In this document: piece after piece, positions 1-64,000 of the stretch
Layout: each line of letters opens with the position of its first letter
Position numbering within the stretch: position 1 is the first letter of the stretch
Origin: Nematopogon swammerdamellus
Lineage: Eukaryota; Arthropoda; Insecta; Lepidoptera; Adelidae
Assembly: GCA_946902875.1 (NCBI GenBank)
Contig: OX336345.1
Span: forward strand, 69,501-133,500
DNA length: 64,000 nucleotides
Reading direction: 5' to 3'
Made by a program: the position numbers and the translations under genes
Notes under the pieces: model-generated
What the model saw: the letters and a program-made list of their open reading frames with translations, nothing else
The model's database searches: none
What the model was told of the DNA's origin: nothing

Positions 1-960
1 ACATGTCCAAGCGTAGGCTACCTACCTATGGATGAAATTATACAATAAACAATAAACAAAGAATGTGGGAGAAGTACATGCAGGCGAACATGCATATATT
101 TTGTTGTGGCAATGTATTGAACTGTGAATAAATATGATAGACTACGAGCGAATATATAATACTATACTTATTTATATGTACTTACATCCATATTATATAA
201 ATTAATCAGTGGCACTGGTCTACAACATTATCAACTGAATGATAAGAGAGAGAGGGGAGTTAAGATAAGTATGCAATAAACCTAATGTATTTACTTTAGT
301 AAGAATAGGAAACGTTTTAAATAATTATATTTTAAAATATTGCACTTAAGAAATCTTGGAATATTTCGTAGATAATACACAGAAATTACTTTATAATTTC
401 ATGTTAAATTAAAATTAAAGAAAGTATAGGGTTAAATATTTATTTTATTTTCATTTTATATAGGTAAAAGTACCTAATATTTCTGAATTCTTAGTCAAAT
501 TTGTACTTTTATCAACATCTACAACAAAGACCAACAACTATCTAGTAAAGTAAAACGAATGAACTAGTGGAATCATTAATTTTACAATGAAACAATTAGT
601 TCATTCACATCAGAAGGAATTAACCAATAAATGCAGAAAAAAAATGTAAATTAATCAAAATTTTAAAATACCCAAGTAGGTACACAATTTGTGTAATAAT
701 AACAATTTGCAGACCCAATAAATATAATATTTGGTATTTTCCCAAACTATCTACGTAGGTATGACTAACACAATGAAAATTTGCAAAGACGCAATTTCGA
801 TTTCGTCTCGCTCCCCAAACATTACACTCAATATCACACGATTATGGTCTAAAGAACTTTAGACATTTGCACTATCGAACACACGCACCTACCTAAATTA
901 CAGCTACAATTTAAATTAAAATTATCACAGACAGCCAATCGTTTAGACACCCACAGTCGA
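1..960. other. AT-rich sequence without recognisable gene
   Basis: I see no coding exon, RNA gene or clear repeat here. The stretch is strongly AT-rich. It lies downstream of the stop codon of the minus-strand exon at 961-1221, so part of it may be that gene's 3' untranslated region. No polyadenylation site was assigned. Confidence 0.5.
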
Positions 961-1221
961 TTACGAGTATCTCCCGCGTACTTGCGCAAACATTTCTCCG
1001 CTGCTGATCTTGTCAGGACCCTCGTTCTTGCCGAACGAGCAGGTCTTCTTGGTCTTCAGCAGCCCCCGGGCGCCCACGTCGCCCGACTTCCTCCAGTAGA
1101 CAGTCTGCACCGCGTGCCTGCCCGCAATGTAACGCGTCGCCGAACCCACCAGCATCTTGTCCATCTTCTGTTCTTTTCTTTTCTTCCTCTGCTCGACCTC
1201 CTTCTGCTCTGCTTTCTTCCT
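961..1221 (-). CDS. Terminal coding exon of an unrecognised gene
   Basis: The minus strand has an open frame with biased, GC-rich codon use set in AT-rich DNA. It begins just after a good acceptor (ttagcag, AG at 1222-1223) and ends at TAA 961-963. The predicted piece is 86 residues: a very basic, charged start rich in K, E, Q and R (about 21 residues), then MDKMLVGSATRY, a stretch with AVQTVYWRKSGD, and a C-terminus SSGEMFAQVRGRYS. I do not recognise the family. The acceptor side has been tandemly duplicated (1222-1317), as in SMC3. Earlier exons were not identified. It could be a host gene nested in an SMC3 intron or the end of a neighbouring gene. Confidence 0.5.
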   Translation of the reverse strand, partial: RKKAEQKEVEQRKKRKEQKMDKMLVGSATRYIAGRHAVQTVYWRKSGDVGARGLLKTKKTCSFGKNEGPDKISSGEMFAQVRGRYS

Positions 1222-1317
1222 CTGCTAAGTGCTCTATCGCTCGCTCTCCTTCTGCTCTGCTTTCTTCCTCTATTAAGTGCTCTATCGCTCGCTCTCCTTC
1301 TTCTCTGCGTACAGGTG
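1222..1317 (-). repeat. 48-bp tandem duplication across a splice acceptor
   Basis: On the minus strand, two full 48-bp units (about 1201-1248 and 1249-1296) and a partial third repeat the start of the exon at 961-1221 together with the end of the intron before it. Each unit carries a tag/gcag acceptor followed by AGGAAGAAAGCAGAGCAGAA. The unit is a multiple of three, but a TAG lies upstream in the frame, so the extra copies are most likely intronic. Confidence 0.65.
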
Positions 1318-1617
1318 CATATGTTGCTGCGTACTGGGTTTCATTCGGGACACGCGGGAGGTGTGCACTCGCCAAGCTAGTTAGTAGAATGAGCCGGGCC
1401 GAGGCGTGCGGCGCGGGCGCAGAGCGCTGTGATTGCTCCAGCGGAGGCTGCGAGATCTGTCGAAACGAGATCGCAACATCCGCGGCGCTCGGCGCGCCCG
1501 CGCGTATACAAACATAGCACGTTTCGGACCGTTCATTCAGTATTCGCCGAACCGCCACCAAGAGAAGTCGTCTAGTAGCTCGAGCTCGACGCACCGATCG
1601 ACCGAGGACCGCACTAC
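1318..1617. other. GC-rich stretch, no gene assigned
   Basis: CpG-rich sequence ends at the hAT insertion point (1618-1625). The DNA across the hAT insertion (about 1380-1617 and 5670-6110) is similarly GC-rich, so it was probably one CpG-rich segment before insertion. It could be a promoter, an untranslated exon or a repeat end. Nothing in it decides between these. Confidence 0.3.
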
Positions 1618-2012
1618 AGTCAGAATAGCGCATCCAAAATCGGTGCCATTTCCAAAATCGGTTTTTTTCCGATTCTCATATTTTTAAAATCGATTTTTCG
1701 ATTTTTTCGATGTTTTCGATTTTACGGCAAAATGTGAAGTTTAACTTTAATTTGTAGGTATTTTTGCACTGGACCACATGAAAATAAATGATAAAGAGTA
1801 TACTAGTAATAAAATAAGTGACATTTAATATTTCAGTGCAATATTAAAATTACATGTGTTCAAATTTTGAAATTAAAATGTTGAATAGGAACTTAACTCT
1901 AACTTAACGTGATTACGTGAACCACTTGGTAACTACGTGAACGTGACTTTTTTTTTATTGCTTCCGAACTGGGTGGCTCCGCCCGTGGTCGAAACCTCAG
2001 GGGCAGCCAATT

Positions 2013-2757
2013 TCACCGCCGAGGAGGTGCCAGTCCGGCTTGATGGTGGACTACTGTTGCTGGGGAAAGGCCATTAACCCGCGATTTGAAGATCCGTGGA
2101 TTGTAGGAGTGGGGAAATATATTCCCTGGGAGCCCGTTCCACACCTTTGCAGTGCGACACAAGAAAGATTTAGAGAATCGTGCAGTTCGAAGAACTCTTC
2201 TGTCGACTACAAAGGGGTGTTCCGCGAGAGTATGGTGGGTTTGGCGAAGGTGAACAGGAGAAGGAGGGATAAGGGAAGCAAGTTCGTCAGAGCAGCGGCC
2301 ATAGTAGTACCGATAAAACAGGCTCAATGAACCAACCATACCTCTGTACTTTAGAGGTTGAAGGTCCTTTGGGAGCACAGAGTCACCAATGAGGCGAATG
2401 GCTCGTCGCTGAATAGAATCCAAGGCTGAAAGAAGGTACTCACGGGAACCCTCCCAAAGATGACTGCAATATTCCATCACCGGTCTTACTTGTGCTTTGT
2501 AGAGTGTAAGTAGTTGGACCGGCGTGAAAAATCGCCGACATCGGTAGAGGATCCCTAATTTTCGAGACGCTAGTTTCGCCTTGCACTCTATGAACGATCG
2601 AAACCCAACGTCCCTGGACGCCTCCATATCCAAGACGCCCAGACTACCATCGTTGGGGACTTGGCTGCCCTGAAAAGTGCTTAGAGAGGAAACGGATCAG
2701 CCTTAGTAGAGAAGGCACAAGCTTGCGTCTTGGCTACGTTGAAGTTGACCAAGACAC
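2013..2757 (-). pseudogene. C-terminal part of CR1/Jockey-group ORF2 (reverse transcriptase)
   Basis: The open frame encodes the thumb and C-terminal region of a LINE polymerase: the run PNDGSLGVLDMEASRD, then FFTPVQLLTLYKAQVR, EYCSHLWEG, SIQRRAIRLIGD, and RTAKVWNGLPGNIFP near the end. The fingers and palm, including the YADD box present in the sister copy at 62756-64000, are missing because the R2-like insertion cuts the frame at 2757. It is dead on its own. The stop is at 2013-2015, and about 60 bp of 3' sequence leads to the poly(A) tail. Confidence 0.8.
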
Positions 2758-4586
2758 CAGAAATTCGTTACGGCATAGGACTTTTCCAGGGTTGCTGCCT
2801 CTCTCCTGTCACATTTAACATTGTTATCAACATTCTAATTGATACGCTTGTCGTAAAAGAAAACAAATGGGGATACAGGTTCAAATATGGAGACACATAT
2901 ATGGCGGCCATCCTGGCATTTGCGGATGATATTACGCTGTTAACCCGCAATCCAAAACAAAATCAGGCGCTTCTTAAGGTGGTGGATGACTATTGTGAAT
3001 GGACCAAAGGGATGAAGATAAAACCAGCGAAGTGCTACTGTTTGAGCTTAACCAGGAAAGGTTCAAAGTTTACCTCGAGCAATCCAGGTCTGACAGTAGC
3101 CGGAAAACCAATCGCAACCGTGGCTGATGAAGCTCCTTTTAAATTCTTGGGCAAAAGGATCACCAGCAGAGGAAAGGAGCATCCTACTGATGATATTGTC
3201 CAACTTTTCGAAGAGAGCCTCCGCCAAACTGACAATCTTCCCCTCCTGGGTACACAAAAGGCATGGATTTACGATAACTACCTGACATCAAAACTTTCAT
3301 GGCCATTTCTCGTCTACGACTTCACAAAGCAAAACCTGGCTAAATTAGACTCGTATGTGACCAGATTCCTGAAATCATGGTTTGGACTGGCTCACCCGGC
3401 TGACTCGTCAACGCTATACAGATCTCACAATAACTTTGGACTGAACATCAAGAAACCGTCGATATTTTATCAAAAGGCGAGAATAGCCAAACGATGTATA
3501 CTCAAAGACTCCAATGATAGCGCTATTCAAGCCTTACCCAACACATCACTATCAGATGAACTGGAATCGAGACTCGACTTCTACAAATCATTCCAAGTTG
3601 GTACACGCACCAATAGATCTGGATTGGGCATAGAAACAGCAAAGTCTGATAAAGAAATACTGAAAGGTTTTGCTCAGGAGGACATGGAACAAGGCTTCAA
3701 ACTTCACGCCTTAAACCTAGAAATGCAGAATGATTGGCTAACAGTGGGTGACTTCTGCATCCCTCCTGCATTGAAGTGGAAATCCATAATATACAACTGG
3801 TCCCCTGAGCTGCTTAAGTTCTACTTAAATGCATTCCAGCTTACTCTCCCCGACCCGAGTAACCTAGTTAGATGGGGGAAATCTACAAATAGACTATGCC
3901 CGTCATGTAAGGAGTTCGTAGGCACGGCCAAACATTTGTTATGCGGATGCAAAATACTACTTGAGCGAGGCCAGTATTCCTACCGTCATGATAAAGTCCT
4001 CCAAATCATCAGAGAGGCCATCAACCTGTCAATTGCACGGACCAGGAAAGGGCAAACCAGTAGCGGCTTCCAGAAGGTCAACTTTGTGAAACCTGGAGCC
4101 AATAAGCTGCCCAAAGATAGGACTAAACCTTCTTCAATTTTGGGAGCAGCAAAGGATTGGGAATTGTTGATGGACACACATGAGAAGCATTACCAAATGC
4201 CTTCGGAAATCTGTACCACAGCATTAAGACCGGATATACTCATATTCTCAAAAGCGACAAAGCATGTAGTACTTGTTGAACTTACAGTTCCATGGGAAAG
4301 TAACATACCGAAGGACCACAACATCAAACTTAACAAGTACTGCAACTTAGTAGACCGGATTGTGAGAAACGGATTCAAGACTGATCTCTTCGCTGTGGAA
4401 GTCGGAGCAAGAGGACTACCAGCGAAGTCGCTCTACAGTCTCTTCAAGAATCTAGGGCTCCCAAGATCGACGCTAAGCTCATATATGGAGAGAGCTTCGA
4501 AAACGTCACTGGAAGCATCCTACAGAATATGGATAGGTAGAGAGAGGGAGGTCGAGAGCGGGACTGGTGGTTTCCCCGCGTCCTAG
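2758..4586 (+). pseudogene. R2/NeSL-like polymerase with restriction-like endonuclease (5'-truncated)
   Basis: About 609 residues remain. In order they are: part of the reverse transcriptase palm with the catalytic FADD box (FADDITLL, about 2922-2945), the thumb, a zinc knuckle CPSCKEFVGTAKHLLCGC (about 3898-3951), and a C-terminal endonuclease of the restriction-like type with RPDILIF and VLVELTVPWE spaced as in the PD-(D/E)xK fold. This domain set is typical of the early-branching LINEs (R2, R4, NeSL, CRE groups), which nick DNA with this endonuclease. The frame is uninterrupted, but the N-terminal part is missing. The apparent ATG at 2730 lies in the host LINE, not in this element. Confidence 0.8.
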
Positions 4587-4766
4587 TCAACGCAGACTAG
4601 CTGACGAGGGCTTGAAGCGAGCCGAAACGTGAAGCATGCGCGGGAAATTTAGAGTGGCCGCTAGTAGTGGGACTCGCTAGTCCCGACCTCGATTAATACC
4701 CTCCTCTACTGCCGATGGGCCCGGATATGTTCGGTGAAGCCATCGTAAGCTTAGATCCACACCTTC
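2758..4766 (+). mobile_element. R2/NeSL-like LINE, 5'-truncated, inserted in the CR1-like LINE
   Basis: The element begins in the middle of the reverse transcriptase domain and runs through a stop at 4584-4586 and a 3' untranslated region of about 180 bp to the family's shared 3' end (cttagatccacaccttc). The same 3' end, in the other orientation, is at 9396, 10446, 24672, 25309 and 25966. There is no poly(A) tail, as in R2-type elements. The 5' truncation point lines up with the longer copy at about 27940. Confidence 0.85.
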
Positions 4767-4821
4767 CTTCCCCCAAAGAGGATACTTTTTCGAGAACCTG
4801 GTCAACCGTAGCAACAGTTGA

Positions 4822-5285
4822 CTAATCTTTGTTTAGTTGAAAGTGAGATTTAAGGAAACATAGAGTGTCTAAACTGGGATCACCCATGCCACTTCTTAAA
4901 TTTCTTGTTAAATAACCTGCTGCTGAAAATACCCTTTCGGCTACCAACTTGTCGGCGGAATCGTGCGTGAGTAGGTTATGATATACCTTTTCTAGACATG
5001 CGGTCTCTCTCATCGTTACACTCAAATAATGTCATTTCAATTCTTGTGACATCACGCAGATTTTCGTTACCGGTGTTAGAAGGTTTTTTTGTCATAACTT
5101 TGGCACTTTCCAGCTCCAGCCGAGGATCGACAATGTCCAAAGTAGGTGTCGGCGAAGATGAAGCGGACGCAGACTCCGACCTCTCCAACTGTGTTTGATT
5201 TTGTACAGTCGAATGTAATCTGCGATATACTCGTTCTATACCACCAGGCAGTTCATCATTGTCCGGGTATACTTCATCACGTCTG
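4822..5285 (-). pseudogene. hAT transposase C-terminal remnant
   Basis: Minus-strand frames give AERVFSAAGYLTRNLRSG then DTLCFLKSHFQLNK, followed by TAG. This matches the hAT dimerisation domain (ERVFSxAG... LxFL.x). Upstream, in another frame, is an acidic serine-rich linker (ESASASSSPTPTLDIVDP), so at least one frameshift (about 4985) breaks it. The N-terminal BED finger and the DDE core are gone. The remnant lies between the CR1 insertion and the right end of the hAT element, as expected for its 3' half. Confidence 0.7.
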
Positions 5286-5669
5286 ACTGAAGTACGCAGT
5301 AGGGTTATGTAGGTACATTACCATGTAGGTGTTCATTCATAGTTAGGCGTTGATCAATCCTTGATTTCAAAGCTTGATTATTCCGGTGTGATTATTATAA
5401 TTTTTTTAATTAATTTCGTTCTTTATTTGATGAAAAATGATGATGATGATTAAGTAATCCACCCATAACCCATTTCATATAAAATAGCACTGTTTTTATC
5501 CATTTAAAACCAAATGACGGGGAATGTTTGAAAAACCTAATAAAAATCGGAACATCGGAAAAATCGATTTGCGATATTTAAAAAATCGGTTTTAAAATAG
5601 CACTAAAATTGTCCGATTTTCGGTTTTTTCGATTTCCGATTTTTCGATTTTGGATGCCCTAAGTCAGAA

Positions 5670-6715
5670 GCTCGCTTCAGTACGGAACGACTGCCTCGGC
5701 TCGATCGGACGGTTCTCTTCTGTCGGCGAGTGCTCCACCCACGCACGTCCCGGGTGTAACTCAGTGCGTGGCTTCGTAAAGCCACCCACGCATTTCTTTT
5801 GGCTTACGCTTCGCTTCGACACCCTCCCTACGCCCCATGGCGTTACGGTAGAGGATTACCTCCCTACGCCACGCGGCGTTACGGTTGAGGACAAAACGGT
5901 CGACCCATCGCACCACCCGCGAGCCACGCGAGTGCAATCTCCACGCCGCACGCCCGTCTGCGTCGGTTGTGCGAGAGCGAGATGGTCGCCCACCAGCCGA
6001 AAGAAAGAGAAGAAAGAACACGGTCTCCGCGCCCGCTATAACCGCTCTGCGGTGACGGGCAAAGCATCTCCAACCACCTACAGTCCACTGCCCTGAGAAG
6101 TCGATCCGGAACACCTACTCAGGCCTACTGGTTCAAAAACTGATGGAACATTTATTGAATTTATCTTATTGTAATATTTTGACGAACATAAGTGTAACTT
6201 GTTACCTAAAGATAATAAATGAATTGAATTTAAATTGAATTGTTGAAATTCGCGAAGGGAGAAACAGAAAGTACTCTCACAACGCAGAGCATGTACCTAC
6301 TCTACTCGTATTCGCACGACGAGTGTAACATAAAATCATGTCGCAAATGCCCTTCACCTTTGCCCCGTTTAACTTTATGAAAGTAATCCAGCAATGTGCA
6401 AACACTGCGCGCCTTACCGCTTCCTGGCAGTGCGGAGCGGCGTGGAGTGTCGTGACGTCACGCACTTCGCGATTAGTCGAGATCGGCGCACATTCATTTG
6501 ATCGCTACTAGCTCATTTTTGGTCGCACGACAAAAATAATTACACCAATGTTTTGGATTTTTCATGGACTACAATACTACATTCAAAACTAAAAAGCGCG
6601 TTGATCCTCAATTAATACGGTTTTTTTTCTTTGTAAATGAAATTACTTTACATTTAGTAAAACTCAGATGAAACTTATTAGACGACGTATATTCATTGAA
6701 TCGGTTCAGGTCACT
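5670..6715. other. No gene seen; GC-rich then AT-rich
   Basis: 5670-6110 is GC-rich and holds two near-identical segments of about 40 bp (about 5822-5893) that include a short palindrome around ggcgttacgg. 6120-6715 is AT-rich. No splice-bounded exon homologous to the first 90 residues of SMC3 was found. Confidence 0.35.
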
Positions 6716-7680
6716 TTGTAACTCCATTCAATTTTCAAGGTTGCGAATAGATCGGAAAATTTTTATGTCGTCAGCATATAAGTACCAAGAAATAACAATT
6801 TTGAAAACAAGATTTAACATTGTTTAAGAATAAAATAAATAGGAAGGGACCAAGTATTGAACCTTGCGGGACGCCTGACGTAACTTACATACTCGGAACT
6901 GTAACCATTCAGCACTATGCATTGTTTTCTGTTTGAAATATATGATGCAAACCATCTTAAAAGGTTGCCCCTTATACCGTTGAATGCCAGTTTCTCTAAA
7001 ACCATTTGATGATCGACCTTGTCAAAAGCTTTCTTAAAATCAGTGTAGATCGCGTCCACCTGCTGTCCACTGTCCAAAGAATCAAATAAGAAATTGCCAT
7101 AAACTATTAAGTTGCTTACCGTTGATCTGCACAAAACCGTGTTGCTCGTGTATAAAGATCTTATGGAACAGCGGATAAATGGCTTGATGTACTAGTTTCT
7201 CAAATATCTTCGACAAAGTGGATAGAATAGATAGAGATTGGTCTATAGTTTTCCACATCTGATTTAGAACCACTCTTATAGTATATTGGGGTAATATTCG
7301 CTATTTTCCATGGGTCGGGAAAAACTCCCTCCGCCAGACACCTGTTGAAGATAATGTATAGGGGGTGACAGATTGTTTCAGTGGTACAAACAAAAAAAAA
7401 TTGGATCAATTTTGTCGGGGCCGGCTCCTTTTTGGACGTTAAAGCTTTTCAGTTCCTTTCGTATAATGTTCATAGGAATGTGCAGAGTGTCTAATAAGAG
7501 GTCATGAGTAGCAGAGTGTGAACATGGAGACCATGTGTCAAAGTTGGGAGTGGAAGGCTCATACAGGGACTTGAAAAAAGAAGAGAACATTTGACACACT
7601 TCCAAAGGATCATTTGTGGACCTGTCTTGATATTTCTGGCTGGTGGCTGGGTAGGCACTACCACCACGTCGGCTGTGTAC
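6716..7680 (-). mobile_element. Jockey-like LINE fragment, decayed
   Basis: Broken minus-strand frames read, 5' to 3' of the element: FSSFFKSLYEP, a KGAGPDKI motif, IFNRCLAEGVFPDPWKIA, ENYRPIS, SILSTLSKIFEKLVHQ, a STVSNLIVY segment, DFKKAFDKVDHQMVLEKL, and RWFASYISNRKQ. These are the first reverse transcriptase motifs of Jockey-group LINEs in the correct order. At least three frameshifts separate them. The YxDD motif and the 3' end are missing, so this is an internal piece. Confidence 0.75.
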
Positions 7681-7911
7681 ATATTTATTTATAACTTAAC
7701 ATACTTATTTATAACTTTTCACAGGTTTGCATCAATTCGAAAGTACAGATGATCCGGGTTGGTGTTCTGTGTCCCGGGGAGTAGCCTCTTAACTTTTATC
7801 ATTAAAAAAAACCTGTAATACCTATGGTTTATTTCTTCCGCAGATAGTTCTGTAGTCTGTTTAAAAAAAATGTACTGAATGATGATAAGACTAAGTTAAA
7901 CATCTTGTTAA

Positions 7912-8100
<189 letters not shown>

Positions 8101-8389
8101 TAACTACTACCTACCAACAACATACAACTCGTTGCCAGTCTGTGCCGTACATCTGTGCCGTGCCTCCGCCCGCCGCGCACAACACTTGCTGCGTCTTGTG
8201 CGTGCTGTATTTATTTATTTATTTATTAGCACAAACAACAGAAATATGTCAAACATGTTAAATAAAAATTACACAAGACATACCTAAATGTTTGTACACT
8301 ACTTGCTTAATTCAGTTACAGCAGTAACTAAAGAAAAGAAAAAAGAACAGTAATTAGAAAAAAAATAAAAAAAACAAAAAGTTATATAT

Positions 8390-8653
8390 AGGATCTTTCA
8401 ATAGTATGTAACGATACGCTAAGGGGTGTATGTGACAGTATGTGTATCATATACTGACCACGTTCCCATACCAATTTTTTTTTACGATATAAAAAACATA
8501 CTTATTAAGGTGAAATACGCGCACTTCACGTATTACATTTGAGGAGTGAGTGGGTTTTTTATATCGTAAAAAAAAAATTGGTATGGGAACGTGATCACTA
8601 TCTAATACACATACAGCCCTTAGCGTATTGTTACCTACTAATGAAAAACCTTA
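8390..8653. mobile_element. Hairpin MITE
   Basis: About 105 bp at the left (about 8390-8497) is repeated in inverted form at the right (about 8540-8653), including the segment ttcccataccaattttt and the outer part gtaacgatacgctaaggg. The loop is about 40 bp. It has no coding capacity. Flanks are rich in TATA, so the exact target duplication is uncertain. It sits in the intron after the SMC3 exon at 7918. Confidence 0.7.
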
Positions 8654-9120
8654 GGTATATAATAAACTAATTAACTAATAACAATAACTATAAATAGGTA
8701 GGTATATCTTAGTAAAATTAAATTTATTAATTAATATTAACAAATGAAAACGATATAATGTGTATAAATTATCTAGGAACGTGAATAAAAGAAAATCAAC
8801 ATACCGCACGTACACACAATTACAATGCCGTGCTTTCGTGCATTCGCTACTAGCGCGCGTACTGACTGAGCGAGCGAGCAGCCTCGCGAGGTCGGCCAGC
8901 AGGCGCGCCCCCGCGGCGCCGCCGCCCGCAGATAGATTGATAGATTGAAAGTGCTCTACATCTGCAGTTTTATTTGCCACTCTTATAGATAACTACGACT
9001 AGTACCGTGTCCGATGTCCTGAACACGAAACTGTCGGTCGTAGAGTGCCAAAGTGAGGGAGGGGGGAGGTAAATCAAATATGGCGGACCAGTACTTTAAT
9101 ATGAAAACTACTCGACCAAT
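8654..9120. other. Intron sequence, no gene seen
   Basis: AT-rich intron is followed by a short GC-rich patch (about 8820-8940) without a convincing coding frame or splice sites. I assign nothing here. Confidence 0.3.
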
Positions 9121-9395
9121 TTCTTCATTTTTACATACATACATACATAGCGTCACGCCTGTTTCCCGGTGGGGTAGGCAGAGACAACGGAACGGATCTC
9201 CACGTGCCACGATCCTGAGACACCTCTGCCGCCTCTTCCACTCCCATAATATTTTTCATGCATGCTCGTCGGTTACGGGTACTACGCACTTGCCCCTTTT
9301 TGAGCACATGCCCGAACTGGTCCAGGTACGTGCGTCTAGGGCGACCCTTCCCGACTCTTCCACTCACATTTGCTTCATAAATTTCTTTCGTTAGT

Positions 9396-9757
9396 CTCCT
9401 GGAAGGTGTGGAACTAAGCTTGCGATGGCTTCACCGAACATATCCGGGCCCATCGGCAGTAGAGGAGGGTATTAATCGAGGTCGGGACTAGCGAGTGGCC
9501 ACTCTAAATTTCCCGCGCATGCTTCACGTTTCGGCTCGAATCAAGCCCTCGTCAGCTAGTCTGCGTTGACTAGGATGCGGGGAAACCACCAGTCCCGCTC
9601 TCGACCTCCCTCTCTCTACCTATCCATATTCTATAGGATGCTTCCAGTGACGTTTTCGAAGCTCTCTCCATATATGAGCTTAGCGTCGATCTTGGCAGCC
9701 CTAGATTCTTGAAGAGACTGTAGAGCGACTTCGCTGGTAGTCCTCTTGCTCCGACTT
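9396..9757 (-). mobile_element. R2-like LINE 3' fragment inside the RTE-like LINE
   Basis: About 360 bp correspond to the last ~60 codons and 3' untranslated region of the element at 2758-4766, in the opposite orientation. It starts with the family 3' end (gaaggtgtggaactaagc). The RTE-like LINE reads correctly across it: HVRRM on one side and the KEIYEAN-type region on the other, so this is an insertion into it. Confidence 0.8.
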
Positions 9758-9875
9758 TCATTCTTCTAACATGACCGAACCACCGAAGCATCCCTTTCTC
9801 AATCCTTGTCACTATATCCTCTTTCAGTCCACAGCGCTCCCGCACTACACTATTTCTCAATCTATCTTTCATTGA

Positions 9876-10140
9876 ACTTCAGAACTTCAAAAACAAAACA
9901 AAAATCTGTTTTTGATCTTGCTCTCAAGCTGTATTTTCAATCGACTGTAGGCGGTGTTATTATGTGGATAGTCACTAAATGCTTGTAAAAATGATTATGA
10001 AAAAAAACCCTGTGAAGTTTCTTACCGGTTCTTATTCGTGGGTGTAATGGAATCGGATAGAACAAATTGTGACAAATTCGAGTACAGTCATGCTGTGTAA
10101 TGAGTGCTTAATAAACAATATACAACAATTGTAACTCCAC
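9876..10140. mobile_element. Unclassified ~265-bp insert in the RTE-like LINE
   Basis: The sequence interrupts the RTE-like LINE between its SVR.ICGV and MKDRLRNS-type segments. It has no coding capacity and no obvious inverted ends. A solo LTR or a SINE are both possible; nothing decides between them. Confidence 0.35.
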
Positions 10141-10443
10141 ATATACTCCTCAACGTGCGCATTTCCACAGCATTAATCCTGCTTTCATGCTTCGTCTGCC
10201 ATGCCCAACTTTCACTCCCGTACATAAGCGTAAATAAGTAAGTAAATAAGTTAATGCATGAAAATTACCATACCTATTTATTTATGCCTACGTTCACACT
10301 GATATTTACAAATAATACCTCTTTTAATCAAAGAAGGTTTCAATGGCACACAAGTAGAAAAACTGGGTGCACTTGCAGACGCATTTTCAATAGAAAAATG
10401 TGTTAGTAAATAGAAACATTCCACAGTCTAATGTATCATCTAG

Positions 10444-11842
10444 AAGGTGTGGATCTAAGCTTGCGATGGCTTCACCGAACATATCCGGGCCCATCGGCAG
10501 TAGAGGAGGGTATTAATCGAGGCCGGGACTAGCGAGTGGCCACTCTAAATTTCCCGCGCATGCTTCACGTTTCGGCTCGCTTCAAGCCCTCGTCAGCTAG
10601 TCTGTGTTGACTAGGACGCGGGGAAACCACCAGTCCCGCTCTCGACCTCCCTCTCTCTACCTATCCATATTCTGTAGGATGCTTCCAGTGACGTTTTCGA
10701 AGCTCTCTCCATATATGAGCTTAGCGTCGATCTTGGGAGCCCTAGATTCTTGAAGAGACTGTAGAGCGACTTCGCTGGTAGTCCTCTTGCTCTGACTTCC
10801 ACAGCGAAGAGATCAGTCTTGAATCCGTTTCTCACAATCCGGTCTACTAAGTTGCAGTACTTGTTAAGTTTGATGTTGTGGTCCTTCGGTATGTTACTTT
10901 CCCATGGAACTGTAAGTTCAACAAGTACTACATATGCTTTGTCGCTTTTGAGAATATGAGCATATCCGGTCTTAATGCTGTGGTACAGATTTCCGAAGGC
11001 ATTTGGTAATGCTTCTCATGTGTGTCCAATGTCCATCAACAATTCCCAATCCTTTGCTGCTCCCAAAATTGAGGAAGGTTTAGTCTTATCTTTGGGCAGC
11101 TTATTGGCTCCAGGTTTCACAAAGTTGACCTTCTGGAAGCCGCTACTGGTTTGCCCTTTCCTGGTCCGTGCAATTGACAGGTTGATGGTCTCTCTGATGA
11201 TTTGGAGGACTTTATCATGACGGTAGGAATACTGGCCTCGCTCAAGTAGTATTTTGCATCCGCATAACAAATGTTTGGCCGTGCCTACGAACTCCTTACA
11301 TGACGGGCATAGTCTATTTGTAGATTTTCCCCATCTAACTAGGTTACTCGGGTCGGGGAGAGTAAGCTGGAATGCATTTAAGTAGAACTTAAGCAGCTCA
11401 GGGGACCAGTTGTATATTATGGATTTCCACTTCAATGCAGGAGGGATGCAGAAGTCGCCCACTGTTAGCCAATCATTCTGCATTTCTAGGTTTAAGGCGT
11501 GAAGTTTGAAGCCTTGTTCCATGTCCTCCTGAGCAAAACCTTTCAGTATTTCTTTATCAGACTTTGCTGTTTCTATGCCCAATCCAGATCTATTGGTGCG
11601 TGTACCAACTTGGAATGATTTGTAGAAGTCGAGTCTCGATTCCAGTTCATCTGATAGTGATGTGTTGGGTAAGGCTTGAATAGCGCTATCATTGGAGTCT
11701 TTGAGTATACATCGTTTTGGCTATTCTCGCCTTTTGATAAAATATCGACGGTTTCTTAATGTTCAGTCCAAAGTTATTGTGAGATCTGTACAGCGTTGAC
11801 GAGTCAGCCGGGTGAGCCAGTCCAAACCATGATTTCAGGACT
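10444..11842 (-). pseudogene. R2-like LINE copy, 5'-truncated and frameshifted
   Basis: A 1.4-kb minus-strand copy of the same R2-like family starts with the family 3' end at 10446 and reaches back into the thumb region. The endonuclease (VLVELTVPWE region), the zinc knuckle (CPSCKEFVGTAKHLLCGC) and the region upstream are recognisable. A 3-bp/4-bp difference at about 11027 (an extra caatg) and an extra T at about 11717 break the frame, so it is not functional. Confidence 0.8.
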
Positions 11843-12098
11843 AAATTATACTGATTAAAGCGTATATTTTCATCTACGTGAGAAAATATCTTTCATACAT
11901 TTTAGATGATTTTTGACACAACCACATCTAGCTGTTCGGCATCCACTTTTGCATTGGCACGCTACCAGCTCTAAATATTTAATGGCTATCGGAGATTGAA
12001 GACTAGTTACTGGCACCAAATCGCCTTCTATTTGGAGAAGTTGCTGATGTAATTGTTGATATAAGAGTTAGTAAGAATAAAGTGAATGTTGTTCTTAG

Positions 12099-12290
<192 letters not shown>

Positions 12291-12429
12291 TAACAACTAT
12301 ACTTCCATAAATCAAATCAAAAAAGTGTTTATTACATATATGTATGTTTGTGTAGGCGGTAATAACAGTTTCTTGAAATTGATCGCAGTGGAAAACAGTA
12401 AATATATATCGGGATGACTTTTATTACCA

Positions 12430-15400
12430 CAGCAACCGTAAATGCGTGAGCTCTGGTGTGTGAGATGTATCTAGTGAGCGGAGTGACAGTGCGAGCGGTG
12501 TGCCGATGTGGCAGGTGGACAACACCAACAGATACATAAAGAAGAGAGAGGGCGGTGCGAGGGTAAATGCGTGAGCTCTGGTGTGTGTGATGTATCTTGA
12601 TAGTGAGCGGAGTGACAGTGCGAGCGGTGTGCCGATGTGGCCGGTGGACAACACCCACAGATACATAGAGAAGAGAGAGGGCGGTGCGAGGACAAATGCG
12701 TGAGCTCTGGTGTGTGAGATGTATCTTGATAGTGAGCGGAGTGACAGTGCGAGCGGTGTGCCGATGTGGCGGGTGGACAACACCAACAGATACATAGTGA
12801 AGAGAGAGGGCGGTGCGAGGGTAAATACGTGAGCTCTGGTGTGTGTGATGTATCTCGATAGTGAGCGGAGCGACAGTGCGAGCGGTGTGCCGATGTGGCA
12901 GGTGGACAACACCAACAGATACATAGAGAAGAGAGAGGGCGGTGCGAGGACAAATGCGTGAGCTCTGGTGTGTGAGATGTGTCTTGATAGTGAGCGGAGT
13001 GACAGTGCGAGCGGTGTGCCGATGTGGCAGGTGGACAACACCAACAGATACATAGAGAAGAGAGAGGGCGGTGCGAGGACAAATGCGTGAGTTCTGGTAT
13101 GTGAGATGTGTCTTGATAGTGAGCGGAGTGACAGTGCGAGCGGTGTGCCGATGTGGCAGGTGGACAACACCAACAGATACATAGAGAAGAGAGTAGGCGG
13201 TGCGAGGACAAGTGCGTGAGCTCTGGTGTGTGAGATATATCTTGATAGTGAGCGGAGTGACAGTGTGAGCTGTGTGCCGATGTGGCAGGTGGACAACACC
13301 CACAGATACATAGAGAAGAGAGAGGACGGTGCGAGGGTAAATGCGTGAGCTCTGGTGTGTGAGATGTATCTTGATAGTGAGCGGAGTGACAGTGCGAGCG
13401 GTGTGCCGATGTGGCAGGTCAACAACACCAACAGATACATAGAGAAGAGAGAGGGCGGTGCGAGGGTAAATGCGTGAGCTCTGGTCTGTGTGATGTATCT
13501 TGATAGTGAGCGGAGTGACAGTGCGAGCGATGTGGAAGGTGGACAACACCCACAGATACATAGAGAAGAGAGAGGGTGGTGCGAGGGTAAATGCGTGAGC
13601 TCTGGTCTGTGTGATGTATCTTGTTAGTGAGCGGAGTGACAGTGCGAGCGGTGTGCCGATGTCGCAGGTGGACAACACCAACAGATACATGGAGAAGAGA
13701 GAGGGCGGTGCGAGGGTAAATGCGTGAGCTCTGGTCTGTGTGATGTATCTTGTTAGTGAGCGGAGTGACAGTGCGAGCGGTGTGCCGATGGGGCAGGTGG
13801 ACGACACCAACAGATACATGGAGAAGAGAGAGGGCGGTGCGAGGGTAAACGCGTGAGCTCTGGTCTGTGTGATGTATGTTGATAGTGAGCGGAGTGACAG
13901 TGCGAGCGGTGTGCCGATGTGGCAGGTGGACAACATCAACATATACATAGAGAAGAGAGAGGGCGGTGCGAGGGTAAATGCGTGAGCTCTGGTCTGTGTG
14001 ATGTATGTTGATAGTGAGCGGAGTGACAGTGCGAGCGGTGTGCCGATGTGGCAGGTGGACGACATCAACATATACATAGAGAAGAGAGAGGGCGGTGCGA
14101 GGGTAAATGCGTGAGCTCTGGTCTGTGTGATGTATGTTGATAGTGAGCGGAGTGACAGTGCGAGCGATGTGGCAGGTGGACAACATCAACATATACATAG
14201 AGAAGAGAGAGGACGGTGCGAGGGTAAATGCGTGAGCTCTGGTGTGTGAGATATATCTTGTTAGTGAGCGGAGTGACAGTGTGAGCTGTGCCGATGTGGC
14301 AGGTGGACAACACCCACAGATACATAGAGAAGAGAGAGGACGGTGCGAGGGTAAATGCGTGAGCTCTGGTGTGTGAGATGTATCTTGATAGTGAGCGGAG
14401 TGACAGTGCGAGCGGTGTGCCGATGTGGCAGGTGAACAACACCAACAGATACATAGAGAAGAGAGAGGGCGGTGCGAGGGTAAATGCGTGAGCTCTGGTC
14501 TGTGTGATGTATCTTGATAGTTAGCGGAGTGACAGTGCGAGCGGTGTGCCGATGTGGCAGGTGGACAACACCCACAGATACATAGAGAAGAGAGAGGGCG
14601 GTGCGAGGGTAAATGCGTGAGCTCTGGTCTGTGTGATGTATCTTGTTAGTGAGCGGAGTGACAGTGCGAGCGGTGTGCCGATGGGGCAGGTGGACGACAC
14701 CAACAGATACATGGAGAAGAGAGAGGGCGGTGCGAGGGTAAATGCGTGAGCTCTGGTCTGTGTGATGTATCTTGTTAGTGAGCGGAGTGACAGTGCGAGC
14801 GGTGTGCCGATGTGGCAGGTGGACAACACCAACATATACATAGAGAAGAGAGAGGGCGGTGCGAGGGTAAATGCGTGAGCTCTGGTCTGTGTGATGTATG
14901 TTGATAGTGAGCGGAGTGACAGTGCGAGCGGTGTGCCGATGTGGCAGGTGGACAACATCAACATATACATAGAGAAGAGAGAGGGCGGTGCGAGGGTAAA
15001 TGCGTGAGCTCTGGTCTGTGTGATGTATGTTGATAGTGAGCGGAGTGACAGTGCGAGCTGTGTGCCGATGTGGCAGGTGGACAACACCAACAGATACATA
15101 GAGAAGAGAGAGGACGGTGCGAGGGTAAATGCGTGAGCTCTGGTCTGTGTGAGATGTATCTTGTTTGTGAGCAGAGTGACAGTGCGAGCGGTGTGCCGAT
15201 GTGGCAGGTGGACAACACCAACAGATACATAAAGAAGAGAGAGGGCGGTGCGAGGGTAAATGCGTGAGCTCTGGTCTGTGTGAGATGTATCTTGTTAGTG
15301 AGCAGAGTGACAGTGCGAGCGGTGTGCCGATGTGGCAGGTGGACAACACCAACAGATTCATAGAGAAGAGAGAGGACGGTGCGAGGGTAAATGCGTGAGC

Positions 15401-16748
15401 TCTGGTCTGTGTGAGATGTATCTTGTTAGTGAGCGGAATGACAGTGCGAGCGGTGTGCCGATGTGGCAGGTGGACAACACCAACAGATACATAGAGAAGA
15501 GAGAGGGCGGTGCGAGGGTAAATGCGTGAGCTCTGGTCTGTGTGATGTATCTTGATAGTGAGCGGAATGACAGTGCGAGCGGTGTGCCGATGTGGCAGGT
15601 GGACAACACCATCAGATACATAGAGAAGAGAGAGGGCGGTGCGAGGGTAAATGCGTGAGCTCTTGTCTGTGTGATGTATGTTGTTAGTGAGCGGAGTGCC
15701 GATGTGGCAAGTGGACAACACCCACAGATACATATAGAAGAGAGAGGACGGTGCGAGGGTAAATGCGTGAGCTCTGGTCTGTGTGATGTATCTTGTTAGT
15801 GAGCGGAGTGACCGTGCGAGCGGTGTGACGATGTGGCAGGTGGACAACACCAACAGATACATAGAGAAGAGAGAGGGTGGTGCGAGGGTTAATGCGTGAG
15901 CTCTGGTCTGTGTGAGATGTATGTTGTTAGTGAGCGGAGTGACAGTGCGAGCGGTGTGCCGATGTGGCAGGTGGACAACACCAACAGATACATAGAGAAG
16001 AGAGAGGGCGGTGCGAGGGTAAATGCGTGAGCTCTGGTCTGTGTGAGATGTATCTTGTTAGTGAGCGGAGTGACAGTGCGAGCGGTGTGCCGATGTGGCA
16101 GGTGGACAACACCCACAGATACATAGAGAAGAGAGAGGGCGGTGCGAGGGTAAATGCGTGAGCTCTGGTCTGTGTGATGTATCTTGATAGTGAGCGGAGT
16201 GACAGTGCGAGCGGTGTGCCGATGTGGCAGGTGGACAACACCAACAGATACATAGAGAAGAGAGAGGGTGGTGCGAGGGTAAATGCGTGAGCTCTTGTCT
16301 GTGTGATGTATGTTGTTAGTGAGCGGAGTGACAGTGCGAGCGGTGTGCCGATGTGGCAGGTGGACAACACCCACAGATACATAGAGAAGAGAGAGGACGG
16401 TGCGAGGGTAAATGCGTGAGCTCTGGTCTGTGTGATGTATGTTGTTAGTGAGCGGAGTGACAGTGCGAGCGGTGTGCCGATGTGGCAGGTGGACAACACC
16501 AACAGATACATAGAGAAGAGAGAGGACGGTGCGAGGGTAAATGCGTGAGCTCTGGTCTGTGTGATGTATCTTGTTAGTGAGCGGAGTGACAGTGCGAGCG
16601 GTGTGCCGATGTGGCAGGTGGACAACACCCACAGATACATAGAGAAGAGAGAGGACGGTGCGAGGGTAAATGCGTGAGCTCTGGTCTGTGTGAGATGTAT
16701 CTTGTTAGTGAGCGGAGTGACAGTGCGAGCGGTGTGCCGATGTGGCAG
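12430..16748 (+). repeat. 129-131 bp tandem array (33 copies) built on the acceptor of the next SMC3 exon
   Basis: Thirty-three copies precede the real exon start at 16749, which serves as the 34th unit. Each has gatgtggcag followed by GTGGACAAC.., copying the end of the intron and the start of the real exon (GTGGACAAGATCAACGAG). Unit starts occur at 12515, 12644, 12773, 12902 and so on to 16618. After 48 nt most units have a donor-like AGG/gtaaat, then a TGA 12 nt later. Most copies keep the AG; a few lost it (12773 reads cgg, 15711 reads caa). Long open frames on the minus strand across the array result from its periodicity and are not genes. Confidence 0.95.
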
Positions 16749-16916
16749 GTGGACAAGATCAACGAGTTCCTGCGCACTATCGAGGAGCGGCTGAAGACGC
16801 TGGAGGAGGAGAAGGAGGAGCTGAAGGAGTACCAGCGCTGGGACAAGTCGCGCCGCGTCCTCGAGTTCATCATCCACGACACCGAGCATCGAGACAACAA
16901 GAAGAAACTTGAAGAG
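16749..16916 (+). CDS. SMC3: SMC3 exon (start of coiled coil)
   Basis: 56 codons in phase 0 lie between acceptor tgtggcag and donor gtacct. The translation runs VDKINEFLRTIEERLKTLEE, then EKEELKEYQRWDKSRR, matching SMC3 residues about 186-241, the beginning of the descending coiled coil (heptad pattern with E/K at outer positions). Its first 30 or so bases are the template of the 131-bp array upstream. The exon ends with KKLEE and continues with LERLRSS in the exon at 20884. There are 33 competing acceptors upstream, so use of this one in transcripts should be confirmed. Confidence 0.92.
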
Positions 16917-17047
16917 GTACCTACACTACAACTACATCATCATTATTATTATTATTTATTTGTATACACTAGCAGCTTGCAGCTGATGCGTGTACTTCAC
17001 GTGTTGAGTGTACTGTTTTATTATGATAGATTTTATTTAATTACTAG

Positions 17048-18522
17048 CTGTTGCCCGCGGCTTCGCTCGCGTGAAATTCGTATTCCAAAGAAGAATGTAA
17101 GTAACTAAGGGCGAGGCCGAAGACCGAGCTGCGTTCAGGTAATCGATAAACCTTCTCAAAGAAAGTAACTAACTAAGGGCGGGGCCGAAGGCCGAGCTGC
17201 TTTCAGGTAAACGATAAACCTTTCTCAAATAAAGGAAGTAATTAAGGGCGAGGCCGAAGGCCGAGCTGCGTTCAGGAAGACGATAACCCTTCTGGAAGAA
17301 AGGAAGGAACTAAGTGCGAGGCCGAAGACCGAGCTGCGTTCAGGTAAACCGAAAACCCTCTTCCGCCTTCGGGCCTCGCCCTTAAATACTTCCTTTCTTC
17401 GATAGAATATAATATCGTTTACTCAATCGATTTATTTCATAAAAATAAAAAAGTAATATTAATAACTAAAGAATTAAAACCTACCTAACAAACATTAAAA
17501 TAACTATCAAAACTGGCATTTTCAAATGTTCTTAGAGCACTTGCGGCATTACCCCGCTGCATGGCAAGGCTTACCCTTTGAATGAAGTACATAAGCCCTT
17601 GATGGCGGGACACCAGTTGCGTCAACCAGCAGAGGCCCAAGCCTCTTTTGGCTTCACTGCTCCACGGACCGAGGGTTTCAACCGCAAACGCAACAAATTC
17701 GAAATCTTGAATTATATTTCTATATTTGTTGCGTTTGAGGCTCTCCGCCCCAGCCTTGGCCGCGCCAGCCGCTCTTGAAGATGTCCTAACATGACTTGGA
17801 GCCAATGTGAGAACACAAGTGGCGTCCCACATCAAAGAACTACCCTTAGTCCATGGCACTAAGGTCATAGCATTGGGCCTCTTGCCATCTAGCCGGGAAT
17901 AACCGCGAGGTTCTAGGATGCACGGTATATTTGCCGTGAGAAGCGTGGACTTTATAATAAAATTTAAATTAAATTAACTCAATCTTAATATTAATTAACT
18001 TTATTCGAGATGGTTTAGCTTCTTCCTGAACGCAGCTCGGCCTTCGGCCTCACCCTTAGTTACTTGCTTTCTTCGAGATGGTTTATCATTTGTCAGAACG
18101 TAGCTCGGCCTTCGGCCTCGCCTTAGTTACTTACTTTCTTCAAAAATGTTTACCTTCTTCCTGAACGCAGCTCGGCCTACGGCCTCGCCCTTAGTTACTT
18201 GCTTTCGTCGAGATGGTTTATGGTTTTCCCGAATAGAGCACGGCCTTCGGCCTCGCCCTTAGTTACTTACTTTCATCAAGATGGTTTACCTTCTTCCTAA
18301 ACGAAGCTCGGCCTTCGGCCTCGCCCTTAGTTACTTGCTTTCTTCGAGATGGTTTTTCAATTGTCAGAACGTACTCGGCCTTCGGCCTCGCCTTAGTTAC
18401 TTACTTTCCTCAAGATGGTTTATCTTCTTCCTGAACGCAGCTCGGTCTGCGGCCTCGCCCATAGTTACTTACTTTCTTTTTTTGAAATACGAATTTCACG
18501 CGAGCGAAGCCGCGGGCAACAG
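17048..18522. mobile_element. Foldback-like element with tandemly repeated inverted arms
   Basis: The outer ends are an inverted repeat of about 36 bp (ctgttgcccgcggcttcg at 17048; its complement ends at 18522). Inside, the left arm (about 17095-17340) holds about four 64-69 bp units with cgaggccgaag..gagctgcgttcagg. The right arm (about 18000-18480) holds about seven units of the same sequence in the opposite orientation. The middle (17440-17990) contains a retroelement-like protein fragment on the minus strand. Long inverted arms made of short direct repeats are the known architecture of foldback elements. Confidence 0.7.
17485..17868 (-). pseudogene. Retroelement-type C-terminal fragment (AVETLGPWS family)
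   Basis: The minus-strand frame includes FVAFAVETLGPWSSEAKRG and FIQRVSLAMQRGNAASALRT. The same arrangement is at 57900-58150 (FAVETLGAWSPD, FIRRISLEIQRGNAISVLGT). The motif resembles C-terminal tails I associate with invertebrate retroelement polymerases, but I cannot name the class. It is a fragment, carried in the centre of the foldback-like element. Confidence 0.4.
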
Positions 18523-19299
18523 ATATATAAATTTTATTGCACCAATGACAGCGACATAACTTCGACTTTCAATAACAATTTTTTATTTATCAAACAATTT
18601 GTCACCGGCCAGCTCACGTCGAGATGACAGTTCTCCATTGTCAACATGACATTTAAAATTGTTTTTTACCTTTACTTTGGATTACGTGATTTTTATTATA
18701 TTTTTTAATTATTACGTTAATCCGGGATATACACTGTCACTATAAAAAGTTTCGTCAAATTTCGTTCAGTGGTTTTTGCGAGATGCGCGTGCAAGTAGGC
18801 TTTTTTGCATTTACGATTTTATTATATGTATAGAAAGAATAGATATGTATAGACTATTGTGTTCAAGTTATAAAAAAGAAGAACTGTCATTTTCGTTGTA
18901 TCTACTTATTTTAAAATTTCGAATGAATATTTTATTCAAATTGTATTTGCTGCCAGTTCTCAAGATATAATTATGTACTTTGGACACGTGATTTTAAACG
19001 CGCAATAATGTTTTTAATTGCTTAATATTTTTTTTATTTTTGATATTTTTTTTACGTATTATCCTAACCCGGCATATAAACTGCCACTATACAAAGTTTC
19101 ATCTAATTCCGTTCAGTGGTTTTTGCGTGATGCGCGTACAGACAAACAAACAAACAAACAAAAATTTTAAAAACTGTTCTAACATGTTCAGTATCTCATT
19201 TTAAGCCACCCTGGTTAGTTTTTTTCCGAATATATTCAATGTACAGACTTTCATACCTTTACGATTTTATTATATGTATAGATATATTTTATTTTTAAA
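18523..19299. repeat. AT-rich intron with two copies of an interspersed motif
   Basis: The motif cgttcagtggtttttgcg followed by tgatgcgcgt occurs at about 18766-18790 and again at about 19111-19135, the second followed by (caaa)n. Each is preceded by a related ~40-bp segment with an actgtcactataaa.. or actgccactatac.. core. This looks like the end of a dispersed element present twice. No gene is seen. Confidence 0.45.
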
Positions 19300-19690
19300 T
19301 TTTTTTTTTTTTTTTTTGAAACTGACACGCTTGGCTACATCACCTACAACGTCCGTGATGTCAGCCCATAACCCCGGTGAACTAGGTGCAATGTCAGTGC
19401 TTCCCCCTTTGGTCGTGCTGGCTACACTGAACTGGTCGGAAAACACAAACTATTCACATAGCCGTGTCGACCGACGTTTCATTCAGTGCGGTGGTACCAA
19501 CCCGGGCGGGTTAAACCCTACCACCAAGTAAGATTAGGAGGGAAGGGACCTACAGTTTTACGAGAAATCCGAACCTCGGTCAGCCTCCAACGGTCAGCGG
19601 TCACCCATCCAAGTACTGACCGCACCCAGCGTTGCTTAACATTCAATAGCGACAGTTGACTGTCTGCACCACTGAGCTATCGAGGCTGAC
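19300..19690 (-). mobile_element. SINE with 5S-rRNA-like head
   Basis: On the minus strand the element begins at 19690 with gtcagcctcgatagctcag and continues with ttaagcaacgctgggtgcgg and tcagtacttggatgggtgac. The latter two closely resemble the internal promoter half of animal 5S rRNA (the region of box A, intermediate element and box C). It ends in a poly(A) run (poly-T 19300-19317). A near-identical copy is at 34003-34383 and a diverged one at 56663-56835. Confidence 0.7.
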
Positions 19691-19734
19691 AAATTATTAT
19701 TATTAGTGTTTTTTTTATTTTATGTTTATATTTA

Positions 19735-19925
19735 ATTTAACAAATGAAGGTCAAGTAGATTTTTAAAAGCATTCACTGAGATAGCACTTATCACTTCTTG
19801 TGGTAGCTTGTTCCAAGAGTCCACTACTCGGTTAGTTAGAAAGTACTTTCGCTCCGACCAGCCAATATCACCTCTGAGAATGTAGGTGCCATACCGAAGA
19901 CTTCCCTGGATTGAACACATGTCTA
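19735..19925 (-). pseudogene. LINE C-terminal fragment
   Basis: The minus-strand frame reads RYGTYILRGDIGWSERK, FLTNRVVDSWNKLP and ISAISVNAFKNLLDLHL, the usual last ~60 residues of CR1/Jockey-type polymerases (TNRVVNxWNxLP). No reverse transcriptase motif is present, so this is a 3' scrap. Confidence 0.55.
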
Positions 19926-19949
19926 CAACCCAACGGAGCCTGCCATGCG

Positions 19950-20142
19950 GCCATCTTACATCCAGTACAGTGGTACCAACCCAGTCGGCTACAATTTGAG
20001 CCTACCACCTAGCAAGGGGCAAGGGAAGGGACCTACAGTTTTACAGCGGCTCCGAACGGTGAAGCAGCAGGTGGAGGTATGCACGTACTTTTTTTCGTCA
20101 GAAAAAACTCATTGGTACACCGACCGGATTCGAACCTCGGCT
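19950..20142. mobile_element. Partial SINE related to the 19300 copy
   Basis: The sequence shares gtggtaccaacc, cctaccacc.ag.aag and gggaagggacctacagtttt with the 5S-type SINE copies but lacks the 5S-like head. It ends directly against the first unit of the 133-bp array with a ggattcgaacctcgg piece that resembles a tRNA box B. Confidence 0.4.
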
Positions 20143-20883
20143 CGGCTACTCCACAACGCCATCAGTGAGCCCATCGCGCCTTGTTGATGTGCAAACTGAA
20201 CTGGAGTTAACTTTGCAGCTGGAGCGACTGCGCTCGAGCAGTGGCAAGGAGCAGCCTGCAGCAGTATACCTAGCTAGGCTACTCCACAACGCCATCAGTG
20301 AGCCCGTCGCGCCTTGTTGATGTGCAAACTGAACTGGAGTTAACTTTGCAGCTGGAGCGACTGCGCTCGAGCAGTGGCAAGGAGCAGCCTGCAGCAGTAT
20401 ACCTAGCTAGGCTACTCCACAACGCCATCAGTGAGCCCGTCGCGCCTTGTTGATGTGCAAACTGAACTGGAGTTAACTTTGCAGCTGGAGCGACTGCGCT
20501 CGAGCAGTGGCAAGGAGCAGCCTGCAGCAGTATACCTAGCTAGGCTACTCCACAACGCCATCAGTGAGCCCGTCGCGCCTTGTTGATGTGCAAACTGAAC
20601 TGGAGTTAACTTTGCAGCTGGAGCGACTGCGCTCGAGCAGTGGCAAGGAGCAGCCTGCAGCAGTATACCTAGCTAGGCTACTCCACAACGCCATCAGTGA
20701 GCCCGTCGCGCCTTGTTGATGTGCAAACTGAACTGGAGTTAACTTTGCAGCTGGAGCGACTGCGCTCGAGCAGTGGCAAGGAGCAGCCTGCAGCAGTATA
20801 CCTAGCTAGGCTACTCCACAACGCCATCAGTGAGCCCGTCGCGCCTTGTTGATGTGCAAACTGAACTGGAGTTAACTTTGCAG
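20143..20883 (+). repeat. 133-bp tandem array (5 extra copies) on the acceptor of an SMC3 exon
   Basis: Copies start their exon-like part at 20219, 20352, 20485, 20618 and 20751; the real exon is at 20884. All have period 133. Each includes intron sequence, the acceptor gttaactttgcag, and about 36-50 bases of exon. After GGAGCAG they diverge (cctgcagcagtat versus CAGCAATATGCAG). Copies are nearly identical to each other, suggesting recent expansion or homogenisation. Reading through a copy meets TGA after about 33 codons, so they cannot be used as coding extensions. Confidence 0.95.
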
Positions 20884-20975
20884 CTGGAGCGACTGCGCTC
20901 GAGCAGTGGCAAGGAGCAGCAGCAATATGCAGAGATGGTGAAGGAAGCGCAGGACAACGTGAAGGAAGCCAATCG
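20884..20975 (+). CDS. SMC3: SMC3 exon (coiled coil)
   Basis: 30 codons plus two bases (CG) lie between acceptor aactttgcag and donor gtgagc. The translation LERLRSSSGKEQQQYAEM, then VKEAQDNVKEAN, is the coiled-coil segment following KKLEE of the previous exon (about residues 242-272). The split arginine codon CG/G is completed by the exon at 35014. The intron that follows is 14 kb long and filled with repeats. The five upstream copies of the acceptor would put a stop in the frame if chosen. Confidence 0.9.
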
Positions 20976-21091
20976 GTGAGCGCTACGTTTATTTATGCAA
21001 ATTTTTCATAGACCACAGTACCATATTATGTAACGAAGTTACAAATCAAATTACGTTATGATATGATAATTGAATAATATAATAATTAGTA

Positions 21092-21620
21092 AGATTAGGG
21101 AGTATCCACAAGGATAGTGGAAGTGCCGGAGGATGTTGGCGATGACCTCCTGGTCGATGATGATTTGTTCTGGAGTAAGGTTAGGGAGTATCCGCAAGGA
21201 TTGTGACCGTGCGCGTAGATGTTGGCGATGACCACTTTGTCAATGATGAGTTGTTCCGGATGGAAGAGCTGCCAACAGGTAGTAGATGGAAGTGGTGCCG
21301 ATGGTCATGTCGGATGAAGAGCTGCCAGCAGGTGGAGGTCATCTCGACTGGCATCAGTCCGGCAGGCTGGAACCTGTACTTGAGGCAGTACAGCTCCCGG
21401 CACGCATTGCTGATCTGCAGGCCAGCTTACCCCGCGTCAATAGTGATACAATTAAATATTTCTTGACAAATTATGTTCCAGCAATTTACATTTTTCCAAT
21501 CTCGACAGTAATACAGAAGAAGTCACTAACATTCCTAATGTTATCTCAAACTTACCATAGTTTTAGATACAGTTACAATTGTTACACCTCAACGCCCGGC
21601 CGCACACTGGATGGTCTTTA
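21092..21620. repeat. Short direct repeats, origin unclear
   Basis: A segment of about 85 bp with agggagtatccacaagga and gatgttggcgatgacc is present twice (about 21095 and 21183), and a gaagagctgcca.caggt segment twice (about 21264 and 21315). I see no coding exon. The remainder to 21620 has no clear assignment. Confidence 0.45.
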
Positions 21621-21809
21621 AGCTGCAAGAACTGAAACTCAGGAGACTCACGTCACCCCCATACTTGCCCGGCCTTGTTCATTTTTCCTCCTACATCTAA
21701 GCTACAAACTTTATTTATTAGTGTACATGTAGATAAATGTTTTAGAGTCTATTGTTACCTTCCCTGTATATGTTATTTATAAGTATGTATGTTTATATAT
21801 CATATAATT

Positions 21810-22131
21810 TTATTCTTCCGGATTTTTTCGGAGTCGTCGGCGATTGTACTCGCCGGTCTGCCACCCGTCCTCGCTCGAGTGCCTCCCAAGATAGAAGACG
21901 GGCCCACCGATCAGTCTTGAGTTACATAATATTATTGTCTTCACTGTCCGGAGGTAGATTTCCACTCAGAAATTTGGTCATTATTTTTGTGGTTTCAATT
22001 GCAGCCTGTTGTTGGAGTATTTCTAATTTTATACCAGCGTCTAAATTTTTTATGTGTTTCTCTGTTGATTTATTTATAATTCCTGTAGTGCCTATAACTA
22101 TTGGGACGATTTCGACTCTTGTATTCCACAA
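21810..22131 (-). pseudogene. Retroelement C-terminal fragment (VEIVPIVIG type)
   Basis: The minus-strand frame reads MWNTRVEIVPIVIGTTGI, NLDAGIKLEILQQQAAIETT and FLSGNLPPD. Sequences of the form WN.KVEIVPIVIGA.G with a downstream LQ.AAI are found at the ends of some invertebrate and vertebrate retroelement polymerases. The class cannot be named from this piece. An AT-rich tract follows. Confidence 0.45.
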
Positions 22132-22146
22132 TCTTTGGACCTATAT

Positions 22147-22154
22147 ATTGTATA

Positions 22155-22190
<36 letters not shown>
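22147..22190. repeat. (TA)n microsatellite
   Basis: A run of alternating T and A of about 35-40 bp, with single interruptions. Confidence 0.85.
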
Positions 22191-22191
<1 letters not shown>

Positions 22192-22489
22192 TTCTCCATT
22201 TATTTGTATTTGTGTTTTATTATCTGTTTAAATTATATGTCTATATTTTATCATCATCCATTTATTTCTTCTCTGCCACTCCACACTTTTTCATAATAAC
22301 CCAATGGTTGGCTGGGGGAGAACGCCTACGGTGTTAAGCTGTACCTTTTGCAAAAAATTCACAGATCCCGTGCAACCACGACTTGAAGGGACATTGAAAA
22401 TGAACCTAGCTATAGATTATCCGCTACGAATAAATGATTCAAAAAAAACGTTTGTAATATAAAAAATAAATTGTAATATTTTTACGGCA

Positions 22490-23240
22490 TCTTGTAGCCC
22501 TTCGAATTCCACCGTCTTTTGAGCCCTGGTGGGCCCTCGTACCTCGAACCTGCGACGCCATAGGTTGTAGAGGTACCTAGGCGGCGCGCGCCGCCTAGGT
22601 ACCTCTATAACCTAAGGCGTCGTACCATCTAAGCCCTTAGAATTCCGCGTCTTTTGAGTCCTAATATATCCTCGTATCTCAAACCTGCGAACTGAACGCA
22701 TTCAACTGAACGCGTAATTTATCGGTCGAAAATTTTAAATTTTTTTCGGTTTCCAAAAAAAACATTTTTTCAAACCAAATTTTTTTTTCAAAACCAACTT
22801 TTTTAAAATATTTTTACATCATCTTAAATCCGTTTGAATTCCGCTTCTTTTGAGCTCTCATACGTCCTCGTGGCCGCACGCGAGCCGCCCGCCGCGTGAT
22901 ATCGCACCTCGCGCCGCGCAAAACTCGCGGCTAAGGGCACCTCTACAGCCTCAACCGTCACCAATATCGAAAAAAGTGTAATGATATAAAATGTTCCCCG
23001 TCTCAATATCTCTAGACATGTCTCTCAGTTTTTCGATTTTCGACCTCGTTCAGGAGATATCGAAGATATTCCGAGGGAAGGTGTTAAAAATGAAGGTTTT
23101 TTTTTGGTTTTTTTTCAATTTTCGAAAAAAGTTTTCGACTTTTCCAAAAATTTTCAGCACCTGAAAGCCATTGAAATTCTGCGTCTTTTGAGCCCTCATA
23201 CGTCCTCGTGGCCCTAAACCACTATATACCACGGGGCAAA
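22490..23240. repeat. Four diverged copies of a cttttgagccct motif, with a near-perfect palindrome
   Basis: Copies of gaattccgcgtcttttgag followed by a ctcatacgtcctcgt-like segment occur at about 22503, 22650, 22838 and 23180, spaced irregularly. Between the first two, 22562-22613 is a palindrome of about 52 bp (ggttgtagaggtacctaggc, then its complement) centred on gcgcgcgc. Surrounding sequence is rich in A/T homopolymers. No gene is seen from 22200 to 23790. Confidence 0.6.
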
Positions 23241-23796
23241 CACACTTTCAGCGAAAATGGGGCCCTACCGGAGCGATCGAAAAAACATTTTCAATGTTGA
23301 AAAATTTTCAAGTGCAATAAATATTATTTGATTTGATTTGATTTTTTTTCGAAATTTTGTTAACTTTTTACAAAGGAAAAAATTTTACTCCCAAGATTCG
23401 TTGAAAAGTGCCTTCATATAATTTGTCCACTCCCGCCCACATGACTTTTATTTACAGGAAAGGCATCAATGAGCTAATATTAAGTTAGCCAAACTGTTTG
23501 GATAATATCCAACAATATGTTTTTTTTATTGATTTTTCTATACAGAACAGCTATTTCATATATATAACAAACCTAATATAAAAGGATTTCCAATTACTAC
23601 CACTGGACATTGGTGCTTTCGGAAAGCGATGTGACAAGGCAGTTAATAATTGAAACTCTGAATTGCACTCTACTAAACCATACTGCGACTAAATAATCAT
23701 GGCCATGGCGATACTCGAAGGCTTGTATGACTCCAGGCTTATTAAAAAGTATGTACACTACAGCTGATGCACGCACAGCCAGGTTAAGAAGGATCA

Positions 23797-23953
23797 AGAT
23801 GATTTAATTCTAGAAAGGCAATATAAAGCATATCGCATTAAGTTGAATGAGGCCACTGTAACGTTTAGAAGAATGTATTTTGTCAACAAGTTCGTAGAAC
23901 ATAAGAATTACCCAAAAAAAGTCTGGGAAGTAATGAAAGAGCTGCTCACATAA
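23797..23953 (+). pseudogene. Possible LINE linker-region fragment
   Basis: The + frame reads LERQYKAYRIKLNEATVTF, MYFVNKFVEHKNYPKKVWEV. This resembles the segment between endonuclease and reverse transcriptase in Jockey-type LINEs. It is short and unsupported by neighbours. Confidence 0.35.
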
Positions 23954-24079
23954 ACCAATCTCATGACAGCTTAATCATTCTCGACCGTAACTTGACTCTT
24001 CTTTACCACTGTTTGAGAGAACTTAGCTAAGGTCACATTAAAATATCTTAATACCACGGAAGAGCACTTAGCCAACTCG

Positions 24080-24670
24080 ATAAGGACACCTTTTTAACCG
24101 ACTTCCAAAAAAGGAGGAGGTTCTCAATTCGACTGTATGTTTTGTTTTTTTTTTTTGTATGTTTGTTACGCGATTTCTCTGTCAATTGAGGGCCGATTTA
24201 GAAAATTCTTTTTTTGAAGTGAAAACTTCTTTAGCGGCGCTTGGGTAAAAAAATTTCAACTTGCGTCATCGCGTCCTCGTCAGTCTTGAAAAGCGAAATG
24301 TAACCTTAAGTCATTGCATTAAGGGTTAAGTTACAGAGGCACGGGATCAATTCTGTTCGTAACACCGCGACAGCGACATTATTATTTAAAATGTAACCTT
24401 AAGTCATTGCAATAAGGGTTAAGTTACGATTGGCACGGGATCTGCCGGCACTCCCGGTTTCGATTGTAGGGTTTCGTTTCGTAACACGTTTATGTCTGTC
24501 CATTCTACTAAGTTCTGCAAAATGAATTGTAGGGTTCCGTAACAAATGCATGTCTGTCCGTTCTACTAAATTTAACATTTATTTCAAAATGAATGTAGGG
24601 TTCCGTAACAAATGCATGTCTGTCCGTTCTACTAAATTTTACAATTTTCAACCAAGGTCCTCCGACGGTT
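24080..24670. repeat. Interspersed lepidopteran-type repeat pieces
   Basis: 24096-24210 carries aaccgacttccaaaaaagga followed by ttctcaattcgactgtatgt and acgcgatttctctgtc. Variants are at about 33892-33985 and 35220-35275. 24298-24340 and 24391-24430 are direct repeats of gtaaccttaagtcattgca. 24470-24660 has two to three monomers with gggttccgtaac and catgtctgtccgttctac, repeated at 28385-28590 and 32917-33020. Confidence 0.6.
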
Positions 24671-24671
24671 A

Positions 24672-25263
24672 AGGAAGGTGTGGATCAAGCTTGCGATGGC
24701 TTCACCGAACACCGGGCCCATCGGCAGTAGAGGAGGGTATTAATCGAGGCCGGGACTAGCGAGTGGCCACTCTAAATTTCCCGCGCATGCTTCACGTTTC
24801 GGCTCGCTTCAAGCCCTCGTCAGCTAGTCTGCGTTGACTAGGACGCGGGGAAACACCAGTCCTGCTCTCGACCTCCCTCTCTCTACCTATCCATATTCTG
24901 TAGGATGCTTCCAGTGACGTTTACGAAGCTCTCTCCATATATGAGCTTAGCGTCGATCTTGGCAGCCCTAGATTCTTGGAGAGACTGTGGACGAATTCGC
25001 TGGTAGTCCTCTTGCTCCGACTTCCACAGCGAAGAGATCAGTCTTGAATCTGTTTCTCACAATCCGTTTCTCACAATCCGGTCTACTAGGTTGCAGTACT
25101 TGTTAGGTTTGATGTTGTGGTCCTTCGGTATGTTGCTTTCCCATGGAACTGTAAGTTCAACAAGTACTACATATGCTTTGTCGCTTTTGTGAATATGAGT
25201 ATATCCGGTCTTAATATTGTGGTACAGATTTCAGAAGGCATCTGGTCATGCTTCTCATGTGCC
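24672..25263 (-). mobile_element. R2-like LINE fragment A
   Basis: A 3'-end fragment of the R2-like family begins with the family 3' end and stops in the endonuclease region (about residue -140 from the end). It contains small internal changes, including a duplicated gtttctcacaatcc segment near 25055. At 25260-25308 a further short piece of family 3' sequence is attached, then copy B begins. Confidence 0.8.
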
Positions 25264-25308
25264 CATCGGCAGTAGAGGAGGGTGTTAATCGAGGCGGGGA
25301 CTAGCGAA

Positions 25309-25955
25309 GGTGTGGATCTAAGCTTACGATGGCTTCACCGAACATATCCGGGCCCATCGGCAGTAGAGGAGGGTATTAATCGAGGCCGGGACTAGCGAGT
25401 GGCCACTCTAAATTTCCCGCGCATGCTTCACGTTTCGGCTCGCTTCAAGCCCTCGTCAGCTAGTCTGCGTTGACTAGGACGCGGGGAAACACCAGTTCCG
25501 CTCTCGACCTCCCTCTCTCTACCTATCCATATTCTGTAGGATGCTTCCAGTGACGTTTTCGAAGCTCTCTCCATGTATGAGCTTAGCGTCGGTCTTGGCA
25601 GCCCTAGATTGAAGAGCCTGTCTTGTCCGTTTCTCACAATCCGGTCTACTAAGTTGCAGTACTTGTTAAGTTTGATGTTGTGGTCCTTCGGTATGTTGCT
25701 TTCCCATGAAACCGTAAGTTCAACAAGTACTACATGTTTTGTCGCTTTTGAGAATATGAGTATATCCGGTCTTAATGCTGTGGTACAGATTTCCGAAGGC
25801 ATCTGGTAATGCTTCTCATGTGTGTCCATCAACAATTCCCAATCCTTGCTGCTCCCAAAATTGAAGAAGGTTTAGTCCTATCTTTGGGCAGCTTTTTGGC
25901 TCCAGGTTTCATAAAGTTGACCTTCTGGAAGCCGCTACTGGTTTGCCCTTTCCTT
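25309..25955 (-). mobile_element. R2-like LINE fragment B
   Basis: Same family and orientation as fragment A. The endonuclease reading is interrupted by a deletion around 25610-25630. It ends abruptly in the region between zinc knuckle and endonuclease, against the 3' end of copy C. Confidence 0.8.
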
Positions 25956-25965
25956 TTGAAGGTGT

Positions 25966-28360
25966 GGACCTGAGCTTGCGATGTCTTCACCGAACATATC
26001 CGGGCCCATCGGCAGTAGAGGAGGGCGTTAATCGAGGTCGGGACTAGCGAGTGGCCACTCTAAATTTCCCGCGCATGCTTCACGTTTCGGCTCGCGTCAA
26101 GCCCTCGTCAGCTAGTCTGCGTTGACTAGGACGCGGGGAAACCACCAGTCCCGCTCTCGACCTCCCTCTCTCTACCTATCCATATTCTGTAGGATGCTTC
26201 CAGTGACGTTTTCGAAGCTCTCTCCATATATGAGCTTAGCGTCGATCTTGGGAGCCCTAGATTCTTGAAGAGACTGTAGAGCGACTTCGCTGGTAGTCCC
26301 CTTGCTCCGACTTCCACAGCGAAGAGATCAGTCTTGAATCCGTTTCTCACAATCCGGTCTACTAGGTTGCAGTACCTGTTAAGTTTGATGTTGTGGTCCT
26401 TCGGTATGTTACTTTCCCATGGAACTGTAAGTTCAACAAGTACTACATGCTTTGTCGCTTTTGAGAATATGAGTATATCCGGTCTTAATGCTGTGGTACA
26501 GATTTCCGAAGGCATTTGGTAATGCTTCTCATGTGTGTCCATCAACAATTCCCAATCCTTTGCTGCTCCCAAAATTGAAGAAGGTTTAGTCCTATCTTTG
26601 GGCAGCTTATTGGCTCCAGGTTTCACTAAGTTGACCTTCTGGAAGCCGCTACTGGTTTGCCCTTTCCTGGTCCGTGCAATTGACAGGTTGATGGCCTCTC
26701 TGATGATTTGGAGGACTTTATCATGACGGTAGGAATACTGGCCTCGCTCAAGTAGTATTTTGCATCCGCATAACAAATGTTTGGCCGTGCCTACGAACTC
26801 CTTACATGACGGGCATAGTTTATTTGTAGATTTCCCCCATCTAACTAGGTTACTCGGGTCGGGGAGAGTAAGCTGGAATGCATTTAAGTAGAACTTAAGC
26901 AGCTCAGGGGACCAGTTGTATATTATGGATTTCCACTGTTAGTCAATCACTGTTAGCCAATCATTCTGCATTTCTAGGTTTAAGGCGTGAAGTTTGAAGC
27001 CTTGTTCCATGTCCTCCTGAGCAAAACCTTTCAGTATTTCTTTATCAGACTTTGCTGTTTCTATGCCCAATCCAGATCTATTGGTGCGTGTACCAACTTG
27101 GAATGATTTGTAGAAGTCGAGTCTCGATTCCAGTTCATCTGATAGTGATGTGTTGGGTAAGGCTTGAATAGCGCTATCATTGGAGTCTTTGAGTATACAT
27201 CGTTTGGCTATTCTCGCCTTTTGATAAAATATCGACGGTTTCTTAATGTTCAGTCCAAAGTTATTGTGAGATCTGTATAGCGTTGACGAGTCAGCCGGGT
27301 GAGCCAGTCCAAACCATGATTTCAGGAATCTGGTCACATACGAGTCTAATTTAGTCAGGTTTTGCTTTGTGAAGTCGTAGACGAGAAATGGCCATGAAAG
27401 TTTTGATGTCAGGTAGTTATCGTAAATCCATGCCTTTTGTGTACCCAGGAGGGGAAGATTGTCAGTTTGGCGGAGGCTCTCTTCGAAAAGTTGGACAATA
27501 TCATCAGTAGGATGCTCCTTTCCTCTGCTGGTGATCCTTTTGCCCAAGAATTTAAAAGGAGCTTCATCAGCCACGGTTGCGATTGGTTTTCCGGCTACTG
27601 TCAAACCTGGATTGCTCGAGGTAAACTTTGAACCTTTCCTGGTTAAGCTCAAACAGTAGCACTTCGCTGGTTTTATCTTCATCCCTTTGGTCCATTCACA
27701 ATAGTCATCCACCACCTTAAGAAGCGACTGATTTTGTTTTGGATTGCGGGTTAACAGCGTAATATCATCCGCAAATGCCAGGATGGCCGCCATATATGTT
27801 TCTCCATATTTGAACCTGTATCCCCATTTCTTTTCTTTTACGACAAGCGTATCAATTAGAATGTTGATAACAATGTTAAATGTGACAGGAGAGAGGCAGC
27901 AACCCTGGAAAAGTCCTATGCCGTAACGAATTTCCGGTGTCTTCTCCGTTTCGCCTTTTACTTGTATTACAAAGGAAAGTTTTTTGTAGTAGGAGGCTAT
28001 TATATTACAGATCAGAGGTGGCACATTATACCACTCTAGCGCCTTTAATAGTAACTCATGGCGCACCGAACCGAAGGCGTTTTCAAAGTCTAACCACGTG
28101 GCAGTTAATTGTCTCTCATTCTTCCTTGCATCTCTAAGACATTCAGTCAGCAAAGAATTATGTTCGAGGCACCCTGCAACTCTTGGGAGAAAACCTTTTT
28201 GGTACTTCTTCGGTAAGTAGTCGTTGGTACACATGTGTTTGAGTAGTCTGGCCTGTATAATGGAGAAGAATATTTTCGAAATTGTGTTCGTAAGGGCTAT
28301 AGGTCTAATATCCTTGGGATCAGTAACTTCTTTCTTTTTTGGTAGAAGAACAAACGTATA
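25966..28360 (-). mobile_element. R2/NeSL-like LINE copy C, longest copy in the window
   Basis: A 2.4-kb copy reaches back to the start of the reverse transcriptase. It has the family 3' end at 25966 and 5' truncation at about 28350, where a tandem gggttccgtaac repeat begins. It is the best copy for defining the polymerase and shows by comparison where the others are truncated. Confidence 0.85.
26126..28350 (-). pseudogene. R2/NeSL-like polymerase with REL endonuclease (one internal break)
   Basis: The upstream frame holds reverse transcriptase motifs in order: DPKDIRPIALTNTISKIFF, LPRVAGCLEHNSL, ATWLDFENAFGSVRHELL, YGIGLFQGCCLSPVTFN, and the active-site FADDITLL. The downstream frame holds the last zinc-knuckle residues and the endonuclease (RPDILIF, VLVELTVPWE). 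At about 26936 a ~30-bp segment seen in the other copies is replaced by a short repeat (ctgttagtcaatcactgtta), creating a stop. The element is therefore dead. Domain order is typical of restriction-like-endonuclease LINEs. Confidence 0.8.
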
Positions 28361-28376
28361 TAAAAGTAGGGTAGTA

Positions 28377-28600
28377 TTATAATAAAAGTAGGGTTCCGTA
28401 ACACGTTTATGTCTGTCCATTCTACTAAGTTCTGCAAAATGAATGTTGGGTTCTGTAACAAATGCATGTCTGTCCGATCTACTAAATTTAACATTTATTT
28501 CAAAATGAATGAAGGGTTCCGTGACAAATGCATGTCTGTCCGTTCTACTAAATTTTTCAATTTTCAACCAAGGTCCTCCGACGGTTATTTTATTTATTGA
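28377..28600. repeat. Tandem ~62-bp gggttccgtaac monomers
   Basis: Three monomers of the form gggttccgtaac...catgtctgtcc.ttctac end with accaaggtcctccgacggtt. The same block is at about 24470-24670 and, shorter, at 32917-33020. It borders the 5' end of R2-like copy C here and of another LINE at 32910. Confidence 0.6.
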
Positions 28601-29319
28601 TTTATTAAAATTCGTCGGTAACACACAAACAGGCATGACGATCCTATTAGCACTAGTACACGTACAATACAAACATTGCAAATTACATATTAGCAAAATA
28701 ATAAAAATATAAGTAATTGTTTTTTTTTAAATGAAATTGAATAATAAAACTAAAGAAAAATAAAAACATCAAAACAATAGTCAATTGATATACCTATATA
28801 AAAATTACTAGTCAAAATGTTAAATAAGCTAAATGTGAATTGCATAATAAGAATAACTATTACAATTTAGGATAAAATTAACAATGAAATTGAATAATAA
28901 AACAATGTAAATGTAAATGTAAAATCAGATAAATGCAAATTGCACAATTAAGATAAATGATTACAAATTAAGATTTACATTTAACAATGAAATTGAATAA
29001 ATTAATTAAAACATAAAAAAAAATTTTTAATTTTTTTTTTTAAATCTGTAAAATATATTGTCTTTGTTAAATGTGATAGGTAGTTTTACATTCAAATTGA
29101 AAGCATATTAAATAAAATCTAATGTTCACAAAGTCAAATTCAATAAAAGATACACCATAGCATTGATAGCACAATAAACATAACATAAAAATGCAAGGTA
29201 AATTATAAATTATGAAAATAAAACATTACTCATTAGAAACACATAAATTAGTTACCTATCAACTAAAAATAGTATGCACATGACATAACATAACACACAC
29301 AACTATTTACACTCTGAGA
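28601..29319. other. AT-rich stretch, probably LINE 3' untranslated region
   Basis: Low-complexity A/T-rich sequence with repeated gaaattgaataataaaac and ataaatg-type words lies directly downstream of the C-terminus of the minus-strand LINE at 29320. No host gene is seen. Confidence 0.4.
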
Positions 29320-29377
29320 AAAATTCATCAAATGTATAAAATGGCCTTTCTACTAGAAATTTCTTGAGTCCATTTTT

Positions 29378-30064
29378 AGGGTTCCGTAGTCAACAAGGAA
29401 CCCTTATAGTTTCGCCATGTCCGTCCGTCTGTCCGTCTGTCCGTCCGTCTGTCTGTCCGCGGCTTAGCTCAGAGACCCTTAGTACTAGAAAGTTATAAGT
29501 TGGTATGGGTATACATATTAATAACGCCGACAAAGTGGTAAAATAAAAATTTTGAAATAATTTGTTTTTAGGGTACCTCCCCTACACGTAAAGTGGGGGT
29601 GAATTTTTTTTTTCAGGTCTACCCCATCGTGTGCGGTGTCGTTGGATAGGTCTTTAGAAAATATTGCGGGTTTGGGAAAAACATTTTTCGATTTAGGGAT
29701 CCGTTTGCGAATTATTAAGCTTTTAAGTGCTAATTTTTGTTAGAGTCAAGTGTCCCCCCCCCCTCTGCCAGCTAAACGGTTGTTATTAGATATGTGAAAA
29801 AATTCACAGCAGTAGCACATATATCGAAATTAAAAGGAAAACTATCACAGCTAAGTAGGCTGTACAGGTTGACGAGTAATAGTCGACGAACTTATAAAAT
29901 GTACGGACGACAGCCATCATTTCACTGTTGAAGAACTTTTTCAAATTAACATTCATTTATTTCCCTTACAGAATTATACAAATAATGGAATAATTTATTT
30001 TGATAGGGTTCCGCACCTACGGAACCCTACACTGCGCGTGGCCCGACACGCACTTGGCCGGTTT
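29378..30064. mobile_element. Non-autonomous gggttccgta...cttggccggttt element
   Basis: It starts agggttccgtagtcaacaag with a ccgtccgtctgtccgtctg run and ends ggaaccctacactgcgcgtg .. gcacttggccggttt. Sequences with these two ends are very common in lepidopteran genomes. There is no coding capacity. It lies cleanly inside a LINE reading frame, so the ends seen here are probably real. Confidence 0.65.
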
Positions 30065-30464
30065 ATTAAATTCACTCTTTGATTGAAAATCCTTTATATA
30101 CTCAGGCAATGCATTAAAAATTAGTATGGACATATATTCATTGCCCTTTTTCATCAAAGTTAATCTTACTTTAGGTAATGTAAGTTTTCTCCTATCTCTT
30201 AGTCCATAACGATTTTGCTGAGTGCCTTGCTTTTCAAAATTATCAATCTGATTGTAGGTATCTAGGCTCACAATGTAAATATATAAGTTTATTACAGTTA
30301 GTATTTCTAATTGTTTAAAAATAGGTCTACATGTATCATCCCATTTTGATCCCGTAATAATGCGAATAGCCTTTTTTTGTAATATTTTATTTACTTCTTG
30401 GCATGTACCCCATACCTCAAGGCCATATCTTAGAATCACTTCAATATATGCGAAATATACAAGT

Positions 30465-32744
30465 GAGACGAAAAATTAACAGATTTGCAAAATACTATAA
30501 TAAACTGACTAGGTATTGTTTATTTCAACGGTCCGTTGAGTTGGGAATCTACATCTAAAAGAAAGTAACGAGTTGACATGTATGTGCGTTGTGCTGGCAT
30601 GAAACATCAAATTATTTATCGATAGGTTGCCTAACTGAACTAAATTCACCTAATGTTTGCAATTAAAAAAACGTTGGCTAAAAACTTGGTGTTAGACAAA
30701 CACAATATAAAATATAATAAAAACTAACCAACGACCCTGCGGTTCTAGTCCACATGAGTACAATAAAACCTTCACAAACACTGGTGTGGGTAATTTCATT
30801 ACCTATAAGTGAAAAAATAAATTATTTTTCTGCAACCTATTATCCAATATGAAAAAATATGATGGACGTGGAGACTACCTCTCAGGTTTGGAGGTATCTA
30901 CTAAATTTAAAAAAATTACACAACACAAGAACGCACAATACAAAACAAATGAAAATTTTAGCTCGCTCGTCACACATTAAGCTTATAAGGTAGGATATAG
31001 CTCCTTATAGCTTGATAAAACCCCAAAAAAGCCTAACAATTTACCCAAAAACCCGCCGAAGAACTAGGGATACTGCACAAATTGCACAAAAAAAACTTCA
31101 AGTTATAATAAAAAAAAATTTTGCACAAATAAAAAAAATAAACTACTTCCCTAGCCACAGTACCGATTACAAAGATAGATGAAGTCTATACTTTGAATAT
31201 GTTCGGGCGTTGCTAGCCAACTACTGTGTGATAATGTAGGTACTCAAGAATTAAGCCTACCTACTGCTCAAGTAATTCTTTACCGGTAGGCGCCACTGAG
31301 ACGAAAAAGGGGACTTAAATAATAAATAAAGTTATCATTTATTCCTTGTAATACAAGATTGTTATATAAAAAGACAGGGTGTGAGTTATCAGAATCACTT
31401 GAGCATCGTAGGGGTGACGACCGAGCTAATCGATTAGAGCTACAAATCTGTCCGAGAACTTAGCTTCGGAGGAGGAGACGAAGGTCTTCGCAGGGAGGCC
31501 GACCGATGCCTCCGACGCGTCGCTCGTTCCCCACCCTCTTCACAATGTTCTGCTTCGGAACAGCCGGACGAGGAGTAGAGCCCAGGTGGCTCGTACCGGC
31601 TATGCCGGCTATGCCATCGCCCGTGGACGATGCAGGCGTCCTCGGACGGAGAACGTAGAAGCGTAGAAACGTAGAAGCGTGGAAGTCTACGTGTAAACGT
31701 AGAAGCTGCACACACACACACAAACACACCCACATTACATAATGCACACATATCAAGGTGCCCTGTGGATGGGAAGAGAGAAAATACACAGATGGGCGTT
31801 ATACGTTTTGTGCGTGAAGCGCAACGACAACCGCTAGGCCGGCGGTGTCTCACAAGCGACAGGCAAGGCAGAGCTGGAGAGATTGTAATGTTACCCGTAA
31901 CCCTGGCTGTGGGGACTCCTGTCTCAACGCTGAGATGTACGGCTGCAGGCGTCCGTGAGGGAGTGCTCGGCGACGCGTGACCGACGGCGGTGGTGCAACG
32001 CCGCGGCTCGTTGACAGTGGCACGGTCGCGAGGAAGACTAGTGAGACTCACGGCGGCAGATCGAGCGCGTTATATTTTAGCTTGTAGCGGAGAATTATTT
32101 AAAAGAAGTGAAGTCTTGGTTGACTGAGTTCCGCTTTTATAGGTGACAGCGCGCGTTGGTGGTGTGGCTGCGGAATGAAGTCGGCTAGCACGCAATGACG
32201 CGCACTGTATGTGGTTACCTGAATCCAAGTGGCTGAAGGCCTGTAACACCATTTGTTGATAATAATGGACCTCTACTAGGGGTCCTCCGATGATGTCTGA
32301 ATTAATAAGTAAGATAAATACGACCGAGGCGAATGTGAATTCCCGTCTATTTGGGATATATTTTAACCGCCTGGCAACCCATTAGTCAACACCGCGATGT
32401 GCTGTGTTGCCAAATTCAGCAAACAGAAATTCCATACAGACGCTTGCGATCTTTTTCTTTACGTCAAACAATATATAATTTTAGTATGGGCTGACAGCGG
32501 AAAGAGATCGTGGAAATTCACGCTCGGTAAATGATGCAATAATGTGTGCTCGGTTACGTAGTGAGAGTGTAGTACGCCGAGATATGTGTGATTGAATTTT
32601 CAGAAATGTAGGTTGGCAGTAATAATATTGAATATAACGGACGTCTCACGTGTACCGTAGCCTTAGTACGGAGTACTGGCAATGTGTCTCTGACACTTCG
32701 GTAAACGCATTTCGACAGTCCGCTATTAAAATTCACTACGTGAC
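30465..32744. mobile_element. Unclassified 2.28-kb insertion with short target duplication
   Basis: The LINE frame resumes exactly across this block, and acaagt occurs on both sides (30459-30464, 32745-32750). I could find no clear long terminal repeats, inverted ends or conserved protein. It contains AT-rich sequence to about 31380, a GC-richer part (31420-32060) with a (CA)n-like run at about 31706-31730, and two divergent unexplained open frames. It may itself be composite. Confidence 0.45.
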
Positions 32745-32910
32745 ACAAGTTTCAATGTTTTTATTGTAGATGTTTTCTTAAGCGTTTTCAAAGCGTAGCA
32801 AGCACTTGCGAGTTTCTCGGAAACTCTATCAATTTGTATTTTCCAATTTAACTTGTTATCCACTTCTACTCCTAAAAATGTTACGCATTCTGTTTCATCT
32901 AATTTATAAT

Positions 32911-33700
32911 AAAAGTAGGGTTCCGTAACACGTTTATGTCTGTCCATTCTACTAAGTTCTGCAAAATGAATGTAGGGTTCCGTAACAAATGCATGTCTGT
33001 CCGTTCTACTAAATTTTACAGAATTTTTTTTTTATTATTTTTTTTTTCATAATTATTTTTTTTAATATATAATTTTTTTTTTCATTATTTTTATTTTTTA
33101 AATTTTTTTTAAATCTTTATAAATAAACTTAAAACTTAAACTTTTATTTTTTTTTAAGCAATGTTACGGTGTTTTCACTTCTGCCGGCACTCCCGGAGTG
33201 CACCTGAGGCTTTTGTTTGGTAGGTCATACTTCAGAGGTGGTCCCATTTCAATTTCATCGAAATTGATTGAGCGGTTTATGAAAAATCAACATAATATTA
33301 TGGTGTGTGGTTACCTTCAGCAAAACTTGTGATGTGGTCGTTTTCAGCAATTTTCAGTTTGATAAATTAGTATGGTGTGTGGTTACCTTCAGCAAAACTT
33401 TTGTGATGTGGACTTATTCAGCAATTTGCAGTCTGACACATATGGCGAATAATTCTGTACCACTTCAATCGATTTCGATTATTCAATTTAGATTATTCTT
33501 TTTTATGTAATATTACTAAAAAGAATGAAATAAAAATTTTTAAAATATAAAACTGACTACCAAAAAAAAAAAAAAAACTAGAACTAAAAAGTATTAAATA
33601 CCTAATATTTTGAAATTTTCTCTGTCCTATTGAAATACATGAATCGATATACTAGTGATACATATTCGGACCCTTGTTTCATGAATATTCTAAATTTGAA
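32911..33700. repeat. Interspersed and low-complexity repeats
   Basis: 32917-33020 has two gggttccgtaac monomers. 33030-33150 is a T-rich then A-rich low-complexity tract. 33300-33440 has two ~72-bp copies containing ggtgtgtggttaccttcagc. 33540-33600 contains an A run. No gene is seen. Confidence 0.5.
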
Positions 33701-34002
33701 ATTTTTCTTTTCCGACCGGCCAGATAATATCCGACCGGCCGGCTTAATATATTATGGTACGAGTACCATCGAGCTGGTCTGATGATGGAGACGGAAGGTG
33801 GCGATAGGAACTCATAAACTACACCTGATAAACCCATCGTGTTTGGGCTCGTTGCATTTGTCTTCACGAGCAATTTACTTAAGACCTAAGAGATTCTCAA
33901 TTCGACGGTATGTTTTCTTTTTTTGGATGTTTGTTACGCGATTACTCCGTCAATTGTGGGCCGATTTTGAAAATCCTTTTTTTTTGTTTGATAACCGTGA
34001 GT

Positions 34003-34383
34003 TTTTTTTTTATGGAAACTGACACGGTTGGCTACATCACCTACAACGTCCGTGATGTCAGCCCATAACACCGGGTGAACTGAGTGCCATGTCAGTGCTT
34101 CCCCCTTTGATCGTGCTGACTACACTGAACTGGTCGGAAAACTATTTACATAGCCGTTTCGACCGACGTTACATTCAGTGCGGTGGTACCAACCCGAGCG
34201 GGTTAAACCCTACCACCAAGTAAGATTAGGAGGGAAGGGACCTACAGTTTTACGAGGAATCCGAACCTCGGTCAGCCTCCAACGGTCAGCGGTCACCCAT
34301 CCAAGTACTGACCGCACCCAGCGTTGCTTAACATTCAATAGCGACAGTTGACTGTCTGTACCACTAAGCTATCGAGGCTGACG
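34003..34383 (-). mobile_element. SINE with 5S-rRNA-like head (second copy)
   Basis: Nearly identical to the copy at 19300-19690 along its whole length, including the 5S-like words ttaagcaacgctgggtgcgg and tacttggatgggtgac. It ends in a T-rich (poly-A on the element strand) tail at 34003-34013. It abuts the aattcgacggtatgtttt interspersed repeat at 33892-34000. Confidence 0.7.
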
Positions 34384-34499
34384 TGGTCCTATTTTAATTT
34401 GGACAAGATCGGATTGGAAAGCGAGGAGGAATCGCGAGGCCGAAGGCCGAGCCATTCCGCCGAGTACATTAATAACAAAAAATTACTAAAAAAACTGTG

Positions 34500-34875
34500 A
34501 AATAAAAAAAAGTTTTAAATAACATAAAACCGACTTCCTAATAAAAAAAGTAGAACTTAAAAATTATTTAAAATAAAAATATAAACCACCTTCAAAAATA
34601 TATGAAATAAAAACCTAAAAAAAAAACGAACCCTAGAGTTGAAGGCGGTGCTAAAGCAAGCAAAAATGATGCATGAAAGAAAACATGAGTGAATGATATG
34701 CTTTGTGATTTGTGTAGCCTTTTTAGCACCGCCTTCAACGCTAGGGTTAATTTTTTTTTTAGATTTTTATTTCATATATTTTTAAAGGCGGTTTTTATAT
34801 TTTTATTTTAAATAGTTTTTTAGTTCTGCTTTTTTTAGGAAGTCGGTTTTATGTTTTTTTAAACTTTTTTCATCA
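34500..34875. mobile_element. Long hairpin (MITE-like) element
   Basis: Left arm about 34500-34665 and right arm about 34725-34875 are inverted copies: aaaccgacttcct, tatttaaaataaaaatat, aatatatgaaataaaaa and gttgaaggcggtgctaaa each occur on the left and as complement on the right. The loop is about 60 bp. It has no coding capacity. Confidence 0.75.
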
Positions 34876-35013
34876 TAAATCTTTCTTTGTGTCTCCTTAC
34901 AACGAGAGAGAGATTCTGTGCATAGTAACTAACCTACATAGGTTTGACAAGAGTTATAATGTGTTCTGAGGAAGGAACGCCTGAATGATTGATGGCTGAA
35001 TATTTGGCGACAG

Positions 35014-35167
35014 GAAACTGAAGGAAGCGAGGAAGGATGTAGCAGCGACCAAAGAGGAGAAGGACGTTCTCTCGACGGAACAACAGCAGCTTCTGCGAGA
35101 GAAGACCAAGCTCGAGTTGGCCATCAAGGACTTGACCGACGATGTCGATGGTGACAATAAGTCTAAG
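35014..35167 (+). CDS. SMC3: SMC3 exon (coiled coil)
   Basis: One base completing CGG (Arg) plus 51 codons lie between acceptor ggcgacag and donor gtacat. The translation KLKEARKDVAATKEEKDVLS, EQQQLLREKTKLELAIKDLT, DDVDGDNKSK corresponds to about residues 273-323. The run REKTKLELAIKDLTDD parallels the RTKLELKAKDLQDE of vertebrate SMC3. The exon lies at the end of a 14-kb repeat-filled intron. Its own boundaries are not duplicated. Confidence 0.9.
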
Positions 35168-35516
35168 GTACATTTTGTTCAAATCTCTAATCTCATTTTC
35201 AACAAATCTCTCCTATTTTTTAACCAACTTAAAATAAGGAGGTTATCAATTCGACACGTATGTATGTAAAATTATTGGAACTGCAATATATTCACATATG
35301 ATAATCTATTAGAGCTAATGTCCTAAAATTTCGTTTGTGAACCAGATTTTCAGGCCCAATATTAACGGAGATACAACCGATCAAAATTAGACAAAGTTTC
35401 TTAAAATATAAAAAATATCAAAAAACGATGGAGATACCAACGTCTTGGAAAACCTATGACTTATGACATGTGACATCACAGAAAAACTATGATGTCACAT
35501 TGGGGGTTGATGGATT

Positions 35517-35833
35517 GTTGTGCCCATAGTCGTATCGGCGCATGGGCTGATAGCGAGAGCCTTGACGACCACCTTGAGAGGCTCTCGCTTAGTGGTTGGG
35601 TCAAGGGTCAGATCGAGAAGGCAGCCCTGCTCGACACTGCGCGCATCGTCTGAGGTTTCTCTCTTTGGGACCCGACACCCGGTAGCCTGGGTCCGCCCCG
35701 CCGCCGCCGCCGGTGGTGGAACTCTATTTGTTTTTATATCAATTTTCAATTTTAAGTTTTAGTTTATAAATATGTAAAATTATTGTAAAAATAAAATGTG
35801 TAAGTAAATAAAGATATAAAATAAAAATAGTAA
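35517..35833 (+). mobile_element. Dong/R4-like LINE 3' fragment
   Basis: It matches the 3' end of the Dong-like element at 50219-54145: VVSAHGLIA.., KGQ.ekAALLDTAR, then the 3' untranslated region with ggtagcctgggtccgccccg and an AT-rich tail ending in ataataa. It is 5'-truncated and has a frame break near the stop. Confidence 0.75.
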
Positions 35834-36200
35834 TATGATAATAAAGTATTTGGCGGCATCTCTAGTTGGTGGCAGTCTGGCAAGTAGACATTTGGGCTTC
35901 GCCACGACTGGAAAAAATGCGGTATCTCAGCTCTTCGAGATTGTCAATTTCGATGGCCCCTCCCTACAGTTTCACAAGGAATTTCTCTCCAACGTCAGCG
36001 ATTTGAGTTGGAGTTGCCTCGGGGTCTTTAAAAATCGCCAACATCTCTAAAAGGCTAGGGTTCTTGCTATACATCTGCATCACCTTTTTTCCAATACCAA
36101 AGGGTGCTGAGGTCGTGTCACACCCACTTATCGCATGCAGGAAAAGAATATCCTATGGTTCGTACTTCAACGGAACGAGTGAGATGAACACAGTACAGTT

Positions 36201-37719
<1,519 letters not shown>

Positions 37720-39045
37720 AGACGTGGTATAGGAGGAATGGGGCGGGAGGGGGAATGGGGAGAGGTAAGGAGGGGGATGGGGAGCGGAAGGGAGGGGAGC
37801 GGGAAGGGGAGAGAGAGCGAGGGAGGAAAGGAGAGCGAGGGAGGACGAGCGAGAGACGAAAGGAGAGAGAGAGAGAAAGAGCGAGGGAGAGGGAGAGCGA
37901 GGGAGGAAGGGAGAGAGAAGTAGGAAGGGAAAAAGAGAGAGCGAGGGAGGAAGGGAGAGAGAGAGAAAGAGCGCGAGGGAGGAAGGGAGAGAGAGAGAGA
38001 GTGAGAGCGAGGGGGGAAGGGAGAGAGAGAGTGAGAGCGAGGGGGGAAGGGAGAGAGAGAGTGAGAGCGAGGGGGGAAGGGAGAGAGAGAGCGAGGGGGG
38101 AAGGGAGACAGAGAGCGAGAGCGAGGGGGGAAGGGAGACAGAGAGCGAGGGGGAAGGGGGAGAGAGAGAGCGAGAGCGAGGGGGAAGGGAGAGAGAGAGA
38201 GAACGAGGGGGAAGGGAGAGAGAGAGAGAGATAGAGAGAGCGAGGAGGGAAGGGAGAGAGAGAGCGAGAGCGAGGGGCGAAGGGAGAGAGAGAGAGAGAG
38301 AGCGCGAGGGGAGAAGGGAGAGAGAGAGAGCGAGGGATGAAGGGAGAGAGAGATAGCGAGGGGGGAAGGGAGAGAGAGAGCGCGAGGGGAGAAGGGAGAG
38401 AGAGAGAGCGAGGGATGAGGGGAGAGAGAGAGAGAGCGAGGGATGAAGGGAGAGAGAGAGAGAGCGAGGGAGGAAGGGAGAGAGAGAGCGAGGGAGGAAG
38501 TGAGAGAGAGAGAGCGAGGGAGGAAGTGAGAGAGAGAGAGCGAGGGAGGAAGGGAGAGAGAGAGCGAGGGAGGAAGGGAGAGAGAGAGAGAGCGAGGGAG
38601 GAAGGGAGTGAGAGAGAGAGCGGGGAGGAAGGGAGAGAGAGAGAGAGAGCGAGGGAGGAAGGGAGAGAGAGATAGAGCGAGGGAGGAAAGGAGAGAGAGA
38701 GTGAGGGAGGAAGGGAGAGAGAGAGAGAGAGCGAGGGAGGAAGGGAGAGAGAGAGAGAGAGCGAAGGAGGAAGGGAGAGAGAGAGAGAGAGCGAGGGAGG
38801 AAGGGAGAGAGAGATAGAGCGAGGGAGGAAAGGAGAGAGAGAGAGAGAGAGCGAGGGAGGAAGGGAGAGAGAGAGAGCGCGAGGGAGGTAGGGATAGAGA
38901 GAGAGAGAGAGCGAGGGAGGAAGGGAGAGAGAGAGAGCGCGAGGGAGGAAGGGATAGAGAGAGAGAGAGAGAGCGAGGGAGGAAGGAGAGAGATAGAGAG
39001 CGAGGGAGGAAGGGGAAGAGAGAGAGAGAAGAAGAGTGAGAGACT
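37720..39045 (+). repeat. 1.3-kb polypurine minisatellite
   Basis: Nearly all + strand bases are A or G. The degenerate unit of about 25-35 bp has the form gagagagagcgagggaggaag. It ends at ctgcgagcgaagtcacggct, a variant of the interspersed repeat end seen at 37570. The long open frames on both strands (a Ser/Leu/Pro repeat and an Arg/Glu repeat) are consequences of composition. Confidence 0.9.
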
Positions 39046-39514
39046 GCGAGCGAAGTCACGGCTAACAATTTTTTAAAATAAAAAAAAAATAATAATATTT
39101 TCATAATCTTTTTTTTATTATTTTTCGCAAATGGTTATTATAATTTTTTAAATCAGATGTATAGTTTCAAGTTTTTCTGGATTCTATACATCAGGGTGGC
39201 AAGAGCACTCCATTGTGTATATTTTTCTTAAAGAGTAGTCCTGTCACGTCGTTTAGCATTCAGTATATGACAATGAAGGTCTAACATTAAAACAGGAGAC
39301 ATAGCCTTCGCAGTGTAACAATCCTGGACTAGTTTTGTTTAGTTTGTTGTGACAATCTTGTCTATTAATGGGTTGTCTTGATTTAGATCTTGTCATACTG
39401 TGAGCTTGTCGATTCTCGTCAACCTCTCAACGGTGCTATGCGTCAAACCATTGAAAGCTACGCTCTACAGCTTCCTCATAAATATTATGTCCCAAAAGTG
39501 CACCCCTTTTCCAG
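39046..39514. other. Intron sequence, nothing recognised
   Basis: AT-rich intron leads up to the acceptor of the exon at 39515. I see no repeat or coding feature. Confidence 0.4.
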
Positions 39515-39724
39515 ATCTCTAAACAAGCAGATAAAGGACAAAAAAGACCATGAGACCAAGCTTCGCGACGACCTAAAGCGTGATGCCAGCAAACTGACCG
39601 AGCTGGAGCGCCGCATCGAGGAGACCACGACAGAGATGGAGCGGCAGCGCATCGCCATCGACGAACACAATAAGCAGTACTACGAGTGTAAGAAGAGGAA
39701 GGACCAGGAGCAGAGCTCCAGGAA
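39515..39724 (+). CDS. SMC3: SMC3 exon (coiled coil)
   Basis: One base completing AAA plus 69 codons plus two bases (AA) lie between acceptor cccttttccag and donor gtaagt. SLNKQIKDKKDHETKLRDDL, KLTELERRIEETTTEMERQR and NKQYYECKKRKDQEQSSR match about residues 401-470, parallel to SLDQAINDKKRQI...RKYYEVKNKKDELQSER of vertebrate SMC3. The last 131 bases and the donor are duplicated 23 times downstream. Copies later in the array mostly carry a TAG (cagtagcag) where this exon has cag-gag-cag, which marks this one as the working copy. Confidence 0.93.
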
Positions 39725-42700
39725 GTAAGTATCACTCTCTACATTAATAAGCTGACGGAGTTGGAGCACTGCATCGGGGAGGTCACGACGGAGATGGAGC
39801 GGAAGCGCATCGTCATAAATGAACAAAACAAGCAGTACTACGAGTGTAAGAAGAGGAAGGACCAGTACCAGAGCTCCAAGAAGTAAGTATCACTCTCTAC
39901 ATTACTAAGCTGACGGAGTTGGAGCACTGCATCGGGGAGATCACAACGGAGATGGAGCGGAAGCGCATCGCCATCGACGAACACAATAAGCAGTACTACG
40001 AGTGTAAGAAGAGGAAGGACCAGTAGCAGAGCTCCAGGAAGTAAGTATCACTCTCTACATTAATAAGTTAACGGAGCTGGAGCACTGCATCGGGGAGATC
40101 ACGACGGAGATGGAGCGGAAGCGCATCGTCATCAATGAACACAACAAGCAGTACTACGAGTGTAAGAAGAGGAAGGACCAGGAGCAGAGCTCCAGGAAGT
40201 AAGTATCACTCTCTACATTAATAAGCTGACGGAGTTGGAGCACTGCATCGGGGAGATTACGACGGAGATGGAGCGGAAGCGCATCGCCATCGACGAACAC
40301 AATAAGCAGTACTACGAGTGTAAGAAGAGGAAGGACCAGTAGCAGAGCTCCACGAAGTAAGTATCACTCTCTACATTAATAAGCTGACGGAGTTAGAGCA
40401 CTGCATCGGGGAGATCACGACGGAGATGGAATGGAAGCGCATCGTCATCAATGAACACAACAAGCAGTACTACGAGTGTAAGAAGAGGAAGGACCAGTAG
40501 CAGAGCTCCAGGAAGTAAGTATCACTCTCTACATTAATAAGCTGACAGAGCTGGAGCGCCGCATCGAGGAGACCACGACGGAGATGAAGCGGCAGCGCAT
40601 CGCCATCGACGAACACAATAAGCAGTACTACGAGTGTAAGAAGAGGAAGGACCAGGTGCAGAGCTCCAGGAAGTATCACTCTCTACATTAATAAGCTGAC
40701 GGAGTTGGAGCACTGCATCGGGGAGATCACGAAGGAGATGGAGCGGAAGCGCATCGCCATCAATGAACACAACAAGCAGTACTACGAGTGTAAGAAGAGG
40801 AAGGACCAGTAGCAGAGCTCCAGGAAGTAAATATCACTTTCTACATTAATAACCTGACGGAGTTGGAGCACTGCATCGAGGAGACCACGACGGAGATGGA
40901 GCGGCAGCGCATCGCCATCGACGAACACAATAAGCAGTACTACGAGTGTAAGAAGAGGAAGGACCAGTAGCAGAGCTCGAGGAAGTAAGTATCACTCTCT
41001 ACATTAATAAACTGACGGAGTTGTAGCACTGCATCGGGGAGATCACGACGGAGATGGAGCGGAAGCGCATCGTCATCAATGAACACAACAAGCAGTACTA
41101 CGAGTGTAAGAAGAGGAAGGACCAGTAGCAAAGCTCCAGGAAGTAAGTATCACTCTCCACATTAATACACTGACGGAGTTGGAGCACTGCATCGAGGAGA
41201 CCACGACGGAGATGGAGCGGCAGCGCATCAGCATCGACGAACACAATAATCAGTACTACGAGTGTAAGAAGAGGAAGGACCAGTAGCAGAGCTCCAGGAA
41301 GTTAGTATCACTCTCTACATTAATAAGCTGACGGAGTTGGAGCACTGCATCGGCGAGATCACGACGGAGATGGAGCGGCAGCGCATCGCCATCGACGAAC
41401 ACAATAAGCAGTACTACGAGTGTAAGAAGAGGAAGGACCAGTAGCAGTGCTCCAGGAAGTAAGTATCACTCTCTGCATTAATAAGCTGACGGAGTTGGAG
41501 CACTGCATCGGGGAGATCACGACGGAGATGGAGCGGAAGCGCATCGTCATCAATGAACACAACAAGCAGTACTACGAGTGTAAGAAGAGGAAGGACCAGG
41601 AGCAGAGCTCTAGGAAGTAAGTATCACTCTCTACATTAATAAGCTGACGGAGTTGGAGCACTGCATCGGGGAGATCACGACGGAGATGGAGCGGAAGCGC
41701 ATCGTCATCAATGAACACAACAAGCAGTACTACGAGTGTAAGAAGAGGAAGGACCAGTAGCAGAGCTCCAGGAAGTAAGTATCACTCTCTACATTAATAA
41801 GCTGACGGAGTTGGAGCACTGCATCGGGGAGATCACGACGGAGATGGAGCGGAAGCGCATCGCCATCAATGAACACAACAAGCAGTACTACGAGTGTAAG
41901 AAGAGGAAGGACCAGGAGCAGAGCTCCAGGAAGTAAGTATCACTCTCTACATTAATAAGCTGACGGAGTTGGAGCACTGCATCGGGGAGATCACGACGGA
42001 GATGGAGCGGAAGCGCATCGTCATCAATGAACACAACAAGCAGTACTACGAGTGTAAGAAGAGGAAGGACCAGTAGCAGAGCTCCAGGAAGTAAGTATCA
42101 CTCTCTACATTAATAAGCTGACGGAGTTGGAGCACTGCATCGAGGAGTTCACGACGAAGATGGAGCGGAAGCGCATCGTCATCAATGAACACAACAAGCA
42201 GTACTACGAGTGTAAGAAGAGGAAGGACCAGGAGCAGAGCTCTAGGAAGTAAGTATCACTCTCTACATTAATAAGCTGACGGAGTTGGAGCACTGCATAG
42301 GGGAGATCACGACGGAGATGGAGCGGAAGCGCATCGTCATCAATGAACACAACAAGCAGTAATACGAGTGTAAGAAGAGGAAGGACCAGGGGCAGAGCTC
42401 AAGGAACTAAGTATCACTCTCTACATTAATAAGCTGACGGAGTTGGAGCACTGCATCGGGGAGATCACGACGGAGATGGAGCGGCAGCGCATCGCCATCG
42501 ACGAACACAATAAGCAGTACTACGAGTGTAAGAAGAGGAAGGACCAGTAGCAGACCTCCAGGAAGTAAGTATCACTCTCTACATTAATAACCTGACAGAG
42601 TTGGAGCACTGCATCGGGGAGATCACGACGGAGATGGAGCGGAAGCGCATCGTCATCAATGAACACAACAAGCAGTACTACGAGTGTAAGAAGAGGAAGG

Positions 42701-43360
42701 ACCAGTAGCAGAGCTCCAGGAAGTAAGTATCACTCTCTACATTAATAAGCTGACGAAGTTGGAGCACTGCATCAGGGAGATCACGACGGAGATGGAGCGG
42801 AAGCGCATCGCCATCAATGAACACAACAAGCAGTACTACGAGTGTAAGAAGAGGAAGGACCAGTAGCAGAGCTCCAGGAAGTAAGTATCACTCTCTACAT
42901 TAATAAGCTGATGGAGTTGGAGCACTGCATCGGGGAGATCACAACGGAGATGGAGCGGAAGCGCATCATCATCAATGAACACAACAAGCAGTACTACGAG
43001 TGTAAGAAGAGGAAGGACCAGTAGCTGAGCTCTAGGAAGTAAGTATCACTCTCTACATTAATAAGCTGACGGAGTTGGAGCACTGCATCGGGGAGATCAC
43101 GACGGAGATGGAGCGGAAGCGCATCGCCATCAATGAACACAACAAGCAGTACTACGAGTGTAAGAAAAGGAAGGACCAGTAGCAGAGCTCCAGGAAGTAA
43201 GTATCACTCTCTACATTAATAAGCTGACGGAGTTGGAGCACTGCATCGGGGAGATCACGACGGAGATGGAGCGGAAGCGCATCATCATCAATGAACACAA
43301 CAAGCAGTACTACGAGTGAGTGTAAGAAGAGGATGGACCAGGAGCAGAGATCCAGGAAGT
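39725..43360 (+). repeat. 158-bp tandem array (23 copies) of an SMC3 exon 3' end with its donor
   Basis: Donor-like gtaagtatcactctctac recurs with period 158 (39725, 39883, 40041, 40199, 40357 ...). The last exon end is at 43358, and 43359 minus 39725 equals exactly 23 periods. Each unit is 27 bp of intron (ending in attaataag) plus 131 bp copied from the exon (CTGACGGAGTTGGAG... AGCTCCAGGAA). Variants alternate along the array (GCCATCGACGAACACAATAA versus GTCATCAATGAACACAACAA; cag-tag-cag versus cag-gag-cag). One unit (about 40670) lacks gtaa, and the last has an inserted gtga. Confidence 0.96.
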
Positions 43361-43545
43361 AATTATTAATTAGTATTAAGTTAATTATTTTTATCATCAG
43401 AAGATGCTGTCGAAGAGTATGAAAAACATGCTTCCGAAGTCACCACGGAGGAGTGGCATAAATGTTTTCAAAATTGGTTTATGCGTATGAAAAAGAGCTG
43501 ACATCACGGCTGCAGTAGCTGGATTATGTTTGCTTTTCTGTTCAG

Positions 43546-43645
43546 TGAGCTGTGGCGCAAAGAGACTTCGCTTTCTCAAAACCTGTCATCGCTGAAGGAA
43601 GATCTGGCTAAGGCTGATCAAGCCTTGAGGTCCATGGCGGGGAAG
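43546..43645 (+). CDS. SMC3: SMC3 exon (coiled coil before the hinge)
   Basis: One base completing AAT (Asn) plus 33 codons lie between acceptor tttctgttcag and donor gtgagt. ELWRKETSLSQNLSSLKEDL, AKADQALRSMAGK matches about residues 471-503 (vertebrate [20 protein letters not shown]...RAATGK). This is the end of the descending coiled coil just before the hinge. The frame agrees with the exons at 39515 and 55197, which skips the whole 158-bp array. Confidence 0.92.
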
Positions 43646-44098
43646 GTGAGTCACTCTTGTTGTTCCCTCCCGCGGATGCACACAATGTGGGGCACACAAC
43701 ACAGTACAGAAAGAAACATTTCTGCTCATGTTTTTGGTGCTTTCTGTGTTATCTTGTGTACCTATCAGTGGCGGCTGGTGACTTCAGTGACCGGTAGTGC
43801 GCTAAGTACCTACCTACTTAAACACCAAATTTCCCACCACTTTCCCGTTATTTTAAGATCGGGACTTCCGAATTTTTTAAACGCCTGCGTTTTATTATGT
43901 ATGTACCACCTAGTATGAATATTCTCAAGACACTCACTGAGTTGCAAAAAACAAGAAAAAAAAATCCAAACAAGTTTTTTAACTCATTTTTAGTAAGTAC
44001 CTTTATGAACACAAAACTACTGCAGCTTTCAAAAAGAAAACAGTAGTATTGTCCCAAAAATACTTAAAAAAATATATAAAAATAAAAGCATTTGAAAA

Positions 44099-44165
44099 GT
44101 AGGAATTGAACCCGGGATCTCCTGATTGTAAAGCCTTACCTTTAACCAACGCTTAAGCAAATATC
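44099..44165 (-). other. tRNA-like segment, probably relic or SINE head
   Basis: The minus strand reads ggctttacaatcaggagatc followed by ccgggttcaattcctac, which looks like an anticodon arm and a T arm with box B. The 5' half is poorly paired and no CCA-side acceptor stem could be matched, so I do not call a tRNA gene. Confidence 0.3.
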
Positions 44166-44967
44166 GGCACCACTTAATTCACAGTATAACGTGACAGAAA
44201 GCGCAAAACCTACCTAACCATATCCCATTTTAAATATTCGCGCGCTAACGGGTATGTGACATCACATAACAGCGCACTGACTCTAGGTCACGAGTCAGTA
44301 AACCTGGATACGAAATACGGCATCGTTTGTATGAGAACCGAGGTAGCCGCCAAAGGGGTGTGAAGTCTGAGGCGGGAGCGGCGCATGGAACGCCGTGATT
44401 GGCCGAGCGAGTAGGTAGCCACGTGACGCCAGTCTTCCATACGTTTGAACGGGATTCATACAATAAGTCGCTCATTGTGTCGATTCGCGATGAAAAGATG
44501 AAACGGATTTAACAATATTTAACCCTTCTTTACATCAAGGGAATAATATAACTTTCTCTTAAATGAACAAAGGCAACGCCCCTTTCACAATTTTGCGAAT
44601 TTGCAGATTTTCGCATAAACACGATAATAGTTCTAAGTTCTGAGATACCTCGGATACTTTATTATAAATCTACATCAAATTTCCAAAACAATTATATGTA
44701 AGACCTCGTACTTCGGTATTATCTTATTGGAGTATTTGTTATTGGAATTTTCCAAAATTAAAAAAATAATGTTAGAAAGTCGAAAAGTTTTGTAACCAAA
44801 AAAAAAATTATTATATTATTAACAACTATTTGCTAATTACTTAGCCAACGATATGACAAATTATATTGCAATATGACTTCGCGAAAAATTCGCGAAAATC
44901 TACCCTACCATAAAAAAATTATGAGTACCCACCTCGATATTTAATTTTTTTACGGTAAAATGAGGTT

Positions 44968-46515
44968 GTTGTTGTTGTTGTTGTTTGCTGCCCAGCCTCT
45001 TGGGAAGACGGGTGGGCCATTCTCCGCACTGAGACCTCAAGACGGTCCGTTGTACGTTGGCGCTCGGGTGGTGTTACTCCAGCCACCCGAGCTCTTTCAT
45101 GAAGTGGAGCGCTCTTCTTGGACGCTTCCACACTCCATGGGCAGTTCCCACGTTCCCAAGAAACTGCAGTCGTACTTCTGCCACCACCGGGCACTCCAGG
45201 AGCACGTGGGTGGCTGATTCGTCCTCCGCCATGCAGCCTCTGCACAGGGGACTGTCGGTGACACCTATTGTAAACAAGTGTTTGTTGAGTGGGCAATGAC
45301 CCGTAAGAAGTCCTACCGCCATACGCAGTTGACCTCTGTGGAACTGTAGCAGGCACTTCCTGAGTCTCAGGTCTGGTTTGGGAATGGCTTCCCGGGATTG
45401 CCTGCAGTCCCTGGTGTTGGCCCAGAGATTTTCATGTTTAGATTTTGTAAGTTGATGTAGCCAATATTTGAACTGGCTGATTGGTAAGGGTACATACGGT
45501 TCTGGGCCTTCTGCACTCCAGCTGGAGCCCCGTTTGGCCAGCTCGTCCGCCGCATCGTTCCCGTAGGAGCCGCTGTGCCCCCTGATCCACTGTAGGGTTA
45601 CCTTGTTGTTTACCGCTATACCCTCTAGTGCCTGGTGGCACTGGAGTATCAGTCCGGAGTTGATTGTCACGGTGTTTAGGGCTTGTAGCACCGATGCGCT
45701 GTCTGACAGTACTCTGATCTGGTAACCAGTGATTTTCCTGTTGCGTACTGCCGCTGCTGCCTCTATTATTCCGATGCACTCAGCCTGGAAGATTGAGTTG
45801 TGAATACCTAGAGTGATTGTCTTATGTATGTTTAGGTCAAGTGAGAAAGCTGCTGCCCCTGTTCCCGACCCTGTTTTTGACCCATCGGTGTATATTCTTA
45901 CCTCGGACCCCGAATAGTCCTTAGGTTCCTCAGCTAGTTCTACATAGTAGTGTTTGTCAAACACGTGTGTTTTCCTGATTCTATCACACGGTGCCTCTAT
46001 CAGGGGATGTTTTTTTATTATTTCCTGAAGTATGGTCGTGTGTGGTGTTTGTGTACTAGCCCTCCACAGTCCTAGGACGTTCAGCCTAATTGCTGCGGCT
46101 GCCGCCTCTTGTTGTATGAAAAGTTCAAGAGGCGGAAGGCACAGCATGGCTTCCATCGCTGCCGTGGGTGTTGTGCGCAACACTGCAGGGTGCCGTGTGC
46201 ACCCTGTGGTCGCAACGCACGCTAGACGCTGGAAACTTTGAAGTTTGTTAATAACTGTGCTGAGTTTGGTCCTGGGCCACCATACTACTGCACCATAAGT
46301 TACCATAGGTCTTATTATAGCTGAGTATAGCCACAGCGTAATGTTAGGGTTGAGTCCCCATGTCTTACCTATGAGTCTGCGACATTGCCAAAAGGCTATA
46401 CGAGCTTTATTTATTTTAAGATTAAGATGTTTGGCCCAGTTTAGCTTACTGTCAAGTGTGATGCCCAGGTATTTGACTTCTGTTGCCAGGGGTATTGGGG
46501 TATTGGGGTATGTGG
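44968..46515 (-). mobile_element. RNase H-bearing LINE, 5'-truncated, with 14-bp target duplication
   Basis: The perfect 14-bp repeat GGTAAAATGAGGTT (44954-44967 and 46516-46529) flanks the element. The 3' tail is (CAA)n on the element strand. The 5' end is truncated in the reverse transcriptase thumb. Target-primed insertion with a long direct repeat and a simple-sequence tail is characteristic of LINEs of the I/Loa/Outcast type. Confidence 0.9.
45074..46515 (-). pseudogene. LINE polymerase C-terminal half with RNase H domain (open frame)
   Basis: The frame is open from the truncation point to TAA at 45074. It contains the polymerase thumb (EVKYLGITLDSKLNWAKHLN, IIRPMVTYGAVVWW), then an RNase H fold with catalytic Asp in IYTDGSKTGSGTGAAAF, Glu in FQAECIGI, Asp in LSDSASVLQAL and Asp in SYGNDAADELAKRG, and a final zinc knuckle CRGCMAEDESATHVLLEC. 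All four catalytic residues are present, so the RNase H part is undamaged. The missing N-terminal endonuclease and palm make the copy non-autonomous. Confidence 0.85.
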
Positions 46516-46900
46516 GGTAAAATGAGGTTTTCCAGGCTTTGCCTTTTTTAACAAACTAACCAGCCATGCAGCTAGAGCCTTATAAAATGTACCATGCGTC
46601 TCTCTGTCAGTTTGACGGTGTGAATTCGTTATATAAGGGTTAATAAAATAACAAATGAAAGGCTGTGTAGTCTGTAATAGAAACATATATTTGAAACAGA
46701 ACAATAATTTACTTAATTATTTATTTATAGATCGGTATCTATATTAAAATTTTCATTTGGTAACTTTTGAACAATTGAATTAAATTTAAAAGCACAATTT
46801 ACGACATTTACATTGTTACTGTTTACATTGTTGACATTTACATTGTTATTGTTGAACTAAAGAACTAAAGAACTAACATGTGTCTCGAGAGATGGTCGCG

Positions 46901-47510
46901 CAACAGATGGATAGATCTCACCGAGACCTAAAGTTTGAGTACCAACACGATGGGTCTAGCACCAGTGGTTCTCGAGTTATGACCAAAACAAAAGTTCATG
47001 TGACAGATGGATAGATCTCACCGAGACCTGAAGTTTGAGTACCAACACGATGGGTCTAGCACCAGTGGTTCTCGAGTTATGACCAAAACAAAAGTTCATG
47101 TGACAGATGGATAGATCTCACCGAGACCTGAAGTTTGAGTACCAACACGATGGGTCTAGCACCAGTGGTTCTCGAGTTATGACCAAAACAATAGTTAATG
47201 TGACAGATGGATAGATCTCATCGAGACGTTCAGATTGAGTACCAACACGATGGGTCTAAGTCCATTGGTTCTCGAGATATGACCAAAACAAATTATCACG
47301 TGATAGATGGGTAGATCTCATCGAGACGTTCAGTTTGAGTACCAACACGATGGGTCTAAGTTCAGTGGTTCTCGAGATATGACCAAAACAAATTATCACG
47401 TGACAGATGGGTAGATCTCACCGAGACGTTCAGTTTGAGTACCAACACGATGGGTCTAAGTCCAGTGGTTCTGTAGATATGACCAAAACTAATGATCACG
47501 TGACAGATGA
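46901..47510 (+). repeat. 100-bp minisatellite, 6 copies
   Basis: Copies begin near 46911, 47011, 47111, 47211, 47311 and 47411 (atagatctca or gtagatctca) with period exactly 100. The unit contains gagtaccaacacgatgggtc and a gttctcgag(t/a)tatgacc segment. The first three copies are almost identical; the last three form a second subtype (gacgttcag). Confidence 0.9.
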
Positions 47511-49070
47511 TAATTCCGACCCCTCACTCACATGATCGCATCGCATTTCGCATTTAGATGCTAGCTAGCTAGCTAGCAGCGGAGCGCAGGCGCTATATAG
47601 CATTTAGCATTTAGCAGTACCATAGATAAATAGCACATACTTCATTGCTTTGTGCGTTCCAAAACAAACGAACCAACAAAGTTTTACGAACGAAACAGCA
47701 ATGCTAATTAAAATTAAATGTGATTATTGCTTAGCATTTAGCATTAATTTTTATTCATCAGGGCGCTTAGCAGTGCTAAATGCTAACGGGGTATTCATTA
47801 TGAATTAATTTTGTTAATGCTAAGCATAACAAGACTAATTCCCGGTAGACGCATGACCTAAAGAAATTAATTCCTTTAGAGTCGCTCAAAAGTAAAAACC
47901 GGTAGGTACTGGTTGAATGAAAAAAGCGCGATAAACGAATATTGAACGAGGAAACCTGCTGAGGTTGACTAGAAGAAATGTCCTTTGGCAATAAGGCAGA
48001 ATGCATGAAATATCTGTATACATTTAACATACATATTTATCAATAAACAAAAAAAATTACAAGAGCTAACTGCATCCAACACGATAGTCGACCTATGGTG
48101 GGTAAGCAGAAAAGAGCTCTCCATACATATTTACGCCGATGTTTGTTACTGAAATTCAAGCGAAAAATGCTATCAAATTGAATGAAAGTACTTACTCGTG
48201 AAAGGTGACTCCATCTGTGTTCAAGTTTGAATTTTTCGACGACTTTTTGCACCAAAGCACTGCACAATGAGGCATTTTGTGACAGACGCGCACGTTCGCT
48301 CCGCCTGAGCGGCGGACGGAGACTAAGATCGGTCGCCGGCGCTAGACTGACGCGCTGGCGCGTGTGCGCCGACGCGCGGCTACCCCTGTCCTCCTATGTA
48401 TAGCGCCTCCAGGCTTACTGACTCGTGCTCTAGGTAGACGAACTCGTGCAAAACGAATCGCTCGCGACGTGTCCCACGCGCGGCTATTCACGATATAGCT
48501 TCCTTGTTTGGCGCTCGTGCGCCGCACGCAGAACTCCATTTCGGCCCATACTGTTTCTATGAAGTATCTTTTGTCTCACGCGCCAGCGGTGTTTTGCCGA
48601 TCCCCATACATTCAGTATGGGAGACCCGCGTGCGTTTTAGATTCCGCACGAGGCGCGCTAGCGATGTAATGGCACGGGTTTACTCGCAAAAACGTGCCTT
48701 GTGATCTGTAAAATAAGGTCGAATTCACATTCGTATTTATTTGGAGTATGATCTTTAAGGTTTTAATGTAGGTATGTTGTATTGTAAGATATTATTTATT
48801 TTGAGTGAAGTGAAGATTTCTCGTGGTATGGTAGTGCGGCGCACGAGTGCACTTTACGACCAGCCGCCAGTGGTACCTACTTGTTTGATGGTTGAGGATT
48901 GAGGGTGTCAGTGGACTCTTTTTCTTCTTTCTCTATGTAAACCAACATGGGTGGCTGTGCCGAGGGACCAATGGTAATGGTACAGTCGACAGAGCCAAAA
49001 CACCGCTCCTCACGTAAAGACCCTCAGAGAGGTACCATGCCAGAAGATTTGCAGACTGTTGCTAGGCTGT
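47511..49070. other. No gene seen; right half of the DNA element and following intron
   Basis: 47540-47800 is rich in gctagctag- and gcatttagca-type words. 48290-48700 is GC-rich subterminal sequence of the element ending at 48872. 48881-49070 is unassigned intron. Confidence 0.35.
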
Positions 49071-49074
49071 ACAC

Positions 49075-50000
49075 ACATACATACATAGCGTCACGCCTGT
49101 TTCCCGGTGGGGTAGGCATTGACAACGGACACCCACGTGCCACTATCCTGACACACCTCTGCCGCCTCTTCCACTCTGGACAGGGCCGCTATGTCCCCAA
49201 CGATGGTAGTCTGGGCGTCATGGGTATAGAGGTGTCCAGGGACATTGGGTTTCGATCGTTCATAGAGTCCAAGGCGAAACTAGTGTCTCGAAAATTAGGG
49301 ATCATTTACGGATGTAGGCGATTTTTCACACCGGTCCAACTGCTTACACTCTATAAAGCACAAGTAAGATCGGTGATGGAATATTGCAGACATCATTGGG
49401 AGGGTTCCCCTGAGTACCTTCTTTCAGCCTTGGAGTCTATTCAGCGACGAGCCAATCACCTCATTCGTGATGCTGTACTCACAAAAGACCTTAAGCACAG
49501 ACGTATCGTTGGGTCATTGAGCCTGTTTTATCGGTACTACTATGGCCGCTGCTCTGACGAACTTGCTTCCCTTATCCCTCCTCCTGTTTGCCTTCGCCAA
49601 ACCCGCCATACTCTCGCGGAACACTCCTTTGTAGTCCACAGAAGAGTTCTTCGAACTGCAAGATTCTCTAAATCATTCTTGTGCCGCACTGCAAAGGTGT
49701 GGAACGGGCTCCCAGGGAATATCTTTCCCCACTCCTACAATCCACGGATCTTAAAATTGCGGGTGCATAGCCTTTCCCCAGCGACATTAGTCCACCTCCA
49801 AGTCTAACTGGCACCTCCTCGGCGATGAAATTGGCTGCGCCTGAGGCTTCGACCTCGGGCACAGCCACCCAGTCCGGAAGCAATAAAAAAAAACTCATAA
49901 TGTTCTGCATGCATGCTCGTCGGTTACGGTTACTACGCACTTGACCCTTTTGGGCACATGCCCTATCTGCCATGTGTCCAGCCTGTTAATACAACGTTTG
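49075..50000 (-). mobile_element. RTE-like LINE 3' end split by a CR1-like insertion
   Basis: 49075-49177 (catacatacatagcgtcacgc) and about 49893-50000 (catgcatgctcgtcggttac, ctacgcacttgacccttttg) together equal the sequence at 9131-9320, uninterrupted there. The missing junction is occupied by the CR1-like copy at 49178-49890. Confidence 0.8.
49178..49890 (+). mobile_element. CR1/Jockey-group LINE copy, 5'-truncated
   Basis: The copy begins at gacagggccgctatgtcccc and ends after the stop with gcaataaaaaaaa. The frame (49190-49806) reads PNDGSLGVMGIEVSRDIGFR, FFTPVQLLTLYKAQVR, SIQRRANHLIRDAVL, TAKVWNGLPGNIFPHS, the same family as 62671-64000 and 1946-4821. It is a dead 3' fragment without the catalytic palm. 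Confidence 0.8.
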
Positions 50001-51032
50001 AAGACACCCACACGTTAAAGGATTCGGGAAACATACTTGGTATTGTAATACCACAATAATATAGGTAGAGCATGTACATGTGGTATATACCTTTTCCAGA
50101 CAGGCCTGGTCAGCCAGGGAGAGGAGACCGCACCTCGCGAACGCGAGAGGTCGCAGCCCAGCATAGGGTGCGCTGTAGCAAACAAAAACAAAAAGAAATG
50201 ATAATAATAAATAAATAACACAACTTCTGGCTCAAATGGCTTACTTGCTGCCATGCTCGCTTGGCAATTCAATACCAAGAAGCCATAGACCAACGAGCGC
50301 TACCAGAGTTCATGACCACAGGCATCACCCACCTGCTCCATAAAACCGGTAGTACCGCGGATCCAAAAAATTACAGACCAATTACATGTTTGCCCACTAT
50401 CTATAAACTACTGACATCCATTCTGACAAACAAAATAAATGTTCACGACAGCCAAAATAACATCATGTCGGGTACTCAGAATGGATGTCGGGCTGGATCC
50501 CGCGGTACTAAGGAGCTTCTTCTCATAGATGCGACTATTTTCCAGCAGGTTCGCCGCAGCAGAAAGAATCTGTCCGCCACCTGGATTGATTATAAAAAGG
50601 CATTTGATTCTGTACCCCACACATGGCTCAAGAAAGTTTTACTAATATACAAAGTTGATGAAAACATCTGTCAATTCCTGAGTGCATGTATGGAACAATG
50701 GAAAACAGTTCTCAGCCTTCCAGGTGAAAGACAGCTTTCTGATGTGGACGACTGCATTCATATACGGCGGGGCATCTTCCAGGGTGACAGCCTGAGCCCG
50801 CTTTGGTTCTGCTTAGCTCTGAACCCTCTCAGTTCGCTTCTGGAGGATTCGGGACTGGGCTACTTTCTGCGGAGAGGGAGCCACTCGATTTCTCACTTGT
50901 TCTATATGGATGACCTAAAAATACTGGCTAGTTCGGACTCTGAGCTGATGTCGATGCTGAAGACAACTGAAAATTTCAGCACGGACATTGGAATGGAGTT
51001 CGGAATAGACAAGTGTGCGAGCATCCATATAA

Positions 51033-52626
51033 TCCGAGTACTGAGCTCGCATCGGTCGGCGACGGACGCGCACACGATGCACTCTAGACGCACCTGCGAA
51101 GTAAGCGAAAATGGCGTGCGATAAATGCAATGTGGTTGTGAACGAAGTACTAGCCTTCATAAACCATAAAGCGGACGTCTTGGATGAAGTCAGCATCATC
51201 CGGATTTGTGAGTCCGCCTTCACCGAAGATGACGTTGAGACCGCGAGAGTTCTGCTTTGTGCGTGCATTCCGTCAAGAAGGCCGACTCGCAAGGGAGAAA
51301 ATCGGAAGAAGAAGACTATCCAGGACATCATCACCATCTTAAAGGAGACAGACCCCGACGACGTGCCAAGGTTCGTGGCGTACGACCTCAATAAGTTGCC
51401 GTCTGTGTCCTTCGACCACGTCGACGTTACGGCCTTCCTGAAAGATTTGGTGATCATAAAAGCGGACATAGCTCAACTGAAGGGAAACTGTGGAGCGACA
51501 GCGGCGCAGGGGCCAACATCTCTCGTCGCGGAAGTTCAACAGCTGAAACAGGCAGTTGAGAAATTGTCATGTTCCGAGTCACTCCGGCCGATAACCCCGT
51601 CTCTGCAGCCTGATCGCATTCCGCAAGTGGGGACACCGAACGAAACGCTGAGTGTGCGTAACATCAATATGCGCAGGCGAGGTGCTCAAGTGTCGTCACC
51701 CAGCGATTGCACATCGACGCCGGTATGCTACGTAAGCGCTGACGGTGCTGTTGATGCCTCGACATCTACACTGCGCACCCCTCCCGCTCCTCCGCCCACC
51801 CGCCTCGTTGCCACTCGTCCGAAAAGGCGACGCGGATCTATGACGAAGCGCATCAGTAAAACGGTGGAGAAAACAACAATGGTATCCCCGCGCTTGGAAC
51901 CGCGTCCCGACTGTCGGCAGGAGGCTGCACGTGACAAAGATGGGTTCGTACTCGTCGAGAGCAGGAAGAAGAGAAGGAAGAGGTGCAATAAGCGCGGATC
52001 TGCGCCCCCTGAAAAGAGCTGTTTGAAGGCAGCTCCCCGCACGGCTCTCATCTACGTGTCTCGCCTGCGAAAGGACATGAAGATCGAGGACCTCATCCGC
52101 CACGTCCAGGATAAGGGTGAGCGAGTTGAGAGTGTCGAGGCTCTTCCTTCTCACTGGGCTGACACGAACTTTTGCGCTTTCAAGCTGTGCATTCCTGCCG
52201 AGAAGGTGAAGACATTCCTTCACAGTGAGTTTTGGCCCTCCGGTGTGGTGTTCCGGCGCTACAATCGCGACCTTCATCGTGAGGTCGCGCGCCATAAGTA
52301 TGCTGAGCACGCGCCGGAGCTGTATACAACTGCCGTCCTGCACATTCAGGATACGCAACCTGCGCCGCCGCCGACGACGCCCGCGCCGCTGCCGACGCCC
52401 GCGCCGCTGCCGACGCCCGTGCCGCGGACGCAATCTGCGCCCACTCTACGCGCACCTGATCCACCGCGTCAGCAGACTAATATGACGTATACGGGTCTCT
52501 ATTGGGACCCGTACAGACACAAGTGGAGAAAAAGTAATTTTAGTTCTTAGGTTAAGACATTTAATATGTATTTTTAATATGGCCCTAGTTGGCTGGAATA
52601 AAGAGATAAATAAATAAAATAAAAAA
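51033..52626 (+). mobile_element. ORF1-only half-LINE inserted in the Dong-like LINE
   Basis: The 1.6-kb insert has a short 5' leader, one long intact ORF and a ~75-bp 3' end finishing in aataaagagataaataaata. The host frame (SIHI then KRGRV) resumes exactly across it, with ataa on both sides (51029-51032, 52627-52630) as probable target duplication. No polymerase follows the ORF. This is the layout of half-LINEs such as HAL1 in mammals. Confidence 0.75.
51111..52550 (+). CDS. LINE ORF1-type protein, intact (479 aa)
   Basis: An intact frame runs from ATG 51111 to TAG 52548-52550. N-terminus MACDKCNVVVNEVLAFINHK is helical. The middle is a linker with LVAEVQQLKQAVEKLSCSES as likely coiled coil, then a basic run TRPKRRRGSMTKRISKT and RKKRRKRCNKRG. 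The C-terminal third (ALIYVSRLRKDMKIEDLIRH, WPSGVVFRRYNRD) looks like a small RNA-binding fold, followed by a proline-rich repeat (PLPTPAPLPTPVP). In LINEs of CR1/Jockey type the first ORF is a nucleic-acid-binding chaperone of this build. The assignment is by architecture; the exact family is not certain. Confidence 0.7.
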   Translation: MACDKCNVVVNEVLAFINHKADVLDEVSIIRICESAFTEDDVETARVLLCACIPSRRPTRKGENRKKKTIQDIITILKETDPDDVPRFVAYDLNKLPSVSFDHVDVTAFLKDLVIIKADIAQLKGNCGATAAQGPTSLVAEVQQLKQAVEKLSCSESLRPITPSLQPDRIPQVGTPNETLSVRNINMRRRGAQVSSPSDCTSTPVCYVSADGAVDASTSTLRTPPAPPPTRLVATRPKRRRGSMTKRISKTVEKTTMVSPRLEPRPDCRQEAARDKDGFVLVESRKKRRKRCNKRGSAPPEKSCLKAAPRTALIYVSRLRKDMKIEDLIRHVQDKGERVESVEALPSHWADTNFCAFKLCIPAEKVKTFLHSEFWPSGVVFRRYNRDLHREVARHKYAEHAPELYTTAVLHIQDTQPAPPPTTPAPLPTPAPLPTPVPRTQSAPTLRAPDPPRQQTNMTYTGLYWDPYRHKWRKSNFSS

Positions 52627-54206
52627 ATAAAACGAGGGAGGGTCATGGCCTCCGACGGGATTCAACTCTCGGAGTCGGTGAACATTCGAGCCCTCTCTGA
52701 CGAAGAAACCTACAAATATTTGGGTATGCAGGAGTGCCTTGGTATCAAGGATACGGTCATGAAACAACATGCAAAGGCTAAATTCTATCACCGTCTCACA
52801 ATAGTACTGAAAAGTCTATTGTCGGGCGGTAATAAAATCAGAGCCTACAACGGTTGGGTCATGCCCGTTCTTATATACACCTTTGGCATACTCAAATGGT
52901 CTCAGACTGAGCTGGACGCCCTGGACAGAAAGGTCAGAACGCTGATGACGACGTCCCGGATGCATCACCCACGATCATCGGTCATGAGATTGTATATCCC
53001 GCGGAAGTGTGGGGGTAGAGGTATGCTAAATGCCAAAAACCTACACAACCGCGAGGTATGCAATCTCCGTCAGTATTTTATGGAAAAGACTGATGTTTGT
53101 GAGATGCACCGCAATGTTGTCGTCAGTGATAAAGGCCTTACCCCGTTGGACATGGGAAAAGAGGACTGGCGGAAGCCAGTTGTACTGAGCACCGAGGACC
53201 GCATGGAAGTATGGAAAGGCAAGGCGCTGCACGGTAGGTACTTCCGGTCTCTCACGGGGCCGGATGTAGATCAACTCGCCTCCGTGCACTGGCTACGCTT
53301 CGGGGACCTCTTTGGAGAAACCGAGGGTTTTGTCTGTGCAATACAAGACGAAGTTTTCAAGACCAACAATTACAGGAGATTCATTATGAAGGATGGCACC
53401 ATTGACATCTGCCGCGCCTGCCACAAACCTGGCGAATCCCTCAGACATGTAATCTCCGGCTGTTCGCAACTTTCCAACTCCGAGTATTTGCACAGGCACA
53501 ACCTAGTAGCCAGGATTATCCATCAGCAACTTGCTTTGAAGTTCAACCTTGTCGGCTCGGAGGTGCCTTACTACAAGTATAACCCACAGCCAGTTCTCGA
53601 AAATGCTCACATCACGCTCTACTGGGACCGGTCGATTATCACTGATAGGACTATTATGGCTAATAGACCTGACATAGTGATAATCGACCGGGAGGCGCGG
53701 CGCGCAGCGCTCGTCGACATCACGGTGCCGCATGACGAGAACCTTGTGAAGGCAGAAAAAGACAAGATGTTAAAATACATCGATCTGTCTCATGAGGTTA
53801 CCGACATGTGGCCCGTGGACTCGACGATCGTTGTGCCCATAGTCGTGTCTGCGCATGGGCTGATAGCGAAGAGCCTCGACCATCATCTCAAGAGGCTCTC
53901 ACTAGAGCCACTTGCTTGGATCAAGGGTCAGATGCAGAAGGCGGTCTTGCTCGACACCGCTCGAATTGTCCGAAGGTTTCTTTCTCTCGGGTCCGACCAT
54001 CGGTAGCCTGGGTTCGCCCCGCCGCCGGTGGTGGAAATTCCATTTTGTTATTTTATATTAATTTTAGATTTAAGTTTTTTATGTAAAATTAATATAAAAA
54101 AGAAATGTGTCAATAAACAAATAAATAATAAATAAAAAAAAAATATTATAATAATTATAAATGAATTTAGCGACAGCGCATTAGGCTATAATAATAATAA
54201 TAATCA

Positions 54207-54437
54207 AGAGGCTCTCACTAGCGCCACTTGCTTGGATCAAGGGTCAGATGCAGAAGGCGGTCTTGCTCGACACCGCTCGAATTGTCCGGAGGTTTCTCTC
54301 TCTCGGGTCCGACCATCGGTAGCCTCCATTTTCGGAAACTCCATTTTGTTATTTTGTATTAATTTTAGATTTTAATGTTGTAAATATTATGTAAAATAAT
54401 ATAAAAAAAATGTGTAAATAAACGAATAAATAATAAT
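54207..54437 (+). mobile_element. Dong-like LINE 3' fragment 2
   Basis: A short copy of the last ~40 codons and 3' untranslated region of the element above starts right after ataataataataa. It has small differences (cctccattttcgg where the parent has cctgggttcg). Confidence 0.8.
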
Positions 54438-54440
54438 AAT

Positions 54441-54613
54441 AGCGAAGAGCCTCGACGACCACCTTAAGATGTTCTCGCTGAGTGGTTGGGTCAAGGGCCA
54501 GATCCAGAAGGCAGCTCTGCTCTACACTGCATGCATCGTCCGGAGGTTCCTCTCTTTGGAACCCGACCATTCGGTAGCTTGGGTCCGCCCCGCCGCCGGT
54601 GGTGGAAACTCCT
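54441..54613 (+). mobile_element. Dong-like LINE 3' fragment 3
   Basis: Begins after aataataataat with agcgaagagcctcgacg. It belongs to a slightly different subtype (AVLL versus AALL.YTA) closer to the fragment at 35517. It is truncated at the 3' side at the junction with a Jockey-like fragment. Confidence 0.75.
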
Positions 54614-55015
54614 CGTGGTGGAAAGATCGAGAGCTCCTTTAGTATCTCGGATGTTATGAGATCAAAGCCAGGAGCCTTTTTAAGTTCAAGCTTTTTTATC
54701 TCTCTCGTCATCTCATTTGGAGTAGCATGTCGTATTGGCAAGGACATTTGTAGATCGCTTTGGAGGTATTCCTCTACCTCTTTTTCTCAGGCTATGTCTT
54801 CGGGGCTTTCTTGGATTATATGCGCTTTTGAGGCTTTATAACGCTTTTTGAGGTTGATAAAAATTCTTAGTTACTTACCATAATGAATGGTGGTCTCGAT
54901 GAAATGTTTTTGAACTGTTTCGTTATCTAGTTTATTTAGGAATGCTTTCAGATCAGCGGCTGCTTTGTTTAGAGCTCTTTTATCACTTGGCAGTCTGCCG
55001 GCATGCCAGATACGT
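54614..55015 (-). pseudogene. Jockey-like LINE fragment (linker to reverse transcriptase start)
   Basis: The minus strand reads RALNKAAADLKAFLNKLDNE, KHFIETTIHYGK, then MSLPIRHATPNEMTREIKKL and KKAPGFDLITSEILKEL, the segment from after the endonuclease to the first polymerase motif of Jockey LINEs. A stop and frame changes are present. The related fuller copy is at 58741-60830. Confidence 0.65.
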
Positions 55016-55196
55016 CCAAGTTTTCTTTTTTATAACACTATATATAGCCGGGTTCTATAGGTAGCCGGGTTACTGAGAACAGCGGCCTCGTGTCAAGTGC
55101 GTTCAAAGTGTCTGCAGCTGTCAGTCGACAACAACAACATGCAGAAGTAAGTAGTGAGCGAGTTATCAGTGATGTGATGTGATGTGTTGGTTCCAG

Positions 55197-55343
55197 CCGA
55201 TCCTGAACGGGCGCGACAGTGTGCGGAAGGTTCTGGACACGTTCCTGGAGCGGGGCGGGGAGTGGGCTCGCATAGCCAACTCCTACTACGGACCTGTCAT
55301 AGAGAACTTCACTTGCGAGAAGGCAATATATGTCGCAGTTGAG
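55197..55343 (+). CDS. SMC3: SMC3 exon (start of hinge)
   Basis: 49 codons in phase 0 lie between acceptor gttggttccag and donor gtaaat. PILNGRDSVRKVLDTFLERG, SYYGPVIENFTCEKAIYVAV matches about residues 504-552 (vertebrate [20 protein letters not shown]...[21 protein letters not shown]). This begins the hinge domain, through which SMC3 pairs with SMC1 and where DNA entry is thought to occur. The exon joins in frame to VTAGNRLF at 56217. Both its boundaries are free of duplications. Confidence 0.93.
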
Positions 55344-55570
55344 GTAAATGGGGCATTATATTATATATATATACCTTCCCTCGACTCCGCCATTCAGCCT
55401 CCTGTTACCTCAGGTGGACAGGTGGCGCTGAGTGCTCATGGCGTGTTCGACACCTACCTGCACAGTAAAGATTGTTCCTACTGCAGTGAGGATGACAGCC
55501 TACAACACGCGCTTGTCGAGTGGCGACATGGACAATAAGAGAGGTTAAATCCTGCGAACCTCATGGAACG

Positions 55571-55612
55571 ATACCTACCTACCTACGTACCTACCTACCT
55601 ACCTAAATACAT
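55571..55612. repeat. (TACC)n microsatellite
   Basis: About ten imperfect tacc units. Confidence 0.8.
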
Positions 55613-55993
55613 AAGTTCACGTTACATTTTATTATCACCTTTAGAACATTGCATTCAGAAATATCGCTGCGGGGCGAAGTAGTTATAGTGACATAGTTTG
55701 TGCACCCTACCTCACTCAACCCTCTACCACTATGCCACCATGTCAGCATTCTACCATCACAGGACATAACCCTAGAATTTTGATGAGTTATTGAATAAAT
55801 CATTTGATAAATAGGTTTTTTTTTGGATTCAGATCTGTTTGGAAGTACAAGACATAGTAAGTGTGCAATTTGAGATTAAATTTTAACTCAGAAAAAAACC
55901 CTACACAGGAAAGGGAATCTTCCTATCTGATGTGGACGGGGGCACTGCAAAGATACGGGTTGGGGTATACCGAAATGCTTCCAATAAAGAGTA

Positions 55994-56150
55994 GTTTTTT
56001 TTTATTCAAAGCGTGGCATGTGGCATCATGAAATGTACTTACGATTAGGTGAATTACGATGCCCATGGACATTATGTGATGCACGGGGCTTGCGAACGCC
56101 ATGCCGGCCTGGCAGGAGCCTTTTCACGCCCCTTTTGAAAAACCCCATGA
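55994..56150 (-). mobile_element. 3' end fragment of a second CR1-like LINE type
   Basis: gatgcccatggacat, gcttgcgaacgccatgccgg and cacgccccttttgaa resemble the 3' end of the LINE at 59349-60038, including a poly-T start (55994-56002). Short, non-coding. Confidence 0.6.
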
Positions 56151-56183
56151 AAACATTTTTTAAGAAATGAGTTTTAAGCCTAG

Positions 56184-56662
<479 letters not shown>

Positions 56663-56835
56663 TCAGGCTCGGTATCTTAGTGGTGCGGTCGGTCAAATAT
56701 TCATACGCACACCTGGGCACGGTAAGTCCTCGGATGGGTGGGTCACCGCTCGACCGTTGGAGGCTGACTGTGGTTAGGATTCCACGTTAAAATTGTAGGT
56801 CCCTTCCTTTCTTACCTTACTAGGTGGTAGGATTT
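56663..56835 (+). mobile_element. Diverged 5S-type SINE
   Basis: ggtcaggctcggtatcttag, then a 5S-like core cctcggatgggtgggtcacc and gaccgttggaggctgactg, matches the head of the SINEs at 19300 and 34003 with many substitutions. Ends with a cccttcctttcttaccttac segment also shared. Older copy. Confidence 0.55.
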
Positions 56836-57460
56836 AAACTAAATATAAGAGTGATAATAACGATACGAATGTAAGAAAAAGGAAAAGTCGTTTAAATAAA
56901 ACAAACCTGTTAGATTAACTGACTAGATTGACTTTTTAATTAAAAAAAATAATTTATTTACTTGTTAAAATTATGAAAGCACTAAGCAAAAATGACATGA
57001 TAGCTTAAAATGCTTAAATTACTAATTTTTTTTTTCTTTCTTCGTGTTCTATCTGCAAGGAGCCACCATAGTGGGGTCTGGGTCCGTGCTCCACCTAGGT
57101 TCTCCACCTGGGTGGAGCATGGGATACTTACAATTTATATGCTATGTCTATGCTCCAACTACCATTAAGTACAGTCGTGTGCAAGAGTGGAATTTAGTGG
57201 GTCCACGGGGAAAACTATAAATCAAACACTGATTTCTAAGAGAGGTAATAATATTATACTTAACATATTACATGTGACATAAATATTATGCGCCCTTCAC
57301 CGTTCTCTTTCATCGTCAATAAAAAAATCATAATAAACTGGGAACGGTTCTAAAGTACCAGGGCAGCAGAAATTTATAGTAGGATTCCATGATTTTATAA
57401 AAGTTAATCGCTATTATAATAATAATAGCGATTAACTTATACGGAAACCTATTCGAAAAC
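56836..57460. other. Intron, no gene seen
   Basis: AT-rich intron. 57090-57120 has a small duplicated ccacctaggttc/ccacctgggt word. Nothing else was recognised. Confidence 0.35.
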
Positions 57461-57765
57461 GCGTATTCATGGTATTCAATAATAGGTGCCAGGATTTATT
57501 CATTCATCCAAGGCCAGGGAGAGGCCAGGATTCTCACCCTTTTTTTCTTTCCCTCTCAGCGATTAACTTATATAAAATTATGGAAACCTCCTTACAATTT
57601 CTGCTTCCCTGGTACTTTGGTGACTTCATGTTTGTTAATCGCGTATTCATGGTATTCAATAATAGGTGCCAGGATTTATTCATTCATCCAAGGCCAGGGA
57701 GAGGCCAGGATTCTCTCCCTTTTTTTCTTTCCCTCTCAGCGATTAACTTATATAAAATGGCATAT
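57461..57765 (+). repeat. 180-bp direct repeat (two copies)
   Basis: gcgtattcatggtattcaat at 57461 and 57641 begins two almost identical ~120-bp segments with spacing of 180. Each ends in cagcgattaacttatata. An extra copy of the last word is at about 57427. Confidence 0.8.
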
Positions 57766-57899
57766 GGTTTTTTTTTTTTAGTAATATACTCCCTTTATTT
57801 AATAAGTAATCAAAACAATTAATAAAGATCTAAAACTAATAACTAAAACTAACCTAAAACATAACTTACCTATCTAACAAAAGAAAAATTAACAAGAAC

Positions 57900-58152
57900 C
57901 TATAAATAAAAAATGTCTTCTAGTTCAGCCGAGGCAGCCATAGTCCCTAGGACGCTTATAGCGTTCCCTCTTTGAATTTCTAGGCTTATGCGGCGTATGA
58001 AGTAGGCCTTGGCACGCACGTCACCGGACTTATCCACTAGCAATTTCCCGATGGTTTCAGCAAAAGCCAGTACGTCCGGTGACCACGCACCAAGGGTTTC
58101 CACCGCAAAACCTAGAAACTCAAAGAGTGTCCGTCGCACTGGTTGGACACAG
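57900..58152 (-). pseudogene. Retroelement-type C-terminal fragment (AVETLGAWS family)
   Basis: The minus strand reads FEFLGFAVETLGAWSPDVLA, KLLVDKSGDVRAKAYFIRRI, SLEIQRGNAISVLGT then a stop. Related to 17485-17868 inside the foldback-like element. A T-rich and AT-rich segment lies on the 3' side (57770-57900). Class uncertain. Confidence 0.4.
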
Positions 58153-58680
58153 GAGAGGCAGCCAAACAATCCAAACGCAAATTGAGTCAAAAGAAGTTGC
58201 TTGTCAGTGTATGGTGGACCTGTGCCGGCATTATTCATTACAACTTCTTGATACCTGGCGCAATAATTACTGCAGATGTGTACTGTGAAGAATTGAAAAT
58301 AACGATGGATAAGCTCGATGTCAAACAACCGAAACTTGCCAATTGCTCTAGTCCACTCCTTCTTCACGACAAAGCTCGCCCACACACCGCACAATGGACC
58401 GTCTCAAAACTACGGGAGTTACGACTGCAAACTCTCCGTCAACCACCATATTCACCAGACCTTGCTCCAACTGCTTTCCATTTTTTTCGAAATTTGGATA
58501 ACTTTTTACAGGGGAAAAATTTCAAATCCGATGAGGCAGTGAAAAACGCCTTTAAAGAGTTAATCGATTCCCATCCCCAGGATTTCTATAGCAGAGGGAT
58601 CAATGAACTTTCAGTAAAATGGCAAAAGTGCATTGATAATAATGGCCAATACTTCGATTAAAAAAATATATATTTTTCAT
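58153..58680 (+). pseudogene. Mariner transposase, C-terminal part
   Basis: KRKLSQKKLLVSVWWTCAGI, LLHDKARPHTAQWTVSKL and PPYSPDLAPTAFHFFRNLDN are mariner-family motifs containing the second (HDKARPH context) and third (YSPDLAP) catalytic region of the DD34D type. The first catalytic Asp region and N-terminal helix-turn-helix are missing, and the 5' side abuts the retroelement fragment at about 58152. The frame then runs to TAA at about 58659. TIRs were not found. Nonfunctional. Confidence 0.75.
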
Positions 58681-58740
58681 TATAAAATTTTTTTTGATTT
58701 TTTCCATATAAAGCGCCAATTTGACATGACTCTGGAGATG

Positions 58741-60830
58741 ACTTTTATTTTATGTATGATAGTGCTCTTTTCTCTATTTCCTCTTTGATGGTCGGCGCCT
58801 CAAGGTACTCGTGAATCTCCTCGTTCCTGGCGAACCAAGGTGCACTACTGATACACCGCAGGGCTTTATTCTGAAACCGCTGCAGAATTTCCACATTGGA
58901 TGTACCAGCCCCACAGCTCTATACCATACGTCCACATTTGTTTTAGTATGCTTTTGTAGACAGTGATTTTGTTGAATAATGACAGTTTCGATTGTTTTCC
59001 AAGCAGCCAATACATTTTGTTGTAGCTTAAGTTGAGTTAGTGTTTATGTGAGTTTTCTAGTGCAGTCCTCTATCTAAGTGACAGTCGAGATATTTAACGC
59101 TGATTTTGTGTGGTAACGTTTCACCTTTTTTTATTTTGAATAGTAGCCCCTTATGCCAGACACGCTCGAATGCCTGTTGGAGGTCGAGAAACACTGCAGA
59201 GCAGTACTCCTTTTTCTCATATGTATGTCGTATCTGCTGCACGATTCGGTGCACCTGCTCTATGGTCGAATGATGTGAGCGGAAGCCAAATTGGTGATCT
59301 GGTATTAAGCTTCTCTCTTCCATCAATGGTTTTAGACGGAGTTAAAAGACAGTTTTTTTTATTGAAATCGCGACATATGGCGCCGAGCCACCTATAAGAT
59401 GTCTAACGACGCCCATGGACACTCGGTCGTATGCGGGGGTTGCGAATGCCATGCCGGCCTGACAGGTGCCCATTCACGCCCCTCTTGAAGGATCCGAGAT
59501 TGTACTTGGGGGGGAATATATGAGCAGGGAGAGCGTTCCAGAGTTTACCGGTTCTGTAGAGGAAAGATCTGCAGAATCGATTGGTACGCGTCCGCGGTAA
59601 GTCCAGCGTATAGGAATGCAATCCCTGCCCAGTGCGTGTGGTGCGGAGGTGGAAAGGGGACGGCGGAATTTTGTTAAACAGCTCCTCCGAGCACTCCCCA
59701 TGGAATAATCGATAGAACACACTTAGGGAGCCGACATCCCTACGGTGTTGCAGTGGTTCTAGATCGCGGGACACTTCGGGGTCACCCACTAGTCGCACGA
59801 CTCGACGCTGGATCGAGTCCAAAGGCGCAAGCTGGTATTTGGTAGAGCCATCCCACAGGTGCGAGCAGTACTCCAAGCAGGACCTGATCTGCGATTTATA
59901 CAAAAGCAGCTTTTGGTCCGGCGTGAAGTACCGTCGCACCTTATTGAGTATGCCCAGCTTTTTAGAAGCCAGCTTGACCTTCCCCTCGATATGGCGACGA
60001 ATTTTTAGGTCGTGCGACAGTTCGACTCCGAGGAGCCAGTACAGTCTGGAACAATTTCGACAACAGGGGAAGAAGACGTATGGGCCGATACGAAGTAACC
60101 TCATTTATAGGTTTGCCTTCCTTGTGAATCATATTCATTTGGGAGAGTTTCTACAGATGTGGAAAGTACTGTAGTCTTAGTATAGAGTTATAAAATATGA
60201 CAAGAAACACCACTCCCTTTCTTGGAAGCTTTTTGAGTACTTCACCCGTTATCAGATCAAAACCTGGGGCCTTTTTTTTCTAAGCTTTTTATTACACTTA
60301 TTAGTTCTTTGACAGTGATCGGTTTAAGTGGAAGTGATCACTTTTTAGAAATCGGTCAATCTCATCTTCCTTTGCGTTGTCTGTTCCCTCATTTGGCTTA
60401 AAAACATTTTCAAGATGTTTTCCGAAGATCTCCACCTTCTCTTTAGGACTTCTAGCCCACGTGTTATCTGCTTTTCTGAGTGGTGGTATTGTTTGCAGTA
60501 TATTACTGCAATTGCTAATGGACCCTCCCAGTTGTCAATTGAAATGGAACTGGCTTGCAAGTAATCACGCCGATATTCGCACAATTCATGGTGTTTTATG
60601 CAGTTTCTAATTATTACCGCTGTTCCTCCGTGGGCAGTGCCATCTGGATGGTTTGAGAAGTAGCAAGAGTAGTCTTTTAAAGTAAAACTGCTTTTGTCTG
60701 TCAGATGTGTTTCTGACAGTAGTAGGATATCAAGCATGTGTGTCGTCACCAATAGTTCTACCTCATGTTGGTTGTGTGCTAGACCATTGATGTTCCAAGC
60801 GGCAATTCTTAGGTTATTTATGAATTTTAC
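58741..60830 (-). mobile_element. Jockey LINE with nested CR1-like insertion
   Basis: From 60830 downward, minus strand: endonuclease start (THMLDILLLSETHLTDKSSF, HPDGTAHGGTAVIIRN), a gap, KKAPGFDLITGEVLKKLP, FPHLWKLSQMNMIHKEGKPI, EVTSYRPIRLLPLLSKLFQ, then insertion 59349-60038, then RLKPLMEERSLIPDHQFGFR, SAVFLDLQQAFERVWHKGLL, a deletion over the YxDD region, and KMYWLLGKQSKLSLFNKITV with WTYGIELWG. Several stops and frameshifts are present. Confidence 0.8.
59349..60038 (-). mobile_element. CR1-like LINE (second type) 3' fragment inside Jockey
   Basis: The frame at 59403-60036 reads LLGVELSHDLKIRRHIEGKV, YFTPDQKLLLYKSQIRSCLE, EYCSHLWDG, SIQRRVVRLVGDPEV, FLYRTGKLWNALPAHIFPPK. It is related to but distinct from the family at 62671. 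Poly(A) tail at 59349-59358. acagt borders both sides and is the likely target duplication. Jockey reads SKLFQ on one side and RLKPLMEER on the other. Confidence 0.8.
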
Positions 60831-60839
60831 TTACAAGCA

Positions 60840-61292
60840 TTGTAATTTAGGCTAACTAGGTTGCCTATTTGATTTACTAGAGTATAATTTTTTTCTGATT
60901 GTGCTAATAATATTTTCTCTAGAGTATTTGTTGGTTGAGATATTTCTTCGTCTCTGGGTTTCTCCGCTGCGTCAGCGTAGCTGTTCTTTGCTGGCTTTTT
61001 GGGGACATTGGCTCGGCCTGTGCCTTTTAGCGTGTTTGGATAATCTGAGGATTTTTGTTGAGCAGTGGCTCTTCGACCTTGTCTTTGAGTCTTTCTGGCA
61101 AGTATTTCTTTGTAGATTTCTTTGTACTTATCTGTCTCTGTTGAGATATTCAGTGTCAGTTTTTGACTTTTGTATTTGGGCTTGAGGGGTGTGCATCCAC
61201 TGACACATTCCCATTGTCTTTCAGTGCTGTAGCAGGTCCTGGGGCATGATACTTATAAGCGCTTTGTATAAAAATAAATGTAAATGTTACAG
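60840..61292. other. Intron, no gene seen
   Basis: T-rich intron up to the acceptor at 61292. A weak TTG/CTG-rich stretch (60940-61180) may be the start of the LINE but has no recognisable motif. Confidence 0.35.
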
Positions 61293-61451
61293 AACGCCAT
61301 AGCGATGGTAAGCAAGCTGAAGTACGATACCAAGTACGCAAAGGCGATGAAGTACATATTCGGCAAGACCCTCATCTGCCGTAACCTGGAGTTCGCCACC
61401 GAGCTCGGCAAGCAGTTCCATCTCGACTGCGTCACGCTCGAGGGAGATCAG
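61293..61451 (+). CDS. SMC3: SMC3 exon (hinge)
   Basis: 53 codons in phase 0 lie between acceptor aatgttacag and donor gttggt. NAIAMVSKLKYDTKYAKAMK, YIFGKTLICRNLEFATELGK, QFHLDCVTLEGDQ matches about residues 606-658. GKTLICR.. and CVTLEGDQ are conserved in SMC3 hinges. The donor gttggt is weaker than the others. The last ~95 bases and the donor are repeated downstream; the first copy starts a changed gcaagatcttcatctgc so it lacks the KTL sequence of this exon. Confidence 0.95.
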
Positions 61452-61776
61452 GTTGGTGCTCCTTATATTCGGCAAGATCTTCATCTGCCGTAACCTGGAG
61501 TTCGCGACCGAGCTCGGCAAGCAGTTCCATCTCGACTGCGTCACGCTCGAGGGAGATCAGGTTGGTGCTCCTTATATTCGGCAAGATCTTCATCTGCTGG
61601 AACCTGGAGTTCGCCACCGAGCTCGGCAAGCAGTTCTATCTCGACTGCGTCACGCTCGAGGGAGATGAGTTGGTGCTCCTTATATTCGGCAAGATCTTCA
61701 TCTGCTGGAACCTGGAGTTCGCCACCGAGCTCGGCAAGCAGTTCCATCTCGACTGCGTCACGCTCGAGGGAGATCA
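61452..61776 (+). repeat. 109-bp tandem array (3 copies) of an SMC3 exon 3' end with its donor
   Basis: Exon-like ends gagggagatca(g) followed by (g)ttggtgctcc occur at 61451 (real), about 61560, about 61669 and about 61777. The unit is ~14 bp of intron (gttggtgctccttat) plus ~95 bp of exon. Two copies changed ctgccg to ctgctgg, and the third copy lost a base (gagatgag), so later copies have no correct donor. Reading through the real donor reaches TAA within 14 codons. Confidence 0.92.
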
Positions 61777-61864
61777 AACTGGTATCTTCCATATTATTCG
61801 GGCACTGGGGCTGGATAGAAAATGAAACACCACTCGAAAACGTTTTACTAATTAAAATAACTAC

Positions 61865-62306
61865 GTACATGAGCTGGGTGTGTGAGGTGTCGTCGAAGGG
61901 CTCTCTCACGGGCGGGTACTTCAACAACACGCGCTCGCGGCTGGAGATGCAGAAGTTAGATCGCATTTATGTTGAGAGAAGAGGTAATGTCACTTGATAC
62001 ATATGTACATGAGCTGGGTGTGTCAGGTGTCGTCGAAGGGCTCCCTCACGGGCGGGTACTTCAACAACACGCGCTCGCGGCTGGAGATGCAGAAGTTAGA
62101 TCGAATTTATGTTGAGAGAAGAGGTAATGTCACTTGATACATATGTACATGAGCTGGGTGTGTCAGGTGTCGTCGAAGGGCTCCCTCACGGGCGGGTACT
62201 TCAACAACACGCGCTCGCGGCTGGAGATGCAGAAGTTAGATCGCATTTATGTTGAGAGAGGAGGTAATGTCACTTGATACATATGTACATGAGCTGGGTG
62301 TGTCAG
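61865..62306 (+). repeat. 140-bp tandem array (3 copies) on the acceptor of an SMC3 exon
   Basis: Exon-like starts GTGTCGTCGAAGGGCTC at 61887, 62027 and 62167; the real exon is at 62307. Period is exactly 140. Each has acceptor gagctgggtgtgtcag (the first reads gtgtgag) and 69 bases of exon up to ATGCAGAAG. Then diverges with ttagatcg(c/a)atttatgttg and a donor-like agag/gtaatg. A TGA follows in frame. Confidence 0.95.
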
Positions 62307-62518
62307 GTGTCGTCGAAGGGCTCCCTCACGGGTGGGTACTTCAACAACACGCGCTCGCGGCTGGAGATGCAGAAGACGCGCTCGGAGCTGATGGAGCAGA
62401 TGGGCAGCCTGGAGCGGGAGCTGGCCGCGCTGCGCCAGGAGCTCCACACCACCGAGTCCAGCATCAACAGCATCGTCTCAGACATGCAGAAGACTGAGAC
62501 TAAGCAGGGCAAGGCTAA
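62307..62518 (+). CDS. SMC3: SMC3 exon (end of hinge and start of ascending coiled coil)
   Basis: 70 codons plus two bases (AA) lie between acceptor gggtgtgtcag and donor gtatgt. VSSKGSLTGGYFNNTRSRLE is the conserved end of the hinge ([20 protein letters not shown] in vertebrates). MEQMGSLERELAALRQELHT and SSINSIVSDMQKTETKQGKA start the ascending coiled coil (to about residue 730). The remaining ~490 residues, with the C-terminal ATPase head, lie beyond 64000. The last of four equivalent acceptors is used here. Confidence 0.94.
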
Positions 62519-62670
62519 GTATGTTTTATCATAATAAATGTCATCATACTACCTATTTATTTATTTATATAAAACTCTATTATTCCGCCTTATTGTACCT
62601 ACTTACACCAACCAACATACACACCACATGCCGTATGCCGAAAATCGGGGTAAGCAGAGTAATCGGTGCT
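62519..62670. other. Intron start, nothing recognised
   Basis: Short AT-rich intron between the donor and the poly-T of the CR1-like LINE. Confidence 0.4.
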
Positions 62671-64000
62671 GTTTTTTTTTTTTTTTTTTTTTTTTTTTTA
62701 TTGCTACCGAACTGGGTGGCTCTGTCCGAGGTCGCAACCTCAGGCGCAGCCAATTTCACCCCCGAGGAGGTGCCAGTCCGGCTTGGAGGTGGACTAATGT
62801 TGCTGGGGAAAGGCTATTAACCCGCGATTTGAAGATCTGTGGATTGTAGGAGTGGGGGAAGATATTTCCTGGGAGCCCGTTCCACACCTTTGCAGTGCGG
62901 CACAAGAACGATTTAGAGAATCCTGCAGTTCGAAGAACTCTTCTGTCGACTACAAACGGGTGTTCCGCGAGAGTATGGCGGGTTTGGCGAAGGCGAACAG
63001 GAGGAGGAGGGATAAGGGAAGCAAGTTCGTCAGAGCAGCGGCCATAGTAGTACCGATAAAACAGGCTCAATGACCCAACGATACGTCTGTGCTTTAGAGG
63101 TTGAAGGTCCTTTGTGAGTACGGAGTCACCAATGAGGCGAATGGCTCGTCGCTGAATAGAATCCAAGGCTGAAAGAAGGTACTCAGGGGAACCCTCCCAA
63201 AGATGACTGCAATATTCCATCACCGGTCTTACTTGTGCTTTGTAGAGTGTAAGCAGTTGGACCGGCGTGAAAAATCGCCGACAGCGGTAAAGGACTCCTA
63301 ATTTTCGAGACGCTAGTTTCGCCTTGGACTCTATGAACGATCGAAACCCAACGTCCCTGGACACCTCCATACCCAGGACGCCCAGACTACCATCGTTGGG
63401 GACTTGGCTGCCCTGAAAAGTGGCTTGGAGAGGAAACGGATCAGCCTTAGTAGAGAAGGCACAAGCTTGCGTCTTGGCTACGTTGAAGTTGACCAAGTTC
63501 TTCTTCCCCCAAGAGGATACTTTTTCGAGAACCTGGTCAACCCGAGCAACAGTTTCGCGTCTCGCGTTTGCTGCTGAGGCCTCTCTACCCTTCCAGTCCT
63601 TGATGAACCCTTCGTGCACCGTGCTGTCGTCCGCGTAACAGTGTATTTCGCCGAGCGAGAGCATGTCGTTGATGAACAATAAAAACAGCGTAGGCGACAG
63701 CACGGATCCTTGTGGAACACCAGCATTGATTGAGTAGTCGGCCGAGCAGGCACCATCTAGGGTGACAAATATCGACCGGCCACTCAAAAAGCTGGAGATC
63801 CAGGTGCACAGTTTTGTAGGGACACCGTAGGCCGGAAGCTTGCTTAAGAGTCCCCGGTGCCAGACGCGATCGAATGCTTTGGATATGTCCAGAGCGACCG
63901 CCAGCGATTCCCCAAAACCATCGAGCCTTTCAGCCCATAAATGCGTGACGTACGCTAGAAGATCTCCAGTCGACCTTTGCTTGCGAAAGCCGTATTGTTT
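62671..64000 (-). mobile_element. CR1/Jockey-group LINE, best copy, runs off the window
   Basis: Thirty T residues at 62671-62700 are the poly(A) tail of a minus-strand insertion. The copy is collinear with those at 1946-4821 and 49178-49890 and fills in the sequence missing from them. No interruption is seen up to the window end. Confidence 0.88.
62756..64000 (-). CDS. CR1/Jockey-group ORF2 reverse transcriptase (partial, intact as far as seen)
   Basis: Open across the window end without stop or frameshift. Motifs in order: YGFRKQRSTGDLLAY, LAVALDISKAFDRVWHRGLL (catalytic Asp in DISKAFD), NAGVPQGSVLSPTLFLLFIN, IHCYADDSTVHEGF (active-site YADD), VNFNVAKTQACAFSTK, LGVLGMEVSRDVGF, thumb and C-terminus ending LAPPRG and stop at 62756. 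All catalytic residues of the reverse transcriptase visible here are intact, so the copy may be young. The N-terminal endonuclease lies outside the window. Confidence 0.85.
   Translation of the reverse strand, partial: KQYGFRKQRSTGDLLAYVTHLWAERLDGFGESLAVALDISKAFDRVWHRGLLSKLPAYGVPTKLCTWISSFLSGRSIFVTLDGACSADYSINAGVPQGSVLSPTLFLLFINDMLSLGEIHCYADDSTVHEGFIKDWKGREASAANARRETVARVDQVLEKVSSWGKKNLVNFNVAKTQACAFSTKADPFPLQATFQGSQVPNDGSLGVLGMEVSRDVGFRSFIESKAKLASRKLGVLYRCRRFFTPVQLLTLYKAQVRPVMEYCSHLWEGSPEYLLSALDSIQRRAIRLIGDSVLTKDLQPLKHRRIVGSLSLFYRYYYGRCSDELASLIPPPPVRLRQTRHTLAEHPFVVDRRVLRTAGFSKSFLCRTAKVWNGLPGNIFPHSYNPQIFKSRVNSLSPATLVHLQAGLAPPRG

What the first reader, a model, noticed from the sequence alone, without database searches (positions are those of the whole stretch)
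12430..62306. Six SMC3 splice junctions each seeded their own tandem array
Seen directly: around six different SMC3 exons, a segment spanning the exon/intron boundary is tandemly repeated with a different period each time (131, 133, 120, 158, 109, 140 bp). Four arrays extend from acceptors and two from donors. The units share no sequence except that each copies its own junction, so they arose independently. Only the junction-proximal copy keeps a full reading frame. One gene with six independent boundary duplications is far beyond what I would expect from random minisatellite birth, and suggests either a local process that duplicates 100-160 bp at splice junctions or selection or tolerance for such copies in this gene. 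Published models of intron gain by tandem duplication of segments with AG/GT sites are related, but arrays of this kind on existing junctions of one gene are not something I know described.
Basis: partly seen in the sequence, partly recalled or inferred. Interest (0 to 1): 0.92.

Follow-up and report, generated by a model that had tools for sequence, protein, structure and literature searches.

The report
Moth SMC3 splice sites in tandem
In a moth's cohesin gene SMC3, six splice junctions have each been copied, exon end and intron end together, into their own row of 4 to 34 repeats, and predicted SMC3 proteins of two other moths show a similar habit at five exon ends, so exon edges seem to be a place where DNA duplicates and where splicing then hides the extra copies.

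Summary
The window carries 12 exons of lepidopteran SMC3 in an intact frame. Six of 24 splice junctions (acceptors of exons c, e, g, m; donors of h, l) lie in tandem arrays of 109-158 bp units, each unit holding its own junction, with 4 to 34 copies. Of arrays with period 45 bp or more and at least 3 copies, the six that are not dispersed families all sit on SMC3 junctions; a shorter-period GAGA array is intronic. Decoy copies evolve like noncoding DNA, and using the nearest decoy would stop the protein in 5 of 6 cases. In 250 kb of the same genome strict arrays of this kind number 3, against 6 in 64 kb. Independently, 2 of 144 listed SMC3 homologues, both gelechiid moth gene models, contain tandem copies ending at exon ends f, g, h, l, m. 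Best reading: tandem duplication is seeded over exons, copies crossing a splice junction survive because splicing removes them, and survivors amplify as neutral minisatellites that lengthen introns. Whether SMC3 is a hot spot or one case of a genome-wide habit is unsettled: the whole-genome search did not complete. One weaker enrichment test gave P = 0.07.

The parts
7918..8076 (+). SMC3 exon a, no array
   Evidence: tblastn, splice sites
12099..12224 (+). SMC3 exon b, no array
12438..16763 (+). Array A1: 34 junction copies of a unit of mostly 129 bp with about 115 bp intron end and 14-15 bp start of exon c; AG kept in 31 of 34
16749..16916 (+). SMC3 exon c (functional copy of the A1 junction)
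20140..20920 (+). Array A2: 6 junction copies, 133 bp unit, 97 bp intron + 36 bp exon e; copies identical except the ragged first
20884..20975 (+). SMC3 exon e (functional copy of the A2 junction)
35014..35167 (+). SMC3 exon f, no array here; its end is repeated in the Tuta absoluta gene model P0002
36198..36227 (+). Six GGTTA (arthropod telomere type) repeats joined directly to the outer end of array A3
36225..36755 (+). Array A3: 4 junction copies, 120 bp unit, 28 bp intron + 92 bp exon g
36664..36893 (+). SMC3 exon g (functional copy of the A3 junction)
39515..39724 (+). SMC3 exon h (functional donor is the first copy of A4)
39594..43366 (+). Array A4: 24 junction copies, 158 bp unit, 131 bp exon h + 27 bp intron; GT kept in 23 of 24; a TAG stop stands at one exon codon in 15 of the 23 decoys
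43546..43645 (+). SMC3 exon i, no array
55197..55343 (+). SMC3 exon j, no array
56217..56375 (+). SMC3 exon k, no array
61293..61451 (+). SMC3 exon l (functional donor is the first copy of A5)
61356..61776 (+). Array A5: 4 copies, 109 bp unit, about 96 bp exon l + 13 bp intron; the third copy has a one-base deletion at the junction, the last has lost the GT
61865..62375 (+). Array A6: 4 copies, 140 bp unit, 71 bp intron + 69 bp exon m
62307..62518 (+). SMC3 exon m (functional copy of the A6 junction)

Best explanation
These are locally born minisatellites seeded over exon edges. Step 1 (inferred): in this moth lineage a segment of about 100-160 bp that includes exon DNA is occasionally duplicated in tandem, most likely by filling in and joining a staggered break. 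Step 2 (inferred from pattern): duplications inside an exon would change the protein and are lost, whereas those that cross an acceptor or donor leave one complete exon, because splicing keeps using the exon-side copy; the others become intron. Step 3 (shown by divergence, mechanism inferred): once two copies exist, unequal exchange or slippage expands them to 4-34 copies and they decay as noncoding DNA. The effect is intron growth: introns b-c, h-i and l-m are about 95, 95 and 90% array. No function for the copies is needed. I think SMC3 shares this with other genes in principle but is hit more than average in Lepidoptera.
For: The exon-side copies join into one frame that aligns to solved SMC3 over residues 1-637. 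Four of six array periods (133, 158, 109, 140) are not multiples of 3, as expected if copies are spliced out. Decoys of A4: conservation 0.966, 0.972, 0.962 at codon positions 1, 2, 3; their consensus differs from the functional copy in 12 codons, 8 of them amino-acid changing (one to a stop) and 4 silent; GT 0.976 against 0.967 exon and 0.980 intron columns; A1: AG 0.953 against 0.961 intron columns. Neighbouring copies of A1 are more alike (0.042 against 0.052, 0 of 2000 shuffles); A4 shows closeness at lag 2 (P = 0.0085) though not at lag 1 (P = 0.92), as if pairs of units had been copied. Ages differ: functional copy against decoy consensus 100% in A2 and A3, 98.6% A6, 96.9% A1, 95.4% A5, 91.8% A4, so births or homogenisations were repeated. 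GC content alone does not predict the places: exon-touching windows are 14% of GC-rich windows, P = 8.5e-6 for 6 of 6 and 5e-5 for 6 of 7. Telomere repeats at the A3 edge fit a repaired break (PMC7215372 and PMC2246262, search listing, on mammals). Small duplications from staggered breaks are shown in mouse cells (PMC8355091, passages). Five more exon-end duplications in gelechiid SMC3 gene models.
Against: The filter is inferred, not measured: no exon-internal duplicate was seen, which fits it but does not prove it. Nothing here identifies the break or the enzyme; in the mouse work one design used 43-bp overhangs and the paper speaks of insertions under 100 bp, smaller than these units. Only one side of each unit edge can be read; no long shared sequence is seen there, but in A2 the array bases after the edge resemble the exon after a 4-base offset, so microhomology is not excluded. 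Exon CpG is not depleted (observed/expected 0.98), so exon methylation as trigger is not supported. The fixed-segment test is not significant (P = 0.07). One intronic multi-copy array, the purine-rich GAGA array at 37809-39043, is also locus-specific. The gelechiid copies are gene-model predictions without DNA in hand; a gene finder could place exon starts artificially. No RNA data show which copy is spliced.
Confidence: 0.55

Rival explanations
1. A genome-wide habit of this moth (or of many moths): exon-edge arrays are common in all genes and SMC3 is simply a long gene in which they were noticed.
For: Locus-unique arrays of similar period exist elsewhere in this genome: L001 107 bp x14.5, L010 109 bp x4.7, L021 102 bp x6.7, L022 130 bp x3. 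L021:6666-7350 carries a donor-like GT at the same place in 3 of 7 units (GC in the other 4) and follows a stretch that looks like an exon, so it may be a second case. The clathrin search turned up a Papilio xuthus gene model with two internal repeats (P0159; 3 of the 120 listed proteins had repeats, the others from a sturgeon and a bat). The window was picked because it looked odd.
Against: Strict arrays are scarcer elsewhere: 3 in 250 kb against 6 in 64 kb (Poisson P = 1.5e-4, conditional P = 0.003; with 3 or more copies and any match 8 against 6, P = 0.018 and 0.048; all locus-unique arrays 16 against 9, P = 0.024 and 0.052). The L021 stretch has no Pfam or PDB match. Two of the 10 entries named as Lepidoptera in the SMC3 list show it, at five exon ends, in a search not chosen for it.
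Confidence: 0.35
2. The copies are kept by selection: decoy splice sites or poison exons that slow or regulate SMC3 splicing.
For: Most decoy sites are intact (AG 31 of 34 in A1, GT 23 of 24 in A4, functional copy included) and nearest decoys would give a stop in 5 of 6. SMC3 is hit in two lepidopteran lineages.
Against: Splice dinucleotides are no more conserved than the rest of the unit in A1 and A4; one A5 copy has lost its GT; mostly different junctions are hit in the different moths (h and l donors are shared).
Confidence: 0.07
3. Assembly artefact: repeats made by the assembler at a few places.
For: A2 and A3 copies are identical or nearly so.
Against: A1, A4 and A5 decoys differ from the functional copy by 2-19%, with indels; the assembly has contigs of 20-31 Mb; gene models of two other moths show the same kind of thing.
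Confidence: 0.03
4. Ordinary chance birth of GC-rich minisatellites.
For: Array junctions are GC-richer than others (0.56 against 0.46, P = 0.006). The intronic GAGA array is GC-rich and locus-specific.
Against: GC-rich intron windows are six times as many as GC-rich exon-touching ones yet hold only that one locus-specific array of 3 or more copies; P = 5e-5 for 6 of 7.
Confidence: 0.05

Closest known systems
[quoted passage not shown] review PMC3443670, passages)
   Same: One duplicated segment crosses an intron-exon boundary and carries its splice signals.
   Different: There it is one duplication that made a new intron; here arrays of 4 to 34 copies at six junctions of one gene, with exon joins collinear with SMC3 of other animals.
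Internal tandem repeats at exon-intron boundaries of human genes in segmental duplications (PMC2812944, passages)
   Same: Variable tandem repeats located at exon-intron boundaries, some spliced out.
   Different: Recently duplicated human genes; the passages I read mention no case of many independent arrays in one gene.
Minisatellites / VNTRs (recalled)
   Same: Unit size, head-to-tail order, local origin, similar copies.
   Different: Unusual birthplace: six on splice junctions of one gene.
Small tandem duplications from staggered breaks (PMC8355091, passages)
   Same: Plausible seed step: fill-in and end joining.
   Different: Shown in mouse cells at induced breaks with shorter overhangs; no link to exons.
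Tandem (mutually exclusive) exon duplication (recalled)
   Same: Copies of exon sequence in tandem inside a gene.
   Different: Each unit here holds only one splice site of its exon, so copies are not exons.

Membership tests
Minisatellite | head-to-tail units of roughly 10-200 bp, locus-specific | tested here: met
   periods 109-158 bp; no copies elsewhere in the window or in the 250-kb sample; the rest of the genome was not searched
Minisatellite | copy number varies between individuals | not testable with these tools
   one assembly only
[quoted passage not shown]
   each unit type contains its AG or GT
[quoted passage not shown]
   introns are lengthened and exon joins are collinear with SMC3, but intron positions were not compared between species
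Tandem exon duplication | each copy has both acceptor and donor | tested here: not met
   unit extents relative to the junction
Dispersed satellite or TE-borne array | same unit at other genomic places | tested here: not met
   0 other places for all six in window plus 250 kb, against 6 to 56 for the 66, 68, 74 and 100 bp arrays
SMC3 | collinear match over the covered part, hinge domain | tested here: met
   6wg3_B residues 91-727, E 1.7e-199; SMC_hinge E 2.2e-23
Selected alternative-splicing element | copies under constraint | tested here: not met
   no codon-position effect in A4, splice dinucleotides of A1 and A4 not above average; the four short arrays were not tested

The most novel reading that the evidence does not exclude
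SMC3 is a recurrent, gene-specific hot spot in Lepidoptera where exon edges are duplicated again and again in separate lineages (window moth: six junctions; Phthorimaea operculella: four exon ends; Tuta absoluta: one), by a mutational process directed to spliced exon edges of this probably germline-active gene. This would be a mutation process that reads gene structure.
Probability: 0.3. Interest if true: 0.85.

Novelty: new variant of a known kind. Interest (0 to 1): 0.62.

Why it matters
It gives a countable natural record of how exon edges duplicate, how splicing shelters the copies, and how introns grow from exon-derived DNA. If SMC3 is special, it points to a mutational process tied to gene structure or germline transcription; if not, the same scan across moth genomes would measure a general but overlooked source of intron length and of wrong gene models.

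Tried and rejected
Exon methylation as trigger: exon CpG observed/expected 0.98, no sign. GC content alone: rejected, though array junctions are GC-richer. G-rich coding strand (R-loops): A1 and A3 have strong GC skew (0.48, 0.43), A2 and A5 none (0.01, -0.08); P = 0.05 across junctions: not enough. TE or dispersed satellite origin: rejected for the six, true for the 66, 68, 74 and 100 bp arrays. A 30-bp exon at 20047-20076 (read) considered between c and e: dropped because c joins e collinearly with SMC3. The 48-bp repeat at 1191-1308 as a seventh case: not shown to be on a junction. BLAST for internal copies in proteins failed by design and was replaced by a direct self-comparison. Same unit start (YIFG) in A5 and in the P. 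operculella exon l copies: not used, because a gene finder could choose that start at an AAG codon. Clathrin heavy chain as a control gene: gelechiids are not named among the 120 listed, so it says little. A first junction count by fuzzy regex missed many A1 and A4 copies and was replaced by a sliding count. The first exon g start was one base off and was corrected.

Paper searches gave no description of such arrays in moths or in SMC3 in the titles and abstract starts listed; the lists were capped (20 of 85, 20 of 375, 10 of 24), and most subscription journals are not in that library. Passages of PMC10759296, PMC10257491 and PMC2395259 were also looked at and did not bear on the question further.

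Rows set aside before counts: TRF rows overlapping a longer row; arrays of period under 45 (among them the GAGA array and an AT-rich 32-bp repeat at 33014-33109); dispersed-family arrays for the locus-unique counts; one ragged edge copy in each copy-distance test; the false fifth A3 match and the A5 copy at 61670, missed by the 20-base rule but found.
Full report
WHAT IS THERE. Twelve exons (7918-62518, + strand) join into a 638-residue open frame that aligns end to end with SMC3: 52% identity and 4 gap positions to a recalled human sequence, and residues 1-637 against 91-727 of chain 6wg3_B of the Protein Data Bank, named SMC3, E 1.7e-199, with the SMC hinge found by Pfam. The first 90 residues and the part after about 727 were not found in the window. 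A tree of 15 SMC3 sequences places the window outside the clade of Papilio, Vanessa, Pararge, Leptidea, Spodoptera, Aphomia, Chilo and the two gelechiids (support 94), with a caddisfly further out (99), so the source is probably an early-branching moth; it rests on one gene and the species is unknown.

THE ARRAYS. Six of the 24 junctions lie in arrays: acceptors of exons c (34 junction copies, mostly 129 bp), e (6, 133 bp), g (4, 120 bp), m (4, 140 bp) and donors of h (24, 158 bp) and l (4, 109 bp). Units hold exon and intron DNA in varying proportion, from about 15 exon + 115 intron bases (A1) to 131 + 27 (A4). Units are unrelated beyond 12-14 bp matches. The array lies on the intron side and the working junction is the exon-side copy, judged by the reading frame. 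Introns b-c (4311 of 4524 bp), h-i (3642 of 3821) and l-m (767 of 855) are mostly array; c-e (744 of 3967) and f-g (439 of 1496) in part.

MORE THAN CHANCE? Taking one unit as the seed, 6 of 15 arrays (period 45 or more) cover a junction against 0.54 expected, P = 7e-6; 6 of 9 with 3.5 or more copies, P = 3.5e-7. Comparing units with 200 kb and later 250 kb of the same genome showed that the 68 bp TE arms and the 66, 74 and 100 bp arrays of the window belong to dispersed families, while the six are found nowhere else in that sample. So 6 of 6 locus-unique arrays of period 45 or more and at least 3 copies are on SMC3 junctions; product of chances 1.2e-8; 6 of 9 if arrays of about 2 copies are included, P = 3.3e-7. 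The period cut matters: an intronic purine-rich GAGA array (37809-39043, period about 30) is also locus-specific, giving 6 of 7, P = 2.7e-8, and an AT-rich 32-bp repeat at 33014-33109 was not tested. Two weaker tests must be told: random placement of whole arrays gives P = 0.012, and fixed 100-bp segments give 6 of 24 against 34 of 286, P = 0.07; counted by repeat locus, with my own grouping, the latter becomes P = 5e-4.

HOW THE COPIES BEHAVE. Against the decoy consensus the functional copy is 100% (A2, A3), 98.6% (A6), 96.9% (A1), 95.4% (A5) and 91.8% (A4) alike, so births or last homogenisations differ in age. In A4 the 131 exon bases differ at 13 places and the 27 intron bases at none; 8 of 12 changed codons change the amino acid, one to a stop, and that stop is in 15 of 23 decoys. 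Decoys of A4 show no codon-position effect, and AG (A1) or GT (A4) is not kept better than other columns. Adjacent A1 copies are more alike than random pairs; A4 copies are closer at lag 2 but not at lag 1, as if pairs of units had been copied. One A4 decoy is 97.4% like the functional copy, so exchange may still reach it. Using the nearest decoy would add 131, 133, 158, 109 or 140 bases and hit a stop in five arrays; in A3 it would add 40 residues in frame. So the copies look like neutral, spliced-out DNA; splicing itself was not observed.

OTHER MOTHS. A homology search with the window protein listed the best 120 of 2383 proteins, and one with Papilio SMC3 the best 120 of 3260, which added 24. 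Of these 144, two have internal tandem copies, P0001 of Phthorimaea operculella and P0002 of Tuta absoluta; they are 2 of the 10 entries named as Lepidoptera. Read by eye, every repeated block runs to the end of an exon of the window's map: g, h, l and m in the first, f in the second; automatic mapping places the ends within 0 to 6 residues of those exon ends, the larger gaps being diverged last residues or chance extension. These are gene models, so starts and copy numbers are uncertain, and models built with RNA evidence would hide such copies in other species. Still, the search was not chosen for it and puts the same gene in the same state in a second lineage, at mostly different junctions (h and l donors are shared).

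IS SMC3 SPECIAL? In the 250-kb sample, locus-unique arrays with period 80 or more, 3.5 or more copies and 85% or more matches number 3, against 6 in the 64-kb window (Poisson P = 1.5e-4; conditional binomial 0.003). With looser cuts the contrast shrinks (3 or more copies, any match: 8 against 6, P = 0.018 and 0.048; all locus-unique arrays: 16 against 9, P = 0.024 and 0.052). The number of exons in the sample is not known, and of its locus-unique arrays only L010, L021 and L022 had frames scanned against Pfam. One sample array, L021:6666-7350, carries a donor-like GT at one place in 3 of 7 units and GC in the other 4, beside a stretch that looks like an exon but has no Pfam or PDB match: a candidate, not a case. 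The genome-wide search that would settle this did not complete.

MECHANISM. GC-rich intron windows outnumber GC-rich exon-touching ones six to one but hold one such array (GAGA) against six, so a seed tied to exons is needed, plus a filter that removes exon-internal events. One side of each unit edge can be read and shows no long shared sequence, with A2 ambiguous; this is compatible with end joining after fill-in, known for small tandem duplications in mouse cells (PMC8355091, passages), but does not prove it. Array A3 is broken off and capped by six GGTTA repeats; insertion of telomere repeats at repaired breaks is described for mammals (PMC7215372, PMC2246262, search listing only). Why exons are the seed is not known; methylation is not supported (CpG 0.98) and strand skew is mixed. 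Seed and filter are inferences; location, copy number, decay and reading-frame effects are shown.

KNOWN OR NEW. Single duplications across an intron-exon boundary (PMC4974935, abstract) and boundary repeats in human paralogues (PMC2812944, passages) are known kinds. Six independent arrays in one gene, and the same gene hit in another moth family, I did not find in the listings of eight searches. I rate it a new variant of a known kind.

Noticed in passing
window 36198-36227: Six GGTTA telomere-type repeats directly joined to the outer end of array A3; L001 shows the same motif (as CCTAA) abutting a 107-bp array near the start of its contig.
   Followed up: partly
window 17091-18478: A likely transposable element with 68-bp tandem arrays in both arms, in opposite orientation; the same 68-bp family occurs in L002, L012 and L019.
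   Followed up: partly
window 46903-47509: A 100-bp intronic array that belongs to a dispersed satellite also present in L011:9401-10000.
   Followed up: partly
window 37809-39043: A 1.2-kb purine-rich (93%) GAGA-type array in intron g-h with no match in the 250-kb sample.
   Followed up: partly
window 961-1320, - strand: A short open frame of a possible second gene (MDKMLVGSATRYIAG...) with a 48-bp repeat of 2.5 copies just upstream of its ATG.
   Followed up: partly
L021:6666-7350: A 102-bp array of 6.7 copies with a donor-like GT in 3 of 7 units beside a stretch that looks like an exon; candidate second junction array in this genome.
   Followed up: partly
L022:1-392: A 130-bp array of 3 copies abutting a helicase-like open frame (weak UvrD_C_2 match, below Pfam's cut-off).
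   Followed up: partly
protein P0159: Papilio xuthus clathrin heavy chain gene model with two internal tandem repeats (150 and 29 residues).
   Followed up: no
window 2650-4600: Sequence that reads like a retrotransposon open reading frame near the left end; judged by eye only.
   Followed up: no
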